Part shown: positions 1 through 64,000 of the stretch, in pieces
Layout of the letters: every line of letters starts with the position of its first letter
How positions within the stretch are numbered: position 1 is the first letter of the stretch
NCBI RefSeq assembly: GCF_910592395.1
Contig: NC_088320.1
Coordinates: 14,198,501 to 14,262,500 of the forward strand
Length of the DNA: 64,000 nt
Direction of reading: 5' to 3'
From: Lineus longissimus
Taxonomy: Eukaryota; Nemertea; Pilidiophora; Heteronemertea; Lineidae
Translations under genes and position numbers: made by a program
The notes under the pieces: generated by a model
The model's database searches: none
Seen by the model: only the letters and a program-made list of their open reading frames with translations
Told to the model about the DNA's origin: nothing

Positions 1-128
1 GGATTTCGTGCTATCTTCCCTCAAGATTGTCCATTGTTCCCGACCGAAGCGTGAGCCTAATCCCTCAACCCCAAACAATAGCAAGGAAGTTGTTCAATAG
101 ATCTGCCGACCTCCCTATTATATATATA

Positions 129-2257
129 CAATAAATGCTCAGTTACCTCGGGATCAGCCAATTTTTGCAAACACACAATATGAGGCCTTTATGGGGGAGA
201 GAAAGTTCACCACTTATTTATGGTGACAGCTGTTTCAATAGGTGTTTAAATTAACATGAAGTCAGAACATCATGCTCATTTCGTTTATTCAAGTCAGACC
301 CCTTGGGAGTTCATTGAGTAATAGAATAAAAGTGAATAGGTCGCTCTTGTCTGCATTGGAGTGTATCCTAACACTGAATGAAAAGTCAAAATCAGTCAGC
401 ATTAGACAACTCATTACAACACTATAAAAGACCAAATTTCAACATTGATTGGTGGAATGAGTCTCATGAGCCGAAAAGTCAACACTTTATGACAAATTCA
501 GACTTCTGTTACAAGTCAGTCACTGTCTTCATTGTAATCATGAAACACAATATCCTCTTCCATATCAGACAGTTCATCTTCATCAAGGAGAAGACCTCCT
601 TCCGCCTGAGCATCGGCGTATTGTCCATTTTCACGTGGAATGAGTCCAGCTACTTGGAATCCCCGAATTGCTGCATTGGGACTTACATCAGCCCATGCAT
701 GACTTAGAATTCCTAGAACTGATAGGAGAGGGATTTTGTCACACTGTCCATCTGCATTAGTATGCTGGGTTTTCCATTCCTTCCAGTACTTACGGACCAA
801 GGTTTTAAACCCCCTCATGACGGTTAGGTCTAGAGGCTGGGCGAGAGATGTACATCTGGCAGGGATGTCATCAAGTAAAATACCAGCTTCAACCAGAGGC
901 TGGCAGAATTGTTCGGCCTGATGTGGGCGAAATCTGTCTACCAAAAGCAAAATTTCATTTGGATTAAAGTCTCCAACAAAGGGAAAAAAGATTTCTTCCT
1001 GCCAGTGCTGCAGTGTTCCTGCATTCTCCCACCCAGACCTTGAAGACGTTACCCTTACATTTTCTGGTATGTCATGCAGGGCTCTGATTTCCCTAACAAA
1101 ACCGGGTTCCCTGAAAACGACATGAGCTGGAGCTTTCTCTCCATTTGACCCAATTGTAAGTCCAACCGTACAACCCAGTTTTGGGTTCCCCCTCGATGTC
1201 CGCACATCAATGTTCTTTGACCCCTTTGTTGCAGCAGTATACATTGGCGGAAAATCAAGTTGGGTAAAAGTTTCATTAAAGTTAAAAATAGTGTGGACGT
1301 TATTTTCCTGAACAGTAGTCCGTACCTCCTCTTGAAATCTAGCCACCCTCTCATCAGCATCACGTGGTAATGTGGCAGTATCCTTGGTCTTTCGACGAAA
1401 CGTGATGCACTTTCTGGCCATGAACCTTGACAACAACCTATCACTAGCAACAAAGTTCACTCTTTCAGGGCGCTGGTGCCTCATTTCATCCTGTCTTTCG
1501 ACAGGAAGCTCACCCCACCAATTTTCAAAGGCTACAACAGCATCCTGGCGAAGATCAGACCTGGATACAGGCAGAGCTCTCTGCCTCCTCTCAAGAAATG
1601 ACTGGTGCACGGCATCTTCAACCTCAGGCCATAATCCATCATGATCAATGCGCACCCTTCGACTGTGAGCATTGTGTTCTGCCTGGTCCATGAGGTGGTC
1701 AATGTCCTGAATCCATCCGCGCAAAGTTGAATTGGCCAATCTATGCCTCCTTGCATACTCTGCGACATTCAAAACCTGACCATGTTCAATAGCATGCTGA
1801 CAGTCTAATGCATGCCGTAGACGTGCCTCCACAGGGTAGCCATGGAGTCGCCTAGACGTACCAGGACGATGACCTTCCATATCACCCTCACCATCATTAG
1901 GCATATCCATGCAGACAACCAAACGTACAAACAACACGAAAAGGTGGATAAAAGTTGTAATCATTGTCACTGGTCAGAGGTCTGCGTATTGAATGACTGA
2001 AACCAATTTCACTAAAAAACAAGAAAGGGTTAATTCTTTTTCTCCTACAATAGTATGAAATAGACCCAGGCCTTGGCAAAGGACACGTCTCATTCAAGTC
2101 CTCTTTCAGAAAACCAATCAACCATAGGCCTGTACACTTCTATTCACTAAAAAATCAGTGTCACATTTTACATGAATACCCTCTCTGGGCCCCATTTTAT
2201 ACCAAAAACTAAGTTGATCTGAAGTAGGCCTATCCCGAGGTAACTGAGCATTTACTG
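129..2257 (-). mobile_element. pogo/Tigger-like DNA transposon, left copy
   Basis: A 2129-bp element with terminal inverted repeats of about 25 bp. The inner-facing end reads CAGTAAATGCTCAGTTACC on the reverse strand; the outer end has one mismatch (CAATAAATGC). It is flanked by TA on both sides (127-128 and 2258-2259), the TA duplication expected of the Tc1/mariner/pogo superfamily. It contains one long transposase frame. The whole unit, including its TA flanks, is mirrored in the right arm, so it was inserted before the arms separated. Confidence 0.9.
516..1970 (-). CDS. pogo/Tigger-like transposase (CENP-B/DDE_1 type)
   Basis: 484 residues, uninterrupted. Residues about 45-90 form a helix-turn-helix region of the CENP-B/psq N-terminal type. 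A DDE superfamily endonuclease core follows. The three acidic blocks are recognisable: the first is at N232 in a FNFNET context where the family normally has Asp, the second is D345 in LLLVDRF, and the third is D381 in QPLDLT. The change of the first catalytic Asp to Asn predicts loss of strand cleavage while DNA binding could remain. The first 20 residues are hydrophobic and may not be translated; Met21 is an equally good start. It lies inside TIRs at 129-2257. What is seen is an intact frame; loss of activity is inferred from one residue. Confidence 0.85.
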   Translation of the reverse strand: MTMITTFIHLFVLFVRLVVCMDMPNDGEGDMEGHRPGTSRRLHGYPVEARLRHALDCQHAIEHGQVLNVAEYARRHRLANSTLRGWIQDIDHLMDQAEHNAHSRRVRIDHDGLWPEVEDAVHQSFLERRQRALPVSRSDLRQDAVVAFENWWGELPVERQDEMRHQRPERVNFVASDRLLSRFMARKCITFRRKTKDTATLPRDADERVARFQEEVRTTVQENNVHTIFNFNETFTQLDFPPMYTAATKGSKNIDVRTSRGNPKLGCTVGLTIGSNGEKAPAHVVFREPGFVREIRALHDIPENVRVTSSRSGWENAGTLQHWQEEIFFPFVGDFNPNEILLLVDRFRPHQAEQFCQPLVEAGILLDDIPARCTSLAQPLDLTVMRGFKTLVRKYWKEWKTQHTNADGQCDKIPLLSVLGILSHAWADVSPNAAIRGFQVAGLIPRENGQYADAQAEGGLLLDEDELSDMEEDIVFHDYNEDSD

Positions 2258-2279
2258 TATATATGAATATACTGGACCT

Positions 2280-2408
2280 CTCACCAATAAGATCCCAAGC
2301 CCCACAATACCCGATTTGTACCACCGCCTCGATGGGAAGAGTATAAACAACTGAACCGAGGCGGTGGTAGAAATTGGGTATTGTCGGGCTTGGGATCTCA
2401 TTGGTGAG
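2280..2408. repeat. 129-bp imperfect hairpin (foldback MITE), left
   Basis: Two arms of about 52 bases are inverted copies of each other (CTCACCAATAAGATCCCAAG and its partner ending at 2408) around a loop of about 25 bases. No coding content. It sits directly inside the pogo element and is mirrored at 59820-59948. It is probably a small foldback or MITE-type element; the superfamily is not determined. Confidence 0.75.
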
Positions 2409-2884
2409 TTGCTCCAGTAACTAATCCAACAGAGGGCAGCAGGATTTAACACCTCCTTTGGGTTGAGGATATGGGTCACTGCTGCTTTGTGTGATTATTA
2501 CATAAGCAGACGTGTATAGAAAATCCTCATTCTAAACCATACATTCTGTGTCACCCGAGGTAGAGATTAATTACTACTAGATATACGATGTTTAATATAT
2601 GTATGTATACGCATATATATCATTGTTAATTGTAGCTAGGACTAGGAACATGGTTGATTTTTTAAAATAGTGACTTTGATGAACAGAAATTTTACAAAAA
2701 ATATTTTGTTCTTGGAACGCTTTATGTTCGGCCAATTTTGTTAGAACTTTGACACACTGATCACTAGGTCTATGACAACATGAATATATGAGCAGTTTTT
2801 TCAGTGAAATGTCTCATCTTGCAAAAAAGATGATTTGTAAGCACTCTCTTTGCATTAATCTTCAAAATATACAGTGTTTTTCAA
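2409..2884. other. No gene seen
   Basis: AT-rich sequence with an alternating TA/TG stretch near 2580-2620. No open frame, RNA gene or terminal repeat was recognised. It is mirrored in the right arm around 59344-59819. Confidence 0.6.
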
Positions 2885-3456
2885 AAAAAAGGAAACCGAG
2901 ATTAAGTTGTTAATTTCCTGGACACGGCTAAATATTTTGGAAATTGGCAACCACCATCTATTACCCAATGATGTCCTCTTTCTTATGACACCATTAAATT
3001 CAATTAACTGTCAGAGATGACTGAACACGGAACAGTTCAATCAACCATGGCAGAACTGATCCTCAACCAGACAAACGTGTTGGTAATCAACATTGTCTGC
3101 CCAGTGCAGGGTTTCCTTTTGTTTGGCCTCAAAATTATGCAAACCTTTTGCATGTGTTTCAATTGCACACTCCCTAAAATTTGGAAAGGTTGCTCATTTT
3201 CTCAGACCAGCAAAATGCAGCTTAGAACTAAGCAGCGTGTGTTTGAGGTAAACGAGTGGCTGATGAATGGACTGAAGTCTCCAGCAAGTAGCAGATACAT
3301 TTGGTGCGACCAACCATGAGATTAAATGGTCACCACGGTCCCCTGACCTCACCCCCTGTGATTTTTTTGCGGGGAAATATTGAGAACCAAGACAACAAGT
3401 CGCCTTCACCAGATATCAATGACCTAAGTGCCAGAATCGTCGCTGCATGAAGTTGT
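2885..3456 (+). pseudogene. Tc1/mariner-type transposase relic, left
   Basis: Decayed transposase on the plus strand. At 3327-3380 the translation reads WSPRSPDLTPCDFF, the hallmark block around the second catalytic Asp of insect-type Tc1/mariner (IS630) transposases. After a frameshift, SPDINDLSARIVAA follows at about 3400-3450. Upstream, 3240-3275 gives a degenerate VFEVNEWL segment. Several stops and frameshifts make it non-functional. A TIR candidate may start near 2870 (ACAGTGTTTTTCAAAAA), but the other end was not found. Both arms carry it. Confidence 0.75.
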
Positions 3457-3945
3457 AATATATCCATCACAAATATGAAACTTGTATAATCCACAATAGT
3501 GCGATTATTAGTTAGCTTCTCCATGTAACATGGTACTTTGTATTTCTTGATGTCTTACCACCGCGTATCACATCGCTAGCCAATGACAGATGACAACCAC
3601 TACGGTTCAACTAGGGAAAAATGCATCACTGGGTGGTAGAACTTTTGTCATTGCCTTCTGCAAGTTTACAGTCAGTCGTCTGTTCAAGAACAGTGACTTG
3701 CCCCAGGACACAAAATGGGCCACCCTCTACATTCTGCATTGTACACTGACGTGTGCATCAGAAGATGCAGGTGTCGGTCATACACATAAAGGCAATAGCT
3801 ACATTTCTAATTGGCCATGGTCAAATCAAATGCTCGTAGGCAATATCCGTATGGTGGGTAACTTAATGGACCTTCTCCAAGAGAACCAATTCATCAATTA
3901 ATCTCTGCTCACCAAAGCAGACAAAGGTAAATGACATGACTGTGA
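3457..3945. other. Anonymous segment with a 103-codon open frame
   Basis: A frame at 3590-3901 (plus) is also open in the right arm (58326-58637, minus) with few changes. I do not recognise the product and see no splice or initiation context to support it. Its last bases (3929-3945) are the target site of the Penelope-like insertion. Confidence 0.35.
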
Positions 3946-4026
3946 ATAGTAGAAGTAAAACTGGATACCGTCACTGTAGTTTACAACAATGTCCATCGGT
4001 CCCTATTGTTGGGCTGTTGTGTTGCT

Positions 4027-4069
4027 CCACCGACGCGCGTTTCTGCCCCTCTAGGCTTCATCAGGGTGG
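4027..4069 (-). ncRNA. Hammerhead ribozyme motif, copy 1
   Basis: On the minus strand: stem I CCACC pairs with GGTGG, the core is CTGATGA, stem II pairs GCCT with GGGC around AGAG, then GAAA, a very short stem III made of the self-complementary ACGCGCGT, and cleavage triplet GTC. The tiny palindromic stem III suggests activity as a dimer. There is an A-A mismatch at the base of stem II. Confidence 0.75.
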
Positions 4070-4368
4070 CTGGGGTTCACTAGCATCTGTCTAGTTCGAA
4101 GTTCACAGTTTGAATGACATCATAACTCAGGGGTGGTTTTTCAATGACGTTGTGACGTTATAGACTCTGTTGCAACTCTGTTGTTGAAACATTCTGTTGT
4201 AGTCAAGCAGGTGGGCTGTCCAAATGGCACATGTTGAGAAGTACAGGATCAACCGATGATACACACGGACCAGACAATAAAATCAGAATAGTAGAAGTAA
4301 AACTGGATACCGTCACTGTAGTTTACAACAATGTCCATCGGTCCTTATTGTTGGGCTGTTGTGTTGCT

Positions 4369-4411
4369 CCACCGACGCGCGTTTCTGCCCCTCTAGGCTT
4401 CATCAGGGTGG
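4369..4411 (-). ncRNA. Hammerhead ribozyme motif, copy 2
   Basis: The same 43-nt motif as copy 1, with the same core bases and the same strand, about 342 bases away. Copies 1 and 2 are therefore tandem direct repeats whose transcript could self-cleave into unit-length pieces. Confidence 0.75.
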
Positions 4412-4553
4412 CTGGGTTGACTACAACAGAATGTTTCAACAACAGAGTCGCAACAAAGTCTATAACGTCACAACGTCATTGAGAAACCACCCCTGAGTCA
4501 TGATGTCATTCAAACTGTGAACTTCGAACAAGACAGATGCAAGTCAACCCCAG

Positions 4554-4596
4554 CCACCCTGATGAAGCCTAGAGGGGCAGAAACGCGCGTCGGTGG
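4554..4596 (+). ncRNA. Hammerhead ribozyme motif, copy 3 (inverted)
   Basis: Stem I CCACC 4554-4558 and GGTGG 4592-4596; CTGATGA 4559-4565; GAAA 4580-4583; cleavage triplet GTC 4589-4591. Orientation is opposite to copies 1 and 2, because this block is the inverted terminal repeat of the element. Confidence 0.75.
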
Positions 4597-4692
4597 AGCA
4601 ACACAACAGCCCAACAATAGGGACCGATGGACATTGTTGTAAACTACAGTGACGGTATCCAGTTTTACTTCTACTAAATGACATGACTGTGA

Positions 4693-6235
4693 CCAACAGA
4701 GCATTTAAAAGCCCTCATGAAATGATCAACTTATGTTCACAAGTGGTTTATTGCTGGCCGTTCTATTTTGTGTCCACCCCCAATCGCACCAAGGAAAAGT
4801 ATAAGAAAATCCACTTTTTGGTTGAATTTATGCTCAAAATGACAAAATTCAATGACATTTATGATCAAAATCGGTAATACAAACCTCGTACCATACACCT
4901 GGGTCTTTGTTTGGAATAATATCAGGTTCTTACTTAGGACTTCAGCACTTTACAAATCACACAACATTACCTTGATAACAGCGCTGATTTTTTTTTTAAA
5001 TCCCCATAATATGCTATAATCAACCATACCAATGGAATTTTTCTTTCAAAAGATAATTCCAACTGTGTCAAATTTGAGTAGGTAAAACGTATGTAAACCA
5101 ACATGCTAAGTGACCTTCCTTTTTTACCCGGGAGATAAAAATCTCCAACAACTACAACTGAGGCTTCTGTTGTTCCAGCGGCAACGACGTCTAACAGCAG
5201 TTGCACATATTGCTGCATGTGCCCTCATGAAATGTCTTTTTGAATTCCGCCATTGTTTTGATAGATTTGGAGAAAAAAATGCAATGGAACTCCCTTCAAT
5301 TTACCAAGAACATTGTAAAAGACGCCCAAACATTTGTTTGCCAGTCTACCGTTCTTTCAGAGTGAGGACATCCAATCCAAACAGAAGCAAACTCGGCGTT
5401 TGCTGATAATATTTGCAAACAAATGCTGGGAGAACTTTGCAAGCGTAGACCAGCCTTAATGTGGCAAAACAACCTTCCAAACAAGGCGTCGATTTGAGAT
5501 GAGAATAATTTGCAACAAATGGTGATGCCAACGATAACACGACATTCTCTCTCAATCCAGAGAAGGTGCTCTTAAATTTTTGACATCTCAGGATTGAGAA
5601 ACAACCTGCAACCCTTTCAATCACTTCTGCGACTTGTAGCTCCTAGTTGTTACATTGGATAGTTTAAACATTTTCGTATAGCAGCCCTGGGGTTAAGCTG
5701 TTCTATAACGGACCGCTGCTACCAACGATAAACCATTGTCACTATACCCGAGTAATGGCTTCTTTGGTTATAAAACTTAGTCTCGAAGATTATAACGAGT
5801 GTTACATTTGTCATCGTAGTGTTGAACAATTAAAATCCTCCTCAAATGATAATACGAGGACAATGATTAGAGGACTTGACCTTGGACGATCATGGTGATT
5901 TTCGAACTGTTAAGCAATATTCACATGAGAAACTGATTCAAACAGTAAACTTTTAGAGTTAATGGATTTCTTCCCTTGTCAGGTATATAACTGTATCTTC
6001 GGCTTTTAGTGGTTGTTATTTATTCGATTCGACTGCGAGTAGAACAATATGTCCTACGAGCACACTGTTCGCATAACAGGACTTATCTGAACTGAATTGC
6101 TACCTAGCTGATGAACAAATCAGAGCTAACTGATAGACACTGTGGGAAACGCCTTATGCCCGAGTTTCATTGATCTAAGACCGCTCTACTATCATGTATA
6201 AGTTTACCGACTTTATATCGTATCTTAATATTCAA
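4693..6235. other. Anonymous region with a possible relic frame at 5110-5460
   Basis: The strand and frame starting near 5170 (QRQRRLTAVAHIAACALM) is open in both arms. The left copy has an 11-base insertion near 5390 that shifts it; the right copy (57528-57806, minus) runs longer. The arginine-rich, alanine-rich start resembles an ORF from a DNA transposon, but I cannot assign it. The rest (5640-6235) shows no coding signal. Confidence 0.35.
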
Positions 6236-6411
6236 GTCAAACCGGGCAGGCTTAATTCTCTATATTGACCATTGCTATTTAGAGGTCCCCAATATTTCAT
6301 ATTTTCTGGGTGATCTTAACAGGTTCGTCAGTATTTTCATCTACTCTGCAAATAAAGGGACGAAGGTTTAGACAAACCCTGTCGAAGGCGTTCAAATGTG
6401 ACCAGAAATGA
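6236..6411 (+). pseudogene. Old GPCR relic (3' end only), left
   Basis: The sequence aligns base by base with the last part of the GPCR genes downstream, from the TM7 approach through the C-terminal tail. Examples are TTTTCATCTACT for the FFIYC block and a degenerate RRFRQALGKAF region ending in TGA at 6409-6411. The frame is broken. It is a fourth, much older member of the local GPCR family. In the right arm the same relic is split by a MITE. Confidence 0.7.
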
Positions 6412-7879
6412 TATATGGCGTGAAATTTCATAAAATACTCCTTTTTCTGACCATTAGAATACGCGTATAATTATAGAAGCCTGTTTTCCCCGGATATTCT
6501 ATCCTTGGATTTTTCATACGTTAACACCGGCATCAGGATAGCCAAACATCGTTTAAAAAGCATGTGCTGACAAGATAAATATGTATGATTGCGACTACTA
6601 TTCCTGGTCGCAATGTGTTTCTAGACAAAATCAATGCTTTTAGAAAGTGTACGTCGACTGCGCATGCGGAATCTTGAAAATCAATTATTTATATATAAAG
6701 GTTTTGACTTCGTGAGGTGTACATTGTAAAAACTCTTCCTAATGTGCCTATTGGTATTAAAAACATTGAAGAAATAAGAAATATGTGCTTACTTCTCGCA
6801 TGTGAATAATGACCAGAGGCATTGCATTTGGCGTGTGGGTTGATCACAGTGATGTATGTACCGTTTAGCAATATACACACAAGAACTACCTCCGGAAGTA
6901 CGCTCAAACATTAAATACCGATATCATGTTCCGTGTTACCGAAACAGAATACAACATCGATAGCAAAGTTATTTCTCCAGTTGCAAGGTGGATATTTGTT
7001 TTCAAAGGTACGCATCTAGCTAGTGTGATTAAATCGAAACCTCAACAGTTTTGTAGAAATATATGTTATCTATGCCACTCATTTCGTGTCCCATTGACCA
7101 TGTTGACTGACAGGGTGACGAAGAGCGTTAAGCTGCGTTTCTATCGATATTCAGTGGTTCTCTTCAGTGGTAGTCCGATTGCTAAAAGGAGTTCGAGTTC
7201 ACCATAATGGAGGTGTTGACGTCGACCATTATCATCAGATCAGAGTGGATATTGTCAAGTAATTTCAGGTGATTCAGGGACAGACTCTTTGGAAACCGAT
7301 GTGTGGGAATTACGGAGAGTTTTGTTTGAACTTTCTCACAGGAATGGAAAATTGTCCAACTGAATGAAAAGCGAATAGAGGGCTAAGAGAACTTCGGTAT
7401 AAGTTAGTGGTGGTGGTTTAACGCGCAGTTTGCAATGATAATCAACATATTGATGAAATTGATTCCTTTGGGGTTTGTGTTCTTTAATCACTCCTGTTGG
7501 TCGGCAAGATATATGACTGATATGTTGTCAGAAAGCCATAATAAAAATGTCCTCCACATGAAAACCAGGTATTTCATCCAGCATATTACAGTTTGGATAA
7601 TCAAGTCAACATGGTCAAGTCTTTCTCATTCAACAAATGATTCAACTAATTCTAATTTAACAAAATCAACCATAAAATTTGATTATGACGTTACCTCGAC
7701 ACGTGTTTTTAATATACAGCAATGACGTGCAGACTAGTGGATTCTGCTAGATTTGATGTATAAACTTGAGCTTCCTTATGCAGGAGTGCGAAATGGTGGG
7801 AACTTCAGTTAAGGCTAGTAGAATTTTTACATATTATTGTTATAATTTTCTCGTAGATGTTTAACAGCTACGAGCTACG
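6412..7879 (+). promoter_or_regulatory. Shared upstream block of GPCR A, left
   Basis: From about 6720 to 7879 the sequence is closely similar to the blocks upstream of GPCR B (10320-11430) and, in part, C (28776-29790 minus), so it was duplicated with the genes. It probably contains the promoter and 5' untranslated region. A pyrimidine-rich tract ending in CGTAG at 7852-7856 is a plausible splice acceptor just before the coding region. A 96-codon frame at 7435-7725 is open in several copies but is not clearly a gene. Confidence 0.45.
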
Positions 7880-8914
7880 ATGGTGACAAAAAACGGAACT
7901 ATTCCTTTCACCACATCGATAGAGCGTGGACGATGTTTGTATCATATATATCCCTTGACAGGTTACTATCATTTGGTGGTTTTCACCGTTAATGTAACAT
8001 TAACGTTCATAATGGCAATAATTGGTTTACCAGCAAATGTACTTGCGATTATTGGCATAGGATATGAGCGGTCTTACACATCAACTTCTGTGCTGCTACA
8101 AGGTTTAGCCGCGACAGACAGTCTGGTCTTAGTTTCGGTAGTTTTTGGTGTGTTATTGGAGGACTTGTACAGGTACACAGGTTTCTGGTTCGAGTATATT
8201 TTGTTTCATGCGCAAGCAATGCGTTATCTTAACACACTGGAGTTCTTTTCAAAGACAGCATCTATCTATATCACTGTTTGCGTTGCCACGGAGCGATTCA
8301 TTGCTGTCTGCAGACCTCTGCGGGCGGCAGCTATATGCACGAAGAAGAATGCCTACATTTTACTTTTCGCAATTTGTTTAGGGTCTTTCTTGTATCGAAT
8401 TCCTTTGATCTTCTTATACGAGTTGACATTTCAATATGACCCTTGCTCACGAATGATCCTGCCCGTGTGGGACACGAGTGATTTGTCCTATAACTATTAT
8501 TACGACATCATCTACATTAGAAGCCTATATTTCATTTTCAGTTCTTCGATACCAATAATAATTATGACATTTTTCACTGGCTTGATATTATCTGGCTTAA
8601 AGCAAGCGACCTCTGCACATCTCATCAAAACTGATACACATCGAGCCGAACAAATGAAGATAGTTACGTACAGGGTTATCACAGTGGCGGTAATATTCAT
8701 AGTACTTGAAGTACCGGGTGGGATTACCCAAATACTTGGACTAATTCAAACATATTCAAGTTTCGATATTCATCCTGATATATATTTTGCTGTCATCATT
8801 ATTTCATACTTTCTCAGCAATTTGAACAGTTTTGTCAATTTTTTCATCTACTGTGCAACGGGACGACGGTTCAGACAAGCCTTGGGAAAGGCATTCAAAT
8901 GTAACCAGAACTGA
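7880..8914 (+). CDS. Rhodopsin-class GPCR, FMRFamide-receptor-like (paralogue A, left)
   Basis: 344 residues, single coding exon, predicted plasma-membrane peptide receptor. Seven hydrophobic segments lie near residues 33-60, 66-92, 115-140, 157-178, 208-238, 262-288 and 300-325. TM1 has PAN (N53) and TM2 has LAATD (D80). The TM3 end is ERF (138-140) in place of DRY, followed by IAVCRPL. TM7 has NFFIY (320-324) in place of NPxxY, then the RRFRQAL helix 8. The N-terminus has an NGT glycosylation site at residue 5. The conserved Cys at the start of TM3 is missing, as in FMRFamide-receptor relatives. The ligand cannot be read from sequence. The right-arm partner differs at about eight residues. 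Confidence 0.85.
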   Translation: MVTKNGTIPFTTSIERGRCLYHIYPLTGYYHLVVFTVNVTLTFIMAIIGLPANVLAIIGIGYERSYTSTSVLLQGLAATDSLVLVSVVFGVLLEDLYRYTGFWFEYILFHAQAMRYLNTLEFFSKTASIYITVCVATERFIAVCRPLRAAAICTKKNAYILLFAICLGSFLYRIPLIFLYELTFQYDPCSRMILPVWDTSDLSYNYYYDIIYIRSLYFIFSSSIPIIIMTFFTGLILSGLKQATSAHLIKTDTHRAEQMKIVTYRVITVAVIFIVLEVPGGITQILGLIQTYSSFDIHPDIYFAVIIISYFLSNLNSFVNFFIYCATGRRFRQALGKAFKCNQN

Positions 8915-9545
8915 TTGATATTGGAGTAGAATGCCAGAAGTTATGCTTTTCTCTCACAATTTAGCCCTTGTATATGGCATCAGAACACCTGGAACAATAT
9001 CAATATTATATACCATTATCAATTACAATTTCCGGGCTTTAAAAAAAACCCGTCATAACATCACCGTGAAGCGTCACGGTGTCCGTCCCAGTCTTTAGAT
9101 TCTCTCTGTAAGAACTAAATGGTAACCATATTATCTATGGCCTTGAAAGATGCGGTAGAACAAACAATTTTCGCGTCATTAAATTTGCGCTAATGCCGGT
9201 CGATGGACATATTCGCGGAATAATATTTTCACCAGACAAGAATATTTTTCTCATTGAAATAAAAATCATCAATTGCGCCCAAGAGCTGCTTCCAGTGAAT
9301 ATGTGTCAACAGGTTTCAATGTATAGAGTAATTAAGCCGATATTACAAAAGATGAGCATTAATCTAGGCCAAAATTGAGGAGGTGTGGAATTTGTGTTTG
9401 TTAGCTGTAATTGTCTACGTGATAATTGCAAGTGGTATTCATTGACTTATTTGATAAATCCTCCTAAAAGGAGAAGTATAAATTGAATTCATCAACGACA
9501 CAGATAATGCACAAAAAAATAATACATAATGCACATGATACAATG
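8915..9545. other. 3' flank of GPCR A, left
   Basis: Shares blocks with the 3' flanks of B and C, including a stretch around 9190-9370 that is open in several copies (starting MPVDGHIRG). There is a perfect 8-bp stem with a 4-base loop at about 9062-9082 (CACCGTGA AGCG TCACGGTG). No separate gene is supported. Confidence 0.45.
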
Positions 9546-10310
9546 CTAATATTTATATAAAGTGCACGTGACATTAAAAAGCTTTGGTGAGTAATTTAGC
9601 GAGGGTCCTCTCAGTAGAGTATGTTTTCTGATAAGATTCACTAAAAAATAAGGACCAGAGTGAGTCAGTAACCCCATCCGGGGTATTAAGACCTGACTTG
9701 CCTTGCTTAACTGTGAAAGCAGATGTAAGTGGTGAGAGACCCAGTTTAAACTAGTGCCCATGAGGGTACTTTTTACAACATCACCACCAGATAGATAATT
9801 AGATAAAAACGCTATATTGAGGTCCCTTGCAGGGAGCACCTTTTAAAAATACGGTAAAATATGAAACCTGTTGGTCATGTATAACATCTTTGACACATTT
9901 TATACCAGCAGCAGTCACAAGTGTGGTGTGATGACTGCGCTTAGGGATACCAAAAAACACGTTTGATACAAAGACCCCTGAAAGGAAACCAGGGAGGCGA
10001 TGTCTCTAGGGCCAGAGTGAAGCGTCGCACATTCATAAACTAGGATAGGGCACACGGCCATTTTCCACATATGAACTTTAACCACAGACGAGACGCCGAG
10101 ATAGGAGAAACCGGTGCTCAATAGACCGAACACTCTCCAAAAAAACGAAGCGCCACTTCTTAGAGTAACTGAAACACTTGTCATGAAGCATTGGGAGTCC
10201 GGGAACATTAGCAGCAATTAAATTTATATCGTCAGCGGATGCTCTGTTAGTAAAAAGATGTTCAGCTATCCTGACACCACATTCAGTATTGGAAAGATCA
10301 TTGAAGAAAA
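9546..10310 (-). pseudogene. 5'-truncated LINE ORF2 relic, left
   Basis: On the minus strand, frames at 10078-10371, 9915-10217 and 9546-9839 join by frameshifts into the C-terminal part of a non-LTR reverse transcriptase. A degenerate ADDINLIA catalytic block is followed by YSKKWRF, then SYLGVSS, a segment starting KVHMWKMAVCPIL, and the post-RT region. The fingers, palm start and endonuclease are absent. It lies between GPCR A and B in both arms. It is a different, older family from the LINE at 16216-20753. Confidence 0.7.
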
Positions 10311-11430
10311 AACATTGAAGAAATAAGAAATGTGTGCTTACTTCTCGCATGTGGATAATGACTAGAGGCATTGCATTTGGCGTGTGGGTTGATCACAGTG
10401 ATGTATGAACAGTTTAGCAATATACACACAAGAACTGCCTCAAACAGTAAACTTAAACATTAAATATCGGTATCATGTTTCGTGTCACCGAAACAGAATA
10501 CAACATCGATAGCAAAGTTATTTCTCCAGTTGCAAGGTGGATATTTGTTTTCAAAGGTACGCATCTAGCTAGTGTGATTAAATCGAAACTTTAACAGTTT
10601 TGTAGAAATATATGTTCTCTATGCCACTGTTCTCATTTCGTGTCCCATTGACTATGTTGACTGACAGGGTGACGAAGAGCGTTAAGCTGCGTTTCTATCG
10701 ATATTCAGTGGTTCTCTACAGTGGTAGTCCGATTGCTAAAAGAAGTTCGAGTTCACCATCATGGAGGTGTTGACGTCGACCATTATCATCAGATCAGAGT
10801 GGATATTGTCAAGTAATTTCAGGTGATTCAGGGACAGACTCTTTGGAAACCGATGTGTGGGAATTACGGAGAGTTTTGTTCGAACTGTCTCACAATAATG
10901 GAAAATTGTCCAACTGAATGAAAAGCTAATTGAGGGCTAAAGAGAACTTCGGTATAAATTAGTGGTGGTGGTTTAACGCGCTGTTTCCGATGATAATCAA
11001 CACATTGATGAAATCGATTACTTTGGGGTGTGTGTTCTATAATGACTTCTGTTTGTCGGCAAGATATATGACTGATATGTTGTCAGAAGGCCAAAATAAA
11101 AATGTCATCCGCATGAATACCAGGAATTTCATCAAAGGTACTACAGTTTTGATAATTAAGTCAACATGTTCAAGTCTTTGTCATTCAACAAATGATTCAA
11201 CAAATGCAACAAAAACAACGAATAAAATTTGATTATGACGTTACCTCGACACGGGTTTCAATATACAGCAATGACCTGCAGATTAGTGGACCAGGCTTGA
11301 TTTGAAGCAGAAACTTGAGTTCCCTTATCCAGGAGTGCGAAATGGTGGAAACTTCATGCAGTTAAAGCTAGTAGAATTTTTACATAAAATTGTTATAATT
11401 TTCTCGTAGATTTGAAGGTTAACAGCTACG
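10311..11430 (+). promoter_or_regulatory. Shared upstream block of GPCR B, left
   Basis: Homologous to the upstream block of GPCR A from about 10320. The counterpart of the 96-codon upstream frame is shifted to 80 codons here (10990-11232). The acceptor-like tract ending CGTAG recurs just before the start codon. In the right arm this block has been replaced by A-type sequence. Confidence 0.45.
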
Positions 11431-12471
11431 ATGGTGACAAAAAACGAAACTATTCCTTTCACCACATCGATAGACCGTGGACGATGTTTGTATCCTATAT
11501 ATCCCTTGACTGGTTACTATCATTTGGTGGTTTTCACCGTTAATGTTACATTAACGTTCATAATGGCAATAATTGGTTTACCAGCAAATGTACTTGCGAT
11601 TATTGGCTTGAGATATGAGCGGCCTTACACATCAACTTCGGTGCTGCTACAAGGATTAGCCGCGACAGACAGTCTGGTCTTGGTTTCGGTAGTTTTTGGT
11701 GTGTTATTGCAGGACTTGTACAACTATACAAGTCTCTGGTTCGAGTATATTTTGTTTCATGCGCAAGCAATGCGTTATCTTAACACACTGCAGTTCTTTT
11801 CAAAGACAGCATCTATCTATATCACTGTTTGCGTTGCCACTGAGCGATTCATTGCTGTCTGCAGGCCTCTGCGGGCGGCAGCTATATGCACAAAGAAGAA
11901 TGCCTACATTTTACTTTTCGCAATTTGTTTAGGGGCTTTCTTGTATCGAATACCTTTGATCTTCTTATTCGAGTTGACATTTCATTATGATCGTTGCTCA
12001 CGTATGATCCTGCCCGTGTGGGACAAGAGTGATTTGTCCTATAACTATTATTTCGACATCATCTACATTAGCAGCCTACATATCATTATCAATTCTTCGA
12101 TACCAATAATTATCCTGATATTTTTCACTGGCTTAATATTATCTGTTCTAAAGCAGGCGAACTCTGCACATCTCATCAAAAATGATATACATCGAGCTAA
12201 GCAAATGAAGATAGTTACGTACAGGGTTGTCACAGTGGTGGTAATATTTATATTACTAGAAGTACCGGGTGGGCTTACCCAAATACTGGGACTAATGGAA
12301 ACATATTCAAGTTTCGATGTTGACCATGATATAAGTTTTGCTGTTCTCACTATTTCATACTTTCTGAGCAATTTGAACAGTTTTGTAAATTTCTTCATCT
12401 ACTGTGCAACGGGACAACGGTTTAGGCAAGCTTTGGGAAAGGCATTCAAATGTAACAAAACTGATAATTGA
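11431..12471 (+). CDS. FMRFamide-receptor-like GPCR (paralogue B, left)
   Basis: 346 residues, intact, single exon. Same architecture as paralogue A: N-terminal NET glycosylation site, seven membrane segments, ERF at the end of TM3, NFFIY in TM7, and a basic helix 8. It differs from A mainly in TM1-loop 1 (GLRYERP), loop 1/TM3 (QDLYNYTSLW), TM5 and TM6. It ends with an extra TDN. Its right-arm partner differs at about 20 residues, many more than the surrounding DNA would predict, because the right copy carries an A-like N-terminal half. Confidence 0.85.
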   Translation: MVTKNETIPFTTSIDRGRCLYPIYPLTGYYHLVVFTVNVTLTFIMAIIGLPANVLAIIGLRYERPYTSTSVLLQGLAATDSLVLVSVVFGVLLQDLYNYTSLWFEYILFHAQAMRYLNTLQFFSKTASIYITVCVATERFIAVCRPLRAAAICTKKNAYILLFAICLGAFLYRIPLIFLFELTFHYDRCSRMILPVWDKSDLSYNYYFDIIYISSLHIIINSSIPIIILIFFTGLILSVLKQANSAHLIKNDIHRAKQMKIVTYRVVTVVVIFILLEVPGGLTQILGLMETYSSFDVDHDISFAVLTISYFLSNLNSFVNFFIYCATGQRFRQALGKAFKCNKTDN

Positions 12472-13870
12472 TTTTGGAGTAGAATGTAAGAAGACAAATT
12501 ATTTTCTCTCACAATGTAGCCCTAGTATGTGGCATCAGAACACCTCGAACAATAATAATTCAATATACTATTATCAATTACAATTTCCCGGACTTAAAAA
12601 GATAATCCGTCATAACGTCACTGTGAAGCGACACGGCTCCTCATTGATATATCTCAGGATCACTGTAAAGTGCCATGGCCCCTCATTGAAACTAAAGGGG
12701 AATAGAAGGGTTACACACCCTCGGGTATAAGGGTTTTTGGACGCTTGGATAAAGTGCCCTTTTCCAGGGCCCTTCGTCTCCGCCTTATGACACTTTTTGG
12801 GGCGATTATCCGGCCTCCCCACACCCAAGCCTCCTAAAATGTTGCCCTTTACTACAAAAATAGCATTTTCTCTTTTCAACTGATGGTTATCGAAGTCAAT
12901 GAGCTGTTTAGGTGTCCGTCCCAGTCTTTAGATTCTCTATGTAACTTTTTAAGAGCTAAGTGTGTCTTCTCATTTATTCTTGGTAACCATTTTTATCTAT
13001 GGCTTTGAAAAGATACGGTAGAACAGACAATTTTTGCGGCATTAAATTGTCGCTAATGCCGGTCGATGGACTTATTCGTGGCATATTATTTTCGGCAGAC
13101 AAGAATGTTTTTTTATCAAAATAAAAATCGTATATTGCTCCAAAAGAGCTACTACCAGTGAATATGCGTCAACAGGTGTCAATGCATAGAGTAATTAAGC
13201 CGATAGCAAGATGAGCATTAATTTAGGCCAACATTGAGGAGGTGTGGAATTTGTGTTAGCCGTAATTACAAGTGGTATACGTTGTCTCTAATTAATCACA
13301 TATTCATGGTTTGGTAAGCTTTTAGATCTATATAGGGCCTAGCTGGATGCAATGCCTGTGGAGACATGGCAACAACGACATGGACTTCTTTCTGATAGGC
13401 AAGACAGTTTCGCGGCATAATATATATATTGATATCGCGAGCATGACCGTACTCATTAAATTCGCGAAAATATGCTCCACGCGAAATTTTTCCGTTCTGC
13501 AGTACCTAGCCCCAGAAAAAGCAACGGCTGGCATTAGCATCCCAGCCATTTACAGCCTGTGAAAAGTAATCCGATCTTCAGAAAATAATTTTCTGTATCT
13601 TCTTGTTCTTTTTCCTTTAGCGATAAATTTCTCAGCCGCTTTAAGCTGTTTCTCAAAGAATTAGAATTGACTTCGGCTATAAACTTCTTTGAATAATTTA
13701 TTGGCAAAACATGGTGTAAATTTTCATTGAGAATAATTATGTACACTTTGGGTTTTAATCTAAGTATAGAAAAATTCATTTGAACATTTTAACAAAGCCC
13801 ATGTTACGCCATTTATTGATTTGGAAGATTTTATCTTTTCAAAAATAAACGTTTTTAATTGTTGTATAAT
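12472..13870. other. 3' flank of GPCR B, left
   Basis: Contains two near-direct repeats of a block of about 45 bases (12615-12690), a B-specific insertion of about 130 bases (12715-12850) and the MPVDGHIRG-type conserved block (13050-13210). A minus-strand frame at 13534-13779 is open, and its right-arm partner (48734-49048) is longer by an internal stretch of about 80 bases. I do not recognise the product. It may belong to the degraded Polinton next to it. Confidence 0.4.
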
Positions 13871-14216
13871 TTCACTTACCTTCTCCTTTTCCGCATTTGT
13901 TTAACCACAGCCACTACAGATACATTTAAGTGCAGAGAGGGGGGAAAGTCAGTGGCCAGTGTCTCTTTCCCGCAACACCACTCATAGCCTCGGCATATTT
14001 CATTATTGTTTTGTGGTAGAAGATTTGTGTTCAAACTAATAATCTTTCTTATCGCTTCTTTTTTAGTTTTTCTGTTTAGGTTATTTTCCATTTTAATACA
14101 AGATTCTTAAATATTCTTAAATGCTAAATAAATAGAGAATCCCATGCAGAATCCTACAGTGAAAGAAGTTTCAAAAGGATGGTATCTGAGAGACTTATTG
14201 TAACCCTTAAATCAGT

Positions 14217-14765
14217 GTGGCCTACACCAATGCAAGCCGATTCCGGAGAAAACTAAAATCTGGCGGAAAGCTGATCAAGTATGGAGACCTAAGATATTTC
14301 CTGGCCAATTTACCGACCTACCAATTGATAAAACCAATCACTGAAAACTTCTCTTTTCGGAAAACAATGGTCTCTCACGCGGACCAGCAATGGCAGGCGG
14401 ATTAAGTGGATTTACAGAAGTATGAGCTTCAGATACATTTTAACTATCATTGATTTATTCAGCCGTTACGGATGGGCCCTGCCCTTCAAGACTAAGAGGG
14501 GGGGGGGGGGGGAGTGAAATAATTATTTGTCACTATTTTCAAAGAAGCCAATCCAGAAAAGTTGCAGTTTGACGATGGTGAATAATTCCACAAACAATCT
14601 CTGAAAGAATTACTTGAGACAATGGACATATAATGGTTCTCAACTTTCTCAAGTAAGAAGGCAGTTGTTGTGGAACGAGTTAACAGGATTTAACAGGACA
14701 AGAATGCGGACAAATTTCACGGAAAAAGAGACCTACATATGGTTAGACATTTTTTATAATTGAGT
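14217..14765 (+). pseudogene. Polinton/Maverick-type integrase relic, left (core)
   Basis: Plus-strand translation in shifting frames gives a retroviral-type integrase core. It starts with a region containing FRRKLKSGGK. HADQQWQAD follows, then a stop where Leu is expected, then VDLQKYE, LTIIDLFSRYGWALPFKTK, LQFDDGE and finally KKAVVVERVNR. These are the three acidic positions of a DDE integrase in the right order. The wording is that of Polinton/Maverick integrases rather than LTR elements. A run of 12 or more Gs near 14500 and several stops break it. Confidence 0.7.
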
Positions 14766-15882
14766 GAATTGGTGTCTAGAAAACTAAGACCAAAGACCCA
14801 AGACCCACTATGAAACTAAGAATCTGGATACTACGAAACTAAGACCTAAGACCCTGGATAATATAAAACTAAGACCCTGTATAATTCATTAATATCCAGC
14901 CAATTTATCTCATGGATGGGTTATCCATCGTTTCTTAACCAGCAGTGGAAGTGTTTAGGGATAGCTAAGGGGAAATAACCCCCCCCCCCCCCCCCACCAC
15001 AACCATCTCAACTTTGGTTATCATTTGACCAAGCAGCAGTGGAAGGGTTCATCTCAACCTTGGTGCATTGCTGTCAGACCTGAGAAGAAGGAATAAAAGG
15101 AACATCCTAAATTTCATCATTTTCCTGATGAGTCTTAGTTTCATAGTGGGTGTTAGGTGTTAGGTGTTAGGTCGTATGTCTCAGTTTACTAGACACCCTT
15201 GAGTGAATGGTTACAATCCACATTTCATTGGAATAAAGCCCGTAAAAGCCAATGCTGACTCCCATGCGTTCGCGTCACCGCTATATCGAGCTCCACAATC
15301 CCATGACGGATTCCATAGATTTTTCAGTTTTCTCGGCAAGCTCTCAGCGCGTGCCCCAATCACAGACTTAAAGAACGCAAAGGTTAACGCCGATCGCAGG
15401 TGTTCGACCTTGTCGCCTCTTTTGGCGACGGTCCAACTATGCAAGTGTAGTGCATTTTTAGAATCCGCTTAATGGGCACAGGGTTTTAGGCTGTCGTATT
15501 CTACTGCAGTTGCCGAGATCATTCCGTAAGAGATGTTCTGATTGGTCCAAAATCGAGGCCACTTGCCTTGGCTAAAAAAATAGCTTCTGAGACGGAAAAT
15601 GTCAAGGGTGTGGGTGAGCGATTTAGCGATCCTAAAACATTGCGGGTCAGGATGGTAAAAGCCAGGACGGAAGAAAATGCCGGGACTGTTTTGTACAATC
15701 TTCATGGCGCATTTCTACTAAATATCATAACAAGCCAAAATACTGGATTAGCGATAGTGTTAGAATAACCAAGTACAAAACGTTACCTTCCTAGTTTCAC
15801 ATATGAAGTTTTTTAAATAAAGCAGATGATTTTCACAAAGCCCATTGTCTACCAACTCGAGGACTAAAAATCAGAAATTAGA
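14766..15882. other. Simple repeats and anonymous duplicated segment
   Basis: Two diverged arrays of a CTAAGACC-like unit (14770-14880 and 15120-15200) surround a poly-C run of about 16 bases at 14980. From 15200 to 15770 lies a segment that recurs, inverted, near GPCR C (26250-26640). Its minus frame 15211-15444 is open but unrecognised. This segment separates the integrase core from its chromodomain. Confidence 0.45.
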
Positions 15883-16053
15883 GACGATTATTTTTATATA
15901 GAGGAACTCAGCTACGGCCCAAACCAAGAACCGATTGAATACAATATTAAAAAGGTTTTGCACTACAAAACTGTTAAGAGCGAAAAATACGGATTAGTTA
16001 AGTGGAAAGGCTACTCTGAAAATTCAATGAGTAGCTATCCGTCTCAGACATAA
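15883..16053 (+). pseudogene. Chromodomain tail of Polinton-type integrase, left
   Basis: A 56-codon open stretch ending in TAA: DDYFYIEEL, then IEYNIKKVLHYKT and YGLVKWKGYSEN. The pattern KVL...Y.VKWKGY.E is a chromodomain, the usual C-terminal module of Polinton integrases. Same strand as the core at 14217-14765, about 1.1 kb downstream, so it is most simply the tail of the same gene after an insertion. Confidence 0.65.
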
Positions 16054-16430
16054 AATAGCTCCAGGGTGTTTTTTCCCTGCTTCAAATTTACTTAAGGTTC
16101 TGTCTCACTAGAAAACGTGTACTGACCTAGAAAATCACATCCCACGATTTTCCTCTCTACTGATCGGTCTTATATTTGAACAGTGCCAACATATAATGTC
16201 TCTTTTTCTCTTTTTCATTTCATTTCATTTCATTTCAACAACTTTATTGAGCACCAACATAAGATTATATACATAGTAAAACAACAGTGATGAAAATACA
16301 AATAAAACATATGGTCGAAATAACAGTAAAACTAGGTGCCCAAAAGGGAGCGCCAAAGGGTCAATTAAAACCCATTCACGGGACCCCTAAAAGAGTATAA
16401 TAATTTTAATAAAAATGTAAAAGCATTCTT

Positions 16431-19330
16431 TTAATAGCGGAAAAAAGGACACCTGCAACGCCCAACCCATGAGCACGCGTTGTCCGGGTCAAAACGCTCC
16501 ATCAGCTGGCTTTCATAAAAGTCCCTGACGGATCCCTTAAAGGCGTTAGGACTCGCCGCACAACGCACACTCATAGGCAGGGCATTCCACGTGCCCTCCA
16601 CACGATTAAAAAACGACCGGCAATATGTCTCCGTCCTACATCTAGCACCACGTATAAGAAGTGGGTCACCCCTCCTTTCTCTAAAATATATATATTTTGA
16701 AGTGTCCAAATCGATTTTACCGATAAAGCAAGTATGCAAAAAATTGAGGTCAGCCATCTCCAGCCTGTAAGACAAAGGTAACATAGACATAACAGAGAGC
16801 CTCTCTTTGTAACTTAGTTCTCCACCTAACATATGTCGTGTGGCTCTGCGTTGAACCCTTTCAAGCTTGACCAAGTTTTCCCTCGTGATATGATCCCAAG
16901 GAACGGAATTATATTCCAAATTTGACCTGACAAGGGATTCAAATAACAGACGCATTAATTTCGGGCTCCTTTTCCTATCAAACACACGCTTAATCGTTGC
17001 CCAAGTCTGATTTGCCTTTTTAACACTCAGATTTATATGAGAATTGAAAGTCAAATCGCTACTGACCACGACACCTAGGTCCCGAACGTTGTCGACCTTG
17101 GTTAAAGCACGACCATGAATATTATAATAGTATACTGTAGGGTTAAGCTTCCTGGTGATACTCATACATTGACATTTAATTGCATTTAAGCACATCCCCC
17201 ACGTTTTATACCAACGGGCTACATTTTCAAGATCATCTTGTAGTGCCAGACAATCCTCCAACGACTTAATCAACCTATACATGTTTGAGTCATCTGCAAA
17301 TAGAGACATGGTTGTATTCTGGCCCATAACTTGAGAGAGGTCGTTCACATACAATAAACAAAGTAGCGGCCCTAGAATCGAGCCCTGAGGGACACCCGAG
17401 GTTACATCTTTAACCGTGGAGACTTCGCCATTTATGCACACTCTTTGCTTCCTGTCAGTTAGATAACATTTGAACCATTTTAACAGCCTACCATTGATAC
17501 CAAAACTCTGCAACTTATGGACTAACAGATGATGCGGGACTCTATCAAAAGCTTTACTGAAATCGAGATAGATCGCATCAACTTGATCCCCTTTATCTAA
17601 GTCGGCACCAATATCATGCAATACTTGAACAAGCTTAGCACTGGTTGAACGCTTTGACCGAAAATTATGATGAGCATCATTTAATTTCAGTTGAACCTCG
17701 TTGGTCAATTTTGTATGAATCAGCCTCTCCATGACCTTTGAGATAATACATAACAAAGACACTGGTCGATAATTATCAACCTTACCCTTATCCTCTTTCT
17801 TATACACAGGCGTAACATTAGCCAACTTCCACGTACTTGGTAGCTCACCAGATGACATACTGCAGTTGAATATAAATGCACATGAGTCGCTCAAGGAACG
17901 AGCACATTCTTTCAATAGTCTGGGTGAAATTCCATCTGGACCATAAGCCTTGTTTACATCGAGTGCAAAAAGACATTTTAAAACCTCATCGGCCGTAAAA
18001 TCAAAACACTCAAGGGTCGGGTCGATAACAACATCAATCTCGGGTATATCAATAACCTCATCAGAGAAGACTGACGCAAAATAGTTGTTGAACAAGCTCG
18101 CTTTTTCCCCGTTTTCCCCAGCCTTCACTCCATTGTGACTAACCGTTGTTGGTATCCGATCAGCTTTTACTTTGCTGTGATAGAAAGACCAAAAGCGTTT
18201 CGGATTTGTCTTCGCATCCCTCCCCACTGACTCAATATACAATTGGTAACTTGTGCGCGACTTATCTCTCAGCCTATTTCTCAGTGCCCTATATTTATTT
18301 CAGGAGATGTCACGCCCGTCCCTCTTGGCCTTACGCAGTGCTGTCTTCACCTTATTTGACAAGTGCTTCAACTCACCAGTTACCCACCGTGGTCTCTTAG
18401 AGCTTTTTAACACTTTCTTGGGAACCAAAAATTCAACACCCTTGTTAACAATACCAAGCCAGTCCTGCCATACAAGTTCTACATCGAGACCTTCATTTCG
18501 TTCTTTAAAATCTGAACCATGACCAAGCTCTTCACAAAGAAAATCACGCAATCCAATAATATTAGCACTCTTCCAATCCAACACCGACCTAGGCCTTTGC
18601 TTTGACCTATTTACATTCATCCCCAACGTGGTAGTGATCCGAACAAAAGCTGTCTGGCCAAACTTCTAAATCACTAATTTGCTCCGGTCTGTTAGACAAT
18701 ACAAGATCAAGAATGTTACCTGCCCTATGCGTGGGCTCATATACAAACTGCCACAATGAAAAGTCAAACAAGAGATCACAAAACTCTTGCGCAACGTCAT
18801 TTACCGAGTTGCATGCAACGATAGACCAATCAATACTAGGAAAGTTGAAATCACCCAAAACACACACATCATAAAAATGATTTTTGCAGCTATCTAGGAT
18901 CGTTCTAAACTGTCCGATAAACTCACGAACTGAAACAACATCACGGTCAGGTGGGCGATAACACACCACAACACCATGCTTCTTCCCATCACTACCACTT
19001 AATTCGACTACAATACATTCTAGGTTATCAACCTCCAAATCTGACCGTCTCGCACTCTGGATGTCACTTTTCAAAACCAGAAGAACACACCCTCCCCGAT
19101 CATCATTTGGTCGATCCCTACGGAACAAGCAATAAGTATCTGGCAGCACCTCGCTGTCCGAGACTTTCGACGTTAGCCACGTTTCAGTCACTGCTACACA
19201 GTCAAAGTCATTACACAATACCAGGCTTTGAAAATCGACGAGCTTATTCTTAAAATTGTCAACAGTTATTACACTACGTGCGTTCAGCTGAATGGTGGAC
19301 AGTTCGGAGAAATAATTACCGGTCTCTTTT
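16431..19330 (-). pseudogene. LINE ORF2: endonuclease and reverse transcriptase, broken twice
   Basis: APE-type endonuclease: IQLNARSV near 19285, VAVTETWL, and CYRPPDRD with LGDFNFPSIDW. The RT then has IYLDFSKAFDRVP (catalytic D), GVPQGSILGPL and the SLFADDSNMY active site (about residue 316 of the 603-residue part at 16431-18242). Two lesions are visible: a frameshift at about 18607-18626 after CSDHYHV, and an in-frame TGA at 18300-18302. Everything else is open, so this is a young copy. No Met-initiated start was identified; the reading frame enters from the end of ORF1. The usual CR1/L2 ORF2 organisation is complete. Confidence 0.85.
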
Positions 19331-19332
19331 TC

Positions 19333-20556
19333 TCAAGCGTGTCGATTTGAGCCCTTTCGATAATTCCTCGTATTCGTCTGTTCCACATAGCGTTGATCGA
19401 CTCTTCGTGTATTCCGCTGCCCATTAATTTCCGCTTGCCTCGCGAGATCGTCGACTCTGGCCGTCGCACCGCTATCTTGGTCTTGACGGCGACGACCCGA
19501 ATTTACAGTATTCCAACCAGTATTATGTTCCCCGTCCCGTGCCCTACGGTCATACCTGGGCCTTTCATCGCATCGGGCCTTGACGACCCGATCACCTTCG
19601 AAACTGACGTGATCACGTGCTCCAGGAATGCTATTCACAATAGTACGAATGTTCATTTCCATGATACGTTCATGTTTTGGCTTGTCATGCTTTATCGACA
19701 CAGCAGAATATTGCCGACTATCTCTCAGAAGGTTCTTAGACTGCATTACACGTTTTTTGTCATCAGCACACTTGAATTTGGCAAGAACAATACCCGGCAT
19801 TGCATTGTATGAATGCTTCCGTTCAGCACTCACTACCACAACGTCCAGTTTAAAGGCTTCTCGGATCAGTGCGCTCACTTTACGCTCCACGGACGACTCG
19901 TTAGCGCCTTCAGTCAGATTGCGAATAACAACACACAAAGAGTAGTCCTTTGAAGAAGGTTTGACAGATTTCCTGATAGTATCCATGTCATCACGGACAT
20001 CCAGAATTGATGCCTCCAAGTCCTCCCTGACTCCACGTATCTTATCGGCAATTTTTTTCGTTATAACATTATCTAGCCATTTGACAATACGTTCCTCCAG
20101 ACGCGACTCTAGGTCATCAATACGACTGGCAATTCTCTGTTCGGAGGCTTGAATTGCACAAAGGACAGCAGCATACAAATCGCCCTTTTCCCCAGCACCA
20201 TCAATTGCAGTCGGGCTGCCAGCCTGACCCTTTTTGCCCTTTTTGATTTTCGCCTTTCCCCGGCCCTGCGCAGCAGTAGAATCATTTTCTCTGTCGTTTA
20301 GTCCATGCGACCCTGAATCTGACACAGCATGAGAGTCATTATTCTTCTCACCACAAACATAATTGTCCGTTTCGGTGGCCACCTTACGCCATTTCAATAG
20401 CGTGTTGCTGCCTAACAGCCCATTGTCACAAGACTGAGTCCGTGCCCTTTTATTGAGGCGGGTAAACACTGCGGCTGCCTGTACATTATTCGCATGCATT
20501 GAATCCGCCATTTTGAATTGGCAAAAAGCGCCTAGCACCAAGATATAAAATCCCAA
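19333..20556 (-). CDS. LINE ORF1 protein (coiled coil plus RRM-like)
   Basis: 407 residues, intact. Met16 (MADSMHANN, preceded by AAA and followed by G) is a better start than Met1. There is a basic low-complexity stretch at 98-112, a probable coiled coil at about 135-197 (LESRLEERIVKW and on), and an RRM-like fold at about 205-290 (LCVVIRNLTE, VLAKFKCADDKKRVM). This arrangement is that of L1-type ORF1 proteins, RNA-binding chaperones for retrotransposition. It lies immediately upstream of ORF2 on the same strand. Confidence 0.75.
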   Translation of the reverse strand: MGFYILVLGAFCQFKMADSMHANNVQAAAVFTRLNKRARTQSCDNGLLGSNTLLKWRKVATETDNYVCGEKNNDSHAVSDSGSHGLNDRENDSTAAQGRGKAKIKKGKKGQAGSPTAIDGAGEKGDLYAAVLCAIQASEQRIASRIDDLESRLEERIVKWLDNVITKKIADKIRGVREDLEASILDVRDDMDTIRKSVKPSSKDYSLCVVIRNLTEGANESSVERKVSALIREAFKLDVVVVSAERKHSYNAMPGIVLAKFKCADDKKRVMQSKNLLRDSRQYSAVSIKHDKPKHERIMEMNIRTIVNSIPGARDHVSFEGDRVVKARCDERPRYDRRARDGEHNTGWNTVNSGRRRQDQDSGATARVDDLARQAEINGQRNTRRVDQRYVEQTNTRNYRKGSNRHA

Positions 20557-20854
20557 AATATAACAGCTTTAATCGATACTTTCCGTCACAAGTAGTGATA
20601 TGCTCCGACCATCTTCTTTATAATCACCTGTGCCAAAACGAATCCTTGGTTGGCGAAGGACGCAACGACGACGTTATACTAAAGCAGTGTCGGCGTTCAA
20701 ATGCTTATTGCTCACGTATGTTCATTCTGTTATTACGAATCACTGCGCAGGAGTTTTTGGCTGATCGTGTCTGAACGATACCGCAGTGTCGGTCATCGGC
20801 TGTGGTCCTATGTATCCTGTTTCATAAACAGTTTCAATCATTCATGGTGCTGAA

Positions 20855-22045
20855 ATACGTTTAATTCATAAAACTACTTTAGTCAAAGTAAGGCACATAT
20901 GTACCATCTTAAATTAAGCAAATTACTTAAGTGGGATTATGTATGCTACTTAAACCTAGTGACTTGCTCAAACATATCCCTATATTTGAGACTCCTCTGG
21001 AGCTGTCTTAACTTTAAGTGGATTGGACAAGTTGCAAAGAAATATTCATTTAGCTGCAAACTAAAGTGAGAGATGGCTGCACTGATTTTGGCAGCGCAAA
21101 TAGAGTGGGACTTGTGGCTTGCTATGCGCCGTGAGAGAGTTTTTCGGGACCGAGTACACACACTTGAGATTTACAATAGCTTGCAATTATATCAACGCTA
21201 CATATCAGATAGACAAACAATTCTCAATTTGTGTGCCTTTTGCGACATGACTGATGGTCTATTTGGTCTGGGTCCGCCACATATTAAGAAATATCATCAT
21301 ACACAGTGCACAAGTTACACAGGTCACACTTACAGTAATGAAGGCCTATCGAAAAATCGAAATCTGCCGGGAATTGCCCAAAAGAATGTCGAGTGGTTGT
21401 GGTACAATCGCCTTATATTAAAAAAGGACTGTAGCAAAAGTTTGTGAAATCAAAAGAACGTACATTTCTTATTTTTAGAGGAGGGAGGAAGTGGGTTGAT
21501 CCAGAGTGGTCACTTTTTTTCCTTAAAGAAACTGCTTTGAGTGTAAATGTTATGACTGAAGGATGGAAACTGAAGCCAATAAGATCGGAAATGTTTCATT
21601 TATAGGGGGAGGGGTCAGCAAGGAAACTAAAAGTTTTAGTTTCTTTTGGATTCAATGGCTTTTGCTACAGTTCCCAATAGATCCCACATACCTGTCTTTG
21701 CACACTCGTGTACGCCCTATAATCATCTTTCATTGCGGACATCATATTGTGTGTGGCACCCTTTTTATTGTCCGCGTAACAGTGCTTTGTTAAATATTAC
21801 ACAATAATCTGTCTTCTTCCTGTATATCAAGTGTTTTGGCCCATTTCCAGACCACTGAAATTGTCATGAAATGCAACATTCTGCACTTGGAATGACTTGT
21901 GCATAAAGTTGTGCAAGTCACTTAAAGTTATTCGAGTTACTCTGCTCAGCTGATCACTTAGTGGTTTTATGAATCCCAACTTTAGTTAGTAAGGCACTAA
22001 GTGTTTTTTTTCAACTTAAGTTAAGAAGTTTTATTAATACCGGCC
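20855..22045 (+). mobile_element. Harbinger-related fragment H2, left
   Basis: The ends are approximate: both carry ATTCATAAAACTACTTTAG-like sequence in opposite orientation, similar to the ends of the neighbouring Harbinger. Inside, 21073-21447 encodes 124 residues whose first 50 or so (starting MAALILAAQIEWD, with RRERVFRDRVHTLE, LYQRYISDRQTIL) match the N-terminus of the adjacent Harbinger transposase. The rest is unrelated. It looks like an internally deleted relative, present in both arms. Confidence 0.6.
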
Positions 22046-22397
22046 TGGGCCCATATTCATAAAAGTTCTTAACTTAAGTGCCAAAAAATCCTAAGTCGTC
22101 AACTTACCTAAGTCCCCAACCTAAAATGGGATTCATAAAACGACTCAGTGGCCCACTTAGCCAGGTTGACCGCTTAAGTTTGAGTACACCACTAATCTTT
22201 CTTCAAAAGACATTCCCAGGTACCCATGACATATTTCTTGTTGATTTGCGCCTGTTGTAAACTCATCGTTCAGTGATCGTGGGCATTCACATGTGCAAAT
22301 AACAGAGCATTTTCTGTACATCACAGGAGATACAGAATAAAAGGCAGACACACATGTAGACCAAGTGCATGTAGGCCTATAATTATGCTCGTTAATT

Positions 22398-23686
22398 ATG
22401 GGGAGGAAACGTAACTTTTCGGATGCGGAAAAAATCCGCCTCATTGAGGCATACGAAGCTCGGAAAATGTAATACTTGTGGGGAAGTTTTCAGCAAATGT
22501 TTCATCGAGGCGCAAACATGATGCTTGGCTTGAAATAACAGATGACGTAAAATAGTCGAAATCCGCATGTTGTGCGAGAAATGGCCGACCTTCAGAAAAA
22601 GTGGCAAAATCTGACATCAAATATGAAGGATGAATATAGGGAATACAAAAAAGCGTTGGGAAAGACAGGTTAGTAAATAACTAAATTTATTTCATCGAAT
22701 ACCTTTGCTATGCTAACTCTGCACACTCTCGGTTTTTTAAAATCCTTTTTGTACATACATACATACATACATAAAAACCATCGGCAAATTACCCCATACT
22801 CCGCTCGGTTATGTCGTGAAAATTAAGAAAAAAATACCACTTAATTAATTGAACACATTTCATGCGAAAAATTAAAATGGTGCCACAGGAATAACAATCC
22901 ATGACCGATTTCAAATTCATTTCAGGTGGTGGACCACCTCCTAAGGAACCGTCGATAATTTCACAGAAAGTTGCAGCGGTTATTGGCGAGGATGAATCAT
23001 CTGTGCATGGTATAGATGGCGGCTTTGATAGCGGTGCACCAAAACCAAAAATCACCGTCACTACATCAGTTACTATCCCGAAGATTACCCACAGCTTTGC
23101 AACAAACGACAGGTAGTGTGCCTAACAATTTTACAAACCAACTAGTAGAATTCAATCAAACTTTAAAATTTAGCCGATCTGCTTGAAATTAGCAGCTAGC
23201 ATTAGTAAAGTCAATACATTTTCTTTCAGTTCTTTCTGCGAGATTGAGGAAGAGAATGAAATTGAGTCTTGTCTTCAAGAATCCAAGATGCGGACACAAA
23301 AGCGAAAAGCTTCATCATCCCTTGGTTGTGGTTCGGCAGCCCTCGCCAGTGCCTCAACTAAAATCCAAAGGGTAACGCAGCGTTCTGACGTGAGGTCGTT
23401 GTTGCCTAATCCGTGCCCACCGCTTCCCAAGGACACTGAAAAGGATAAAACCCAAAAGAATTCAGGAAATAAGGACGAGATGGTTGTACTGCAGAAAGAA
23501 CTGCTTGCTTCTGAGAAGCAAAGATGTGCGCTCGAGATAGATAAGCTTAAACTTGAAAAGGAAAAATTGGTTCTAGAAATTGATTTGTTGAAAATGAAAA
23601 CAAGTAAGATGGAGAAGGAGATGAAAAAAGCAATTTCTGTAAATTCATTTCAGGCGAACGATGAAAACATATTTACACAGTTGTGA
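22398..23686 (+). pseudogene. Harbinger Myb/SANT-like accessory gene, three exons, left
   Basis: Exon 1 22398-22668 starts MGRKRNFSDAEKIRLIEAY but carries stops and a frame change. Its end (KKWQNLTSNMKDEYREYKK) splices at AG|GTTAG. Exon 2 22926-23112 (GGPPPKEPSIISQKV and on) follows a TTTCAG acceptor and ends at AG|GTAGTG. Exon 3 begins at 23230 after TTTCAG and encodes a basic segment and a C-terminal coiled coil rich in EKEKLVLEI-type heptads. The reading frame joins correctly at both junctions (G|GT and AG|T). In this superfamily the Myb-like partner helps carry the transposase to the nucleus and to DNA. The exon 1 lesions are shared by both arms, so the gene was already dead before duplication. 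Confidence 0.75.
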
Positions 23687-23771
23687 ATATTTGTCCTAAA
23701 CCGTTGAAAGCAAATAAATTGTGTAGTATGAGGATATAATAGATAGGTATTTGTTACACTTACTACTTGCC

Positions 23772-24833
23772 TTAGAAATGTTGCTGGACAATGTGATATC
23801 TTGTAGCAGTTGCATTTACACCTGCAAATGGTACAATATTCTCTTCATCGTTCCCATCCTCATCGGGTTGTGGTTGATGTTCGATATCCTCCATGTCTGC
23901 TGGATCGAAATCTGGAAGAGCTCTGTCGACAGCAATGTTGTGCAACATTGCACACGCAGCAATGATTGCACAGGCTTTCTTCGGTGCATGACGCAGTTTT
24001 CCATGCAGACAGTGGAATCGCCTTTTCCATTGACCGATGCCCCTTTCAACCAAACACCGAGTTTTCTTTTGAGACTGATTATATCGTCGTTGCCCGGGGG
24101 TGTTAGGGATAAAAAATGGCGTCATCAGCCAAGGCCGCAATGGATATCCACTGTCACCAAGGAGGACCTCATCTCCTCCCCAATGTCTCATGATATCGGT
24201 TACTGCGCTTTCTCGGAGCACAACTGAGTCGTGGGTGCTCCCAGGCCATCTAACCACAACATTGATGAACCTAAAATGTGCATCCAAAACAACCTGCACA
24301 TTGATGGAATACCAGTTTTTCCTGTTTACATATCTCCACTCATGAAATGAAGGTCCTAGAATCCAAATATGCGTTTCATCGACCACACCTATAACACCGG
24401 GAAATCGAGCTATCTCATAAAAATCTGCAGATAATTGAGGTGTGTCCTCTTGTCTCGGAAATTTGATAATGTGTTTTAGAGAATGGTTTAGTGTAGTTGT
24501 TACATCCGTGATCACTTGGCTCATGGTTGGTTGTGAAATGTGGACAGTGTCACCAGTAACCTGTTGGAATGATCCGCAAGCGTAAAACCGAAGAGTCGCA
24601 AGCAAATTCAACTCAGGAGGCATCGCGTAATTCCTCCTAGTTTTCGATTCTAGGTCATCCCTCACAAGATCAATCAATTAAAAAAATGTTTGCCGGTCAA
24701 ACCGATATCGCTGGTACAATTCTAAGTCATTGTAAGCGTCCAGTGGATGGAGCCGATCTCGAAAAACCCTTTCCCTGCGAATCGCACGTCTGTGTTCAAA
24801 TTCATGTTGCCAAGCAAATATCAACGCAGCCAT
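23772..24833 (-). pseudogene. Harbinger DDE transposase (HARBI1-like), left
   Basis: Reading starts at 24833 (MAALIFAWQHEFEHRR) and runs about 52 codons to an in-frame TAA after RFDRQT. It resumes without a frame change as a 301-residue open part. That part has all DDE-superfamily-4 blocks: D100 in GVVDETHI, D150 in GSTHDS, D175 in LLGDSGYP and E211 in VERGIGQWKRRF. The nonsense codon is the only clear lesion in this copy and is shared by the right arm. A product starting at the internal Met would lack the N-terminal helix region. Confidence 0.8.
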
Positions 24834-25075
24834 CTCCGTCGAGTACCGTGCAAAAAATGAACAAGAAGAACAAGTCCACTTAGAGTTAAGACTGCCCCAG
24901 AGGTGTCTCCAATCTAAGACTCGATTTGAGTGGTCCTCTTGACTTAAGTATGTTTATGAATATGACTTGTTTTAAGTAAGTACCCCACCTAAACTTAAGA
25001 TGCATTTTGGGCGCCCCACTTTGACTTAAGTATTCATTAAGCTACTTATGTCAAAGTGGGGCACCCAAGTTCGGA

Positions 25076-26714
25076 TTTTATTGATTTTCTTCGGTCCATG
25101 TATCGCCGGTTGGGTTCGGTTCCTCATCATTACTCTCGCCGTATTTTATGTGTCGTGACCGGTGTAGAAGTTTAAAATGTCCTAGGATAGAATGCCCGGG
25201 AAACAAAGGATTATATTATGCGCTTCAATCTCTGAGCTATTGACGGTCAGGGTCTCTATAGAACCATATTGCAGAATACAATAGGGCCGGACACTTTTTC
25301 CAGGGGGGTATTTGTTACTGTTACACCGGCCGCGCCGCCAGTCCAAACAAAATGCGACGACACAACACATGACACAATTCAATGTGCGTGCGTACATTTG
25401 TTTCCAGCAAAATCATTATGATCTTGTCTACCACAACATATTTTCAATGATGCATTCCACGGAACACACAGGTACACTTCACACCAATACGAACTGCCCA
25501 AAATATGTGCAGTGTAGGCCCTATACGCGCCGAGCAACCAAACTATAGGTTGATTACTCCGAGGTACGCATAAAAATGATAAGATACAGGTGTTTATTTG
25601 CATTTTGGTTAGTTGCATCGTGAAGATCAACGCAGTCTTTGAGCCTTGCGGTTTTCGCTTCTTTTTTGTCAACAAAATTATTTTATCTCAAATATTTGTT
25701 TTGAGGGAGTCCCCAAATACAATTTGTGGGAAATGGTTACTGTTCAGCTACATCTCTAAGTAAATATGGATAATTCCTTCAAAACAGAAGGAAAGTTGAA
25801 TTTCATGCGGCCTGTCATTAATTGACAGCTGTCCCCTGACATCATGATCAGTAGTGAAAGCTGATTGGTCAAAGCAGCAGACTGCTCAGTTTCAGCGGCA
25901 AGTGTGGAGATCAAAAGCACAGCGATCAAAAAAGTTTTGACAAGGATAAATAGCCCTAGATGATTTATAGCGGCGAGTCCATTGGTGTGTTCGCAAAATG
26001 TTGAAATTTGACACAACTGACTCATTAACAATGAAGGCCAAAATATCCCTGTGTTCTGAATTAAATAAATGTTTGCCTGGCCCACCTGGCATCACGAGAG
26101 TGGTGAGGATGTGGCCCGTCATCTTTTTCCCGGTTCGTGTCGGTTCGTATCATCGTTGCATCAGGTCAGGTCGAGTCGGTCAATGATCGTCTGTCAGTAG
26201 TGACCTAGGTCCGTAACGTAATTTATTTCGGATCGTGTACTGCAAATCGTGGCAATAGATTTGAGGTACGAACCACGCAATACATGTGGCGACTATCGGT
26301 TTCTGGTCGGTTCCTTATCGGTCCGTAACTGCCAAAACCGGTACATACTTCTGGACCTAGCTGTAGCCTTGATTCTGGACCTACGGAACGATCTCGGCAA
26401 CTGCAAAGGTATCCGGCCAATTGATCGGATTCTAAAAATGCACTATACTTGCATTAGTAGGACCTTTGCCAAAAGAGGCGACGAGGTTGAACACCTGCGA
26501 TCGGCGTTGACCTTTGCGCTCTTTAAGTCTGTGATTAGGGCACGCGCTGAGAGCGTGCCGAGGAAACAGAAAAATCGATGGAATCCGTCATGGGTTTGTT
26601 GAGATCGATCGTATTGACGCAAACGCATGAGAGTCAGGATGGGCTTTTACTGGCTTCATTCCAGTGAAATGTGGATTGTATACCATTCACTCAATCATAA
26701 AAAAATGTCTAACC
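25076..26714. other. Anonymous region conserved between arms
   Basis: Minus-strand frames at 25379-25675, 25756-26085 and 25892-26122 are open in both arms with few changes, but I recognise none of them and see no splice structure that joins them. From 26250 to 26640 the sequence matches, inverted, the segment at 15200-15770. Confidence 0.4.
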
Positions 26715-26950
26715 ATTTGTAGGTATCTTTTTCCGTGAAATTTTTCCACATTTTTGTTGTCCTGTTGAATCCTGTTAACTCATTCCACAACAGCTGCTTT
26801 CTTACTTGAGAAAGTTGAAAACCATTTTATGTTATTCTTCTCCAGTAATCCTGTTTTCAGAGATTTTTTGTGGAACTATTCTTCATCGTCAAACTGCAAC
26901 TTCTCTGGTTTGGCTTCTTTGAAAATAGTGACAAATATTTTTTTCACTTC
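26715..26950 (-). pseudogene. Polinton integrase relic next to GPCR C, left
   Basis: The minus strand gives IFVTIFKEAKPEKLQFDDEE, then a stop, and KKAAVVE with a stop before VNRIQQD. It is the same integrase core tail as at 14520-14765. A run of Cs at 26957 marks the position where the B-linked copy has its G-run. It is therefore a duplicate of the B-linked relic carried along with GPCR C. Confidence 0.6.
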
Positions 26951-27815
26951 TCCATCCCCCCCCCCCCCTTAGTCTTGAGGGGCAGGGCCTATCCGTAACC
27001 TGCATGGGATTCTCTATTTATTTAGCATTTAAGAAAATCTTGTATAAAATTAGAAAATAACCTGAACAGAAAAACTAAAAAAGAAGCTGTTAGAAAAATT
27101 ATTAGTTTGAACACAAATCTTCTACCACAAAACAACTACGAAATATGCCGAGGCAATGAGTGGTGTTGCGGGTTAGAGAAACCGGCCACTGACTTTATTT
27201 TTGTGCTATCGGCTTAATTACTCTATACATTGAGACCTGTTGACACATATTCACTGGTAGTAGCTCTTGGGAGCAATAGACGATTGATATATTGATGAGA
27301 AAAACATTCTTGTCTGCCGAAAATATAATGCCGCGGATATGTCCATCGACCAGCATTAGCGAAAATGGTCTGTTCCATCTTATCTTTTCAAAGTCATGTA
27401 GATAAAAATGGTTACCAAGAAGAAATGAGAAGACACAATTTAGCTCTTGAAAAATTACAGAGAGAATCTTAAGACTGGGACGGACACCCAAACAGGTAAT
27501 TGACATCGTTAACCATCAGTTGAAAAGAGAAAATGGAAAGTGCAATTGATTTTCACAATGTTGATGCGTCGTTTGTGTTCCCCTTTAGTTTCAATGAGGG
27601 GCCGTGACACTTTACAGTGACCCTGACATATATAAATGAGGAGCCGTGTCGCTTCACAGTGACGTTATGACGGATTATCTTTTTAAATCCGGGAAATTGT
27701 AATTGATAATAGTATATTAAATTATTATTGTTCGAGGTGTTCTGAAGCCACATACTAGGGCTACATTGTGAGAGGAAAAAACATTACTTCTGACATTCTA
27801 CTCCAAAATCAATTA
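26951..27815. other. 3' flank of GPCR C, left
   Basis: Inverted counterpart of the B 3' flank. It includes the MPVDGHIRG-type block (27195-27370) and the 45-base repeat region (27590-27660), but lacks the B-specific insertion. No independent gene is supported. Confidence 0.4.
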
Positions 27816-28775
27816 TCAGTTTTTGTTACATTTGAATGCCTTTCCCAAGGCTTGTCTAAACCGTTGTCCCGTTGCACAGTAGATGAAGAAATTGACAAAA
27901 CTGTTCAAATTGCTCAGAAAGTATGAAATAGTGAGAACAGCAAAATAGATTTCAGGGTCAATATCGAAACTTGAATATGTTTGAATTAGTCCAAGTATTT
28001 GGGAAAGCCCGCCCGGTACTTCTAGTAATATAAATATTACCACCACTGTGACAACCCTGTACGTAACTATCTTCATTTGCTTGGCTCGATGTATATCATT
28101 TTTGATGAGATGCGCAGAGGTCGCCTGCTCTAAGCCAGATAGTATCAAGCCAGTGAAAAATGTCAGGATAGTTATTGGGATCGAAGAATTGATAATGATA
28201 TGTAGGCTCCTAATGTAGATGATATCGTAATAATAGTTATAGGACAAATCACTCATGTCCCACACGGGCAGGATCATACCTGAGCAAGGATCATAATGAA
28301 ATGTCAACTCGATTAAGAAGATCAAAGGTATTCTATACAAGAAAGCCCCTAAACAAATTGCGAAAAGTAAGATGTAGGCATTCTTCTTTGTGCATATAGC
28401 TGCCGCCCGCAGAGGCCTGCAGACAGCAATGAATCGCTCAGTGGCAACGCAAACAGTGATATAGATAGATGCTGTCTTTGAAAAGAACTGCAGTGTGTTA
28501 AGATAACGCATTGCTTGCGCATGAAACAAAATATACTCGAACCAGAAACCTGTGTACATGTACAAGTCCTGCAACAGCACATCAAATACTACCGAAACCA
28601 ATACCAGACTGTCTGTCGCGGCTAAACCTTGTAGCAGCACCGAAGTTGATGTGTAAGGCCGCTCATATCCTATGCCAATAATCGCAAGTACATTTGCTGG
28701 TAAACCAATTATTGCCATTATTAACGTTAATATTACATTAACGGTGAAAACCACTGTTAAACCACTGTTAAACAT
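27816..28775 (-). CDS. FMRFamide-receptor-like GPCR (paralogue C, left, N-terminally truncated)
   Basis: 319 residues. From VVFTVNV onward it matches the right-arm C gene nearly perfectly, with all seven membrane segments, ERF and NFFIY. The extracellular N-terminus (Met to about residue 32, including the glycosylation site and Cys) has been deleted, about 115 bases. In its place is a short filler that repeats the local sequence TGGTTTAACAG. An upstream ATG (MFNSGLTVVF) keeps the frame open. The receptor could insert in the membrane but would lack its N-terminal domain. It may be a pseudogene. Confidence 0.75.
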   Translation of the reverse strand: MFNSGLTVVFTVNVILTLIMAIIGLPANVLAIIGIGYERPYTSTSVLLQGLAATDSLVLVSVVFDVLLQDLYMYTGFWFEYILFHAQAMRYLNTLQFFSKTASIYITVCVATERFIAVCRPLRAAAICTKKNAYILLFAICLGAFLYRIPLIFLIELTFHYDPCSGMILPVWDMSDLSYNYYYDIIYIRSLHIIINSSIPITILTFFTGLILSGLEQATSAHLIKNDIHRAKQMKIVTYRVVTVVVIFILLEVPGGLSQILGLIQTYSSFDIDPEIYFAVLTISYFLSNLNSFVNFFIYCATGQRFRQALGKAFKCNKN

Positions 28776-29805
28776 CTACGAGAAAATTATAACAATAATA
28801 TGTAAAAATTCTACTAGCCTTAACTGAACCTTCAAATATAACAATTTTATGTAAAATTTTATATAAGTCTTAACTGAAGTTCCCACCATTTCGCACTCCT
28901 GCATAAGGAAACTCAAGTTTATACTTCAAATCAAGCACGGTCCACTGATCTACAGGTCATTGTTGCACATTAAAAATCCGTGTTGAGGTAACGTCATATT
29001 CAAATTTTATTGTTGATTTTGTTGAATTAGAATTAGTTGAATCATTTGTTGAATGAGAAAGATTTGACCATGTTGACTTGATTATCCAAACTGTATATGT
29101 TGGATGAAATACCTGGTTTTCATGTGGAGGACATTTTTATTTTGGCCTTCTGACAACATATCAGTCATATATCTTGCCGACAAACAGAAGTCATTAAAGA
29201 ACACAGACCCCAATGGAACCGATTTCATCAACGTGTTGATTATCATTATAAACCACAACCACTTATTTATACCGAAGTTCTCTTAGCCCTCTATTCGCTT
29301 TTCATTTGGTTGGCCGATTTTCCATTCCTGTGGGACAGTTCGAACAAAGCTCTCCGTAATTTTCACACATCAGTTTCCAAAGAGTCTGTCCCTGAATCAC
29401 CTGAAATTCCCTGACAATATCCACTCCTATCTTATGATAATGGTCGACGTAAACACCTCCATGATGGTGAACGCGAACTCCTTTAGCGATCGGACTACCA
29501 CTGTAGAGAACCACTGAATATCGATAGAAACGCAGCTTAACGCTCTTCGTCAACCTATCAGTCAACATGGTCAATGGGACACGAAATGAGAACAGTGTGC
29601 ATAGAGAACATATATTTCTGCAAACCTATTAAAAAGTTTTGATTCAATCACACTAGCTATGCGTACCATTGAAAACAAATATCCACCTTGCAACTGGAGA
29701 AATAACTTTGCTATCGATGTTGTATTATGTTCCGGTGAATACGGATCATGATACCGGTATCGATTTAATGTTTGAGCGTACTGTTGCTATATTATTTTCC
29801 TTATT
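28776..29805 (-). promoter_or_regulatory. Upstream block of GPCR C, left
   Basis: Inverted homologue of the blocks upstream of A and B. It has a local tandem duplication (AAGGTTCAGTTAAGGC versus the A version, at about 28820-28870). The 96-codon frame of A is interrupted here. The homology to A stops at about 29780, where the minisatellite element begins. Confidence 0.4.
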
Positions 29806-31772
29806 ATTTGAACGACAATCTGAATTAACCAATATCATGAACCCTGCATCGACCACGTTGATGAATGATGCTACCAGTATATCCAGGGTGTTAATAATGT
29901 ATATAGATTGCTTTGTTTCCGTTGTTTTCATTTTTTTAAAAACACGTTTACTTACACTTTCAGTATTGGTTTCCTTGCTTGTTGAACAGACCCATAGCAT
30001 AGCCTAAACCCCGCTCCGTCACGGGGATTCTAAGTGCAGAAAATGTCCCATGATTTAGATAACAAATTCAGGAAAACAGTTTTTAAAAAAAAGGAAAATG
30101 TTTCCTGTCTTCAGATGAATGTCCTGCCCCCCTTAAGAACTTGTGTGATATGCAATGTATCCTTGCTACCTAACAGTTACTGGCATGTCTGGGTACAAGG
30201 AAAGGCACTGTCATAGCAGGATATGAAGAATACCGCGGAAATCATGGATACCGTACTACAAATGGGTCCGCAGAAGTTAAAAATCTGAGTCAGCGAAATA
30301 ATAAGGCATGTTGGTTTTGACACTGGGTATATATTTCTACTACAGCAGGACATGCATGTTGCCAGGAAATGCATGTTGCCTGGAAATGCATGGTTCCTGG
30401 ACATGCATGGTTCCTGGACATGCATGGTTCCTGGACATGCATGGTTCCTGGACATGTATGGTTCCTGGACATGCATGGTTCCTGGACATGTATGGTTCCT
30501 GGACATGTATGGTTCCTGGACATGTATGGTGCCTGGACATGCATGGTTCCTGGACATGTATGGTTCCTGGACATGTATGGTTCCTGGACATGTATGGTTC
30601 CTGGACATGCATGGTTCCTGGACATGTATGGTTCCTGGACATGTATGGTTCCTGGACATGTATGGTTCCTGGACATGCATGGTTCCTGGACATGTATGGT
30701 TCCTGGACATGTATGGTTCCTGGACATGCATGGTTCCTGGACATGTATGGTTCCTGGACATGCATGGTTCCTGGACATGTATGGTTCCTGGACATGTATG
30801 GTTTCTGGACATGCATTGTTCCTGGACATGTATGGTTCCTGGACATGCATGGTTCCTGGACATGTATGGTTCCTGGACATGTATGGTTCCTGGACATGCA
30901 TGGTTCCTGGACATGTATGGTTCCTGGACATGTATGGTTTCTGGACATGCATGGTTCCTGGACATGCATGGTTCCTGGACATGTATGGCGCCTGGACATG
31001 TATGGTTCCTGGACATGTATGGTTCCTGGACATGTATGGTTCCTGGACATGCATGGTTCCTGGACATGCATGGTTCCTGGACATGTATGGTTCCTGGACA
31101 TGCATGGTTCCTGGACATGTATGGTTCCTGGACATGTATGGTTCGTGGACATGCATGGTTCCTGGACATGTATGGTTCCTGGACATGTATGGTTCCTGTA
31201 CATGTATGGTTCCTGGACATGCATGGTTCCTGGACATGCATGGTTCCTGGACATGTATGGTTCCTGGACATGCATGGTTCCTGGACATGTATGGTTCCTG
31301 GACATGCATGGTTCCTGGACATGTATGGTTCCTGGACATGTATGGTTCGTGGACATGCATGGTTCCTGGACATGCATGGTTCCTGGACATGTATGGTTCC
31401 TGGACTTGCATGGTTCCTGGACATGTATGGTTCCTGGACATGCATGGTTCCTGGACATGTATGGTTCCTGGACATGTATGGTTCGTGGACATGCATGGTT
31501 CCTGGACATGTATGGTTCCTGGACATGTATGGTGCCTGGCAAGCATGGTTCCTGGTCACGAGTGGTGCCAGAATATGTATGGTGCCTGGGCATGCATGGT
31601 GCATGGACATGCAAGGTAGCTGCAAATGCTTGGTGCCTGGGCATGCATGGTGCCTGGACATGCATGGTGTCTGGACTATTATTAACACCCTGGATATACT
31701 AGTAGCATCATTCATCAACGTGGTCGATGCAGGGTTCATGATATTGGTCAATTCAGATTGCTGTTCAAATAA
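29806..31772. mobile_element. TIR-bounded minisatellite element, copy 1 (left)
   Basis: Terminal inverted repeats of about 93 bases lie at 29806-29898 and 31678-31772 (TTATTTGAAC...AATCTGAATT to GGGTGTTAATAAT). Between them are a unique segment of about 450 bases with a CCCCG/CGGGG hairpin at 30009-30026, and a 17-bp minisatellite. No transposase. The same layout occurs in two other places, so it is a repeat family. The superfamily is not determined. Confidence 0.7.
30350..31676. repeat. 17-bp minisatellite, about 78 units
   Basis: The unit is ATGCATGGTTCCTGGAC, with ATGTATGG as the main variant and rarer changes (TTCGTGGAC, GTGCCTGG). Because the unit has no stop in any frame and 17 is not a multiple of 3, both strands stay open in all six frames. 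This yields meaningless 400-540-residue frames with a 17-residue period. Confidence 0.95.
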
Positions 31773-32106
31773 GGTTTTTGCTTTCAATTATTACAACATG
31801 TTTAAAGGCCATATATCTAGGTTTTTTGCCATTTTCTGCTGTAAGACGATTTCAAAAGTGTACCTAACACTTTATACAATACAGAAAACCAAATGCAATT
31901 AGCTTCATCCATTTTGAAGATATAGCCAATTATGTGTTTGACAACTTGATTACCTAATCAGGCTAGCAACTGGCTTGTTAGAGCCAGGCGGCGGGTTCAG
32001 CAAAAGTTGTGATGTAGATCAGGTCATCTGTACATGTCATGCAATCATAAAAGCAGGAGGGCCTTAATTAATCATGCACACCTGGAAGTAATGTGTTTCA
32101 TTCACT
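31773..32106. other. No gene seen (5' flank of THAP exon)
   Basis: Unique sequence between the minisatellite element and the THAP exon, near-identical in both arms. It presumably includes the THAP promoter; no specific element was recognised. Confidence 0.5.
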
Positions 32107-32460
32107 ATGGTGTATTGTGTGGCTCCGAATTGTGTCAAGGCTAGCACAAAGAACAATCGAATGACGGATGGGACCCATTTTCATGAATTTCCAAAGCCAG
32201 TTGAACGAGAGAGGAGGAAGCTGTGGATTCAGAAGTGCAAACGTTTGGAGTGTTGGAAGCCTGGGCCTTCGGCCAAACTTTGCAGTGATCACTTTATCGA
32301 TACGGATTATCACATGAAGCCGGATATCTGCATCCAACTGAATATTAAATGCCACTTGTTAAAAACAGCTGTTCCATCTGTATTCGATTTGACCAACCCC
32401 ACTTACATGCGACAGCCTCCAAAGGAACGTTCGTTAGCCATAAAACGTAAACATCAAGAA
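32107..32460 (+). CDS. THAP zinc-finger exon (left), downstream exons missing
   Basis: About 118 codons up to a strong splice donor, GAA|GTGAGT at 32460/32461; unspliced, the frame stops two codons later. THAP domain: C4 and C9 (CVAPNC), HEFPKP (26-31), W40, C59 and H62 (LCSDHF), and AVPSVF (88-93) as the AVPTIF box. This is a C2CH DNA-binding domain found in nuclear factors and P-element-type transposases. The exon points toward the palindrome centre only 330 bases away, where just a MITE lies, so the rest of the gene is absent. Whether it is transcribed cannot be seen. Confidence 0.8.
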
Positions 32461-32614
32461 GTGAGTTGAACACTATTTCATGATTTATACACTGCTGATG
32501 CACACAACACTCATACTACCCAAATGGCACATGTCATCCACTGTACAGTGGCTACACAACCATGTCAATTGCATTTAATGCCCGAGGCTGCTGAGGTCGG
32601 TTGTTATACATAAT

Positions 32615-32780
32615 GGGCCGAATTTACAAAGGGTGTTTAGCTTAAAACAGCGTTTAATGTCTGAATAGACAGAGTCAGGGCCTTGCAGGGTTTCTTCATG
32701 AAAACCGCATTAGGCCCTGAAACTGATTATGTAGAATTTACACGCGTCTAACTCTTAAACACCCTTCGTAAATTCGGCCC
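32615..32780. mobile_element. 166-bp MITE abutting the palindrome centre (left)
   Basis: Inverted ends of about 25 bases (GGGCCGAATTTACAAAGGGT and its inverse), flanked by AAT on both sides. The GGGCC ends and 3-bp duplication suggest a Harbinger-type MITE, though AAT is not the usual TWA. Confidence 0.7.
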
Positions 32781-32801
32781 AATGTGTAGGGCCTACACAT
32801 T
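32781..32801. other. Palindrome centre (one-base spacer)
   Basis: Ten bases (AATGTGTAGG), a single G at 32791, then the exact reverse complement of the ten bases. The symmetry continues outward on both sides through a MITE and a THAP exon, so there is effectively no spacer between the arms. Confidence 0.95.
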
Positions 32802-32967
32802 GGGCCGAATTTACGAAGGGTGTTTAAGAGTTAGACGCGTGTAAATTCTACATAATCAGTTTCAGGGCCTAATGCGGTTTTCATGAAGAAACCCTGCAAG
32901 GCCCTGACTCTGTCTATTCAGACATTAAACGCTGTTTTAAGCTAAACACCCTTTGTAAATTCGGCCC
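32802..32967. mobile_element. 166-bp MITE abutting the palindrome centre (right)
   Basis: Exact mirror of the element at 32615-32780. The two copies are 21 bases apart, head to head, across the centre. Confidence 0.7.
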
Positions 32968-33121
32968 ATTATGTATAACAACCGACCTCAGCAGCCTCGG
33001 GCATTAAATGCAATTGACATGGTTGTGTAGCCACTGTACAGTGGATGACATGTGCCATTTGGGTAGTATGAGTGTTGTGTGCATCAGCAGTGTATAAATC
33101 ATGAAATAGTGTTCAACTCAC

Positions 33122-33475
33122 TTCTTGATGTTTACGTTTTATGGCTAACGAACGTTCCTTTGGAGGCTGTCGCATGTAAGTGGGGTTGGTCAAATCGAAT
33201 ACAGATGGAACAGCTGTTTTTAACAAGTGGCATTTAATATTCAGTTGGATGCAGATATCCGGCTTCATGTGATAATCCGTATCGATAAAGTGATCACTGC
33301 AAAGTTTGGCCGAAGGCCCGGGCTTCCAACACTCCAAACGTTTGCACTTCTGAATCCACAGCTTCCTCCTCTCTCGTTCAACTGGCTTTGGAAATTCATG
33401 AAAATGGGTCCCATCCGTCATTCGATTGTTCTTTGTGCTAGCCTTGACACAATTCGGAGCCACACAATACACCAT
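33122..33475 (-). CDS. THAP zinc-finger exon (right)
   Basis: Mirror of the left exon, with an identical 120-residue frame (33113-33475 unspliced) and the same GTGAGT donor. One silent base difference was noticed near 33321. The two exons face each other across the centre, so each lacks the same downstream part. Confidence 0.8.
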
Positions 33476-33809
33476 AGTGAATGAAACACATTACTTCCAG
33501 GTGTGCATGATTAATTAAGGCCCTCCTGCTTTTATGATTGCATGACATGTACAGATGACCTGATCTACATCACAACTTTTGCTGAACCCGCCGCCTGGCT
33601 CTAACAAGCCAGTTGCTAGCCTGATTAGGTAATCAAGTTGTCAAACACATAATTGGCTATATCTTCAAAATGGATGGAGCTAATTGCATTTGGTTTTCTG
33701 TATTGTATAAAGTGTTAGGTACACTTTTGAAATCGTCTTACAGCAGAAAATGGCAAAAAAACTAGATATATGGCCTTTAAACATGTTGTAATAATTGAAA
33801 GCAAAAACC

Positions 33810-34554
33810 TTATTTGAACAACAATCTAAATTGACCAATATCATGAACCCTGCATCGACCACGTTGATGAATGATGCTACTAGTATATCCAGGGTGTTAA
33901 TAATAGTCCAGACACCATGCATGTCCAGGCACCATGCATGCCCAGGAACCATGCATGTCCAGGAACCATGCATTTCCAGGCAACATGCATTTCCTGGCAA
34001 CATGCATGTCCTGCTGTAGTAGAAATATATACCCAGTGTCAAAACCAACATGCCTTATTATTTCGCTGACTCAGATTTTTAACTTCTGCGGACCCATTTG
34101 TAGTACGGTATCCATGATTTCCGCGGTATTCTTCATATCCTGCTATGACAGTGCCTTTCCTTGTACCCAGACATGCCAGTAACTGTTAGGTAGCAAGGAT
34201 ACATTGCATATCACACAAGTTCTTAAGGGGGGCAGGACATTCATCTGAAGACAGGAAACATTTTCCTTTTTTTTAAAAACTGTTTTCCTGAATTTGTTAT
34301 CTAAATCATGGGACATTTTCTGCACTTAGAATCCCCGTGACGGAGCGGGGTTTAGGCTATGCTATGGGTCTGTTCAACAAGCAAGGAAACCAATACTGAA
34401 AGTGTAAGTAAACGTGTTTTTAAAAAAATGAAAACAACGGAAACAAAGCAATCTATATACATTATTAACACCCTGGATATACTGGTAGCATCATTCATCA
34501 ACGTGGTCGATGCAGGGTTCATGATATTGGTTAATTCAGATTGTCGTTCAAATA
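33810..34554. mobile_element. TIR-bounded minisatellite element, copy 2 (right)
   Basis: TIRs at 33810-33904 and 34461-34554; hairpin at 34333-34350. Its minisatellite (33906-34016) has only 6-7 units, against about 78 in the mirror copy, which accounts for about 1.2 kb of the arm length difference. Confidence 0.7.
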
Positions 34555-35606
34555 ATAAGGAAAATAATATAGCAACAGTACGCTCAAACATTAAATCGAT
34601 ACCGGTATCATGATCCGTATTCACCGGAACATAATACAACATCGATAGCAAAGTTATTTCTCCAGTTGCAAGGTGGATATTTGTTTTCAATGGTACGCAT
34701 AGCTAGTGTGATTGAATCAAAACTTTTTAATAGGTTTGCAGAAATATATGTTCTCTATGCACACTGTTCTCATTTCGTGTCCCATTGACCATGTTGACTG
34801 ATAGGTTGACGAAGAGCGTTAAGCTGCGTTTCTATCGATATTCAGTGGTTCTCTCCAGTGGTAGTCCGATCGCTAAAGGAGTTCGCGTTCACCATCATGG
34901 AGGTGTTTACGTCGACCATTATCATAAGATAGGAGTGGATATTGTCAGGGAATTTCAGGTGATTCAGGGACAGACTCTTTGGAAACTGATGTGTGAAAAT
35001 TACGGAGAGCTTTGTTCGAACTGTCCCACAGGAATGGAAAATCGGCCAACCAAATGAAAAGCGAATAGAGGGCTAAGAGAACTTCGGTATAAATAAGTGG
35101 TTGTGGTTTATAATGATAATCAACACGTTGATGAAATCGGTTCCATTGGGGTCTGTGTTCTTTAATGACTTCTGTTTGTCGGCAAGATATATGACTGATA
35201 TGTTGTCAGAAGGCCAAAATAAAAATGTCCTCCACATGAAAACCAGGTATTTCATCCAACATATACAGTTTGGATAATCAAGTCAACATGGTCAAATCTT
35301 TCTCATTCAACAAATGATTCAACTAATTCTAATTCAACAAAATCAACAATAAAATTTGAATATGACGTTACCTCAACACGGATTTTTAATGTGCAACAAT
35401 GACCTGTAGATCAGTGGACCGTGCTTGATTTGAAGTATAAACTTGAGTTTCCTTATGCAGGAGTGCGAAATGGTGGGAACTTCAGTTAAGACTTATATAA
35501 AATTTTACATAAAATTGTTATATTTGAAGGTTCAGTTAAGGCTAGCAGAATTTTTACATATTATTGTTATAATTTTCTCGTAGATGTTTAACAGCTACGA
35601 GCTACG
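34555..35606 (+). promoter_or_regulatory. Upstream block of GPCR C, right
   Basis: Mirror of 28776-29805. Its first 230 or so bases are repeated at 63763-64000 in the same orientation. It ends with the acceptor-like CGTAG tract before the GPCR start. Confidence 0.4.
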
Positions 35607-36641
35607 ATGGTAACAACTAACGAAACCATTCCTTTCACCACATCGATAGACCGTGGACGATGTTTGTATCCTATATATCCCTTGACTGGTTACTATGATT
35701 TGGTGGTTTTCACCGTTAATGTAATATTAACGTTAATAATGGCAATAATTGGTTTACCAGCAAATGTACTTGCGATTATTGGCATAGGATATGAGCGGCC
35801 TTACACATCAACTTCGGTGCTGCTACAAGGTTTAGCCGCGACAGACAGTCTGGTCTTGGTTTCGGTAGTATTTGATGTGCTGTTGCAGGACTTGTACATG
35901 TACACAGGTTTCTGGTTCGAGTATATTTTGTTTCATGCGCAAGCAATGCGTTATCTTAACACACTGCAGTTCTTTTCAAAGACAGCATCTATCTATATCA
36001 CTGTTTGCGTTGCCACTGAGCGATTCATTGCTGTCTGCAGGCCTCTGCGGGCGGCAGCTATATGCACAAAGAAGAATGCCTACATCTTACTTTTCGCAAT
36101 TTGTTTAGGGGCTTTCTTGTATAGAATACCTTTGATCTTCTTAATCGAGTTGACATTTCATTATGATCCTTGCTCAGGTATGATCCTGCCTGTGTGGGAC
36201 ATGAGTGATTTGTCCTATAACTATTATTACGATATCATCTACATTAGGAGCCTACATATCATTATCAATTCTTCGATCCCAATAACTATCCTGACATTTT
36301 TCACTGGCTTGATACTATCTGGCTTAGAGAAGGCGACCTCTGCGCATCTCATCAAAAATGATATACATCGAGCCAAGCAAATGAAGATAGTTACGTACAG
36401 GGTTGTCACAGTGGTGGTAATATTTATATTACTAGAAGTACCGGGTGGGCTTACCCAAATACTTGGACTAATTCAAACATATTCAAGTTTCGATATTGAC
36501 CCTGCTATCTATTTTGCTGTTCTCACTATTTCATACTTTCTGAGCAATTTGAACAGTTTTGTCAATTTCTTCATCTACTGTGCAACGGGACAACGGTTTA
36601 GACAAGCCTTGGGAAAGGCATTCAAATGTAACAAAAACTGA
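35607..36641 (+). CDS. FMRFamide-receptor-like GPCR (paralogue C, right)
   Basis: 344 residues, complete. It has the N-terminal NET site and Cys-containing segment that the left copy lost, then seven membrane segments, ERF at the end of TM3 and NFFIY in TM7. Features specific to C include DVLLQDLYMYTGFW and IELTFHYDPCSGM. From the TM1 region on, only three or so residues differ from the left copy (for example EKATS/EQATS). It is transcribed away from the palindrome centre, while A and B in this arm are transcribed toward it. Confidence 0.85.
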   Translation: MVTTNETIPFTTSIDRGRCLYPIYPLTGYYDLVVFTVNVILTLIMAIIGLPANVLAIIGIGYERPYTSTSVLLQGLAATDSLVLVSVVFDVLLQDLYMYTGFWFEYILFHAQAMRYLNTLQFFSKTASIYITVCVATERFIAVCRPLRAAAICTKKNAYILLFAICLGAFLYRIPLIFLIELTFHYDPCSGMILPVWDMSDLSYNYYYDIIYIRSLHIIINSSIPITILTFFTGLILSGLEKATSAHLIKNDIHRAKQMKIVTYRVVTVVVIFILLEVPGGLTQILGLIQTYSSFDIDPAIYFAVLTISYFLSNLNSFVNFFIYCATGQRFRQALGKAFKCNKN

Positions 36642-37509
36642 TAATTGATTTTGGAGTAGAATGTCAGAAGTAATGTTTTTTTCCTCTCACAATGTAGCCC
36701 TAGTATGTGGCTTCAGAACACCTCGAACAATAATAATTTAATATACTATTATCAATTACAATTTCCCGGATTTAAAAAGATAATCCGTCATAACGTCACT
36801 GTGAAGCGACACGGCTCCTCATTTATATATGTCAGGGTCACTGTAAAGTGCCACGGCCCCTCATTGAAACTAAAGGGGAACACAAACGACGCATCAACAT
36901 TGTGAAAATCAATTGCACTTTCCATTTTCTCTTTTCAACTGATGGTTAACGATGTCAATTACCTGTTTGGGTGTCGGTCCCAGTCTTAAGATTCTCTCTG
37001 TAATTTTTCAAGAGCTAAATTGTGTCTTCTCATTTCTTCTTGGTAACCATTTTTATCTACATGACTTTGAAAAGATAAGATGGAACAGACCATTTTCGCT
37101 AATGCTGGTCGATGGACATATCCGCGGCATTATATTTTCGGCAGACAAGAATGTTTTTCTCATCAATATATCAATCGTCTATTGCTCCCAAGAGCTACTA
37201 CCAGTGAATATGTGTCAACAGGTCTCAATGTATAGAGTAATTAAGCCGATAGCACAAAAATAAAGTCAGTGGCCGGTTTCTCTAACCCGCAACACCACTC
37301 ATTGCCTCGGCATATTTCGTAGTTGTTTTGTGGTAGAAGATTTGTGTTCAAACTAATAATTTTTCTAACAGCTTCTTTTTTAGTTTTTCTGTTCAGGTTA
37401 TTTTCTAATTTTATACAAGATTTCCTTAAATGCTAAATAAATAGAGAATCCCATGCAGGTTACGGATAGGCCCTGCCCCTCAAGACTAAGGGGGGGGGGG
37501 GGATGGAGA
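36642..37509. other. 3' flank of GPCR C, right
   Basis: Mirror of 26951-27815, with the same conserved blocks and no added insertion. It ends in a run of Gs at 37490-37502. Confidence 0.4.
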
Positions 37510-37740
37510 AGTGAAAAAAATATTTGTCACTATTTTCAAAGAAGCCAAACCAGAGAAGTTGCAGTTTGACGATGAAGAATAGTTCCACAAAAAATCTCTG
37601 AAAACAGGATTACTGGAGAAGAATAACATAAAATGGTTTTCAACTTTCTCAAGTAAGAAAGCAGCTGTTGTGGAATGAGTTAACAGGATTCAACAGGACA
37701 ACAAAAATGTGGAAAAATTTCACGGAAAAAGATACCTACA
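37510..37740 (+). pseudogene. Polinton integrase relic next to GPCR C, right
   Basis: Mirror of 26715-26950: KLQFDDEE followed by a stop, then KKAAVVE, stop, VNRIQQD. Same lesions as the left copy. Confidence 0.6.
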
Positions 37741-39400
37741 AATGATTAGACATTTTTTTATGATTGAGTGAATGGTATACAATCCACATTTCACTGGAAT
37801 GAAGCCAGTAAAAGCCCATCCTGACTCTCATGCGTTTGCGTCAATACGATCGATCTCAACAAACCCATGACGGATTCCATCGATTTTTCTGTTTCCTCGG
37901 CACGCTCTCAGCGCGTGCCCCAATCACAGACTTAAAGAGCGCAAAGGTCAACGCCGATCGCAGGTGTTCAACCTCGTCGCCTCTTTTGGCAAAGGTCCTA
38001 CTAATGCAAGTATAGTGCATTTTTAGAATCCGATCAATTGGCACAGGGTTGTAGGCTGCCGGATACCTTTGCAGTTGCCGAGATCGTTCCGTAGGTCCAG
38101 AATCAAGGCTACAGCTAGGTCCAGAAGTATGTACCGGTTTTGGCAGTTACGGACCGATAAGGAACCGACCAGAAACCGATAGTCGCCACATGTATTGCGT
38201 GGTTCGTACCTCAAATCTATTGCCACGATTTGCAGTACACGAACCGAAATAAATTACGTTACGGACCTAGGTCATTTAGACTACTGACAGACGATCATTG
38301 ACCGACTCGACCTGACCCGATGCAACGATGATACGAACCGACACGAACCGGGAAAAAGATGACGGGCCACATCCTCACCAATGTCGTGATGCCAGGTGGG
38401 CCAGGCAAACATTTATTTAATTCAGAACACAGGGATATTTTGGCCTTCATTGTTAATGAGTCAGTTGTGTCAAATTTCAACATTTTGCGAACACATCAAT
38501 GGACTCGCCGCTATAAATCATCTAGGGCTATTTATCCTTGTCAAAACTTTCTTGATCGCTGTGCTTTTGATCCCCACACTTGCCGCTGAAACTGAGCAGT
38601 CTGCTGCTTTGACCAATCAGCTTTCACTACTGATCATGATGTCAGGGGACAGCTGTCAATTAATGACAGGCCGCATGAAATTCAACTTTCCTTCTGTTTT
38701 GAAGGAATTATCCATATTTACTTAGAGATGTAGCTGAACAGTAACCATTTCCCACAAATTGTATTTGGGGACTCCCTCAAAACAAATATTTGAGATAAAA
38801 TAATTTTGTTGACAAAAAAGAAGCGAAAACCGCAAGGCTCAAATACTGCGTTGATCTTCACGATGCAACTAACCAAAATGCAAATAAACACCTGTATCTT
38901 ATCATTTTTATGCGTACCTCGGAGTAATCAACCTATAATTTGGTTGCTCGGTGCGTATAGGGCCTACACTGCACATATTTCGGGCAGTTCGTATTGGTGT
39001 GAAGTGTACCTGTGTGTTCCGTGGAATGCATCATTGAAAATATGTTGTGGTAGACAAGATCATTCTGATTTTGCTGGAAACAAATGTACGCACGCACATT
39101 GAATTGTGTCATGTGTTGTGTCGTCGCATTTTGTTTGGACTGGCGGCGCGGCCGGTGTAACAGTAACAAATACCCCCTGGAAAAAGTGTCCGGCCCTATT
39201 GTATTCTGCAATATGGTTCTATAGAGACCCTGACCGTCAATAGCTCAGAGATTGAAGCGCATAATATAATCCTTTGTTTCCCGGGCATTCTATCCTAGGA
39301 CATTTTAAACTCCTACACCGGTCACGACACATAAAATACGGCGAGAGTAATGATGAGGAACCGAACCCAACCGGCGATACATGGACCGAAGAAAATCAAT
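37741..39400. other. Anonymous region, right
   Basis: Mirror of 25076-26714. Open frames at 38359-38589, 38396-38725 and 38806-39102 match those on the left with single-residue changes. No function was recognised. Confidence 0.4.
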
Positions 39401-39646
39401 AAAATCCGAACTTGGGTGCCCCACTTTGACATAAGTAGCTTAATGAATACTTAAGTCAAAGTGGGGCGCCCAAAATGCATCTTAAGTTTAGGTGGGGTAC
39501 TTTCTTAAAACAAGTCATATTCATAAGCATACTTAAGTCAAGAGGACCACTCAAATCGAGTCTTAGATTGGAGACACCTCTGGGGCAGTCTTAACTCTAA
39601 GTGGACTTGTTCTTCTTGTTCATTTTTTGCACGGTGCTCGACGGAG

Positions 39647-40706
39647 ATGGCTGCGTTGATATTTGCTTGGCAACATGAATTTGAACACAGACGTGCAATT
39701 CGCAGGGAAAGGGTTTTTCGAGATCGGCTCCATCCACTGGACGCTTACAATGACTTAGAATTGTACCAGCGATATCGGTTTGACCGGCAAACAATTTTTT
39801 AATTGATTGATCTTGTGAGGGATGACCTAGAATCGAAAACTAGGAGGAATTACGCGCTGCCTCCTGAGTTGAAGTTGCTTGCGTCTCTTCGGTTTTACGC
39901 TTGCGGATCATTCCAACAGGTTACTGGTGACACTGTCCACATTTCACAACCAACCATGAGCCAAGTGATCGCGGATGTAACAACTCAGTAAAACCATTCT
40001 CTAAAACACATTATCAAATTTCCGAGACAAGAGGACACCTCAATTATCTGCAGATTTTTATGAGATAGCTCGATTTCCCGGTGTTATAGGTGTGGTCGAT
40101 GAAACGCATATTTGGATTTTAGGACCTTCATTTCATGAGTGGAGATATGTAAACAGGAAAAACTGGTATTCCATCAATGTGCAGGTTGTTTTGGATGCAC
40201 ATTTTAGGTTCATCAATGTTGTGGTTAGATGGCCTGGGAGCACCCACGACTCAGTTGTGCTCCGAGAAAGCGCAGTAACCGATATCATGAGACATTGGGA
40301 AGGAGATGAGGTCCTCCTTGGTGACAGTGGATATCCATTGCGGCCTTGGCTGATGACGCCATTTTTGATCCCTAACACCCCCGGGCAACGACGATATAAT
40401 CAGTCTCACAAGAAAACTCGGTGTTTGGTTGAAAGGGGCATCGGTCAATGGAAAAGGCGATTCCACTGTCTGCATGGAAAACTGCGTCATGCACCGGAGA
40501 AAGCCTGTGCAATCATTGCTGCGTGTGCAATGTTGCACAACATTGCTATCGACAGAGCTCTTCCAGACTTCGATCCAGCAGACATGGAGGATATCGAACA
40601 TCAACCACGACCCGATGAGGATGGGAACGATGAAGAGAATATTGTACCATTTGCAGGTGTGAATGCAACTGCTACAAGAGATCACATTGTCCAGCAACAT
40701 TTCTAA
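39647..40706 (+). pseudogene. Harbinger DDE transposase, right, further decayed
   Basis: Carries the same TAA after RFDRQTIF as the left copy, plus two lesions of its own: a stop after ADVTTQ (about 39990) where the left arm reads on, and a 2-base deletion near 40036 in the GGACACCTC stretch. The DDE blocks themselves remain readable in the 204-residue frame at 40092-40706. Confidence 0.8.
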
Positions 40707-40791
40707 GGCAAGTAGTAAGTGTAACAAATACCTATCTATTATATCCTCATACTACACAATTTATTTGCTTTCAACGGTTTATGACAAATAT

Positions 40792-42075
40792 TCACAACTG
40801 TGTAAATATGTTTTCATCGTTCGCCTGAAATGAATTTACAGAAATTGCTTTTTTCATCTCCTTCTCCATCTTACTTGTTTTCATTTTCAACAAATCAATT
40901 TCTAGAACCAATTTTTCCTTTTCAAGTTTAAGCTTATCTATCTCGAGCGCACATCTTTGCTTCTCAGAAGCAAGCAGTTCTTTCTGCAGTACAACCATCT
41001 CGTCCTTATTTCCTGAATTCTTTTGGGTTTTATCCTTTTCAGTGTCCTTGGGAAGCAGTGGGCACGGATTAGGCAACAACGACCTCACGTCAGAACGCTG
41101 CGTTACCCTTTGGATTTTAGTTGAGGCACTGGCGAGGGCTGCCGAAGCACAACCAAGGGATGATGAAGCTTTTCGCTTTTGTGTCCGCATCTTGGATTCT
41201 TGAAGACAAGACCCAATTTCATTCTCTTCCTCAATCTCGCAGAAAGAACTGAAAGAAAATGTATTGACTTTACTAATGCTAGCTGCTTATTTCAAGCAAT
41301 TCGGCTAAATTTTAAAGTTTGATTGAATTCTACTAGTTGGTTTGTAAAATTGTTAGGCACACTACCTGTCGTTTGTTGCAAAGCTGTGGGTAATCTTCGG
41401 GATAGTAACTGATGTAGTGACGGTGATTTTTGGTTTTGGTGCACCGCTATCAAAGCCGCCATCTATACCATGCACAGATGATTCATCTTCGCCAATAACC
41501 GCTGCAACTTTCTGTGAAATTATCGACGGTTCCTTAGGAGGTGGTCCACCACCTGAAATGAATTTGAAATCGGTCATGGATTGTTATTCCTGTGGCACCA
41601 ATTTAATTTTTCGCATGAAATGTGTTCAATTAATTAAGTGGTATTTTTTTCTTAATTTTCACGACATAACCGAGCGGAGTATGGGGTAATTTGCCGATGG
41701 TTTTTATGTATGTATGTATGTACATAAAGGATTTTAAAAATCGAGAGTGTGCAGAGTTAGCATAGAAAAGGTATTCGATGAAATAAATTTAGTTATTTAC
41801 TAACCTTTCTTTCCCAGCGCTTTTTTGTATTCCCTATATTCATCCTTCATATTTGATGTCAGATTTTGCCACTTTTTCTGAAGGTCGGCCATTTCTCGCA
41901 CACCATGCGGATTTCGACTATTTTACGTCATCTGTTATTTCAAACCAAGCATCATGTTTGCGCCTCGATGAAACATTTGATGAAAATTTCCCCACAAGTA
42001 TTATATTTTCCGAGCTTCGTATGCCTCAATGAGGCGGATTTTTTCCGCATCCGAAAAATTAGGTTTCCTCCCCAT
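40792..42075 (-). pseudogene. Harbinger Myb/SANT-like accessory gene, right
   Basis: Mirror of 22398-23686. The start ATG is at 42073-42075 and the same broken exon 1 follows. Exon 2 (about 41366-41552) and exon 3 (to 40792) are open, and the same splice signals are kept. Confidence 0.7.
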
Positions 42076-42430
42076 AATTAACGAGCATAATTATAGGCCT
42101 ACATGCACTTGGTCTACATGTGTGTCTGCCTTTTATTCTGTATCTCCTGTGATGTACAGAAAATGCTCTGTTATTTGCACATGTGAATGCCCACGATCAC
42201 TGAACGATGAGTTTAAACAGGCGCAAATCAACAAGAAATATGTCATGGGTACCTGGGAATGTCTTTTGAAGAAAGATTAGTGGTGCACTCAAACTTAAGC
42301 GGTCAACCTGGCTAAGTGGGCCACTGAGTCGTTTTATGAATCCCATTTTAGGTTGGGGACTTAGGGAAGTTGACGACTTAGGATTTTTTGGCACTTAAGT
42401 TAAGAACTTTTATGAATATGGGCCCAGGCC

Positions 42431-43625
42431 GGTATTCATAAAACTTCTTAACTTAAGTTGAAAAAAACACTTAGTGCCTTACTAACTAAAGTACCTCACT
42501 TACGTTGGGATTCATAAAACCACTAAGTGATCAGCTGAGCAGAGTAACTCGAATAACTTTAAGTGACTTGCACAACTTTATGCACAAGTCATTCCAAGTG
42601 CAGAATGTTGCATTTCATGACAATTTCAGTGGTCTGGAAATGGGCCAAAACACTTGATATACAGGAAGAAGACAGATTATTGTGTAATATTTAACAAAGC
42701 ACTGTTACGCGGACAATAAAAAGGGTGCCACACACAATATGATGTCCGCAATGAAAGATGATTATAGGGCGTACAAGAGTGTGCAAAGACAGGTATGTGG
42801 GATCTATTGGGGAATGTAGCAAAAGCCATTGAATCCAAAAGAAACTAAAACTTTTAGTTTCCTTGCTGACCCCTCCCCCTATAAATGAAACATTTCCGAT
42901 CTTATTGGCTTCAGTTTCCATCCTTCAGTCATAACATTTACACTCAAAGCAGTTTCTTTAAGGAAAAAAAGTGACCACTCTGGATCAACCCACTTCCTTC
43001 CTCCTCTAAAAATGAGAAATGTACGTTCTTTTGATTTCACAAACTTTTGCTACAGTCCTTTTTTAATATAAGGCGATTGTACCACAACCACTCGACATTC
43101 TTTTGGGCAATTCCCGGCATATTTCGATTTTTCGATAGGCCTTCATTACTGTAAGTGTGACCTGTGTAACTTGTGCACTGTGTATGATGATATTTCTTAA
43201 TATGTGGCGGACCCAGACCAAATAGACCATCAGTCATGTCGCAAAAGGCACACAAATCGAGAATTGTTTGTCTATCTGATATGTAGCGTTGATATAATTG
43301 CAAGCTATTGTAAATCTCAAGTGTGTGTACTCGGTCCCGAAAAACTCTCTCACGGCGCATAGCAAGCCACAAGTCCCACTCTATTTGCGCTGCCAACATC
43401 AGTGCAGCCATCTCTCACTTTAGTTTGCAGCTAAATGAATATTTCTTTGCAACTTGTCCAATCCACTTAAAGTTAAGACAGCTCCAGAGGAGTCTCAAAT
43501 ATAGGGATATGTTTGAGCAAGTCACTAGGTTTAAGTAGCATACATAATCCCACTTAAGTAATTTGCTTAATTTAAGATGGTACATATGTGCCTTACTTTG
43601 ACTAAAGTAGTTTTATGAATTAAAC
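42431..43625 (-). mobile_element. Harbinger-related fragment H2, right
   Basis: Mirror of 20855-22045. The 124-residue frame is at 43037-43411 (minus) with three or four residue changes. Confidence 0.6.
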
Positions 43626-43692
43626 GTATTTCAGCACCATGAATGATTGAAACTGTTTATGAAACAGGATACATAGGACCACAGCCGATGAC

Positions 43693-46227
43693 GGGTATTC
43701 GAAAACCCTGGATCAACAAACACTGGACTGGACTGGACTGGACTGGATTCAACGTCACTGCTCACCATCGCCTGCATCAACATGGCGACAACAATGTATT
43801 GAGAAACGACGGGGAAATGGGACATGGTATCAGTCTGATAAACTTATAGTGGCCAATTCCATCTTCGCCGTGGCTACCCCATGTGCGATCCGTCTATGCT
43901 ACACTGTGCATGATATGTGCATGCTATGTACATGAGTGTAGGCGATACACTACGATGAATTATCGATATTATCAGGCCGGTCCGGTGGCACACATCTGCC
44001 AATTTCATCATGTTAATGGCGTGTCAAGACCCACAAATCACTCAGATGTCTAGAGCAGGCACTTGTACATATTTCTGTTTACATAATACATAACCATACC
44101 TATTCTGTCGTCGCCAATTATCGTAAAATCTACGATAATATGTAAAGAGCAATCTCTAGTGAACTCACACAACTGTTTGACATGGGGGAGCCCCCAAACC
44201 CCCGTCCTTCTGACATATATAGCCAGTACATTGGGGGATGAGTCCCCCAAACCCCCTCCCCGTTCTCTGAAAGCGACAGGTTTTAGTCAGTACATTGGGG
44301 GAAGGCCCCCCCTCCCCCAACCCCCCCCCCCCCCATTGGACTCTAAAAATAGAATTCCTTGGAGACGCTGAACAATAAGGCCCCATAAAGAAATAGTCCC
44401 CGCCCGGGTAGTTGTCCCATATCTGCTGAAAGAAGCAGCTCTTTGTGGTGAAATAATAATTGAATGCATGTCATGACACCCAGGAGATTTTTCTCATTTC
44501 TGAAACAGTTGCATGGTTGGAATGAATTGCAAAATCAGTCCGTCAAATCTCTATGCAATGAAAATTGAAATGTCACAACTGTCTCCACCGACGTTGTCCT
44601 GTATGTCCTAGCAGACGATTTTTAAATAAATGATGTGATTGATATACCATTGGAATGAATTATTTCTTCAATGATATGAAAGTTGAAAACCCTCTGACAT
44701 GTCTGAGTACAAAAATGCAGAGGCAAGACACATCATGCATGTCATGACACCCAGGAGCTTTTTCTCATTTCTGAAACAGTTGCATGGTTGGAATGAATTT
44801 CCAAATCAGTCCATCACATCTCTATCCAAATTGAACTTTAAGACCACTCTATAATTGTGCAGTAGTGTTAAAACTGACTTTTTTGAAGTAAAGTACGTAA
44901 ATCGAGAAGAAGAGGACGTTTGCTTTGGTCTGCAATAAAATGTCACATCTGTCTCCGCCGACGTTGTCCTGTACATAGGTCTCATTAGGGAGTTTTTTTT
45001 GTTATTCATGCGCGGCCAAGCCCTAACCGTAGTTCCTAAAATCATTGATTTCTCGGTCCTTACAGTATGTCAGCGTTGATTCAGCAGTTGTTTTGGCAAA
45101 GACATGTTTTTTTGGAGTTTCTGAAACCTAGAGCGCTACTCAATAGGTGACTTACAAGAAACTACGCATTTATACTGTTGTTGCCGACGTATGTGTACAC
45201 TGAACTTGGGATGTGCGTCGGCCCCGTGTTGAAATGCCGTCCAGTGCCAGTTGGTGCGTTTTTCGCTGATTTGTGCAAAATTCAACATATCTCAAAAGTT
45301 CAATGGTTGACCCTCGATTTTTTTTTGATTTTTGTGTAGCATAAGCAACTGTCTTTCATGGGAGAATGGTCTCTGTAAGAATTATTCAGGAAGAAATGTA
45401 TAATAGTTGGGGTTTTTCGTGATTGTCCGGCCCAATTGGCAATATTGCCATTTGGGATGGTGAACATAGCTAGGAGCAAATGCGACGCTTTTGATTTATT
45501 TAAAGAAATAAAATGCCCGATTTAACATCCTGCAGAATCAGGGGAATCGGGCGTTTCCAGTGATATACGACACAAATGGGTTGTCCTCATGCATTCACTT
45601 TGGAAACGCATTTTAAAATAGATGTTACGCCCTGTTAATGGGGCACGTCATCATCGCGTACATTTGGGAAAAACTCCCTAACGAGACCATATGTCCTAGC
45701 AGACGATTTTTAAAATCATGATGTCCCACACCCGCACTTCAGTGGCGCCGGTGAGAATAAATCTACTTGCGTGATTGGTCAATGGCTCATGACGTCATGA
45801 AATAATTGCGTCACGAGGAAGGAAACAATGGGAATCATGGTAACTGTGGTTGCGGTGCGTCGTGAAAGCAGGATCGGCAAGCGCGGCCCGTATGGAATGC
45901 AACAAACTGTACCGGAACCGGAACTGTCATGGGTCTGCACAAATTTTTTCAGATTCGATGGACATGATGGATATATGAATTTTGTTTACACTTTATACAT
46001 ACACGTAACCATTACACTCACTACGTTGTGTGAGTTAAAACCCGGGCGACTTTTCGGGTGACGCCATGTTCATGATGTTGATGATGGAATTAGGCGGGAA
46101 GAGATTCGGCAGGGTTGTGGGAATTGTATAACTTTTAGAAAAATCCAGGTGGTGGAGGGCGCTGAGTCATAGTCCAGTCCAGTCCAGTCCAGTCCAGTGT
46201 TTGTTGATCCAGGGTTTTCGAATACCC
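43693..46227. mobile_element. 2.5-kb Mutator-like TIR element (right arm only)
   Basis: 2535 bp with perfect TIRs of about 54 bases starting GGGTATTCGAAAACCCTGGA and running into (GGACT)n. It is flanked by a 9-bp duplication, GCCGATGAC, at 43684-43692 and 46228-46236. The left arm has a single GCCGATGAC at the matching empty site (about 20790-20800). A 9-bp duplication points to the Mutator superfamily. No transposase frame is seen. The interior has G/C-homopolymer stretches at 44180-44335 and a direct repeat of about 95 bases (44468-44560 and 44733-44825). Confidence 0.85.
44974..45689. mobile_element. Nested 0.7-kb TIR insertion
   Basis: It lies inside the Mutator-like element. The ends are inverted (AGGTCTCATTAGGGAGTTTTT-like, one trimmed by indels). 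The host repeat GTTGTCCTGTATGTCCTAGC is intact at about 44593-44612 but split here after CTGTA, resuming TGTCCTAGC at 45692. This suggests a TA target duplication. No coding content was recognised. Confidence 0.6.
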
Positions 46228-46431
46228 GCCGATGACCGACATTGCGGTATCGTTCAGACACGATGAGCCAAAAAGAGAAAAAGAGACATTATATGTTGGC
46301 ACTGTTCAAATATAAGACCGATCAGTAGAGAGGAAAATCGTGGTATGTGATTTTCTAGGTCAGTACACGTTTTCTAGTGAGACAGAACCTTAAGTAAATT
46401 TGAAGCAGGGAAAAAACACCCTGGAGTTATT

Positions 46432-46602
46432 TTATGTCTGAGACGGGTAGCTACTCATTGAATTTTCAGAGTAGCCTTTCCACTTAACTAATCCGTATTT
46501 TTCGCTCTTAACAGTTTTGTAGTGCAAAACCTTTTTAATATTGTATTCAATCGGTTCTTGGTTTGGGCCGTAGCTGAGTTCCTCTATATAAAAATAATCG
46601 TC
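46432..46602 (-). pseudogene. Chromodomain tail of Polinton-type integrase, right
   Basis: Mirror of 15883-16053, with the same VKWKGYSEN block and terminal stop. Confidence 0.65.
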
Positions 46603-47734
46603 TCTAATTTCTGATTTTTAGTCCTCGAGTTGGTAGACAATGGGCTTTGTGAAAATCATCTGCTTTATTTAAAAAACTTCATATGTGAAACTAGGAAGGT
46701 AACGTTTTGTACTTGGTTATTCTAACACTATCGCCAATCCAGTATTTTGGCTTGTTATGATATTTAGTAGAAATGCGCCATGAAGATTGTACAAAACAGT
46801 CCCGGCATTTTCGTCCGTCGTGGCTTTTACCATCCTGACCCGCAATGTTTTAGGATCGCTAAATCACTCACCCACACCCTTGACATTTTCCGTCTCAGAA
46901 GCTGTTTTTTTAGCCAAGGCAAGTGGCCTCGATTTTGGACCAATCAGAACATCTCTTACGGAATGATCTCGGCAACTGCAGTAGAATCCGACAGCCTAAA
47001 ACCCTGTGCCCATTAAGCGGATTCTAAAAATGCACTACACTAGCATTAGTTGGAAGAAAAGAGCCAAAAGAGGCGACGAGGTCGAACACCTGCGATCGGC
47101 GTTAACCTTTGCGTTCTTGAAGTCTGTGATTGGGGCACGCGCTGAGAGTTTGCCGAGAAAACTGAAAAATCTATGGAATCCGTCATGGGATTGTGGAGCT
47201 CGATATAGCGGTGACGCGAACGCATGGGAGTCAGCATTGGCTTTTACGGGCTTTATTCCAATGAAATGTGGATTGTAACCATTCACTCAAGGGTGTCTAG
47301 TAAACTGAGACATACGACCTAACACCTAACACCTAACACCCACTATGAAACTAAGACTCACCAGGACAATGATGAAATTTAGGATGTTCCTATAATTCCT
47401 TCTTCTCAGATCTGACAGCAATGCACCAAGGTTGAGATGAACCCTTCCACTGCTGCTTGGTCAAATAATAACCAAAGTCGAGATGGTTGTGGTGGGGGGG
47501 GGGGGGGGGGTATTTCCCTTAGCTATCCCTAAACACTTCCACTGCTGGTTAAGAAACGATGGAGAACCCATCCATGAGATAAATTGGCTGGATATTAATG
47601 AATTATACAGGGTCTTAGTTTTATATTATCCAGGGTCTTAGGTCTTAGTTTCATAGTATCCAGATTCTTAGTTTCATAGTGGGTCTTGGGTCTTTGGTCT
47701 TAGTTTTCTAGACACCAATTCACTCAATTATAAA
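46603..47734. other. Simple repeats and anonymous duplicated segment, right
   Basis: Mirror of 14766-15882, including the poly-G run at 47493-47510 and the CTTAGTTTCATAG-type repeats. Plus-strand frame 47006-47278 is the counterpart of 15211-15444, longer at its start; not recognised. Confidence 0.4.
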
Positions 47735-48285
47735 AAATGTCTAACCATATGTAGGTTTCTTTTTCCGTGAAATTTGTCCGCATTCCTGTCCTGTTAAATC
47801 CTGTTAACTCGTTTCACAACAACTGCCTTCTTACTTGAGAAAGTTGAGAACCATTCTATGTCCATTTTCTCAAGTAATTCTTTCAGAGATTTTTTGTGGA
47901 ATTATTCACCATCGTCAAACTGCAACTTTTCTGGATTGGCTTCTTTGAAAATAGTGACAAATAATTATTTCACCCCCCCCCCCCCCGCCTCTTAGTCTTG
48001 AAGGGCAGGGCCCATCCGTAACGGCTGAATAAATCAATGATAGTTAAAATGTATCTGAAGCTTTTATTGCCTTTTTCATACTTCTGTAAATCCACTTAAT
48101 CCGCCTGCCATTGCTGGTCCGCGTGAGAGACCATTGTTTTCCGAAAAGAGAAGTTTTCAGTGATTAGTTTTATCAATTGGTAGGTCGGTAAATTCGCCAG
48201 GAAATATTTTAGGTCTCAATACTTGATCAGCTTTCCGCCATATTTTAGTTTTCTCCGGAATCGGCTTGCATTGGTGTAGGCCACA
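47735..48285 (-). pseudogene. Polinton integrase relic, right (core)
   Basis: Mirror of 14217-14765. It shares the C/G homopolymer near 47974. Small differences in the region before HADQQWQAD further break the frame. Confidence 0.65.
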
Positions 48286-50097
48286 GTGATTTAAGGGTTA
48301 CAGTAAGTCTCTCAGATACCGTCCTTTTGAAACTTCTTTCTCTGTAGGATTCTGCATGGGATTCTCTATTTATTTAGCATTTAAGAATATTTAAGAATCT
48401 TGTATTAAAATGGAAAATAACCTAAACAGAAAAACTAAAAAAGAAGCGATAAGAAAGATTATTAGTTTGAACACAAATCTTCTACCACAAAACAATAATG
48501 AAATATGCCGAGCCTATGAGTGGTGTTGCTGGAAAGAGACACTGGCCACTGACTTCCCTCCTCTCTGCACTTAAATGTATCTGTAGTGGCTGTGGTTAAA
48601 CAAATGCGGAAAAGGAGAAGGTAAGTGAAATTATACAACCATTAAAAACGTTTATTCTTGAAAAGATAAAATCTTCCAAATCAATAAATGGCGTAACATG
48701 GGCTTTGTTAAAATGTTCAAATGAATTTTTTCCATGCTTGGATTAAAACCCAAAGTGTACATAATTATTCTCAATGAAAATTTACACCATGTTTTGCCAA
48801 TAAATTATTCAATAAAGTTTATAGCCGCTTCAAAATATTTATCTATTATAGACAGTTGGGTAAACATCATGCCCATAGAAACCAATGAAAATAGTCTGAA
48901 GAATTCCGAAGTCAATTCTAATTCTTTGAGAAACAGCTTAAAGCGGCTGAGAAATTTATCGCTAAAGGAAAAAGAACAAGAAGATACAGAAAATTATTTT
49001 CTGAAGATCGGATTACTTTTCACAGGTTGTAAATGGCTGGGATGCTAATGCCAGCCGTTGCTTTTTCTGGGGCTAGGTACTGCAGAACGGAAAAATTTCG
49101 CGTGGAGCATATTTTCGCGAATTTAATGAGTACGGTCATGCTCGCGATATTAATATATATATTATGCCGCGAAACTGTCTTGCCTATCAGAAAGAAGTCC
49201 ATGTCGTTGTTGCCATGTCTCCACAGGCATTGCATCCAGCTAGGCCCTATATAGATCTAAAAGCTTACCAGACCATGAATATGTGATTAATTAGAGACAA
49301 CGTATACCACTTGTAATTACGGCTAACACAAATTCCACACCTCCTCAATGTTGGCCTAAATTAATGCTCATCTTGCTATCGGCTTAATTACTCTATGCAT
49401 TGACACCTGTTGACGCATATTCACTGGTAGTAGCTCTTTTGGAGCAATATACGATTTTTATTTTGATAAAAAAACATTCTTGTCTGCCGAAAATAATATG
49501 CCACGAATAAGTCCATCGACCGGCATTAGCGAAAATTTAATGCCGCAAAAATTGTCTGTTCTACCGTATCTTTTCAAAGCCATAGATAAAAATGGTTACC
49601 AAGAATAAATGAGAAGACACACTTTAGCTCTTAAAAAATTACATAGAGAATCTAAAGACTGGGACGGACACCTAAACAGCTCATTGACTTCGTTAACCAT
49701 CAGTTGAAAAGAGAAAATGCTATTTTTGTAGTAAAGGGCAACATTTTAGGAGGCTTGGGTGTGGGGAGGCCGGATAATCGCCCCAAAAAGTGTCATAAGG
49801 CGGAGACGAAGGGCCCTGGAAAAGGGCACTTTATCCAAGCGTCCAAAAACCCTTATAACCCTTCTATTCCCCTTTAGTTTCAATGAGGGGCCATGGCACT
49901 TTACAGTGATCCTGACATATATCAATGAGGAGCCGTGTCGCTTCACAGTGACGTTATGACGGATTATCTTTTTAAGTCCGGGAAATTGTAATTGATAATA
50001 GTATATTAAATTATTATTGTTCGAGGTGTTCTGATGCCACATACTAGGGCTACATTGTGAGAGAAAATAATTTGTCTTCTTACATTCTACTCCAAAA
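48286..50097. other. 3' flank of GPCR B, right
   Basis: Mirror of 12472-14216. The frame at 48734-49048 is 104 codons here against 81 on the left, because a stretch of about 80 bases near 48826-48905 is absent from the left arm. It also lacks the 14-base CACACCCTCGGGTA insertion seen at about 12713 on the left. Confidence 0.4.
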
Positions 50098-51138
50098 TCA
50101 ATTATCAGTTTTGTTACATTTGAATGCCTTTCCCAAAGCTTGCCTAAACCGTTGTCCCGTTGCACAGTAGATGAAGAAATTTACAAAACTGTTCAAATTG
50201 CTCAGAAAGTATGAAATAGTGAGAACAGCAATACTTATATCATGGTCAACATCGAAACTTGAATATGTTTCAATTAGTCCCAGTATTTGGTAAAGCCCAC
50301 CCGGTACTTCTAGTAATATAAATATTACCACCACTGTGACAACCCTGTACGTAACTATCTTCATTTGCTTAGCTCGATGTATATCATTTTTGATGAGATG
50401 TGCAGAGGTCGCCTGCTTTAGGCCAGATAATATTAAGCCAGTGAAAAATATCAGGATAATTATTGGTATCGAAGAATTGATAATGATATGTAGGCTGCTA
50501 ATGTAGATGATGTCGAAATAATAGTTATAGGACAAATCACTCATGTACCACATGGGCAGGATCATACGTGAGCAACGATCATAATGAAATGTCAACTCAA
50601 ATGAGAAGATCAAAGGTATTCGATACAAGAAAGCCACTAAACAAATTGCGAAAAGTAAAATGTAGGCATTCTTCTTTGTGCATATAGCTGCCGCCCGCAG
50701 AGGCCTGCAGACAGCAATGAATCGCTCAGTGGCAACGCAAACAGTGATATAGATGGATGCTGTCTTTGAAAAGAACTGCAGTGTCTTAAGATAACGCATT
50801 GCTTGCGCATGAAACAAAATATACTCCAACAAGAAACCTGTATAGTTGTACAAGTCCTCCAATAACACACCAAATACTACCGAAACTAAGACCAGACTGT
50901 CTGTCGCGGCTAAACCTTGTAGCAGCACAGAAGTTGATGTGTAAGGCCGCTCATATCCTATGCCAATAATCGCAAGTACATTTGCTGGTAAACCAATTAT
51001 TGCCATTATGAACGTTAATGTTACATTAACGGTGAAAACCACCAAATGATAGTAACCAGTCAAGGGATATATATGATACAAACATCGTCCACGCTCTATC
51101 GATGTGGTGAAAGGAATAGTTTCGTTTTTTGTCACCAT
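50098..51138 (-). CDS. FMRFamide-receptor-like GPCR (paralogue B, right, A/B chimera)
   Basis: 346 residues, intact. The first third reads like paralogue A (SIERGRCLYHIYP, GIGYERP, LLEDLY). From about residue 98 it reads like B (NYTG, CTGCAGTTC codons, NDIHRAKQ, FDVDHD and terminal TDN). Private changes include FLLEY, MWYMSD and GGLYQIL. ERF and NFFIY are kept. Gene conversion from an A-type donor is the simplest reading. The chimera changes the extracellular N-terminus and loop 1, where peptide ligands often bind, but the effect on function is unknown. Confidence 0.85.
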   Translation of the reverse strand: MVTKNETIPFTTSIERGRCLYHIYPLTGYYHLVVFTVNVTLTFIMAIIGLPANVLAIIGIGYERPYTSTSVLLQGLAATDSLVLVSVVFGVLLEDLYNYTGFLLEYILFHAQAMRYLKTLQFFSKTASIYITVCVATERFIAVCRPLRAAAICTKKNAYILLFAICLVAFLYRIPLIFSFELTFHYDRCSRMILPMWYMSDLSYNYYFDIIYISSLHIIINSSIPIIILIFFTGLILSGLKQATSAHLIKNDIHRAKQMKIVTYRVVTVVVIFILLEVPGGLYQILGLIETYSSFDVDHDISIAVLTISYFLSNLNSFVNFFIYCATGQRFRQALGKAFKCNKTDN

Positions 51139-52262
51139 CGTAGCTCGTAGCGGTTAAACATCTACGAGAAAATTATAACAATAATATGTAAAAATTCTAC
51201 TAGCCTTAACTGAAGTTCCCACCATTTCGCACTCCTGCATAAGGAAGCTCAAGTTTATACATCAAATCAAGCAGAATCCACTAGTCTGCACGTCATTGCT
51301 GTATATTAAAAACACGTGTCGAGGTAACGTCATAATCAAATTTTATGGTTGATTTTGTTAAGTTTGAATTAGTTGAATCATTTGTTGAATGAGAAAGACT
51401 TGACAATGTTGACTTGATTATCAAAACTGTAATATGTTGGATGAAATACCTGGTTTTCATGCGGAGGACATTTTTATTTTGGCCTTCTGACAACATATCA
51501 GTCATATATCTTGCCGACACACAGAAGTCATTAAAGATCACACACCCCAAAGGAATCGATTTCATCAATGTGTTGATTATCATCGGAAACGGCGCGTTAA
51601 ACCATCACCACTAACTTATACCGAATTTCTCTTTAGCCCTCAATTAGCTTTTCATTCAGTTGGACAATTTTCCATTCCTGTGAGACAGTTCGAACAAAAC
51701 TCTCCGTAATTCCCACACATCGGTTTCCAAAGAGTCTGTCCCTGAATCACCTGAAATTACTTGACAATATCCACTCTGATCTGATGATAATGGTCGACGT
51801 CAACACCTCCATGATGGTGAACTCGAACTCCTTTTAGCAATCGGACTACCACTGAAGAGAACCACTGAATATCGATAGAAACGCAGCTAAACGATCTTCG
51901 TCACCCTGTCAGTCAGCATGGTCAATGGGACACGAAATGAGAACAGTGGCATAGAGAACATATATTTCTACAAAACTGTTAAAGTTTCGATTTAATCACA
52001 CTAGCTAGATGCGTGCCTTTGAAAACAAATATCCACCTTGCAACTGGAGAAATAACTTTGCTATCGATGTTGTATTCTGTTTCGGTGACACGGAACATGA
52101 TACCGATATTTAATGTTTAAGTTTACTGTTTGAGGCAGTTCTTGTGTGTATATTGCTAAACTGTTCATACATCACTGTGATCAACACACACGCCAAATGC
52201 AATGCCTCTAGTCATTATCCACATGCGAGAAGTAAGCACACATTTCTTATTTCTTCAATGTT
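51139..52262 (-). promoter_or_regulatory. Upstream block of GPCR B, right (A-type)
   Basis: From 51139 to about 51960 it is nearly identical to the block upstream of GPCR A in the same arm (54693-55510), and clearly different from the left-arm B block it should mirror. The 96-codon frame (51293-51583) is open as in A. Confidence 0.5.
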
Positions 52263-53027
52263 TTTTCTTCAATGATCTTTCCAATACTGAATGTGGTGTC
52301 AGGATAGCTGAACATCTTTTTACTAACAGAGCATCCGCTGACGATATAAATTTAATTGCTGCTAATGTTCCCGGACTCCAAATGCTTCATGACAAGTGTT
52401 TCAGTTACTCTAAGAAGTGGCGCTTCGTTTTTTTGGAGAGAGTTCGGTCTATTGAGCAACGGTTTCTCCTATCTCGGCGTCTCGTCTGTGGTTAAAGTTC
52501 ATATGTGGAAAATGGCCGTGTGCCCTATCCTAGTTTATGAATGTGCGACGCTTCACTCTGGCCCTAGAGACATCGCCTCCCTGGTTTCCTTTCAGGGGTC
52601 TTGTATCAAACGTGTTTTTTTGTATCCCTAAGCGCAGTCATCACAACAAACTTGTGACTGCTGCTGGTATAAAATGTGTCAAAGATGTTATACATGACCA
52701 ACAGGTTTCATATTTTACCGTATTTTTAAAAGGTGCTCCCTGCGAGGGACCTCAATATAGCGTTTTTATCTAATTATCTATCTGGTGGTGATGTTGTAAA
52801 AAGTACCCTTATGGACACTAGTTTAAACTGGGTCTCTCACCACTTACATCTGCTTTCACAGTTAAGCAAGGCAAGTCAGGTCTTAATACCCCGGATGGGG
52901 TTACTGACTCACTCCGGTCCTTAATTTTTAGTGAATCTTATCAGAAAACATACTCTACTGAGAGGACCCTCGCTAAATTACTCACCAAAGCTTTTTAATG
53001 TCACGTGCACTTTATATAAATATTAGC
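52263..53027 (+). pseudogene. 5'-truncated LINE ORF2 relic, right
   Basis: Mirror of 9546-10310. Frames at 52202-52495, 52356-52631, 52537-52773 and 52733-52924 chain together through small frameshifts. In this arm the segment between YECATLHSG and SLVSFQGS is open. Confidence 0.7.
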
Positions 53028-53657
53028 ATTGTATCATGTGCATTATGTATTATTTTTTTGTGTATTATCTGTGTCGTTGATGAATTCAATTTATACTTCT
53101 CCTTTTAGGAGGATTTATCAAATAAGTCAATGAATACCACTTGCAATTATCACGTAGACAATTACAGCTAACAAACACAAATTCCACACCTCCTCAATTT
53201 TGGCCTAGATTAATGCTCATCTTTTGTAATATCGGCTGAATTACTCTATACATTGAAACCTGTTGACACATATTCACTGGAAGCAGCTCTTGGGCGCAAT
53301 TGATGATTTTTATTTCAATGAGAAAAATATTCTTGTCTGGTGAAAATATTATTCCGCAAATATGTCCATCGACCGGCATTAGCGCAAATTTAATGACGCG
53401 AAAATTGTTTGTTCTACCGCATCTTTCAAGGCCATAGATAATATGGTTTCCATTTAGTTCTTACAGAGAGAATCTAAAGACTGGGACGGACACCGTGAGG
53501 CTTCACGGTGATGTTATGACGGGTTTTTTTTAAAGCCCGGAAATTGTAATTGATAATGGTATATAATATTGATATTGTTCCAGGTGTTCTGATGCCATAT
53601 ACAAGGGCTAAATTGTGAGAGAAAAGCATAACTTCTGACATTCTACTCCAATATCAA
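53028..53657. other. 3' flank of GPCR A, right
   Basis: Mirror of 8915-9545. The small CACGGTGA hairpin is weakened here by one change (near 53490). Confidence 0.4.
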
Positions 53658-54692
53658 TCAGTTCTGGTTACATTTGAATGCCTTTCCCAAGGCTTGTCTA
53701 AACCGTCGTCCCGTTGCACAGTAGATGAAAAAATTGACAAAACTGTTCAAATTGCTGAGAAAGTATGAAATAATGATGACAGCAAAATAGATATCAGGAT
53801 GAATATCGAAACTTGAATATGTTTGAATTAGTCCAAGTATTTGGGTAATCCCACCCGGTACTTCAAGTACTATGAATATTACCGCCACTGTGATAACCCT
53901 GTACGTAACTATCTTCATTTGTTCGGCTCGATGTGTATCAGTTTTGATGAGATGTGCAGAGGTCGCTTGCTTTAAGCCAGATAATATCAAGCCAGTGAAA
54001 AATGTCATAATTATTATTGGTATCGAAGAACTGAAAATGAAATATAGGCTTCTAATGTAGATGATGTCGTAATAATAGTTATAGGACAAATCACTCATGT
54101 CCCACACGGGCACGATCATTCGTGAGCAAGGGTCATATTGAAATGTCAACTCGTATAAGAAGATCAAAGGAATTCGATACAAGAAAGCCCCTAAACAAAT
54201 TGCGAAAAGTAAAATGCAGGCATTCTTCTTCGTGCATATAGCTGCCGCCCGCAGAGGTCTGCAGACAGCAATGAATCGCTCCGTGGCAACGCAAACAGTG
54301 ATATAGATAGATGCTGTCTTTGAAAAGAACTCCAGTGTGTTAAGATAACGCATTGCTTGCGCATGAAACAAAATATACTCGAACCAGAAACCTGTGTAAG
54401 TGTACAAGTCCTCCAATAACACACCAAATACTACCGAAACTAAGACCAGACTGTCTGTCGCGGCTAAACCTTGTAGCAGCACAGAAGTTGATGTGTAAGG
54501 CCGCTCATATCCTATGCCAATAATCGCAAGTACATTTGCTGGTAAACCAATTATTGCCATTATGAACGTTAATGTTACATTAACGGTGAAAACCACCAAA
54601 TGATAGTAACCAGTCAAGGGATATATAGGATGCAAACATCGTCCACGCTCTATCGATGTGGTGAAAGGAATAGTTCCGTTTTTTGTCACCAT
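53658..54692 (-). CDS. FMRFamide-receptor-like GPCR (paralogue A, right)
   Basis: 344 residues, complete, with the same landmarks as the left copy. Differences include RCLHPIYP for RCLYHIYP, GYERP for GYERS, DLYTYTG for DLYRYTG, NACIL for NAYIL, GAFLY for GSFLY and MIVPVWDM for MILPVWDT. Several of these (ERP, GAF, WDM) match paralogues B or C, which suggests past exchange or that the left copy is the derived one. Confidence 0.85.
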   Translation of the reverse strand: MVTKNGTIPFTTSIERGRCLHPIYPLTGYYHLVVFTVNVTLTFIMAIIGLPANVLAIIGIGYERPYTSTSVLLQGLAATDSLVLVSVVFGVLLEDLYTYTGFWFEYILFHAQAMRYLNTLEFFSKTASIYITVCVATERFIAVCRPLRAAAICTKKNACILLFAICLGAFLYRIPLIFLYELTFQYDPCSRMIVPVWDMSDLSYNYYYDIIYIRSLYFIFSSSIPIIIMTFFTGLILSGLKQATSAHLIKTDTHRAEQMKIVTYRVITVAVIFIVLEVPGGITQILGLIQTYSSFDIHPDIYFAVIIISYFLSNLNSFVNFFIYCATGRRFRQALGKAFKCNQN

Positions 54693-56171
54693 CGTAGCTC
54701 GTAGCTGTTAAACATCTACGAGAAAATTATAACAATAATATGTAAAAATTCTACTAGCCTTAACTGAAGTTCCCACCATTTCGCACTCCTGCATAAGGAA
54801 GCTCAAGTTTATACATCAAATCTAGCAGAATCCACTAGTCTGCACGTCATTGCTGTATATTAAAAACACGTGTCGAGGTAACGTCATAATCAAATTTTAT
54901 GGTTGATTTTGTTAAATTTGAATTTGCTGAATCATTTGTTGAATGTGAAAGACTTGACCATGTTGACTTGATTATCAAAACTGTAATATGTTGGATGAAA
55001 TACCTGGTTTTCATGCGGAGGACATTTTTATTTTGGCCTTGTGACAACATATCAGTCATATATCTTGCCGACAAACAGAAGTCATTAAAGAACACACACC
55101 CCAAAGGAATCGATTTCATCAATGTGTTGATTATCATCGGAAACGGCGCGTTAAACTACCACCACTAACTTATACCGAATTTCTCTTTAGCCCTCAATTA
55201 GCTTTTCATTCAGTTGGACAATTTTCCATTCCTGTGAGACAGTTCGAACAAAACTCTCCGTAATTCCCACACATCGGTTTCCAAAGAGTCTGTCCCTAAA
55301 TCACCTGAAATTACTTGACAATATCCACTCTGATCTGATGATAATGGTCGACGTCAACACCTCCATGATGGTGAACTCGAACTCCTTTTAGCAATCGGAC
55401 TACCACTGTAGAGAACCACTGAATATCGATAGAAACGCAGCTTAACGCTCTTCGTCACCCTGTCAGTCAGCATGGTCAATGGGACACGAAATGAGAACAG
55501 TGGCATAGAGAACATATATTTCAACAAAACTGTTAAGGTTTCGATTTAATCACACTAGCTAGATTCGTACCTTTGAAAACAAATATCTACCTTGCAACTG
55601 GAGAAATAACTTTGCTATCGATGTTGTATTCTGTTTCGGTGACACGGAATATCGGTGATATCGGTATTTAATATTTGAGCGTACTTCCGGAGGTAGTTCT
55701 TGTGTGTATATTGCTAAACGGTACATACATCACTGTGATCAACCCACACGCCAAATGCAATGCCTCTGGTCATTATTCACATGCGAGAAGTAAGCACACA
55801 TTTCTTATTTCTTCAATGTTTTTAATACCAATAGGCACATTAGGAAGAGTTTTTTTCAATGTACACCTCACGAAGTCAAAACCTTTATATATAAATAATT
55901 GATTTTCAAGATTCCGCATGCGCAGTCGACGTACACTTTCTAAAAGCATTGATTTTGTCCAGAAACACATTGCGACCAGGAATAGTAGCCGCAATCATAC
56001 ATATTTATCTTGTCAGCACATGCTTTTTAAACGATGTTTGGCTATCCTGATGCCGGTGTTAACGTATGAAAAATCCAAGGATAGAATATCCGGGGAAAAC
56101 AGGTTTCTATAATTATACGCTTATTCTAATGGTCAGAAAAAGGAGTATTTTATGAAATTTCACGCCATATA
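54693..56171 (-). promoter_or_regulatory. Upstream block of GPCR A, right
   Basis: Mirror of 6412-7879, with the 96-codon frame at 54847-55137. It is almost identical to the B block at 51139-51960 in the same arm. Confidence 0.45.
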
Positions 56172-56741
56172 TCATTTCTGGTCACATTTGAACGCCTTCG
56201 ACAGGATTTGTCTAAACCTTCGTCCCTTTATTTGCAGAGTAGATGAAAATACTGACGAACCTGTTATGCAAGTATCAATTCGTGTCTTGTACCCCCCTCC
56301 TCAAGGGTACGACACCTTATCACCCTATAACAATATCTTAAGGCTCAAGCATCACCCTTTTTTCACCAATGCTACTTTTTCTTTCGTCAAGACATCACCA
56401 TCAACAATATATCAGTTATCACCGTCATATAAAGTAACCGAACTAATTTTACTGGGTAAGGCTGTATGTTCGACAAGACATCGACACATTAGCATCCTTA
56501 TTCTTTCCAGCTTCGCCAAATTTTCACTAAAGGAAAAATAAATACTACTCAAGCATCGGCAAAGATTAGTGGTGATAGCTTAACTACCCTTGGGTGATAA
56601 GGGTGATAAGGTGTCGTACCCTTGAGGAGGGGGGTACAAGAAACGAATTGATACTTGCATTAAGATCACCCAGAAAATACGAAATATTGGGGACCTCTAA
56701 ATAGCAATGGTCAATATCGAGAATTAAGCCTGCCCGGTTTG
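56172..56741 (-). pseudogene. Old GPCR relic, right, split by a MITE
   Basis: Mirror of 6236-6411, interrupted by the 393-bp element at 56267-56659. Confidence 0.65.
56267..56659. mobile_element. 393-bp MITE with TTA duplication (right arm only)
   Basis: TIRs of about 60 bases beginning TGCAAGTATCAATTCG, flanked by TTA at 56264-56266 and 56660-56662. The left arm has one TTA at the empty site (in CCTGTTAAGATC on the matching strand). The TTA duplication fits PIF/Harbinger. The interior (56310-56590) has no transposase. Confidence 0.85.
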
Positions 56742-58771
56742 ACTTGAATATTAAGATACGATATAAAGTCGGTTAACTTATTCATACATCATACAGTGCA
56801 GCCGTCTTTTAGATCGATGAAACTCGGGCATAAGGCGTTTCTCACAGTGTCTATCAGTTAGCTCTGATTTGTTCATCAGCTAGGTAGCAATTCAGTTCAG
56901 ATAAGTCCTGTTATGCAAACAGCGTGCTCGTAGGACATATTTTTCTACTACCAATCGAATCGAATAAATAACCACCACTAAAAGCCAAAGATACAGTTAT
57001 ATACCTGACAACGGAAGAAATCGATTTACTGTAAAAGTTTACTGTTTGAATCAGTTTCTCATGTGAATATTGCTTAACAGTTCGAAAATCACCATGATCG
57101 TCCAAGGTCAAGTCCTCTAATCATTGTTCTCGTATTATCATTTGAGGAGGGTTTTAATTGTTCAAGACTACGATGACAAATGTAACGCTCGTTATAATCA
57201 TCGAGACTAAGTTTTATAAGCAAAGAAGCCATTACTCGGGTAAAGTGACAATGGTTTATCGATGGTAGCAGCGGTCCGTTATAGAACGGCTTAACACCAG
57301 GGCTGCTATACGAAAATGTTTAAATTAACGAATGTTATAACTAGGAGCTGCAAGTCGCGGAAGTGACTTAAAGTGTTGCATGTTGTTTCTCGATTATTAG
57401 ATGTCGCAAATGTAAGAGCACCTTCTCTGGATTGAGAGAGAATGTCGTGTTAACGTTGGCATCACCATTTGTTGCAAATTATTCTCATCTCAAATCGACG
57501 CCTTGTTTGGAAGGTTGTTTTGCCACATTAAGGCTGGTCTACGCTTGCAAAGTTCTCCCAGCATTTGTTTGCAAATATTATCAGCAAGCTTCTGTTTGGA
57601 TTGGATGTCCTCACTCTGAAAGAACGGTAGACTGGCAAACAAATGTTTGGGCGTCTTTTACAATGTTTTTGGTAAATTGAAGGGAGTTCCATTGCATTTC
57701 TTTCTCCAAATCTATCAAAACAATGGCGGAATTCAAAAAGACATTTCATGAGGGCACATGCAGCAATATGTGCAACTGCTGTTAGACGTCGTTGCCGCTG
57801 GAACAACTAAAGCCTCGCTTGTCGTTGTTGGAGTTTTTGATCTCCCGGGTAAAAAAGGAAGGTCACTTAGCATGTTGGTTTATATACGTTTTACCAACTC
57901 AAATTTGACACAGTTGGAATTATCTTTTGAAAGAAAATTCCATTGGTATGGTTGATTATATCATATTATGGGCATTTAAAAAAAATTCAGCGCTGTTATC
58001 AAGGTGATGTTGTGTGATTTGTAAAGTGCTGAAGTCCTAAGTAAGAACCTGATATTATTCCAAACAAAGACCCAGGTGTATGGTACGAAGTTTTCATTAC
58101 CGATTTTGATCATAAATGTCATTGAATTTTGTCATTTTAAGCATAAATTCAACCAAAAAGTGGATTTTCTTATACTTTTCCTTGGTGCGATTGGGGGTGG
58201 ACACAAAATAGAACGGCCAACAATAAACCACTTGTGAACATAAGTTGATCATTTCATGAGGGCTTTTAAATGCTTTGTTGATCACAGTCATGTCATTTAC
58301 CTTTCTCTGCTTTGGTGAGCAGAGATTAATTGATGAATTGGTTCTCTTGGAGAAGGTCCATTAAGTTACACACCATACGGATATTGCCTACGAGCATTTG
58401 ATTTGACCATGGCCAATTAGAAATGTAGCTATTGCCTTTATGTGTATGACCGACACCTGCATCTTCTGATGCACACGTCAGTGTACAATTCAGGATGTAG
58501 AGGGTGGCCCATTTTGTGTCCTGGGGCAAGTCACTGTTCTTGAACAGACGACTGACTGTAAATTTGCAGAAGGCAATGACAAAAGTTCTACCACCCAGTG
58601 ATGCATTTTTCCCCAGTTGAACCGTAGTGGTTGTCATCTGTCATTGGCTAGCGATGTGATACGCGGTGGTAAGACATCAAGAAATACAAAGTACCATGTT
58701 ACATGGAGAAGCTAACTAATAATCGCACTATTGTGGATTATACAAGTTTCATATTTGTGATGGATATATTA
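56742..58771. other. Anonymous region, right
   Basis: Mirror of 3457-6235 without the Penelope-like element. The empty target site is near 58290-58310. The unrecognised frames at 57528-57806 and 58326-58637 (both minus) are open. Confidence 0.4.
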
Positions 58772-59343
58772 CAACTTCATGCAGCGACGATTCTGGCACT
58801 TAGGTCATTGATATCTGGTGAAGGCCACTTGTTATCTTGGTTCTCAATATTTCCCCGCAAAAAAATCACAGGGGGTGAGGTCAGGGGACCGTGGTGACCA
58901 TTTAATCTCATGGTTGGTCGCACCAAATGCATCTGCTACTTGCTGGAGACTTCAGTCCATTCGTCAGCCACTCGTTTACCTCAAACACACGCTGCTTAGT
59001 TCTAAGCTGCATTTTGCTGGTCTGAGAAAATGAGCAACCTTTCCAAATTTTAAGGAGTGTGCAATTGAAACACATGCAAAAGGTTTGCATAATTTTGAGG
59101 CCAAACAAAAGGAAACCCTGCACTGGGCAGACAATGTTGATTACCAACACGTTTGTCTGGTTGAGGATCAGTTCTGCCATGGTTGATTGAACTGTTTCGT
59201 GTTCAGTCATCTCTGACAGTTAATTGAATTTAATGGTGTCATAAGAAAGAGGACATCATTGGGTAATAGATGGTGGTTGCCAATTTCCAAAATATTTAGC
59301 CGTGTCCAGGAAATTAACAACTTAATCTCGGTTTCCTTTTTTT
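58772..59343 (-). pseudogene. Tc1/mariner-type transposase relic, right
   Basis: Mirror of 2885-3456, with the same SPRSPDLTPCDFF block (near 58850-58900) and the same frameshifts. Confidence 0.7.
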
Positions 59344-59819
59344 TTGAAAAACACTGTATATTTTGAAGATTAATGCAAAGAGAGTGCTTACAAATCATCT
59401 TTTTTGCAAGATGAGACATTTCACTGAAAAAACTGCTCATATATTCATGTTGTCATAGACCTAGTGATCAGTGTGTCAAAGTTCTAACAAAATTGGCCGA
59501 ACATAAAGCGTTCCAAGAACTAAATATTTTTTGTAAAATTTCTGTTCATCAAAGTCACTATTTTAAAAAATCAACCATGTTCCTAGTCCTAGCTACAATT
59601 AACAATGATATATATGCGTATACATGTATATATTAAACATCGTATATCTAGTAGTAATTAATCTCTACCTCGGGTGACACAGAATGTATGGTTTAGAATG
59701 AGGATTTTCTATACACGTCTGCTTATGTAATAATCACACAAAGCAGCAGTGACCCATATCCTCAACCCAAAGGAGGTGTTAAATCCTGCTGCCCTCTGTT
59801 GGATTAGTTACTGGAGCAA

Positions 59820-59948
59820 CTCACCAATGAGATCCCAAGCCCGACAATACCCAATTTCTACCACCGCCTCGGTTCAGTTGTTTATACTCTTCCCATCGAG
59901 GCGGTGGTACAAATCGGGTATTGTGGGGCTTGGGATCTTATTGGTGAG
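59820..59948. repeat. 129-bp imperfect hairpin, right
   Basis: Mirror of 2280-2408; the stem is preserved. Confidence 0.75.
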
Positions 59949-59970
59949 AGGTCCAGTATATTCATATATA

Positions 59971-62099
59971 CAGTAAATGCTCAGTTACCTCGGGATAGGC
60001 CTACTTCAGATCAACTTAGTTTTTGGTATAAAATGGGGCCCAGAGAGGGTATTCATGTAAAATGTGACACTGATTTTTTAGTGAATAGAAGTGTACAGGC
60101 CTATGGTTGATTGGTTTTCTGAAAGAGGACTTGAATGAGACGTGTCCTTTGCCAAGGCCTGGGTCTATTTCATACTATTGTAGGAGAAAAAGAATTAACC
60201 CTTTCTTGTTTTTTAGTGAAATTGGTTTCAGTCATTCAATACGCAGACCTCTGACCAGTGACAATGATTACAACTTTTATCCACCTTTTCGTGTTGTTTG
60301 TACGTTTGGTTGTCTGCATGGATATGCCTAATGATGGTGAGGGTGATATGGAAGGTCATCGTCCTGGTACGTCTAGGCGACTCCATGGCTACCCTGTGGA
60401 GGCACGTCTACGGCATGCATTAGACTGTCAGCATGCTATTGAACATGGTCAGGTTTTGAATGTCGCAGAGTATGCAAGGAGGCATAGATTGGCCAATTCA
60501 ACTTTGCGCGGATGGATTCAGGACATTGACCACCTCATGGACCAGGCAGAACACAATGCTCACAGTCGAAGGGTGCGCATTGATCATGATGGATTATGGC
60601 CTGAGGTTGAAGATGCCGTGCACCAGTCATTTCTTGAGAGGAGGCAGAGAGCTCTGCCTGTATCCAGGTCTGATCTTCGCCAGGATGCTGTTGTAGCCTT
60701 TGAAAATTGGTGGGGTGAGCTTCCTGTCGAAAGACAGGATGAAATGAGGCACCAGCGCCCTGAAAGAGTGAACTTTGTTGCTAGTGATAGGTGGTTGTCA
60801 AGGTTCATGGCCAGAAAGTGCATCACGTTTCGTCGAAAGACCAAGGATACTGCCACATTACCACGTGATGCTGAGGAGAGGGTGGCTAGATTTCAAGAGG
60901 AGGTACGGACTACTGTTCAGGAAAATAACGTCCACACTATTTTTAACTTTAATGAAACTTTTACCCAACTTGATTTTCCGCCAATGTATACTGCTGCAAC
61001 AAAGGGGTCAAAGAACATTGATGTGCGGACATCGAGGGGGAACCCAAAACTGGGTTGTACGGTTGGACTTACAATTGGGTCAAATGGAGAGAAAGCTCCA
61101 GCTCATGTCGTTTTCAGGGAACCCGGTTTTGTTAGGGAAATCAGAGCCCTGCATGACATACCAGAAAATGTAAGGGTAACGTCTTCAAGGTCTGGGTGGG
61201 AGAATGCAGGAACACTGCAGCACTGGCAGGAAGAAATTTTTTTTCCCTTTGTTGGAGACTTTAATCCAAATGAAATTTTGCTTTTGGTAGACAGATTTCG
61301 CCCACATCAGGCCGAACAATTCTGCCAGCCTCTGGTTGAAGCTGGTATTTTACTTGATGACATCCCTGCCAGATGTACATCTCTCGCCCAGCCTCTAGAC
61401 CTAACCGTCATGAGGGGGTTTAAAACCTTGGTCCGTAAGTACTGGAAGGAATGGAAAACCCAGCATACTAATGCAGATGGACAGTGTGACAAAATCCCTC
61501 TCCTATCAGTTCTAGGAATTCTAAGTCATGCATGGGCTGATGTAAGTCCCAATGCAGCAATTCGGGGATTCCAAGTAGCTGGACTCATTCCACGTGAAAA
61601 TGGACAATACGCCGATGCTCAGGCGGAAGGAGGTCTTCTCCTTGATGAAGATGAACTGTCTGATATGGAAGAGGATATTGTGTTTCATGATTACAATGAA
61701 GACAGTGACTGACTTGTAACAGAAGTCTGAATTTGTCATAAAGTGTTGACTTTTCGGCTCATGAGACTCATTCCACCAATCAATGTTGAAATTTGGTCTT
61801 TTATAGTGTTGTAATGAGTTGTCTAATGCTGACTGATTTTGACTTTTCATTCAGTGTTAGGATACACTCCAATGCAGACAAGAGCGACCTATTCACTTTT
61901 ATTCTATTACTCAATGAACTCCCAAGGGGTCTGACTTGAATAAACGAAATGAGCATGATGTTCTGACTTCATGTTAATTTAAACACCTATTGAAACAGCT
62001 GTCACCATAAATAAGTGGTCAACTTTCTCTCCCCCATAAAGGCCTCATATTATGTGTTTGCAAAAATTGGCTGATCCCGAGGTAACTGAGCATTTACTG
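59971..62099 (+). mobile_element. pogo/Tigger-like DNA transposon, right copy
   Basis: 2129 bp, the same length as the left copy. Both ends are perfect here (CAGTAAATGCTCAGTTACC) with TA flanks at 59969-59970 and 62100-62101. Confidence 0.9.
60258..61712 (+). CDS. pogo/Tigger-like transposase, right copy
   Basis: 484 residues, intact. Only two residue changes from the left copy were seen: DRWLSRF for DRLLSRF and DAEE for DADE. It has the same Asn at the first catalytic position (N232) and D345 and D381 elsewhere. With so few changes over 1.45 kb, this part of the arms is much less diverged than the GPCR region. Confidence 0.85.
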   Translation: MTMITTFIHLFVLFVRLVVCMDMPNDGEGDMEGHRPGTSRRLHGYPVEARLRHALDCQHAIEHGQVLNVAEYARRHRLANSTLRGWIQDIDHLMDQAEHNAHSRRVRIDHDGLWPEVEDAVHQSFLERRQRALPVSRSDLRQDAVVAFENWWGELPVERQDEMRHQRPERVNFVASDRWLSRFMARKCITFRRKTKDTATLPRDAEERVARFQEEVRTTVQENNVHTIFNFNETFTQLDFPPMYTAATKGSKNIDVRTSRGNPKLGCTVGLTIGSNGEKAPAHVVFREPGFVREIRALHDIPENVRVTSSRSGWENAGTLQHWQEEIFFPFVGDFNPNEILLLVDRFRPHQAEQFCQPLVEAGILLDDIPARCTSLAQPLDLTVMRGFKTLVRKYWKEWKTQHTNADGQCDKIPLLSVLGILSHAWADVSPNAAIRGFQVAGLIPRENGQYADAQAEGGLLLDEDELSDMEEDIVFHDYNEDSD

Positions 62100-62291
62100 T
62101 ATATATATAATAGGGAGGTCGGCAGATCTATGGAACAACTTCCTTGCTATTGGTTGGGGTTGAGGGATTAGGCTCACGCTTCGGTCGGGAACAATGGACA
62201 ATCTTGAGGGAAGATAGCACGAAATCCGAATCAAGGGTTTTAGAAACATAATGTACTCTTAAACATGTTGAAATAATTGAAAGCAAAAACA

Positions 62292-63762
62292 TTATTTGAA
62301 CCACAATCTGAATTCACCAATATCATGAACCCTGCATCGACCACATTGATGAATGATGCTACAAGTATATCCAGGGTGTTAATAATAGTCCAGACACCAT
62401 GCATGTCCAGGCACCATGCATGCCCAGGCACCAAGCATTTGCAGCTACCTTGCATGTCCATGCACCATGCATGCCCAGGCACCATACATGTCCAGGAACC
62501 ATACATGTCCAGGAACCATGCATGTCCAGGAACCATGCATGCCCAGGCACCATGCATGTCCAGGGACCATACATGTCCAGGAACCATACATGTCCAGGAA
62601 CCATGCATGCCCAGGCACCATGCATGCCCAGGCACCATACATATCCAGGAACCATGCATGTCCAGGAACCATGCATGTCCAGGGACCATACATGTCCAGG
62701 AACCATACATGTCCAGGAACCATGCATGTCCAGGGACCATACATGTCCAGGAACCATGCATGTCCAGGAACCATGCATGTCCACGAACCATGCATGTCCA
62801 GGAACCATGCATGTCCAGGAACCATACATGTCCAGGAACCATACATGTCCAGGAACCATGCATGTCCACGAACCATGCATGTCCAGGAACCATGCATGTC
62901 CACGAACCATGCATGTCCAGGAACCATGCATGTCCAGGAACCATACATGTCCAGGAACCATACATGTCCAGGAACCATGCATGTCCACGAACCATGCATG
63001 TCCAGGAACCATGCATGTCCAGGAACCATACATGTCCAGGAACCATACATGTCCAGGAACCATGCATGTCCACGAACCATGCATGTCCAGGAACCATGCA
63101 TGTCCAGGAACCATGCATGTCCAGGAACCATGCATGTCCAGGAACCATGCATTTCCAGGCAACATGCATTTCCTGGCAACATGCATGTCCTGCTGTAGTA
63201 GAAATATATACCCAGTGTCAAAACCAACATGCCTTATTATTTCGCTGACTCAGATTTTTAACTTCTGCGGACCCATTTGTAGTACGGTATCCATGATTTC
63301 CGCGGTATTCTTCATATCCTGCTATGACAGTGCCTTTCCTTGTACCCAGACATGCCAGTAACTGTTAGGTAGCAAGGATACATTGCATATCACACAAGTT
63401 CTTAATGGGGGCAGGACATTCATCTGAAGACAGGAAACATTTTCCTTTTTTTAAAAGAAGACAGGAAACATTTTCTTTTTTTAAAAACTGTTTTCCTGAA
63501 TTTGTTATCTAAATCATGGGACATTTTCTGCACTTAGAATCCCCGTGACGGAGCGGGGTTTAGGCTATGCTATGGGTCTGTTCAACAAGCAAGGAAACCA
63601 ATACTGAAAGTGTAAGTAAACGTGTTTTTAAAAAAATGAAAACAACGGAAACAAAGCAATCTATATACATTATTAACACCCTGGATATACTGGTAGCATC
63701 ATTCATCAACGTGGTCGATGCAGGGTTCATGATATTGGTTAATTCAGATTGTCGTTCAAATA
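62292..63762. mobile_element. TIR-bounded minisatellite element, copy 3
   Basis: TIRs at 62292-62386 and 63669-63762; hairpin at 63541-63558. The unique segment has a tandem duplication of about 30 bases (GAAGACAGGAAACATTTTC at about 63426-63475) not seen in copies 1 and 2. Confidence 0.7.
62388..63192. repeat. 17-bp minisatellite, about 47 units
   Basis: Same unit as at 30350-31676 (here CCATGCATGTCCAGGAA), richer in the CCACGAACC variant and in GCCCAGGCACC near its left end. It is open in all six frames and not coding. Confidence 0.95.
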
Positions 63763-64000
63763 ATAAGGAAAATAATATAGCAACAGTACGCTCAAACATT
63801 AAATCGATACCGGTATCATGATCCGTATTCACCGGAACATAATACAACATCGATAGCAAAGTTATTTCTCCAGTTGCAAGGTGGATATTTGTTTTCAATG
63901 GTACGCATAGCTAGCGTGATTGAATCAAAACTTTTTAATAGGTTTGCAGAAATATATGTTCTCTATGCACACTGTTCTCATTTCGTGTCCCATTGACCAT

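Follow-up and report, generated by a model that had tools for sequence, protein, structure and literature searches.

A giant palindrome in Lineus longissimus, probably marking one end of a reciprocal inversion among tandemly repeated GPCR genes

How can a palindrome whose arms exceed 28 kb and whose centre is a single base have arisen in the reference chromosome of an animal, and can it be explained without any duplication? The stretch of DNA analysed here (the window, 64,000 nucleotides) is located in chromosome 13 of Lineus longissimus, at 14.2 Mb of a 16.85-Mb scaffold, and was considered together with its flanking DNA (264 kb in all, with no N; negative positions lie to the left of the window). 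The assembly is described, in the part of its report cited here, as resting on 79-fold PacBio coverage, with HiFi libraries sheared to 12–20 kb and assembled with Hifiasm (PMC8593623). The initial annotation had stated that a large structure without a spacer needs explaining, and in this it was right.

The palindrome is odd: its centre is the single unpaired base G at 32791, around which paired coordinates sum to 65582. Pairing is without mismatch for 528 bases on each side, and of the 892 positions from 31900 up to and including the centre, 889 are paired, the exceptions being 31905, 32262 and the centre itself; in 14 neighbouring registers, only about 23–27% of positions match. There are just two exact palindromes with arms of at least 14 bases in the 264 kb, i.e., the one centred on 32791 (arms of 528) and one with arms of 27. 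Mirror homology of the left arm reaches base 1 of the window and, with flanking DNA added, extends to −30/62258; beyond −30, gapped mirror homology continues through the next unit to about −26007, matching unit R2 near 68.7 kb. The one-base centre given in the initial annotation is thus correct, but the extent given with it (1–62227) has no end at 62227, which is merely the partner of the first base of the window.

Within the 264 kb, units of 28.5 kb that bear FMRFamide-receptor-like GPCR genes form an array, and each arm is one of these units. By mirror alignment, the left arm is unit L1 in reverse orientation (1–31801, minus strand, continuing to −30 outside the window). The right arm is unit R1 (33777–62258, plus strand, 28,482 bp), which starts at the TTAA that is the insertion site of a THAP element. 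Positions 62259–64000 repeat the sequence from 33777 onward in direct order, differing in the length of a minisatellite, and form the start of the next forward unit, R2 (plus strand), across the head-to-tail junction GTACTC/TTAAACATG. Because the right arm restarts from 62259, the palindrome belongs to an array. The head-to-tail junction L1–L2 is identical in kind to R1–R2, R2–R3 and R5–R6. The GPCR genes of L1 are G1 (7880–8914, plus, FMRFamide receptor-like, 344 aa), G2 (11431–12471, plus, 346 aa) and G3 (27816–28775, minus, a frame of 319 aa that is without 101 bp near the start that R1 has); those of R1 are G3 (35607–36641, plus, 344 aa), G2 (50098–51138, minus, 346 aa) and G1 (53658–54692, minus, 344 aa). 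In a search of solved structures with one GPCR, the best 60 of 154 matches were other receptors of this class, mostly opioid; one GPCR compared with a phage collection (tblastn) gave no match, and tRNA and Rfam scans gave 0 hits.

The two arms are not near-identical. They have 424 mismatches in 26,194 aligned bases (1.62%; 0 to 6.6% per kb), and whereas mirror homology does run over the left arm, not every landmark is mirrored as had been annotated, since several insertions are in one arm only. Restricted to the left arm are 747 bp at 3946–4692 and a LINE (16216–20753, ends approximate, minus strand, with exo-endo-phosphatase and reverse transcriptase frames), which is present in L1 and R2 and missing from R1 and R4. 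Restricted to the right arm are a 2.58-kb insertion (43693–46269, plus, with (C)CGATGAC repeated at its flanks; not in L1, R2 or R4), 396 bp at 56264–56659, and smaller pieces of 101 bp at 35595–35695 and 81 bp at 48825–48905. A 17-bp minisatellite has 78 copies in L1 (30348–31676, plus), 6 in R1 (33906–34011) and 47 in R2 (62388–63190). Common to both arms is a DDE_1 transposon, presumably pogo/Tigger-like, in L1 at 126–2254 (minus, TIR CAGTAAATGC, TA target) and as a matching insertion in R1 at 59974–62102 (plus, 6 mismatches in 2129 bases); its insertion sites are empty in R2 and R5. A DDE_Tnp_4 transposase, which we take to be Harbinger-like, is in L1 at 23772–24677 (minus), with a shorter frame in R1 at 40092–40706. 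Protein searches with the DDE_1 and RT frames (5 hits, and the best 120 of 6,616 matches) pointed to no particular host species.

At the centre, a 1.4-kb THAP element is represented by the 5′ halves of two copies, which stand head to head. Copy a (31802–32790, plus, 5′ half only) has the TIR TTAAAGGCCATATATC at 31802 and is broken at the palindrome centre; copy b (32792–33780, minus, 5′ half only) has 3 mismatches with it in 989 bases. A THAP-domain frame is at 32107–32469 (plus; Pfam PF05485, E 1.3e-13), with its mirror copy at 33113–33475 (minus). Copy a carries a 166-bp hairpin MITE (32615–32780, plus; GGGCCGAATTTAC...GTAAATTCGGCCC) 10 bases from the centre, and its mirror in copy b is at 32802–32967. 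The MITE is short and non-coding, with terminal inverted repeats and a target duplication (AAT), and its site is empty in four other THAP copies, which read straight through. As DNA, 32613–32781 folds into one full-length hairpin (−48.9 kcal/mol, where shuffled sequences average −15.9; z −11.9). Those four THAP copies (a full copy at 144.8 kb, a 3′-shortened copy at −97 kb, and two more on other contigs, L002 and L004) also cross the position of the break uninterrupted, as AATGTGTAGGCCCTATTGGGG. The junction (J1, 32784–32798, GTGTAGG-G-CCTACAC, with no strand) has as its centre the odd palindrome of the THAP element itself, TAGGCCCTA. Odd palindromes with arms of at least 4 bases number 1,370 in the 264 kb, and this one occurs 16 times; a 4-base inverted microhomology by itself is weak evidence. 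Both 5′ halves adjoin one and the same unit-head TTAA (33777).

A second junction lies about 60 kb to the left, where two 3′ halves of the THAP element (−33603 to −32846 and −26757 to −26003) are inverted, face to face. The 3′ halves start at element position 634 and the 5′ halves end at 631/632, which places the break within about 2 bases; both 3′ halves adjoin the same unit TTAA, at unit position 39536. Between them are two copies of a 3.05-kb DNA transposon, as direct repeats. The near flanks on the 3′ side diverge by 0.35% (a 289-bp piece plus an 865-bp piece including the element half) whereas the unit pieces Lf and L2 differ by about 3% past a further insertion, so the duplicated block is not uniform. 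This further insertion, outside the window, is 19,265 bp long, with TIRs of 250–262 bp, a 6-bp target duplication, and DNA_pol_B_2 and rve plus chromo in 2 of 8 scanned frames. We take it to be a Maverick/Polinton, elements recognized by a length of 15–20 kb, long TIRs, a 6-bp target duplication, a type B polymerase and an rve integrase.

Each broken site can be pieced together from its two halves at the two junctions, where they lie in inverted order, and when a single inversion is reversed, everything around both junctions falls into a consistent forward order, with the THAP copies head-to-tail. As flipping the segment back gives this head-to-tail order, the palindrome is read as the junction of a reciprocal inversion between direct THAP copies: most probably, a segment of about 62 kb was reciprocally inverted within the head-to-tail GPCR array and the palindrome is one of the resulting pair of junctions, a confidence that rests on the two junctions. 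The inverted segment would begin at about −29.8 kb and end at 32.791 kb. The sequence itself shows the two junctions, the element halves that match, the flanks they share and the array. On this reading the arms are tandem paralogs that the inversion has brought face to face. The order before the inversion, all forward, would have been Lf (ending at 39536), THAP a, L1, L2 (ending at 39536), THAP b, R1 and R2, in which THAP a and THAP b would both derive from one insertion, copied when a block containing it was duplicated in tandem, with the same hairpin MITE already aboard. The break in each copy would have come at one position, the odd palindrome just past the MITE, and the intervening segment would have been rejoined reversed, probably in a single inversion event, leaving the 5′ halves head to head at J1 and the 3′ halves face to face. 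The hairpin MITE may, via cruciform formation or hairpin cleavage, have provided a fragile site in both copies, and the self-complementary TAGG/CCTA may have joined the ends by microhomology. It is a tentative and rather doubtful suggestion that the MITE and the neighbouring 9-base near-palindrome act as a repeated fragile site, by which direct repeats recombine as if inverted. The place of the 3.05-kb pair in the event is unclear, as they are direct repeats, and this is counted against the inversion; they may be later arrivals.

Two other routes to an inversion found no support. Ectopic recombination requires inverted copies, whereas the two THAP copies, once the inversion is undone, point the same way and have identical surroundings. 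For alternative transposition by the 3.05-kb element, J1 is without that element and the pair at the second junction is direct.

Compared with other units, the arms appear to behave as paralogs of the array. Like-for-like divergence is 1.71% for L1–R1, 1.81% for L1–R2 and 1.75% for R1–R2; in stretches including R3 it is 0.90% (L1–R1), 1.02% (L1–R3) and 0.84% (R1–R3), and in those including R5 it is 2.40% (L1–R1), 2.48% (L1–R5) and 1.12% (R1–R5). Among 24 one-kb bins, R1 is the nearest unit to L1 in 11, more than any other unit, and L1 is the nearest to R1 in 6, counts that exchange between units can blur. Quartet totals for L1+R1 against L1+R2 are 6:12 with R3 as the fourth row, 10:19 with R4 and 31:87 with R5. 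There are stretches that join L1 with R1 (6 sites to 1 at 40.8–43.2 kb; 15 to 2 at 58.9–59.6 kb), and R1 and R5 differ at 21 of 5924 bases at 52.8–58.7 kb. L2 diverges from R2 by 2.77%, from R1 by 2.74% and from L1 by 2.63% (about 3.7–3.8 kb compared). Those segments that, within the 264 kb, are confined to the two blocks agree in age, with differences of 3/989 (5′ halves), 3/755 (3′ halves) and 6/2129 (DDE_1). Elsewhere, for the greater part of the units, the divergence of L1 from R1 exceeds 0.3%, which would need later exchange with other units; this, the stretches that join L1 with R1 and the uneven duplicated block also count against the inversion.

The initial annotation had offered a recent genomic inverted duplication, a dimeric inverted molecule or two haplotypes joined by assembly; a genomic structure holds in part, but these specific explanations fit less well. 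Nothing seen points to a dimeric molecule, the locus being within a chromosome scaffold. With regard to a recent inverted duplication, the arms are about as divergent from each other as from other units, and a reciprocal inversion accounts for both broken-element halves without duplication. Duplication by fold-back or sister-chromatid fusion in vivo, in which a break in the THAP element to the left of R1 folded back at TAGGCCCTA and L1 arose as an inverted duplicate of R1, was demoted once the 3′ halves were found and is considered unlikely. It would fit the TAGG/CCTA inverted microhomology of 4 bases with one base between, within the 2–8 bp given in the cited part of a study of 13 human inverted-duplication junctions (PMC3907307); the same junctions, however, have spacers of 766–70,466 bp, and 40–80 bp is given for yeast ODIRA junctions (PMC10766186, in part), against one base here. 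The DDE_1 and THAP plus MITE insertions common, within the 264 kb, to L1 and R1 alone (about 0.3%) and the 11 of 24 bins also speak for it, whereas L1 has the LINE and a larger number of informative sites in common with R2 than with R1, and two 3′ halves about 60 kb away, with a break at the same base and identical flanks, are not predicted.

An assembly error at the THAP element, with two haplotypes joined tail to tail, is very improbable. The 1.6% divergence of the arms and their insertion differences could resemble heterozygosity, and draft genomes, that of Adineta vaga among them, have been described as containing palindromes, where the cited text adds that erroneous scaffolding can create artificial ones (PMC7953838). 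The outer flanks, however, are not mirror-homologous: the right flank matches the left in inverted order over 2,776 of 25,001 bases, scattered, and over more (5,085) in direct order, whereas the arms, as a control in the same test, gave 19,733 of 25,000. Moreover, L2 is about equally distant from R2, R1 and L1, a haplotype join leaves the reciprocal 3′ junction unexplained, and the assembly is from HiFi reads, without Ns in the 264 kb. Creation of the centre by a single fold-back sequencing read is the least credible of all: such reads make up about 0.55–0.6% of ONT genomic reads but, in the cited part of the same source, virtually none in PacBio HiFi, with three PacBio samples in all (PMC12870357). 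Arms from one molecule must be alike, yet these differ at 5 of 1,150 bases, and the minisatellite, whose start is about 1.1 kb from the centre, has 78 copies against 6. A haplotype join via a fold-back read, suggested by the 1.6% divergence, is countered by the reciprocal pair of 3′ halves as well as by the array and the flanks.

With a reciprocal inversion as the preferred explanation, an inversion inside a tandem array makes a palindrome out of existing paralogs, and the event is legible base by base at both ends, so that the formation and survival of palindromes become testable in reads, populations and relatives. A palindrome whose arms diverge by a few per cent is not necessarily a haplotype artefact. 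If the MITE does act as a fragile site, tandem gene arrays containing elements of this kind could flip entire units, leaving nearly spacerless giant palindromes able to persist in a germline, contrary to the usual view that they are quickly lost.

The spacers of Y palindromes are far longer than one base. The gene-converting palindromes of the Y and other sex chromosomes likewise have large gene-bearing inverted arms, according to the cited sections (PMC7953838, PMC6790999), whereas the arms here look exchanged with several units, and neither stands out clearly as nearest to the other. Fold-back inverted duplications and ODIRA likewise have short inverted microhomology at a palindromic junction but, as far as the cited sections describe them, duplicate or triplicate sequence and leave longer spacers (PMC3907307, PMC10766186); here the spacer is one base and no duplication is needed. 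In the open PMC literature, searched with narrow sets of terms, no report was found of this palindrome or of MITE-hairpin inversions. In maize, alternative (reversed-ends) transposition of Ac/fAc can also yield inversions from elements in direct orientation, and the foreign transposons at one junction here are a likeness to it; after that mechanism, as the cited section presents it, each breakpoint retains an element and the target duplications match (PMC8225341), a signature not found here. The Galileo inversions of Drosophila buzzatii, in the cited account, likewise have both breakpoints in copies of one transposon, and junctions with halves of both (PMC2775673). In contrast to Galileo, the THAP copies here are direct and broken at one base position, giving 5′–5′ and 3′–3′ palindromes rather than recombinant whole elements.

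The centre of the palindrome is real. When the window was compared by script with its own reverse complement, a single pairing register (coordinate sum 65582) paired 889 of the 892 positions between 31900 and the centre, and the 14 adjacent registers tested matched at only about 23–27%. G 32791 is the unpaired base, flanked on each side by 528 bases without a mismatch. The one-base-spacer palindrome of the initial annotation stands as regards its centre, by register and perfect pairing, but 62227 is not an end, merely the partner of window base 1. The arms align in seven blocks with 424 mismatches (204 transitions and 220 transversions) in 26,194 base pairs, i.e., 1.62%, and the divergence per kb ranges from 0 to 6.6%. 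Landmarks had been described as mirrored throughout, but some are unshared: the left arm alone has a LINE and the right arm alone a 2.58-kb piece, and there are smaller insertions. The 17-bp minisatellite GGACATGTATGGTTCCT (30348–31676, 33906–34011, 62388–63190), present in 6 to 78 copies between units, has 78 copies in the left arm versus 6 in the right. In the lists of open reading frames, long frames run through the two larger minisatellite arrays.

The 264 kb comprising the window and 100 kb on each side contain no N. The available text of the genome report gives 391 Mb in 32 scaffolds (version 1.1), with chromosome 13 at 16.85 Mb, from 79-fold PacBio data, HiFi libraries sheared to 12–20 kb, Hifiasm assembly and Hi-C scaffolding, with a contig N50 of 10 Mb (PMC8593623). 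Painting of the 264 kb with the right-arm unit R1 (33777–62258, 28,482 bp) revealed, from left to right, Lf (−51.5 to −33.6 kb, in pieces, the last one forward), L2 (reverse, interrupted), the left arm L1 (1–31801, continuing to −30; reverse), then, to the right of the centre, R1, R2 and part of R3 (all forward), R4 (an inverted piece at 100,502–117,490), R5 (forward), and R6 (divergent). A head-to-tail junction, GTACTC joined to TTAAACAT, is common to L1–L2, R1–R2, R2–R3, and R5–R6. R4, the array's second inverted piece, is joined on both sides at non-matching unit positions, with alignments overlapping by 7 and 5 bp, and these joins look like a template-switch rearrangement.

The units carry GPCR genes: the 264 kb contain 19 frames of at least 250 amino acids, of which 16 are 344–346 amino acids long. 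Among 10 protein hits, from which the window's own protein was absent, a window GPCR matched best, at 61%, to an FMRFamide receptor-like protein from Lineus longissimus. The median dN/dS of 0.40 (99 of 120 pairs, those with dS > 0.05, among the 16 full-length genes) points to constraint on these genes; the two L1–R1 gene pairs compared gave 0.56 and 0.75, with few changes each. Two additional GPCR genes lie outside the window, in a direct tandem repeat of 5 kb (−49469 to −39489, 99.0%) at the cluster's left end.

At the centre, the 5′ halves of two broken copies of a THAP-domain element (31802–32790 being one 5′ part; PF05485, terminal repeat TTAAAGGCCATATATC) meet each other, and both adjoin the TTAA at 33777, the head of the unit. 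The meeting point (TAGGGCCTA on the plus strand) is the mirror point of TAGGCCCTA, which is an odd palindrome within the THAP element itself. In the RefSeq genome (391,118,348 bases, 30 contigs), 40 places were scored among 853 candidates, and none of the 39 besides the window's own matched beyond one site, each matching only up to or from it. At this site the window copy carries a 166-bp MITE with an AAT duplication, followed by AATGTGTAGG to the centre. Four copies (at 144.8 kb, at −97 kb, and L002 and L004 on other contigs) run uninterrupted across it (...ACATAATGTGTAGGCCCTATTGGGGCC...), and a fifth (L003) departs from the family at AATGTGT, likewise without the MITE. The computed fold of the MITE stretch is one full-length hairpin of −48.9 versus a shuffle mean of −15.9 kcal/mol.

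The rest of the THAP element, from position 634 to the 3′ terminal repeat, is present twice about 60 kb leftward, at −33603 to −32846 (minus) and −26757 to −26003 (plus), and both 3′ halves adjoin unit position 39536 at a TTAA. Between them lie only two head-to-tail copies, 99.67% alike, of a 3.05-kb DNA transposon with 64-bp terminal repeats (−32850 to −26753, outside the window), a dimer at the exact centre of this second junction; the 218-aa frame of the transposon has an HTH_Tnp_4 match below the Pfam cut-off. With element positions numbered from 144784 and break edges read from the sequences, the 5′ halves stop at 631/632 and the 3′ halves start at 634, so about 1–2 bases are missing at the break; one 3′ half has one changed base at its edge. 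The THAP element (31802–33780 and −33603 to −26003) bridges two different unit TTAA sites, one at 39536 and the other at 33777, where the following unit begins; the intervening part is missing, as if its insertion had been accompanied by deletion of that part of the unit. Just left of the window, in L2, lies a 19,265-bp element (C13:14172900–14192164, i.e., −25601 to −6337; L012–L014) with 250–262-bp terminal repeats, a 6-bp target duplication, and DNA_pol_B_2 and rve+chromo frames, a Maverick/Polinton. The divergence between Lf and L2 is about 0.35%, then about 3% beyond this insertion.

One inversion of 62.6 kb between the two junctions would restore the order Lf – THAP a – L1 – L2 – THAP b – R1 – R2, all forward, as reasoned from the coordinates (THAP a and b being the two broken copies), and a duplication would be unnecessary. 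Segments confined, within the 264 kb, to two blocks, namely the THAP halves beside the breaks and the DDE_1 element at the distal end of L1 and of R1, agree, with 3/989, 3/755, and 6/2129 mismatches. This value of about 0.3% may be read as dating the tandem duplication from which THAP a and b arose, with the inversion being younger. It would then no longer be puzzling that arms diverging by 1.6% flank a perfect centre: they differed before turning, or diverged later via exchange with other units. Since two random breaks rarely hit the same base of two copies, a shared fragile spot is proposed: the hairpin MITE could have made the identical spot fragile in both THAP copies, and the near self-complementary TAGGCCCTA (8 of 9 positions self-pair) could have aligned the broken ends. 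Such short palindromes are common: the 264 kb contain 1,370 odd palindromes whose arms are 4 or longer, and 16 copies of TAGGCCCTA. The direct 3.05-kb pair and the jump in Lf–L2 divergence point to other events, and neither would break the inversion model.

Comparison with the other units suggests that the arms are paralogs within the array and mosaics shaped by exchange between units, rather than simple copies of each other. Over columns present in all three rows, divergence was 1.71% (L1–R1), 1.81% (L1–R2), and 1.75% (R1–R2) in 22,656 columns; with R3, 0.90% (L1–R1), 1.02% (L1–R3), and 0.84% (R1–R3) in 9,142; with R4, 1.78, 2.18, and 1.83% in 16,187, and with R5, 2.40, 2.48, and 1.12% in 11,108, in the same sequence of pairs. 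Across 24 one-kb bins, each with at least two candidate units, the unit nearest to L1 was R1 in 11, R2 in 8, and another in 5; that nearest to R1 was L1, R2, R5, or another in 6 each. Informative quartet sites grouping L1+R1, L1+R2, and the third way numbered 6, 12, and 0 with R3 as fourth row, 10, 19, and 9 with R4, and 31, 87, and 25 with R5. Preferences changed along the arms: L1+R2 at 38.8–40.8 kb (with R3, 9 to 0), L1+R1 at 40.8–43.2 kb (6 to 1), L1+R5 at 49.8–51.8 kb (19 to 0), L1+R2 at 54.8–58.9 kb (76 sites, 0 otherwise), and L1+R1 at 58.9–59.6 kb (15 sites, 2 otherwise). Near the centre (33.8–38.8 kb), L1+R1 had 0 sites and L1+R2 had 2 with R3 as fourth row; with R4, L1+R1 had 3 and L1+R4 had 1. 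The LINE is present in L1 and R2 and absent from R1 and R4; L1 and R1 share the DDE_1 transposon (TA target), for which R2 and R5 have empty sites. R1 and R5 differ at 21/5924 bases at 52.8–58.7 kb (52777–58700) and more in neighbouring parts, which speaks for recent exchange among the units of the array. In one kb beside a GPCR gene (50777–51777 and its L1 mirror), L1 is 5–6% from R1, R2, R4, and R5, and R1 only 1.2–1.7% from R2, R4, and R5; possibly, L1 was converted here from another GPCR copy.

Two artefacts could imitate such a centre. Against the joining of two haplotypes in assembly, raised by the initial annotation, stand the outer flanks: when the right flank is compared with the left in mirror order, just 2,776 of 25,001 bases match, and these are scattered in pieces (arm control: 19,733 of 25,000), whereas 5,085 match in direct order. 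A fold-back sequencing read could not yield 78 versus 6 minisatellite copies on the two arms, and HiFi data are described, in the part of the report available and for three PacBio samples in all, as almost free of fold-back reads (PMC12870357). These points argue, rather than prove, that the structure is genuine. As a biological origin other than inversion, a fold-back inverted duplication or ODIRA could be considered, but the centre does not resemble their products: in the available portions of the respective reports, human fold-back spacers measure 766–70,466 bp (PMC3907307) and yeast ODIRA junctions 40–80 bp (PMC10766186), whereas the spacer here is a single base.
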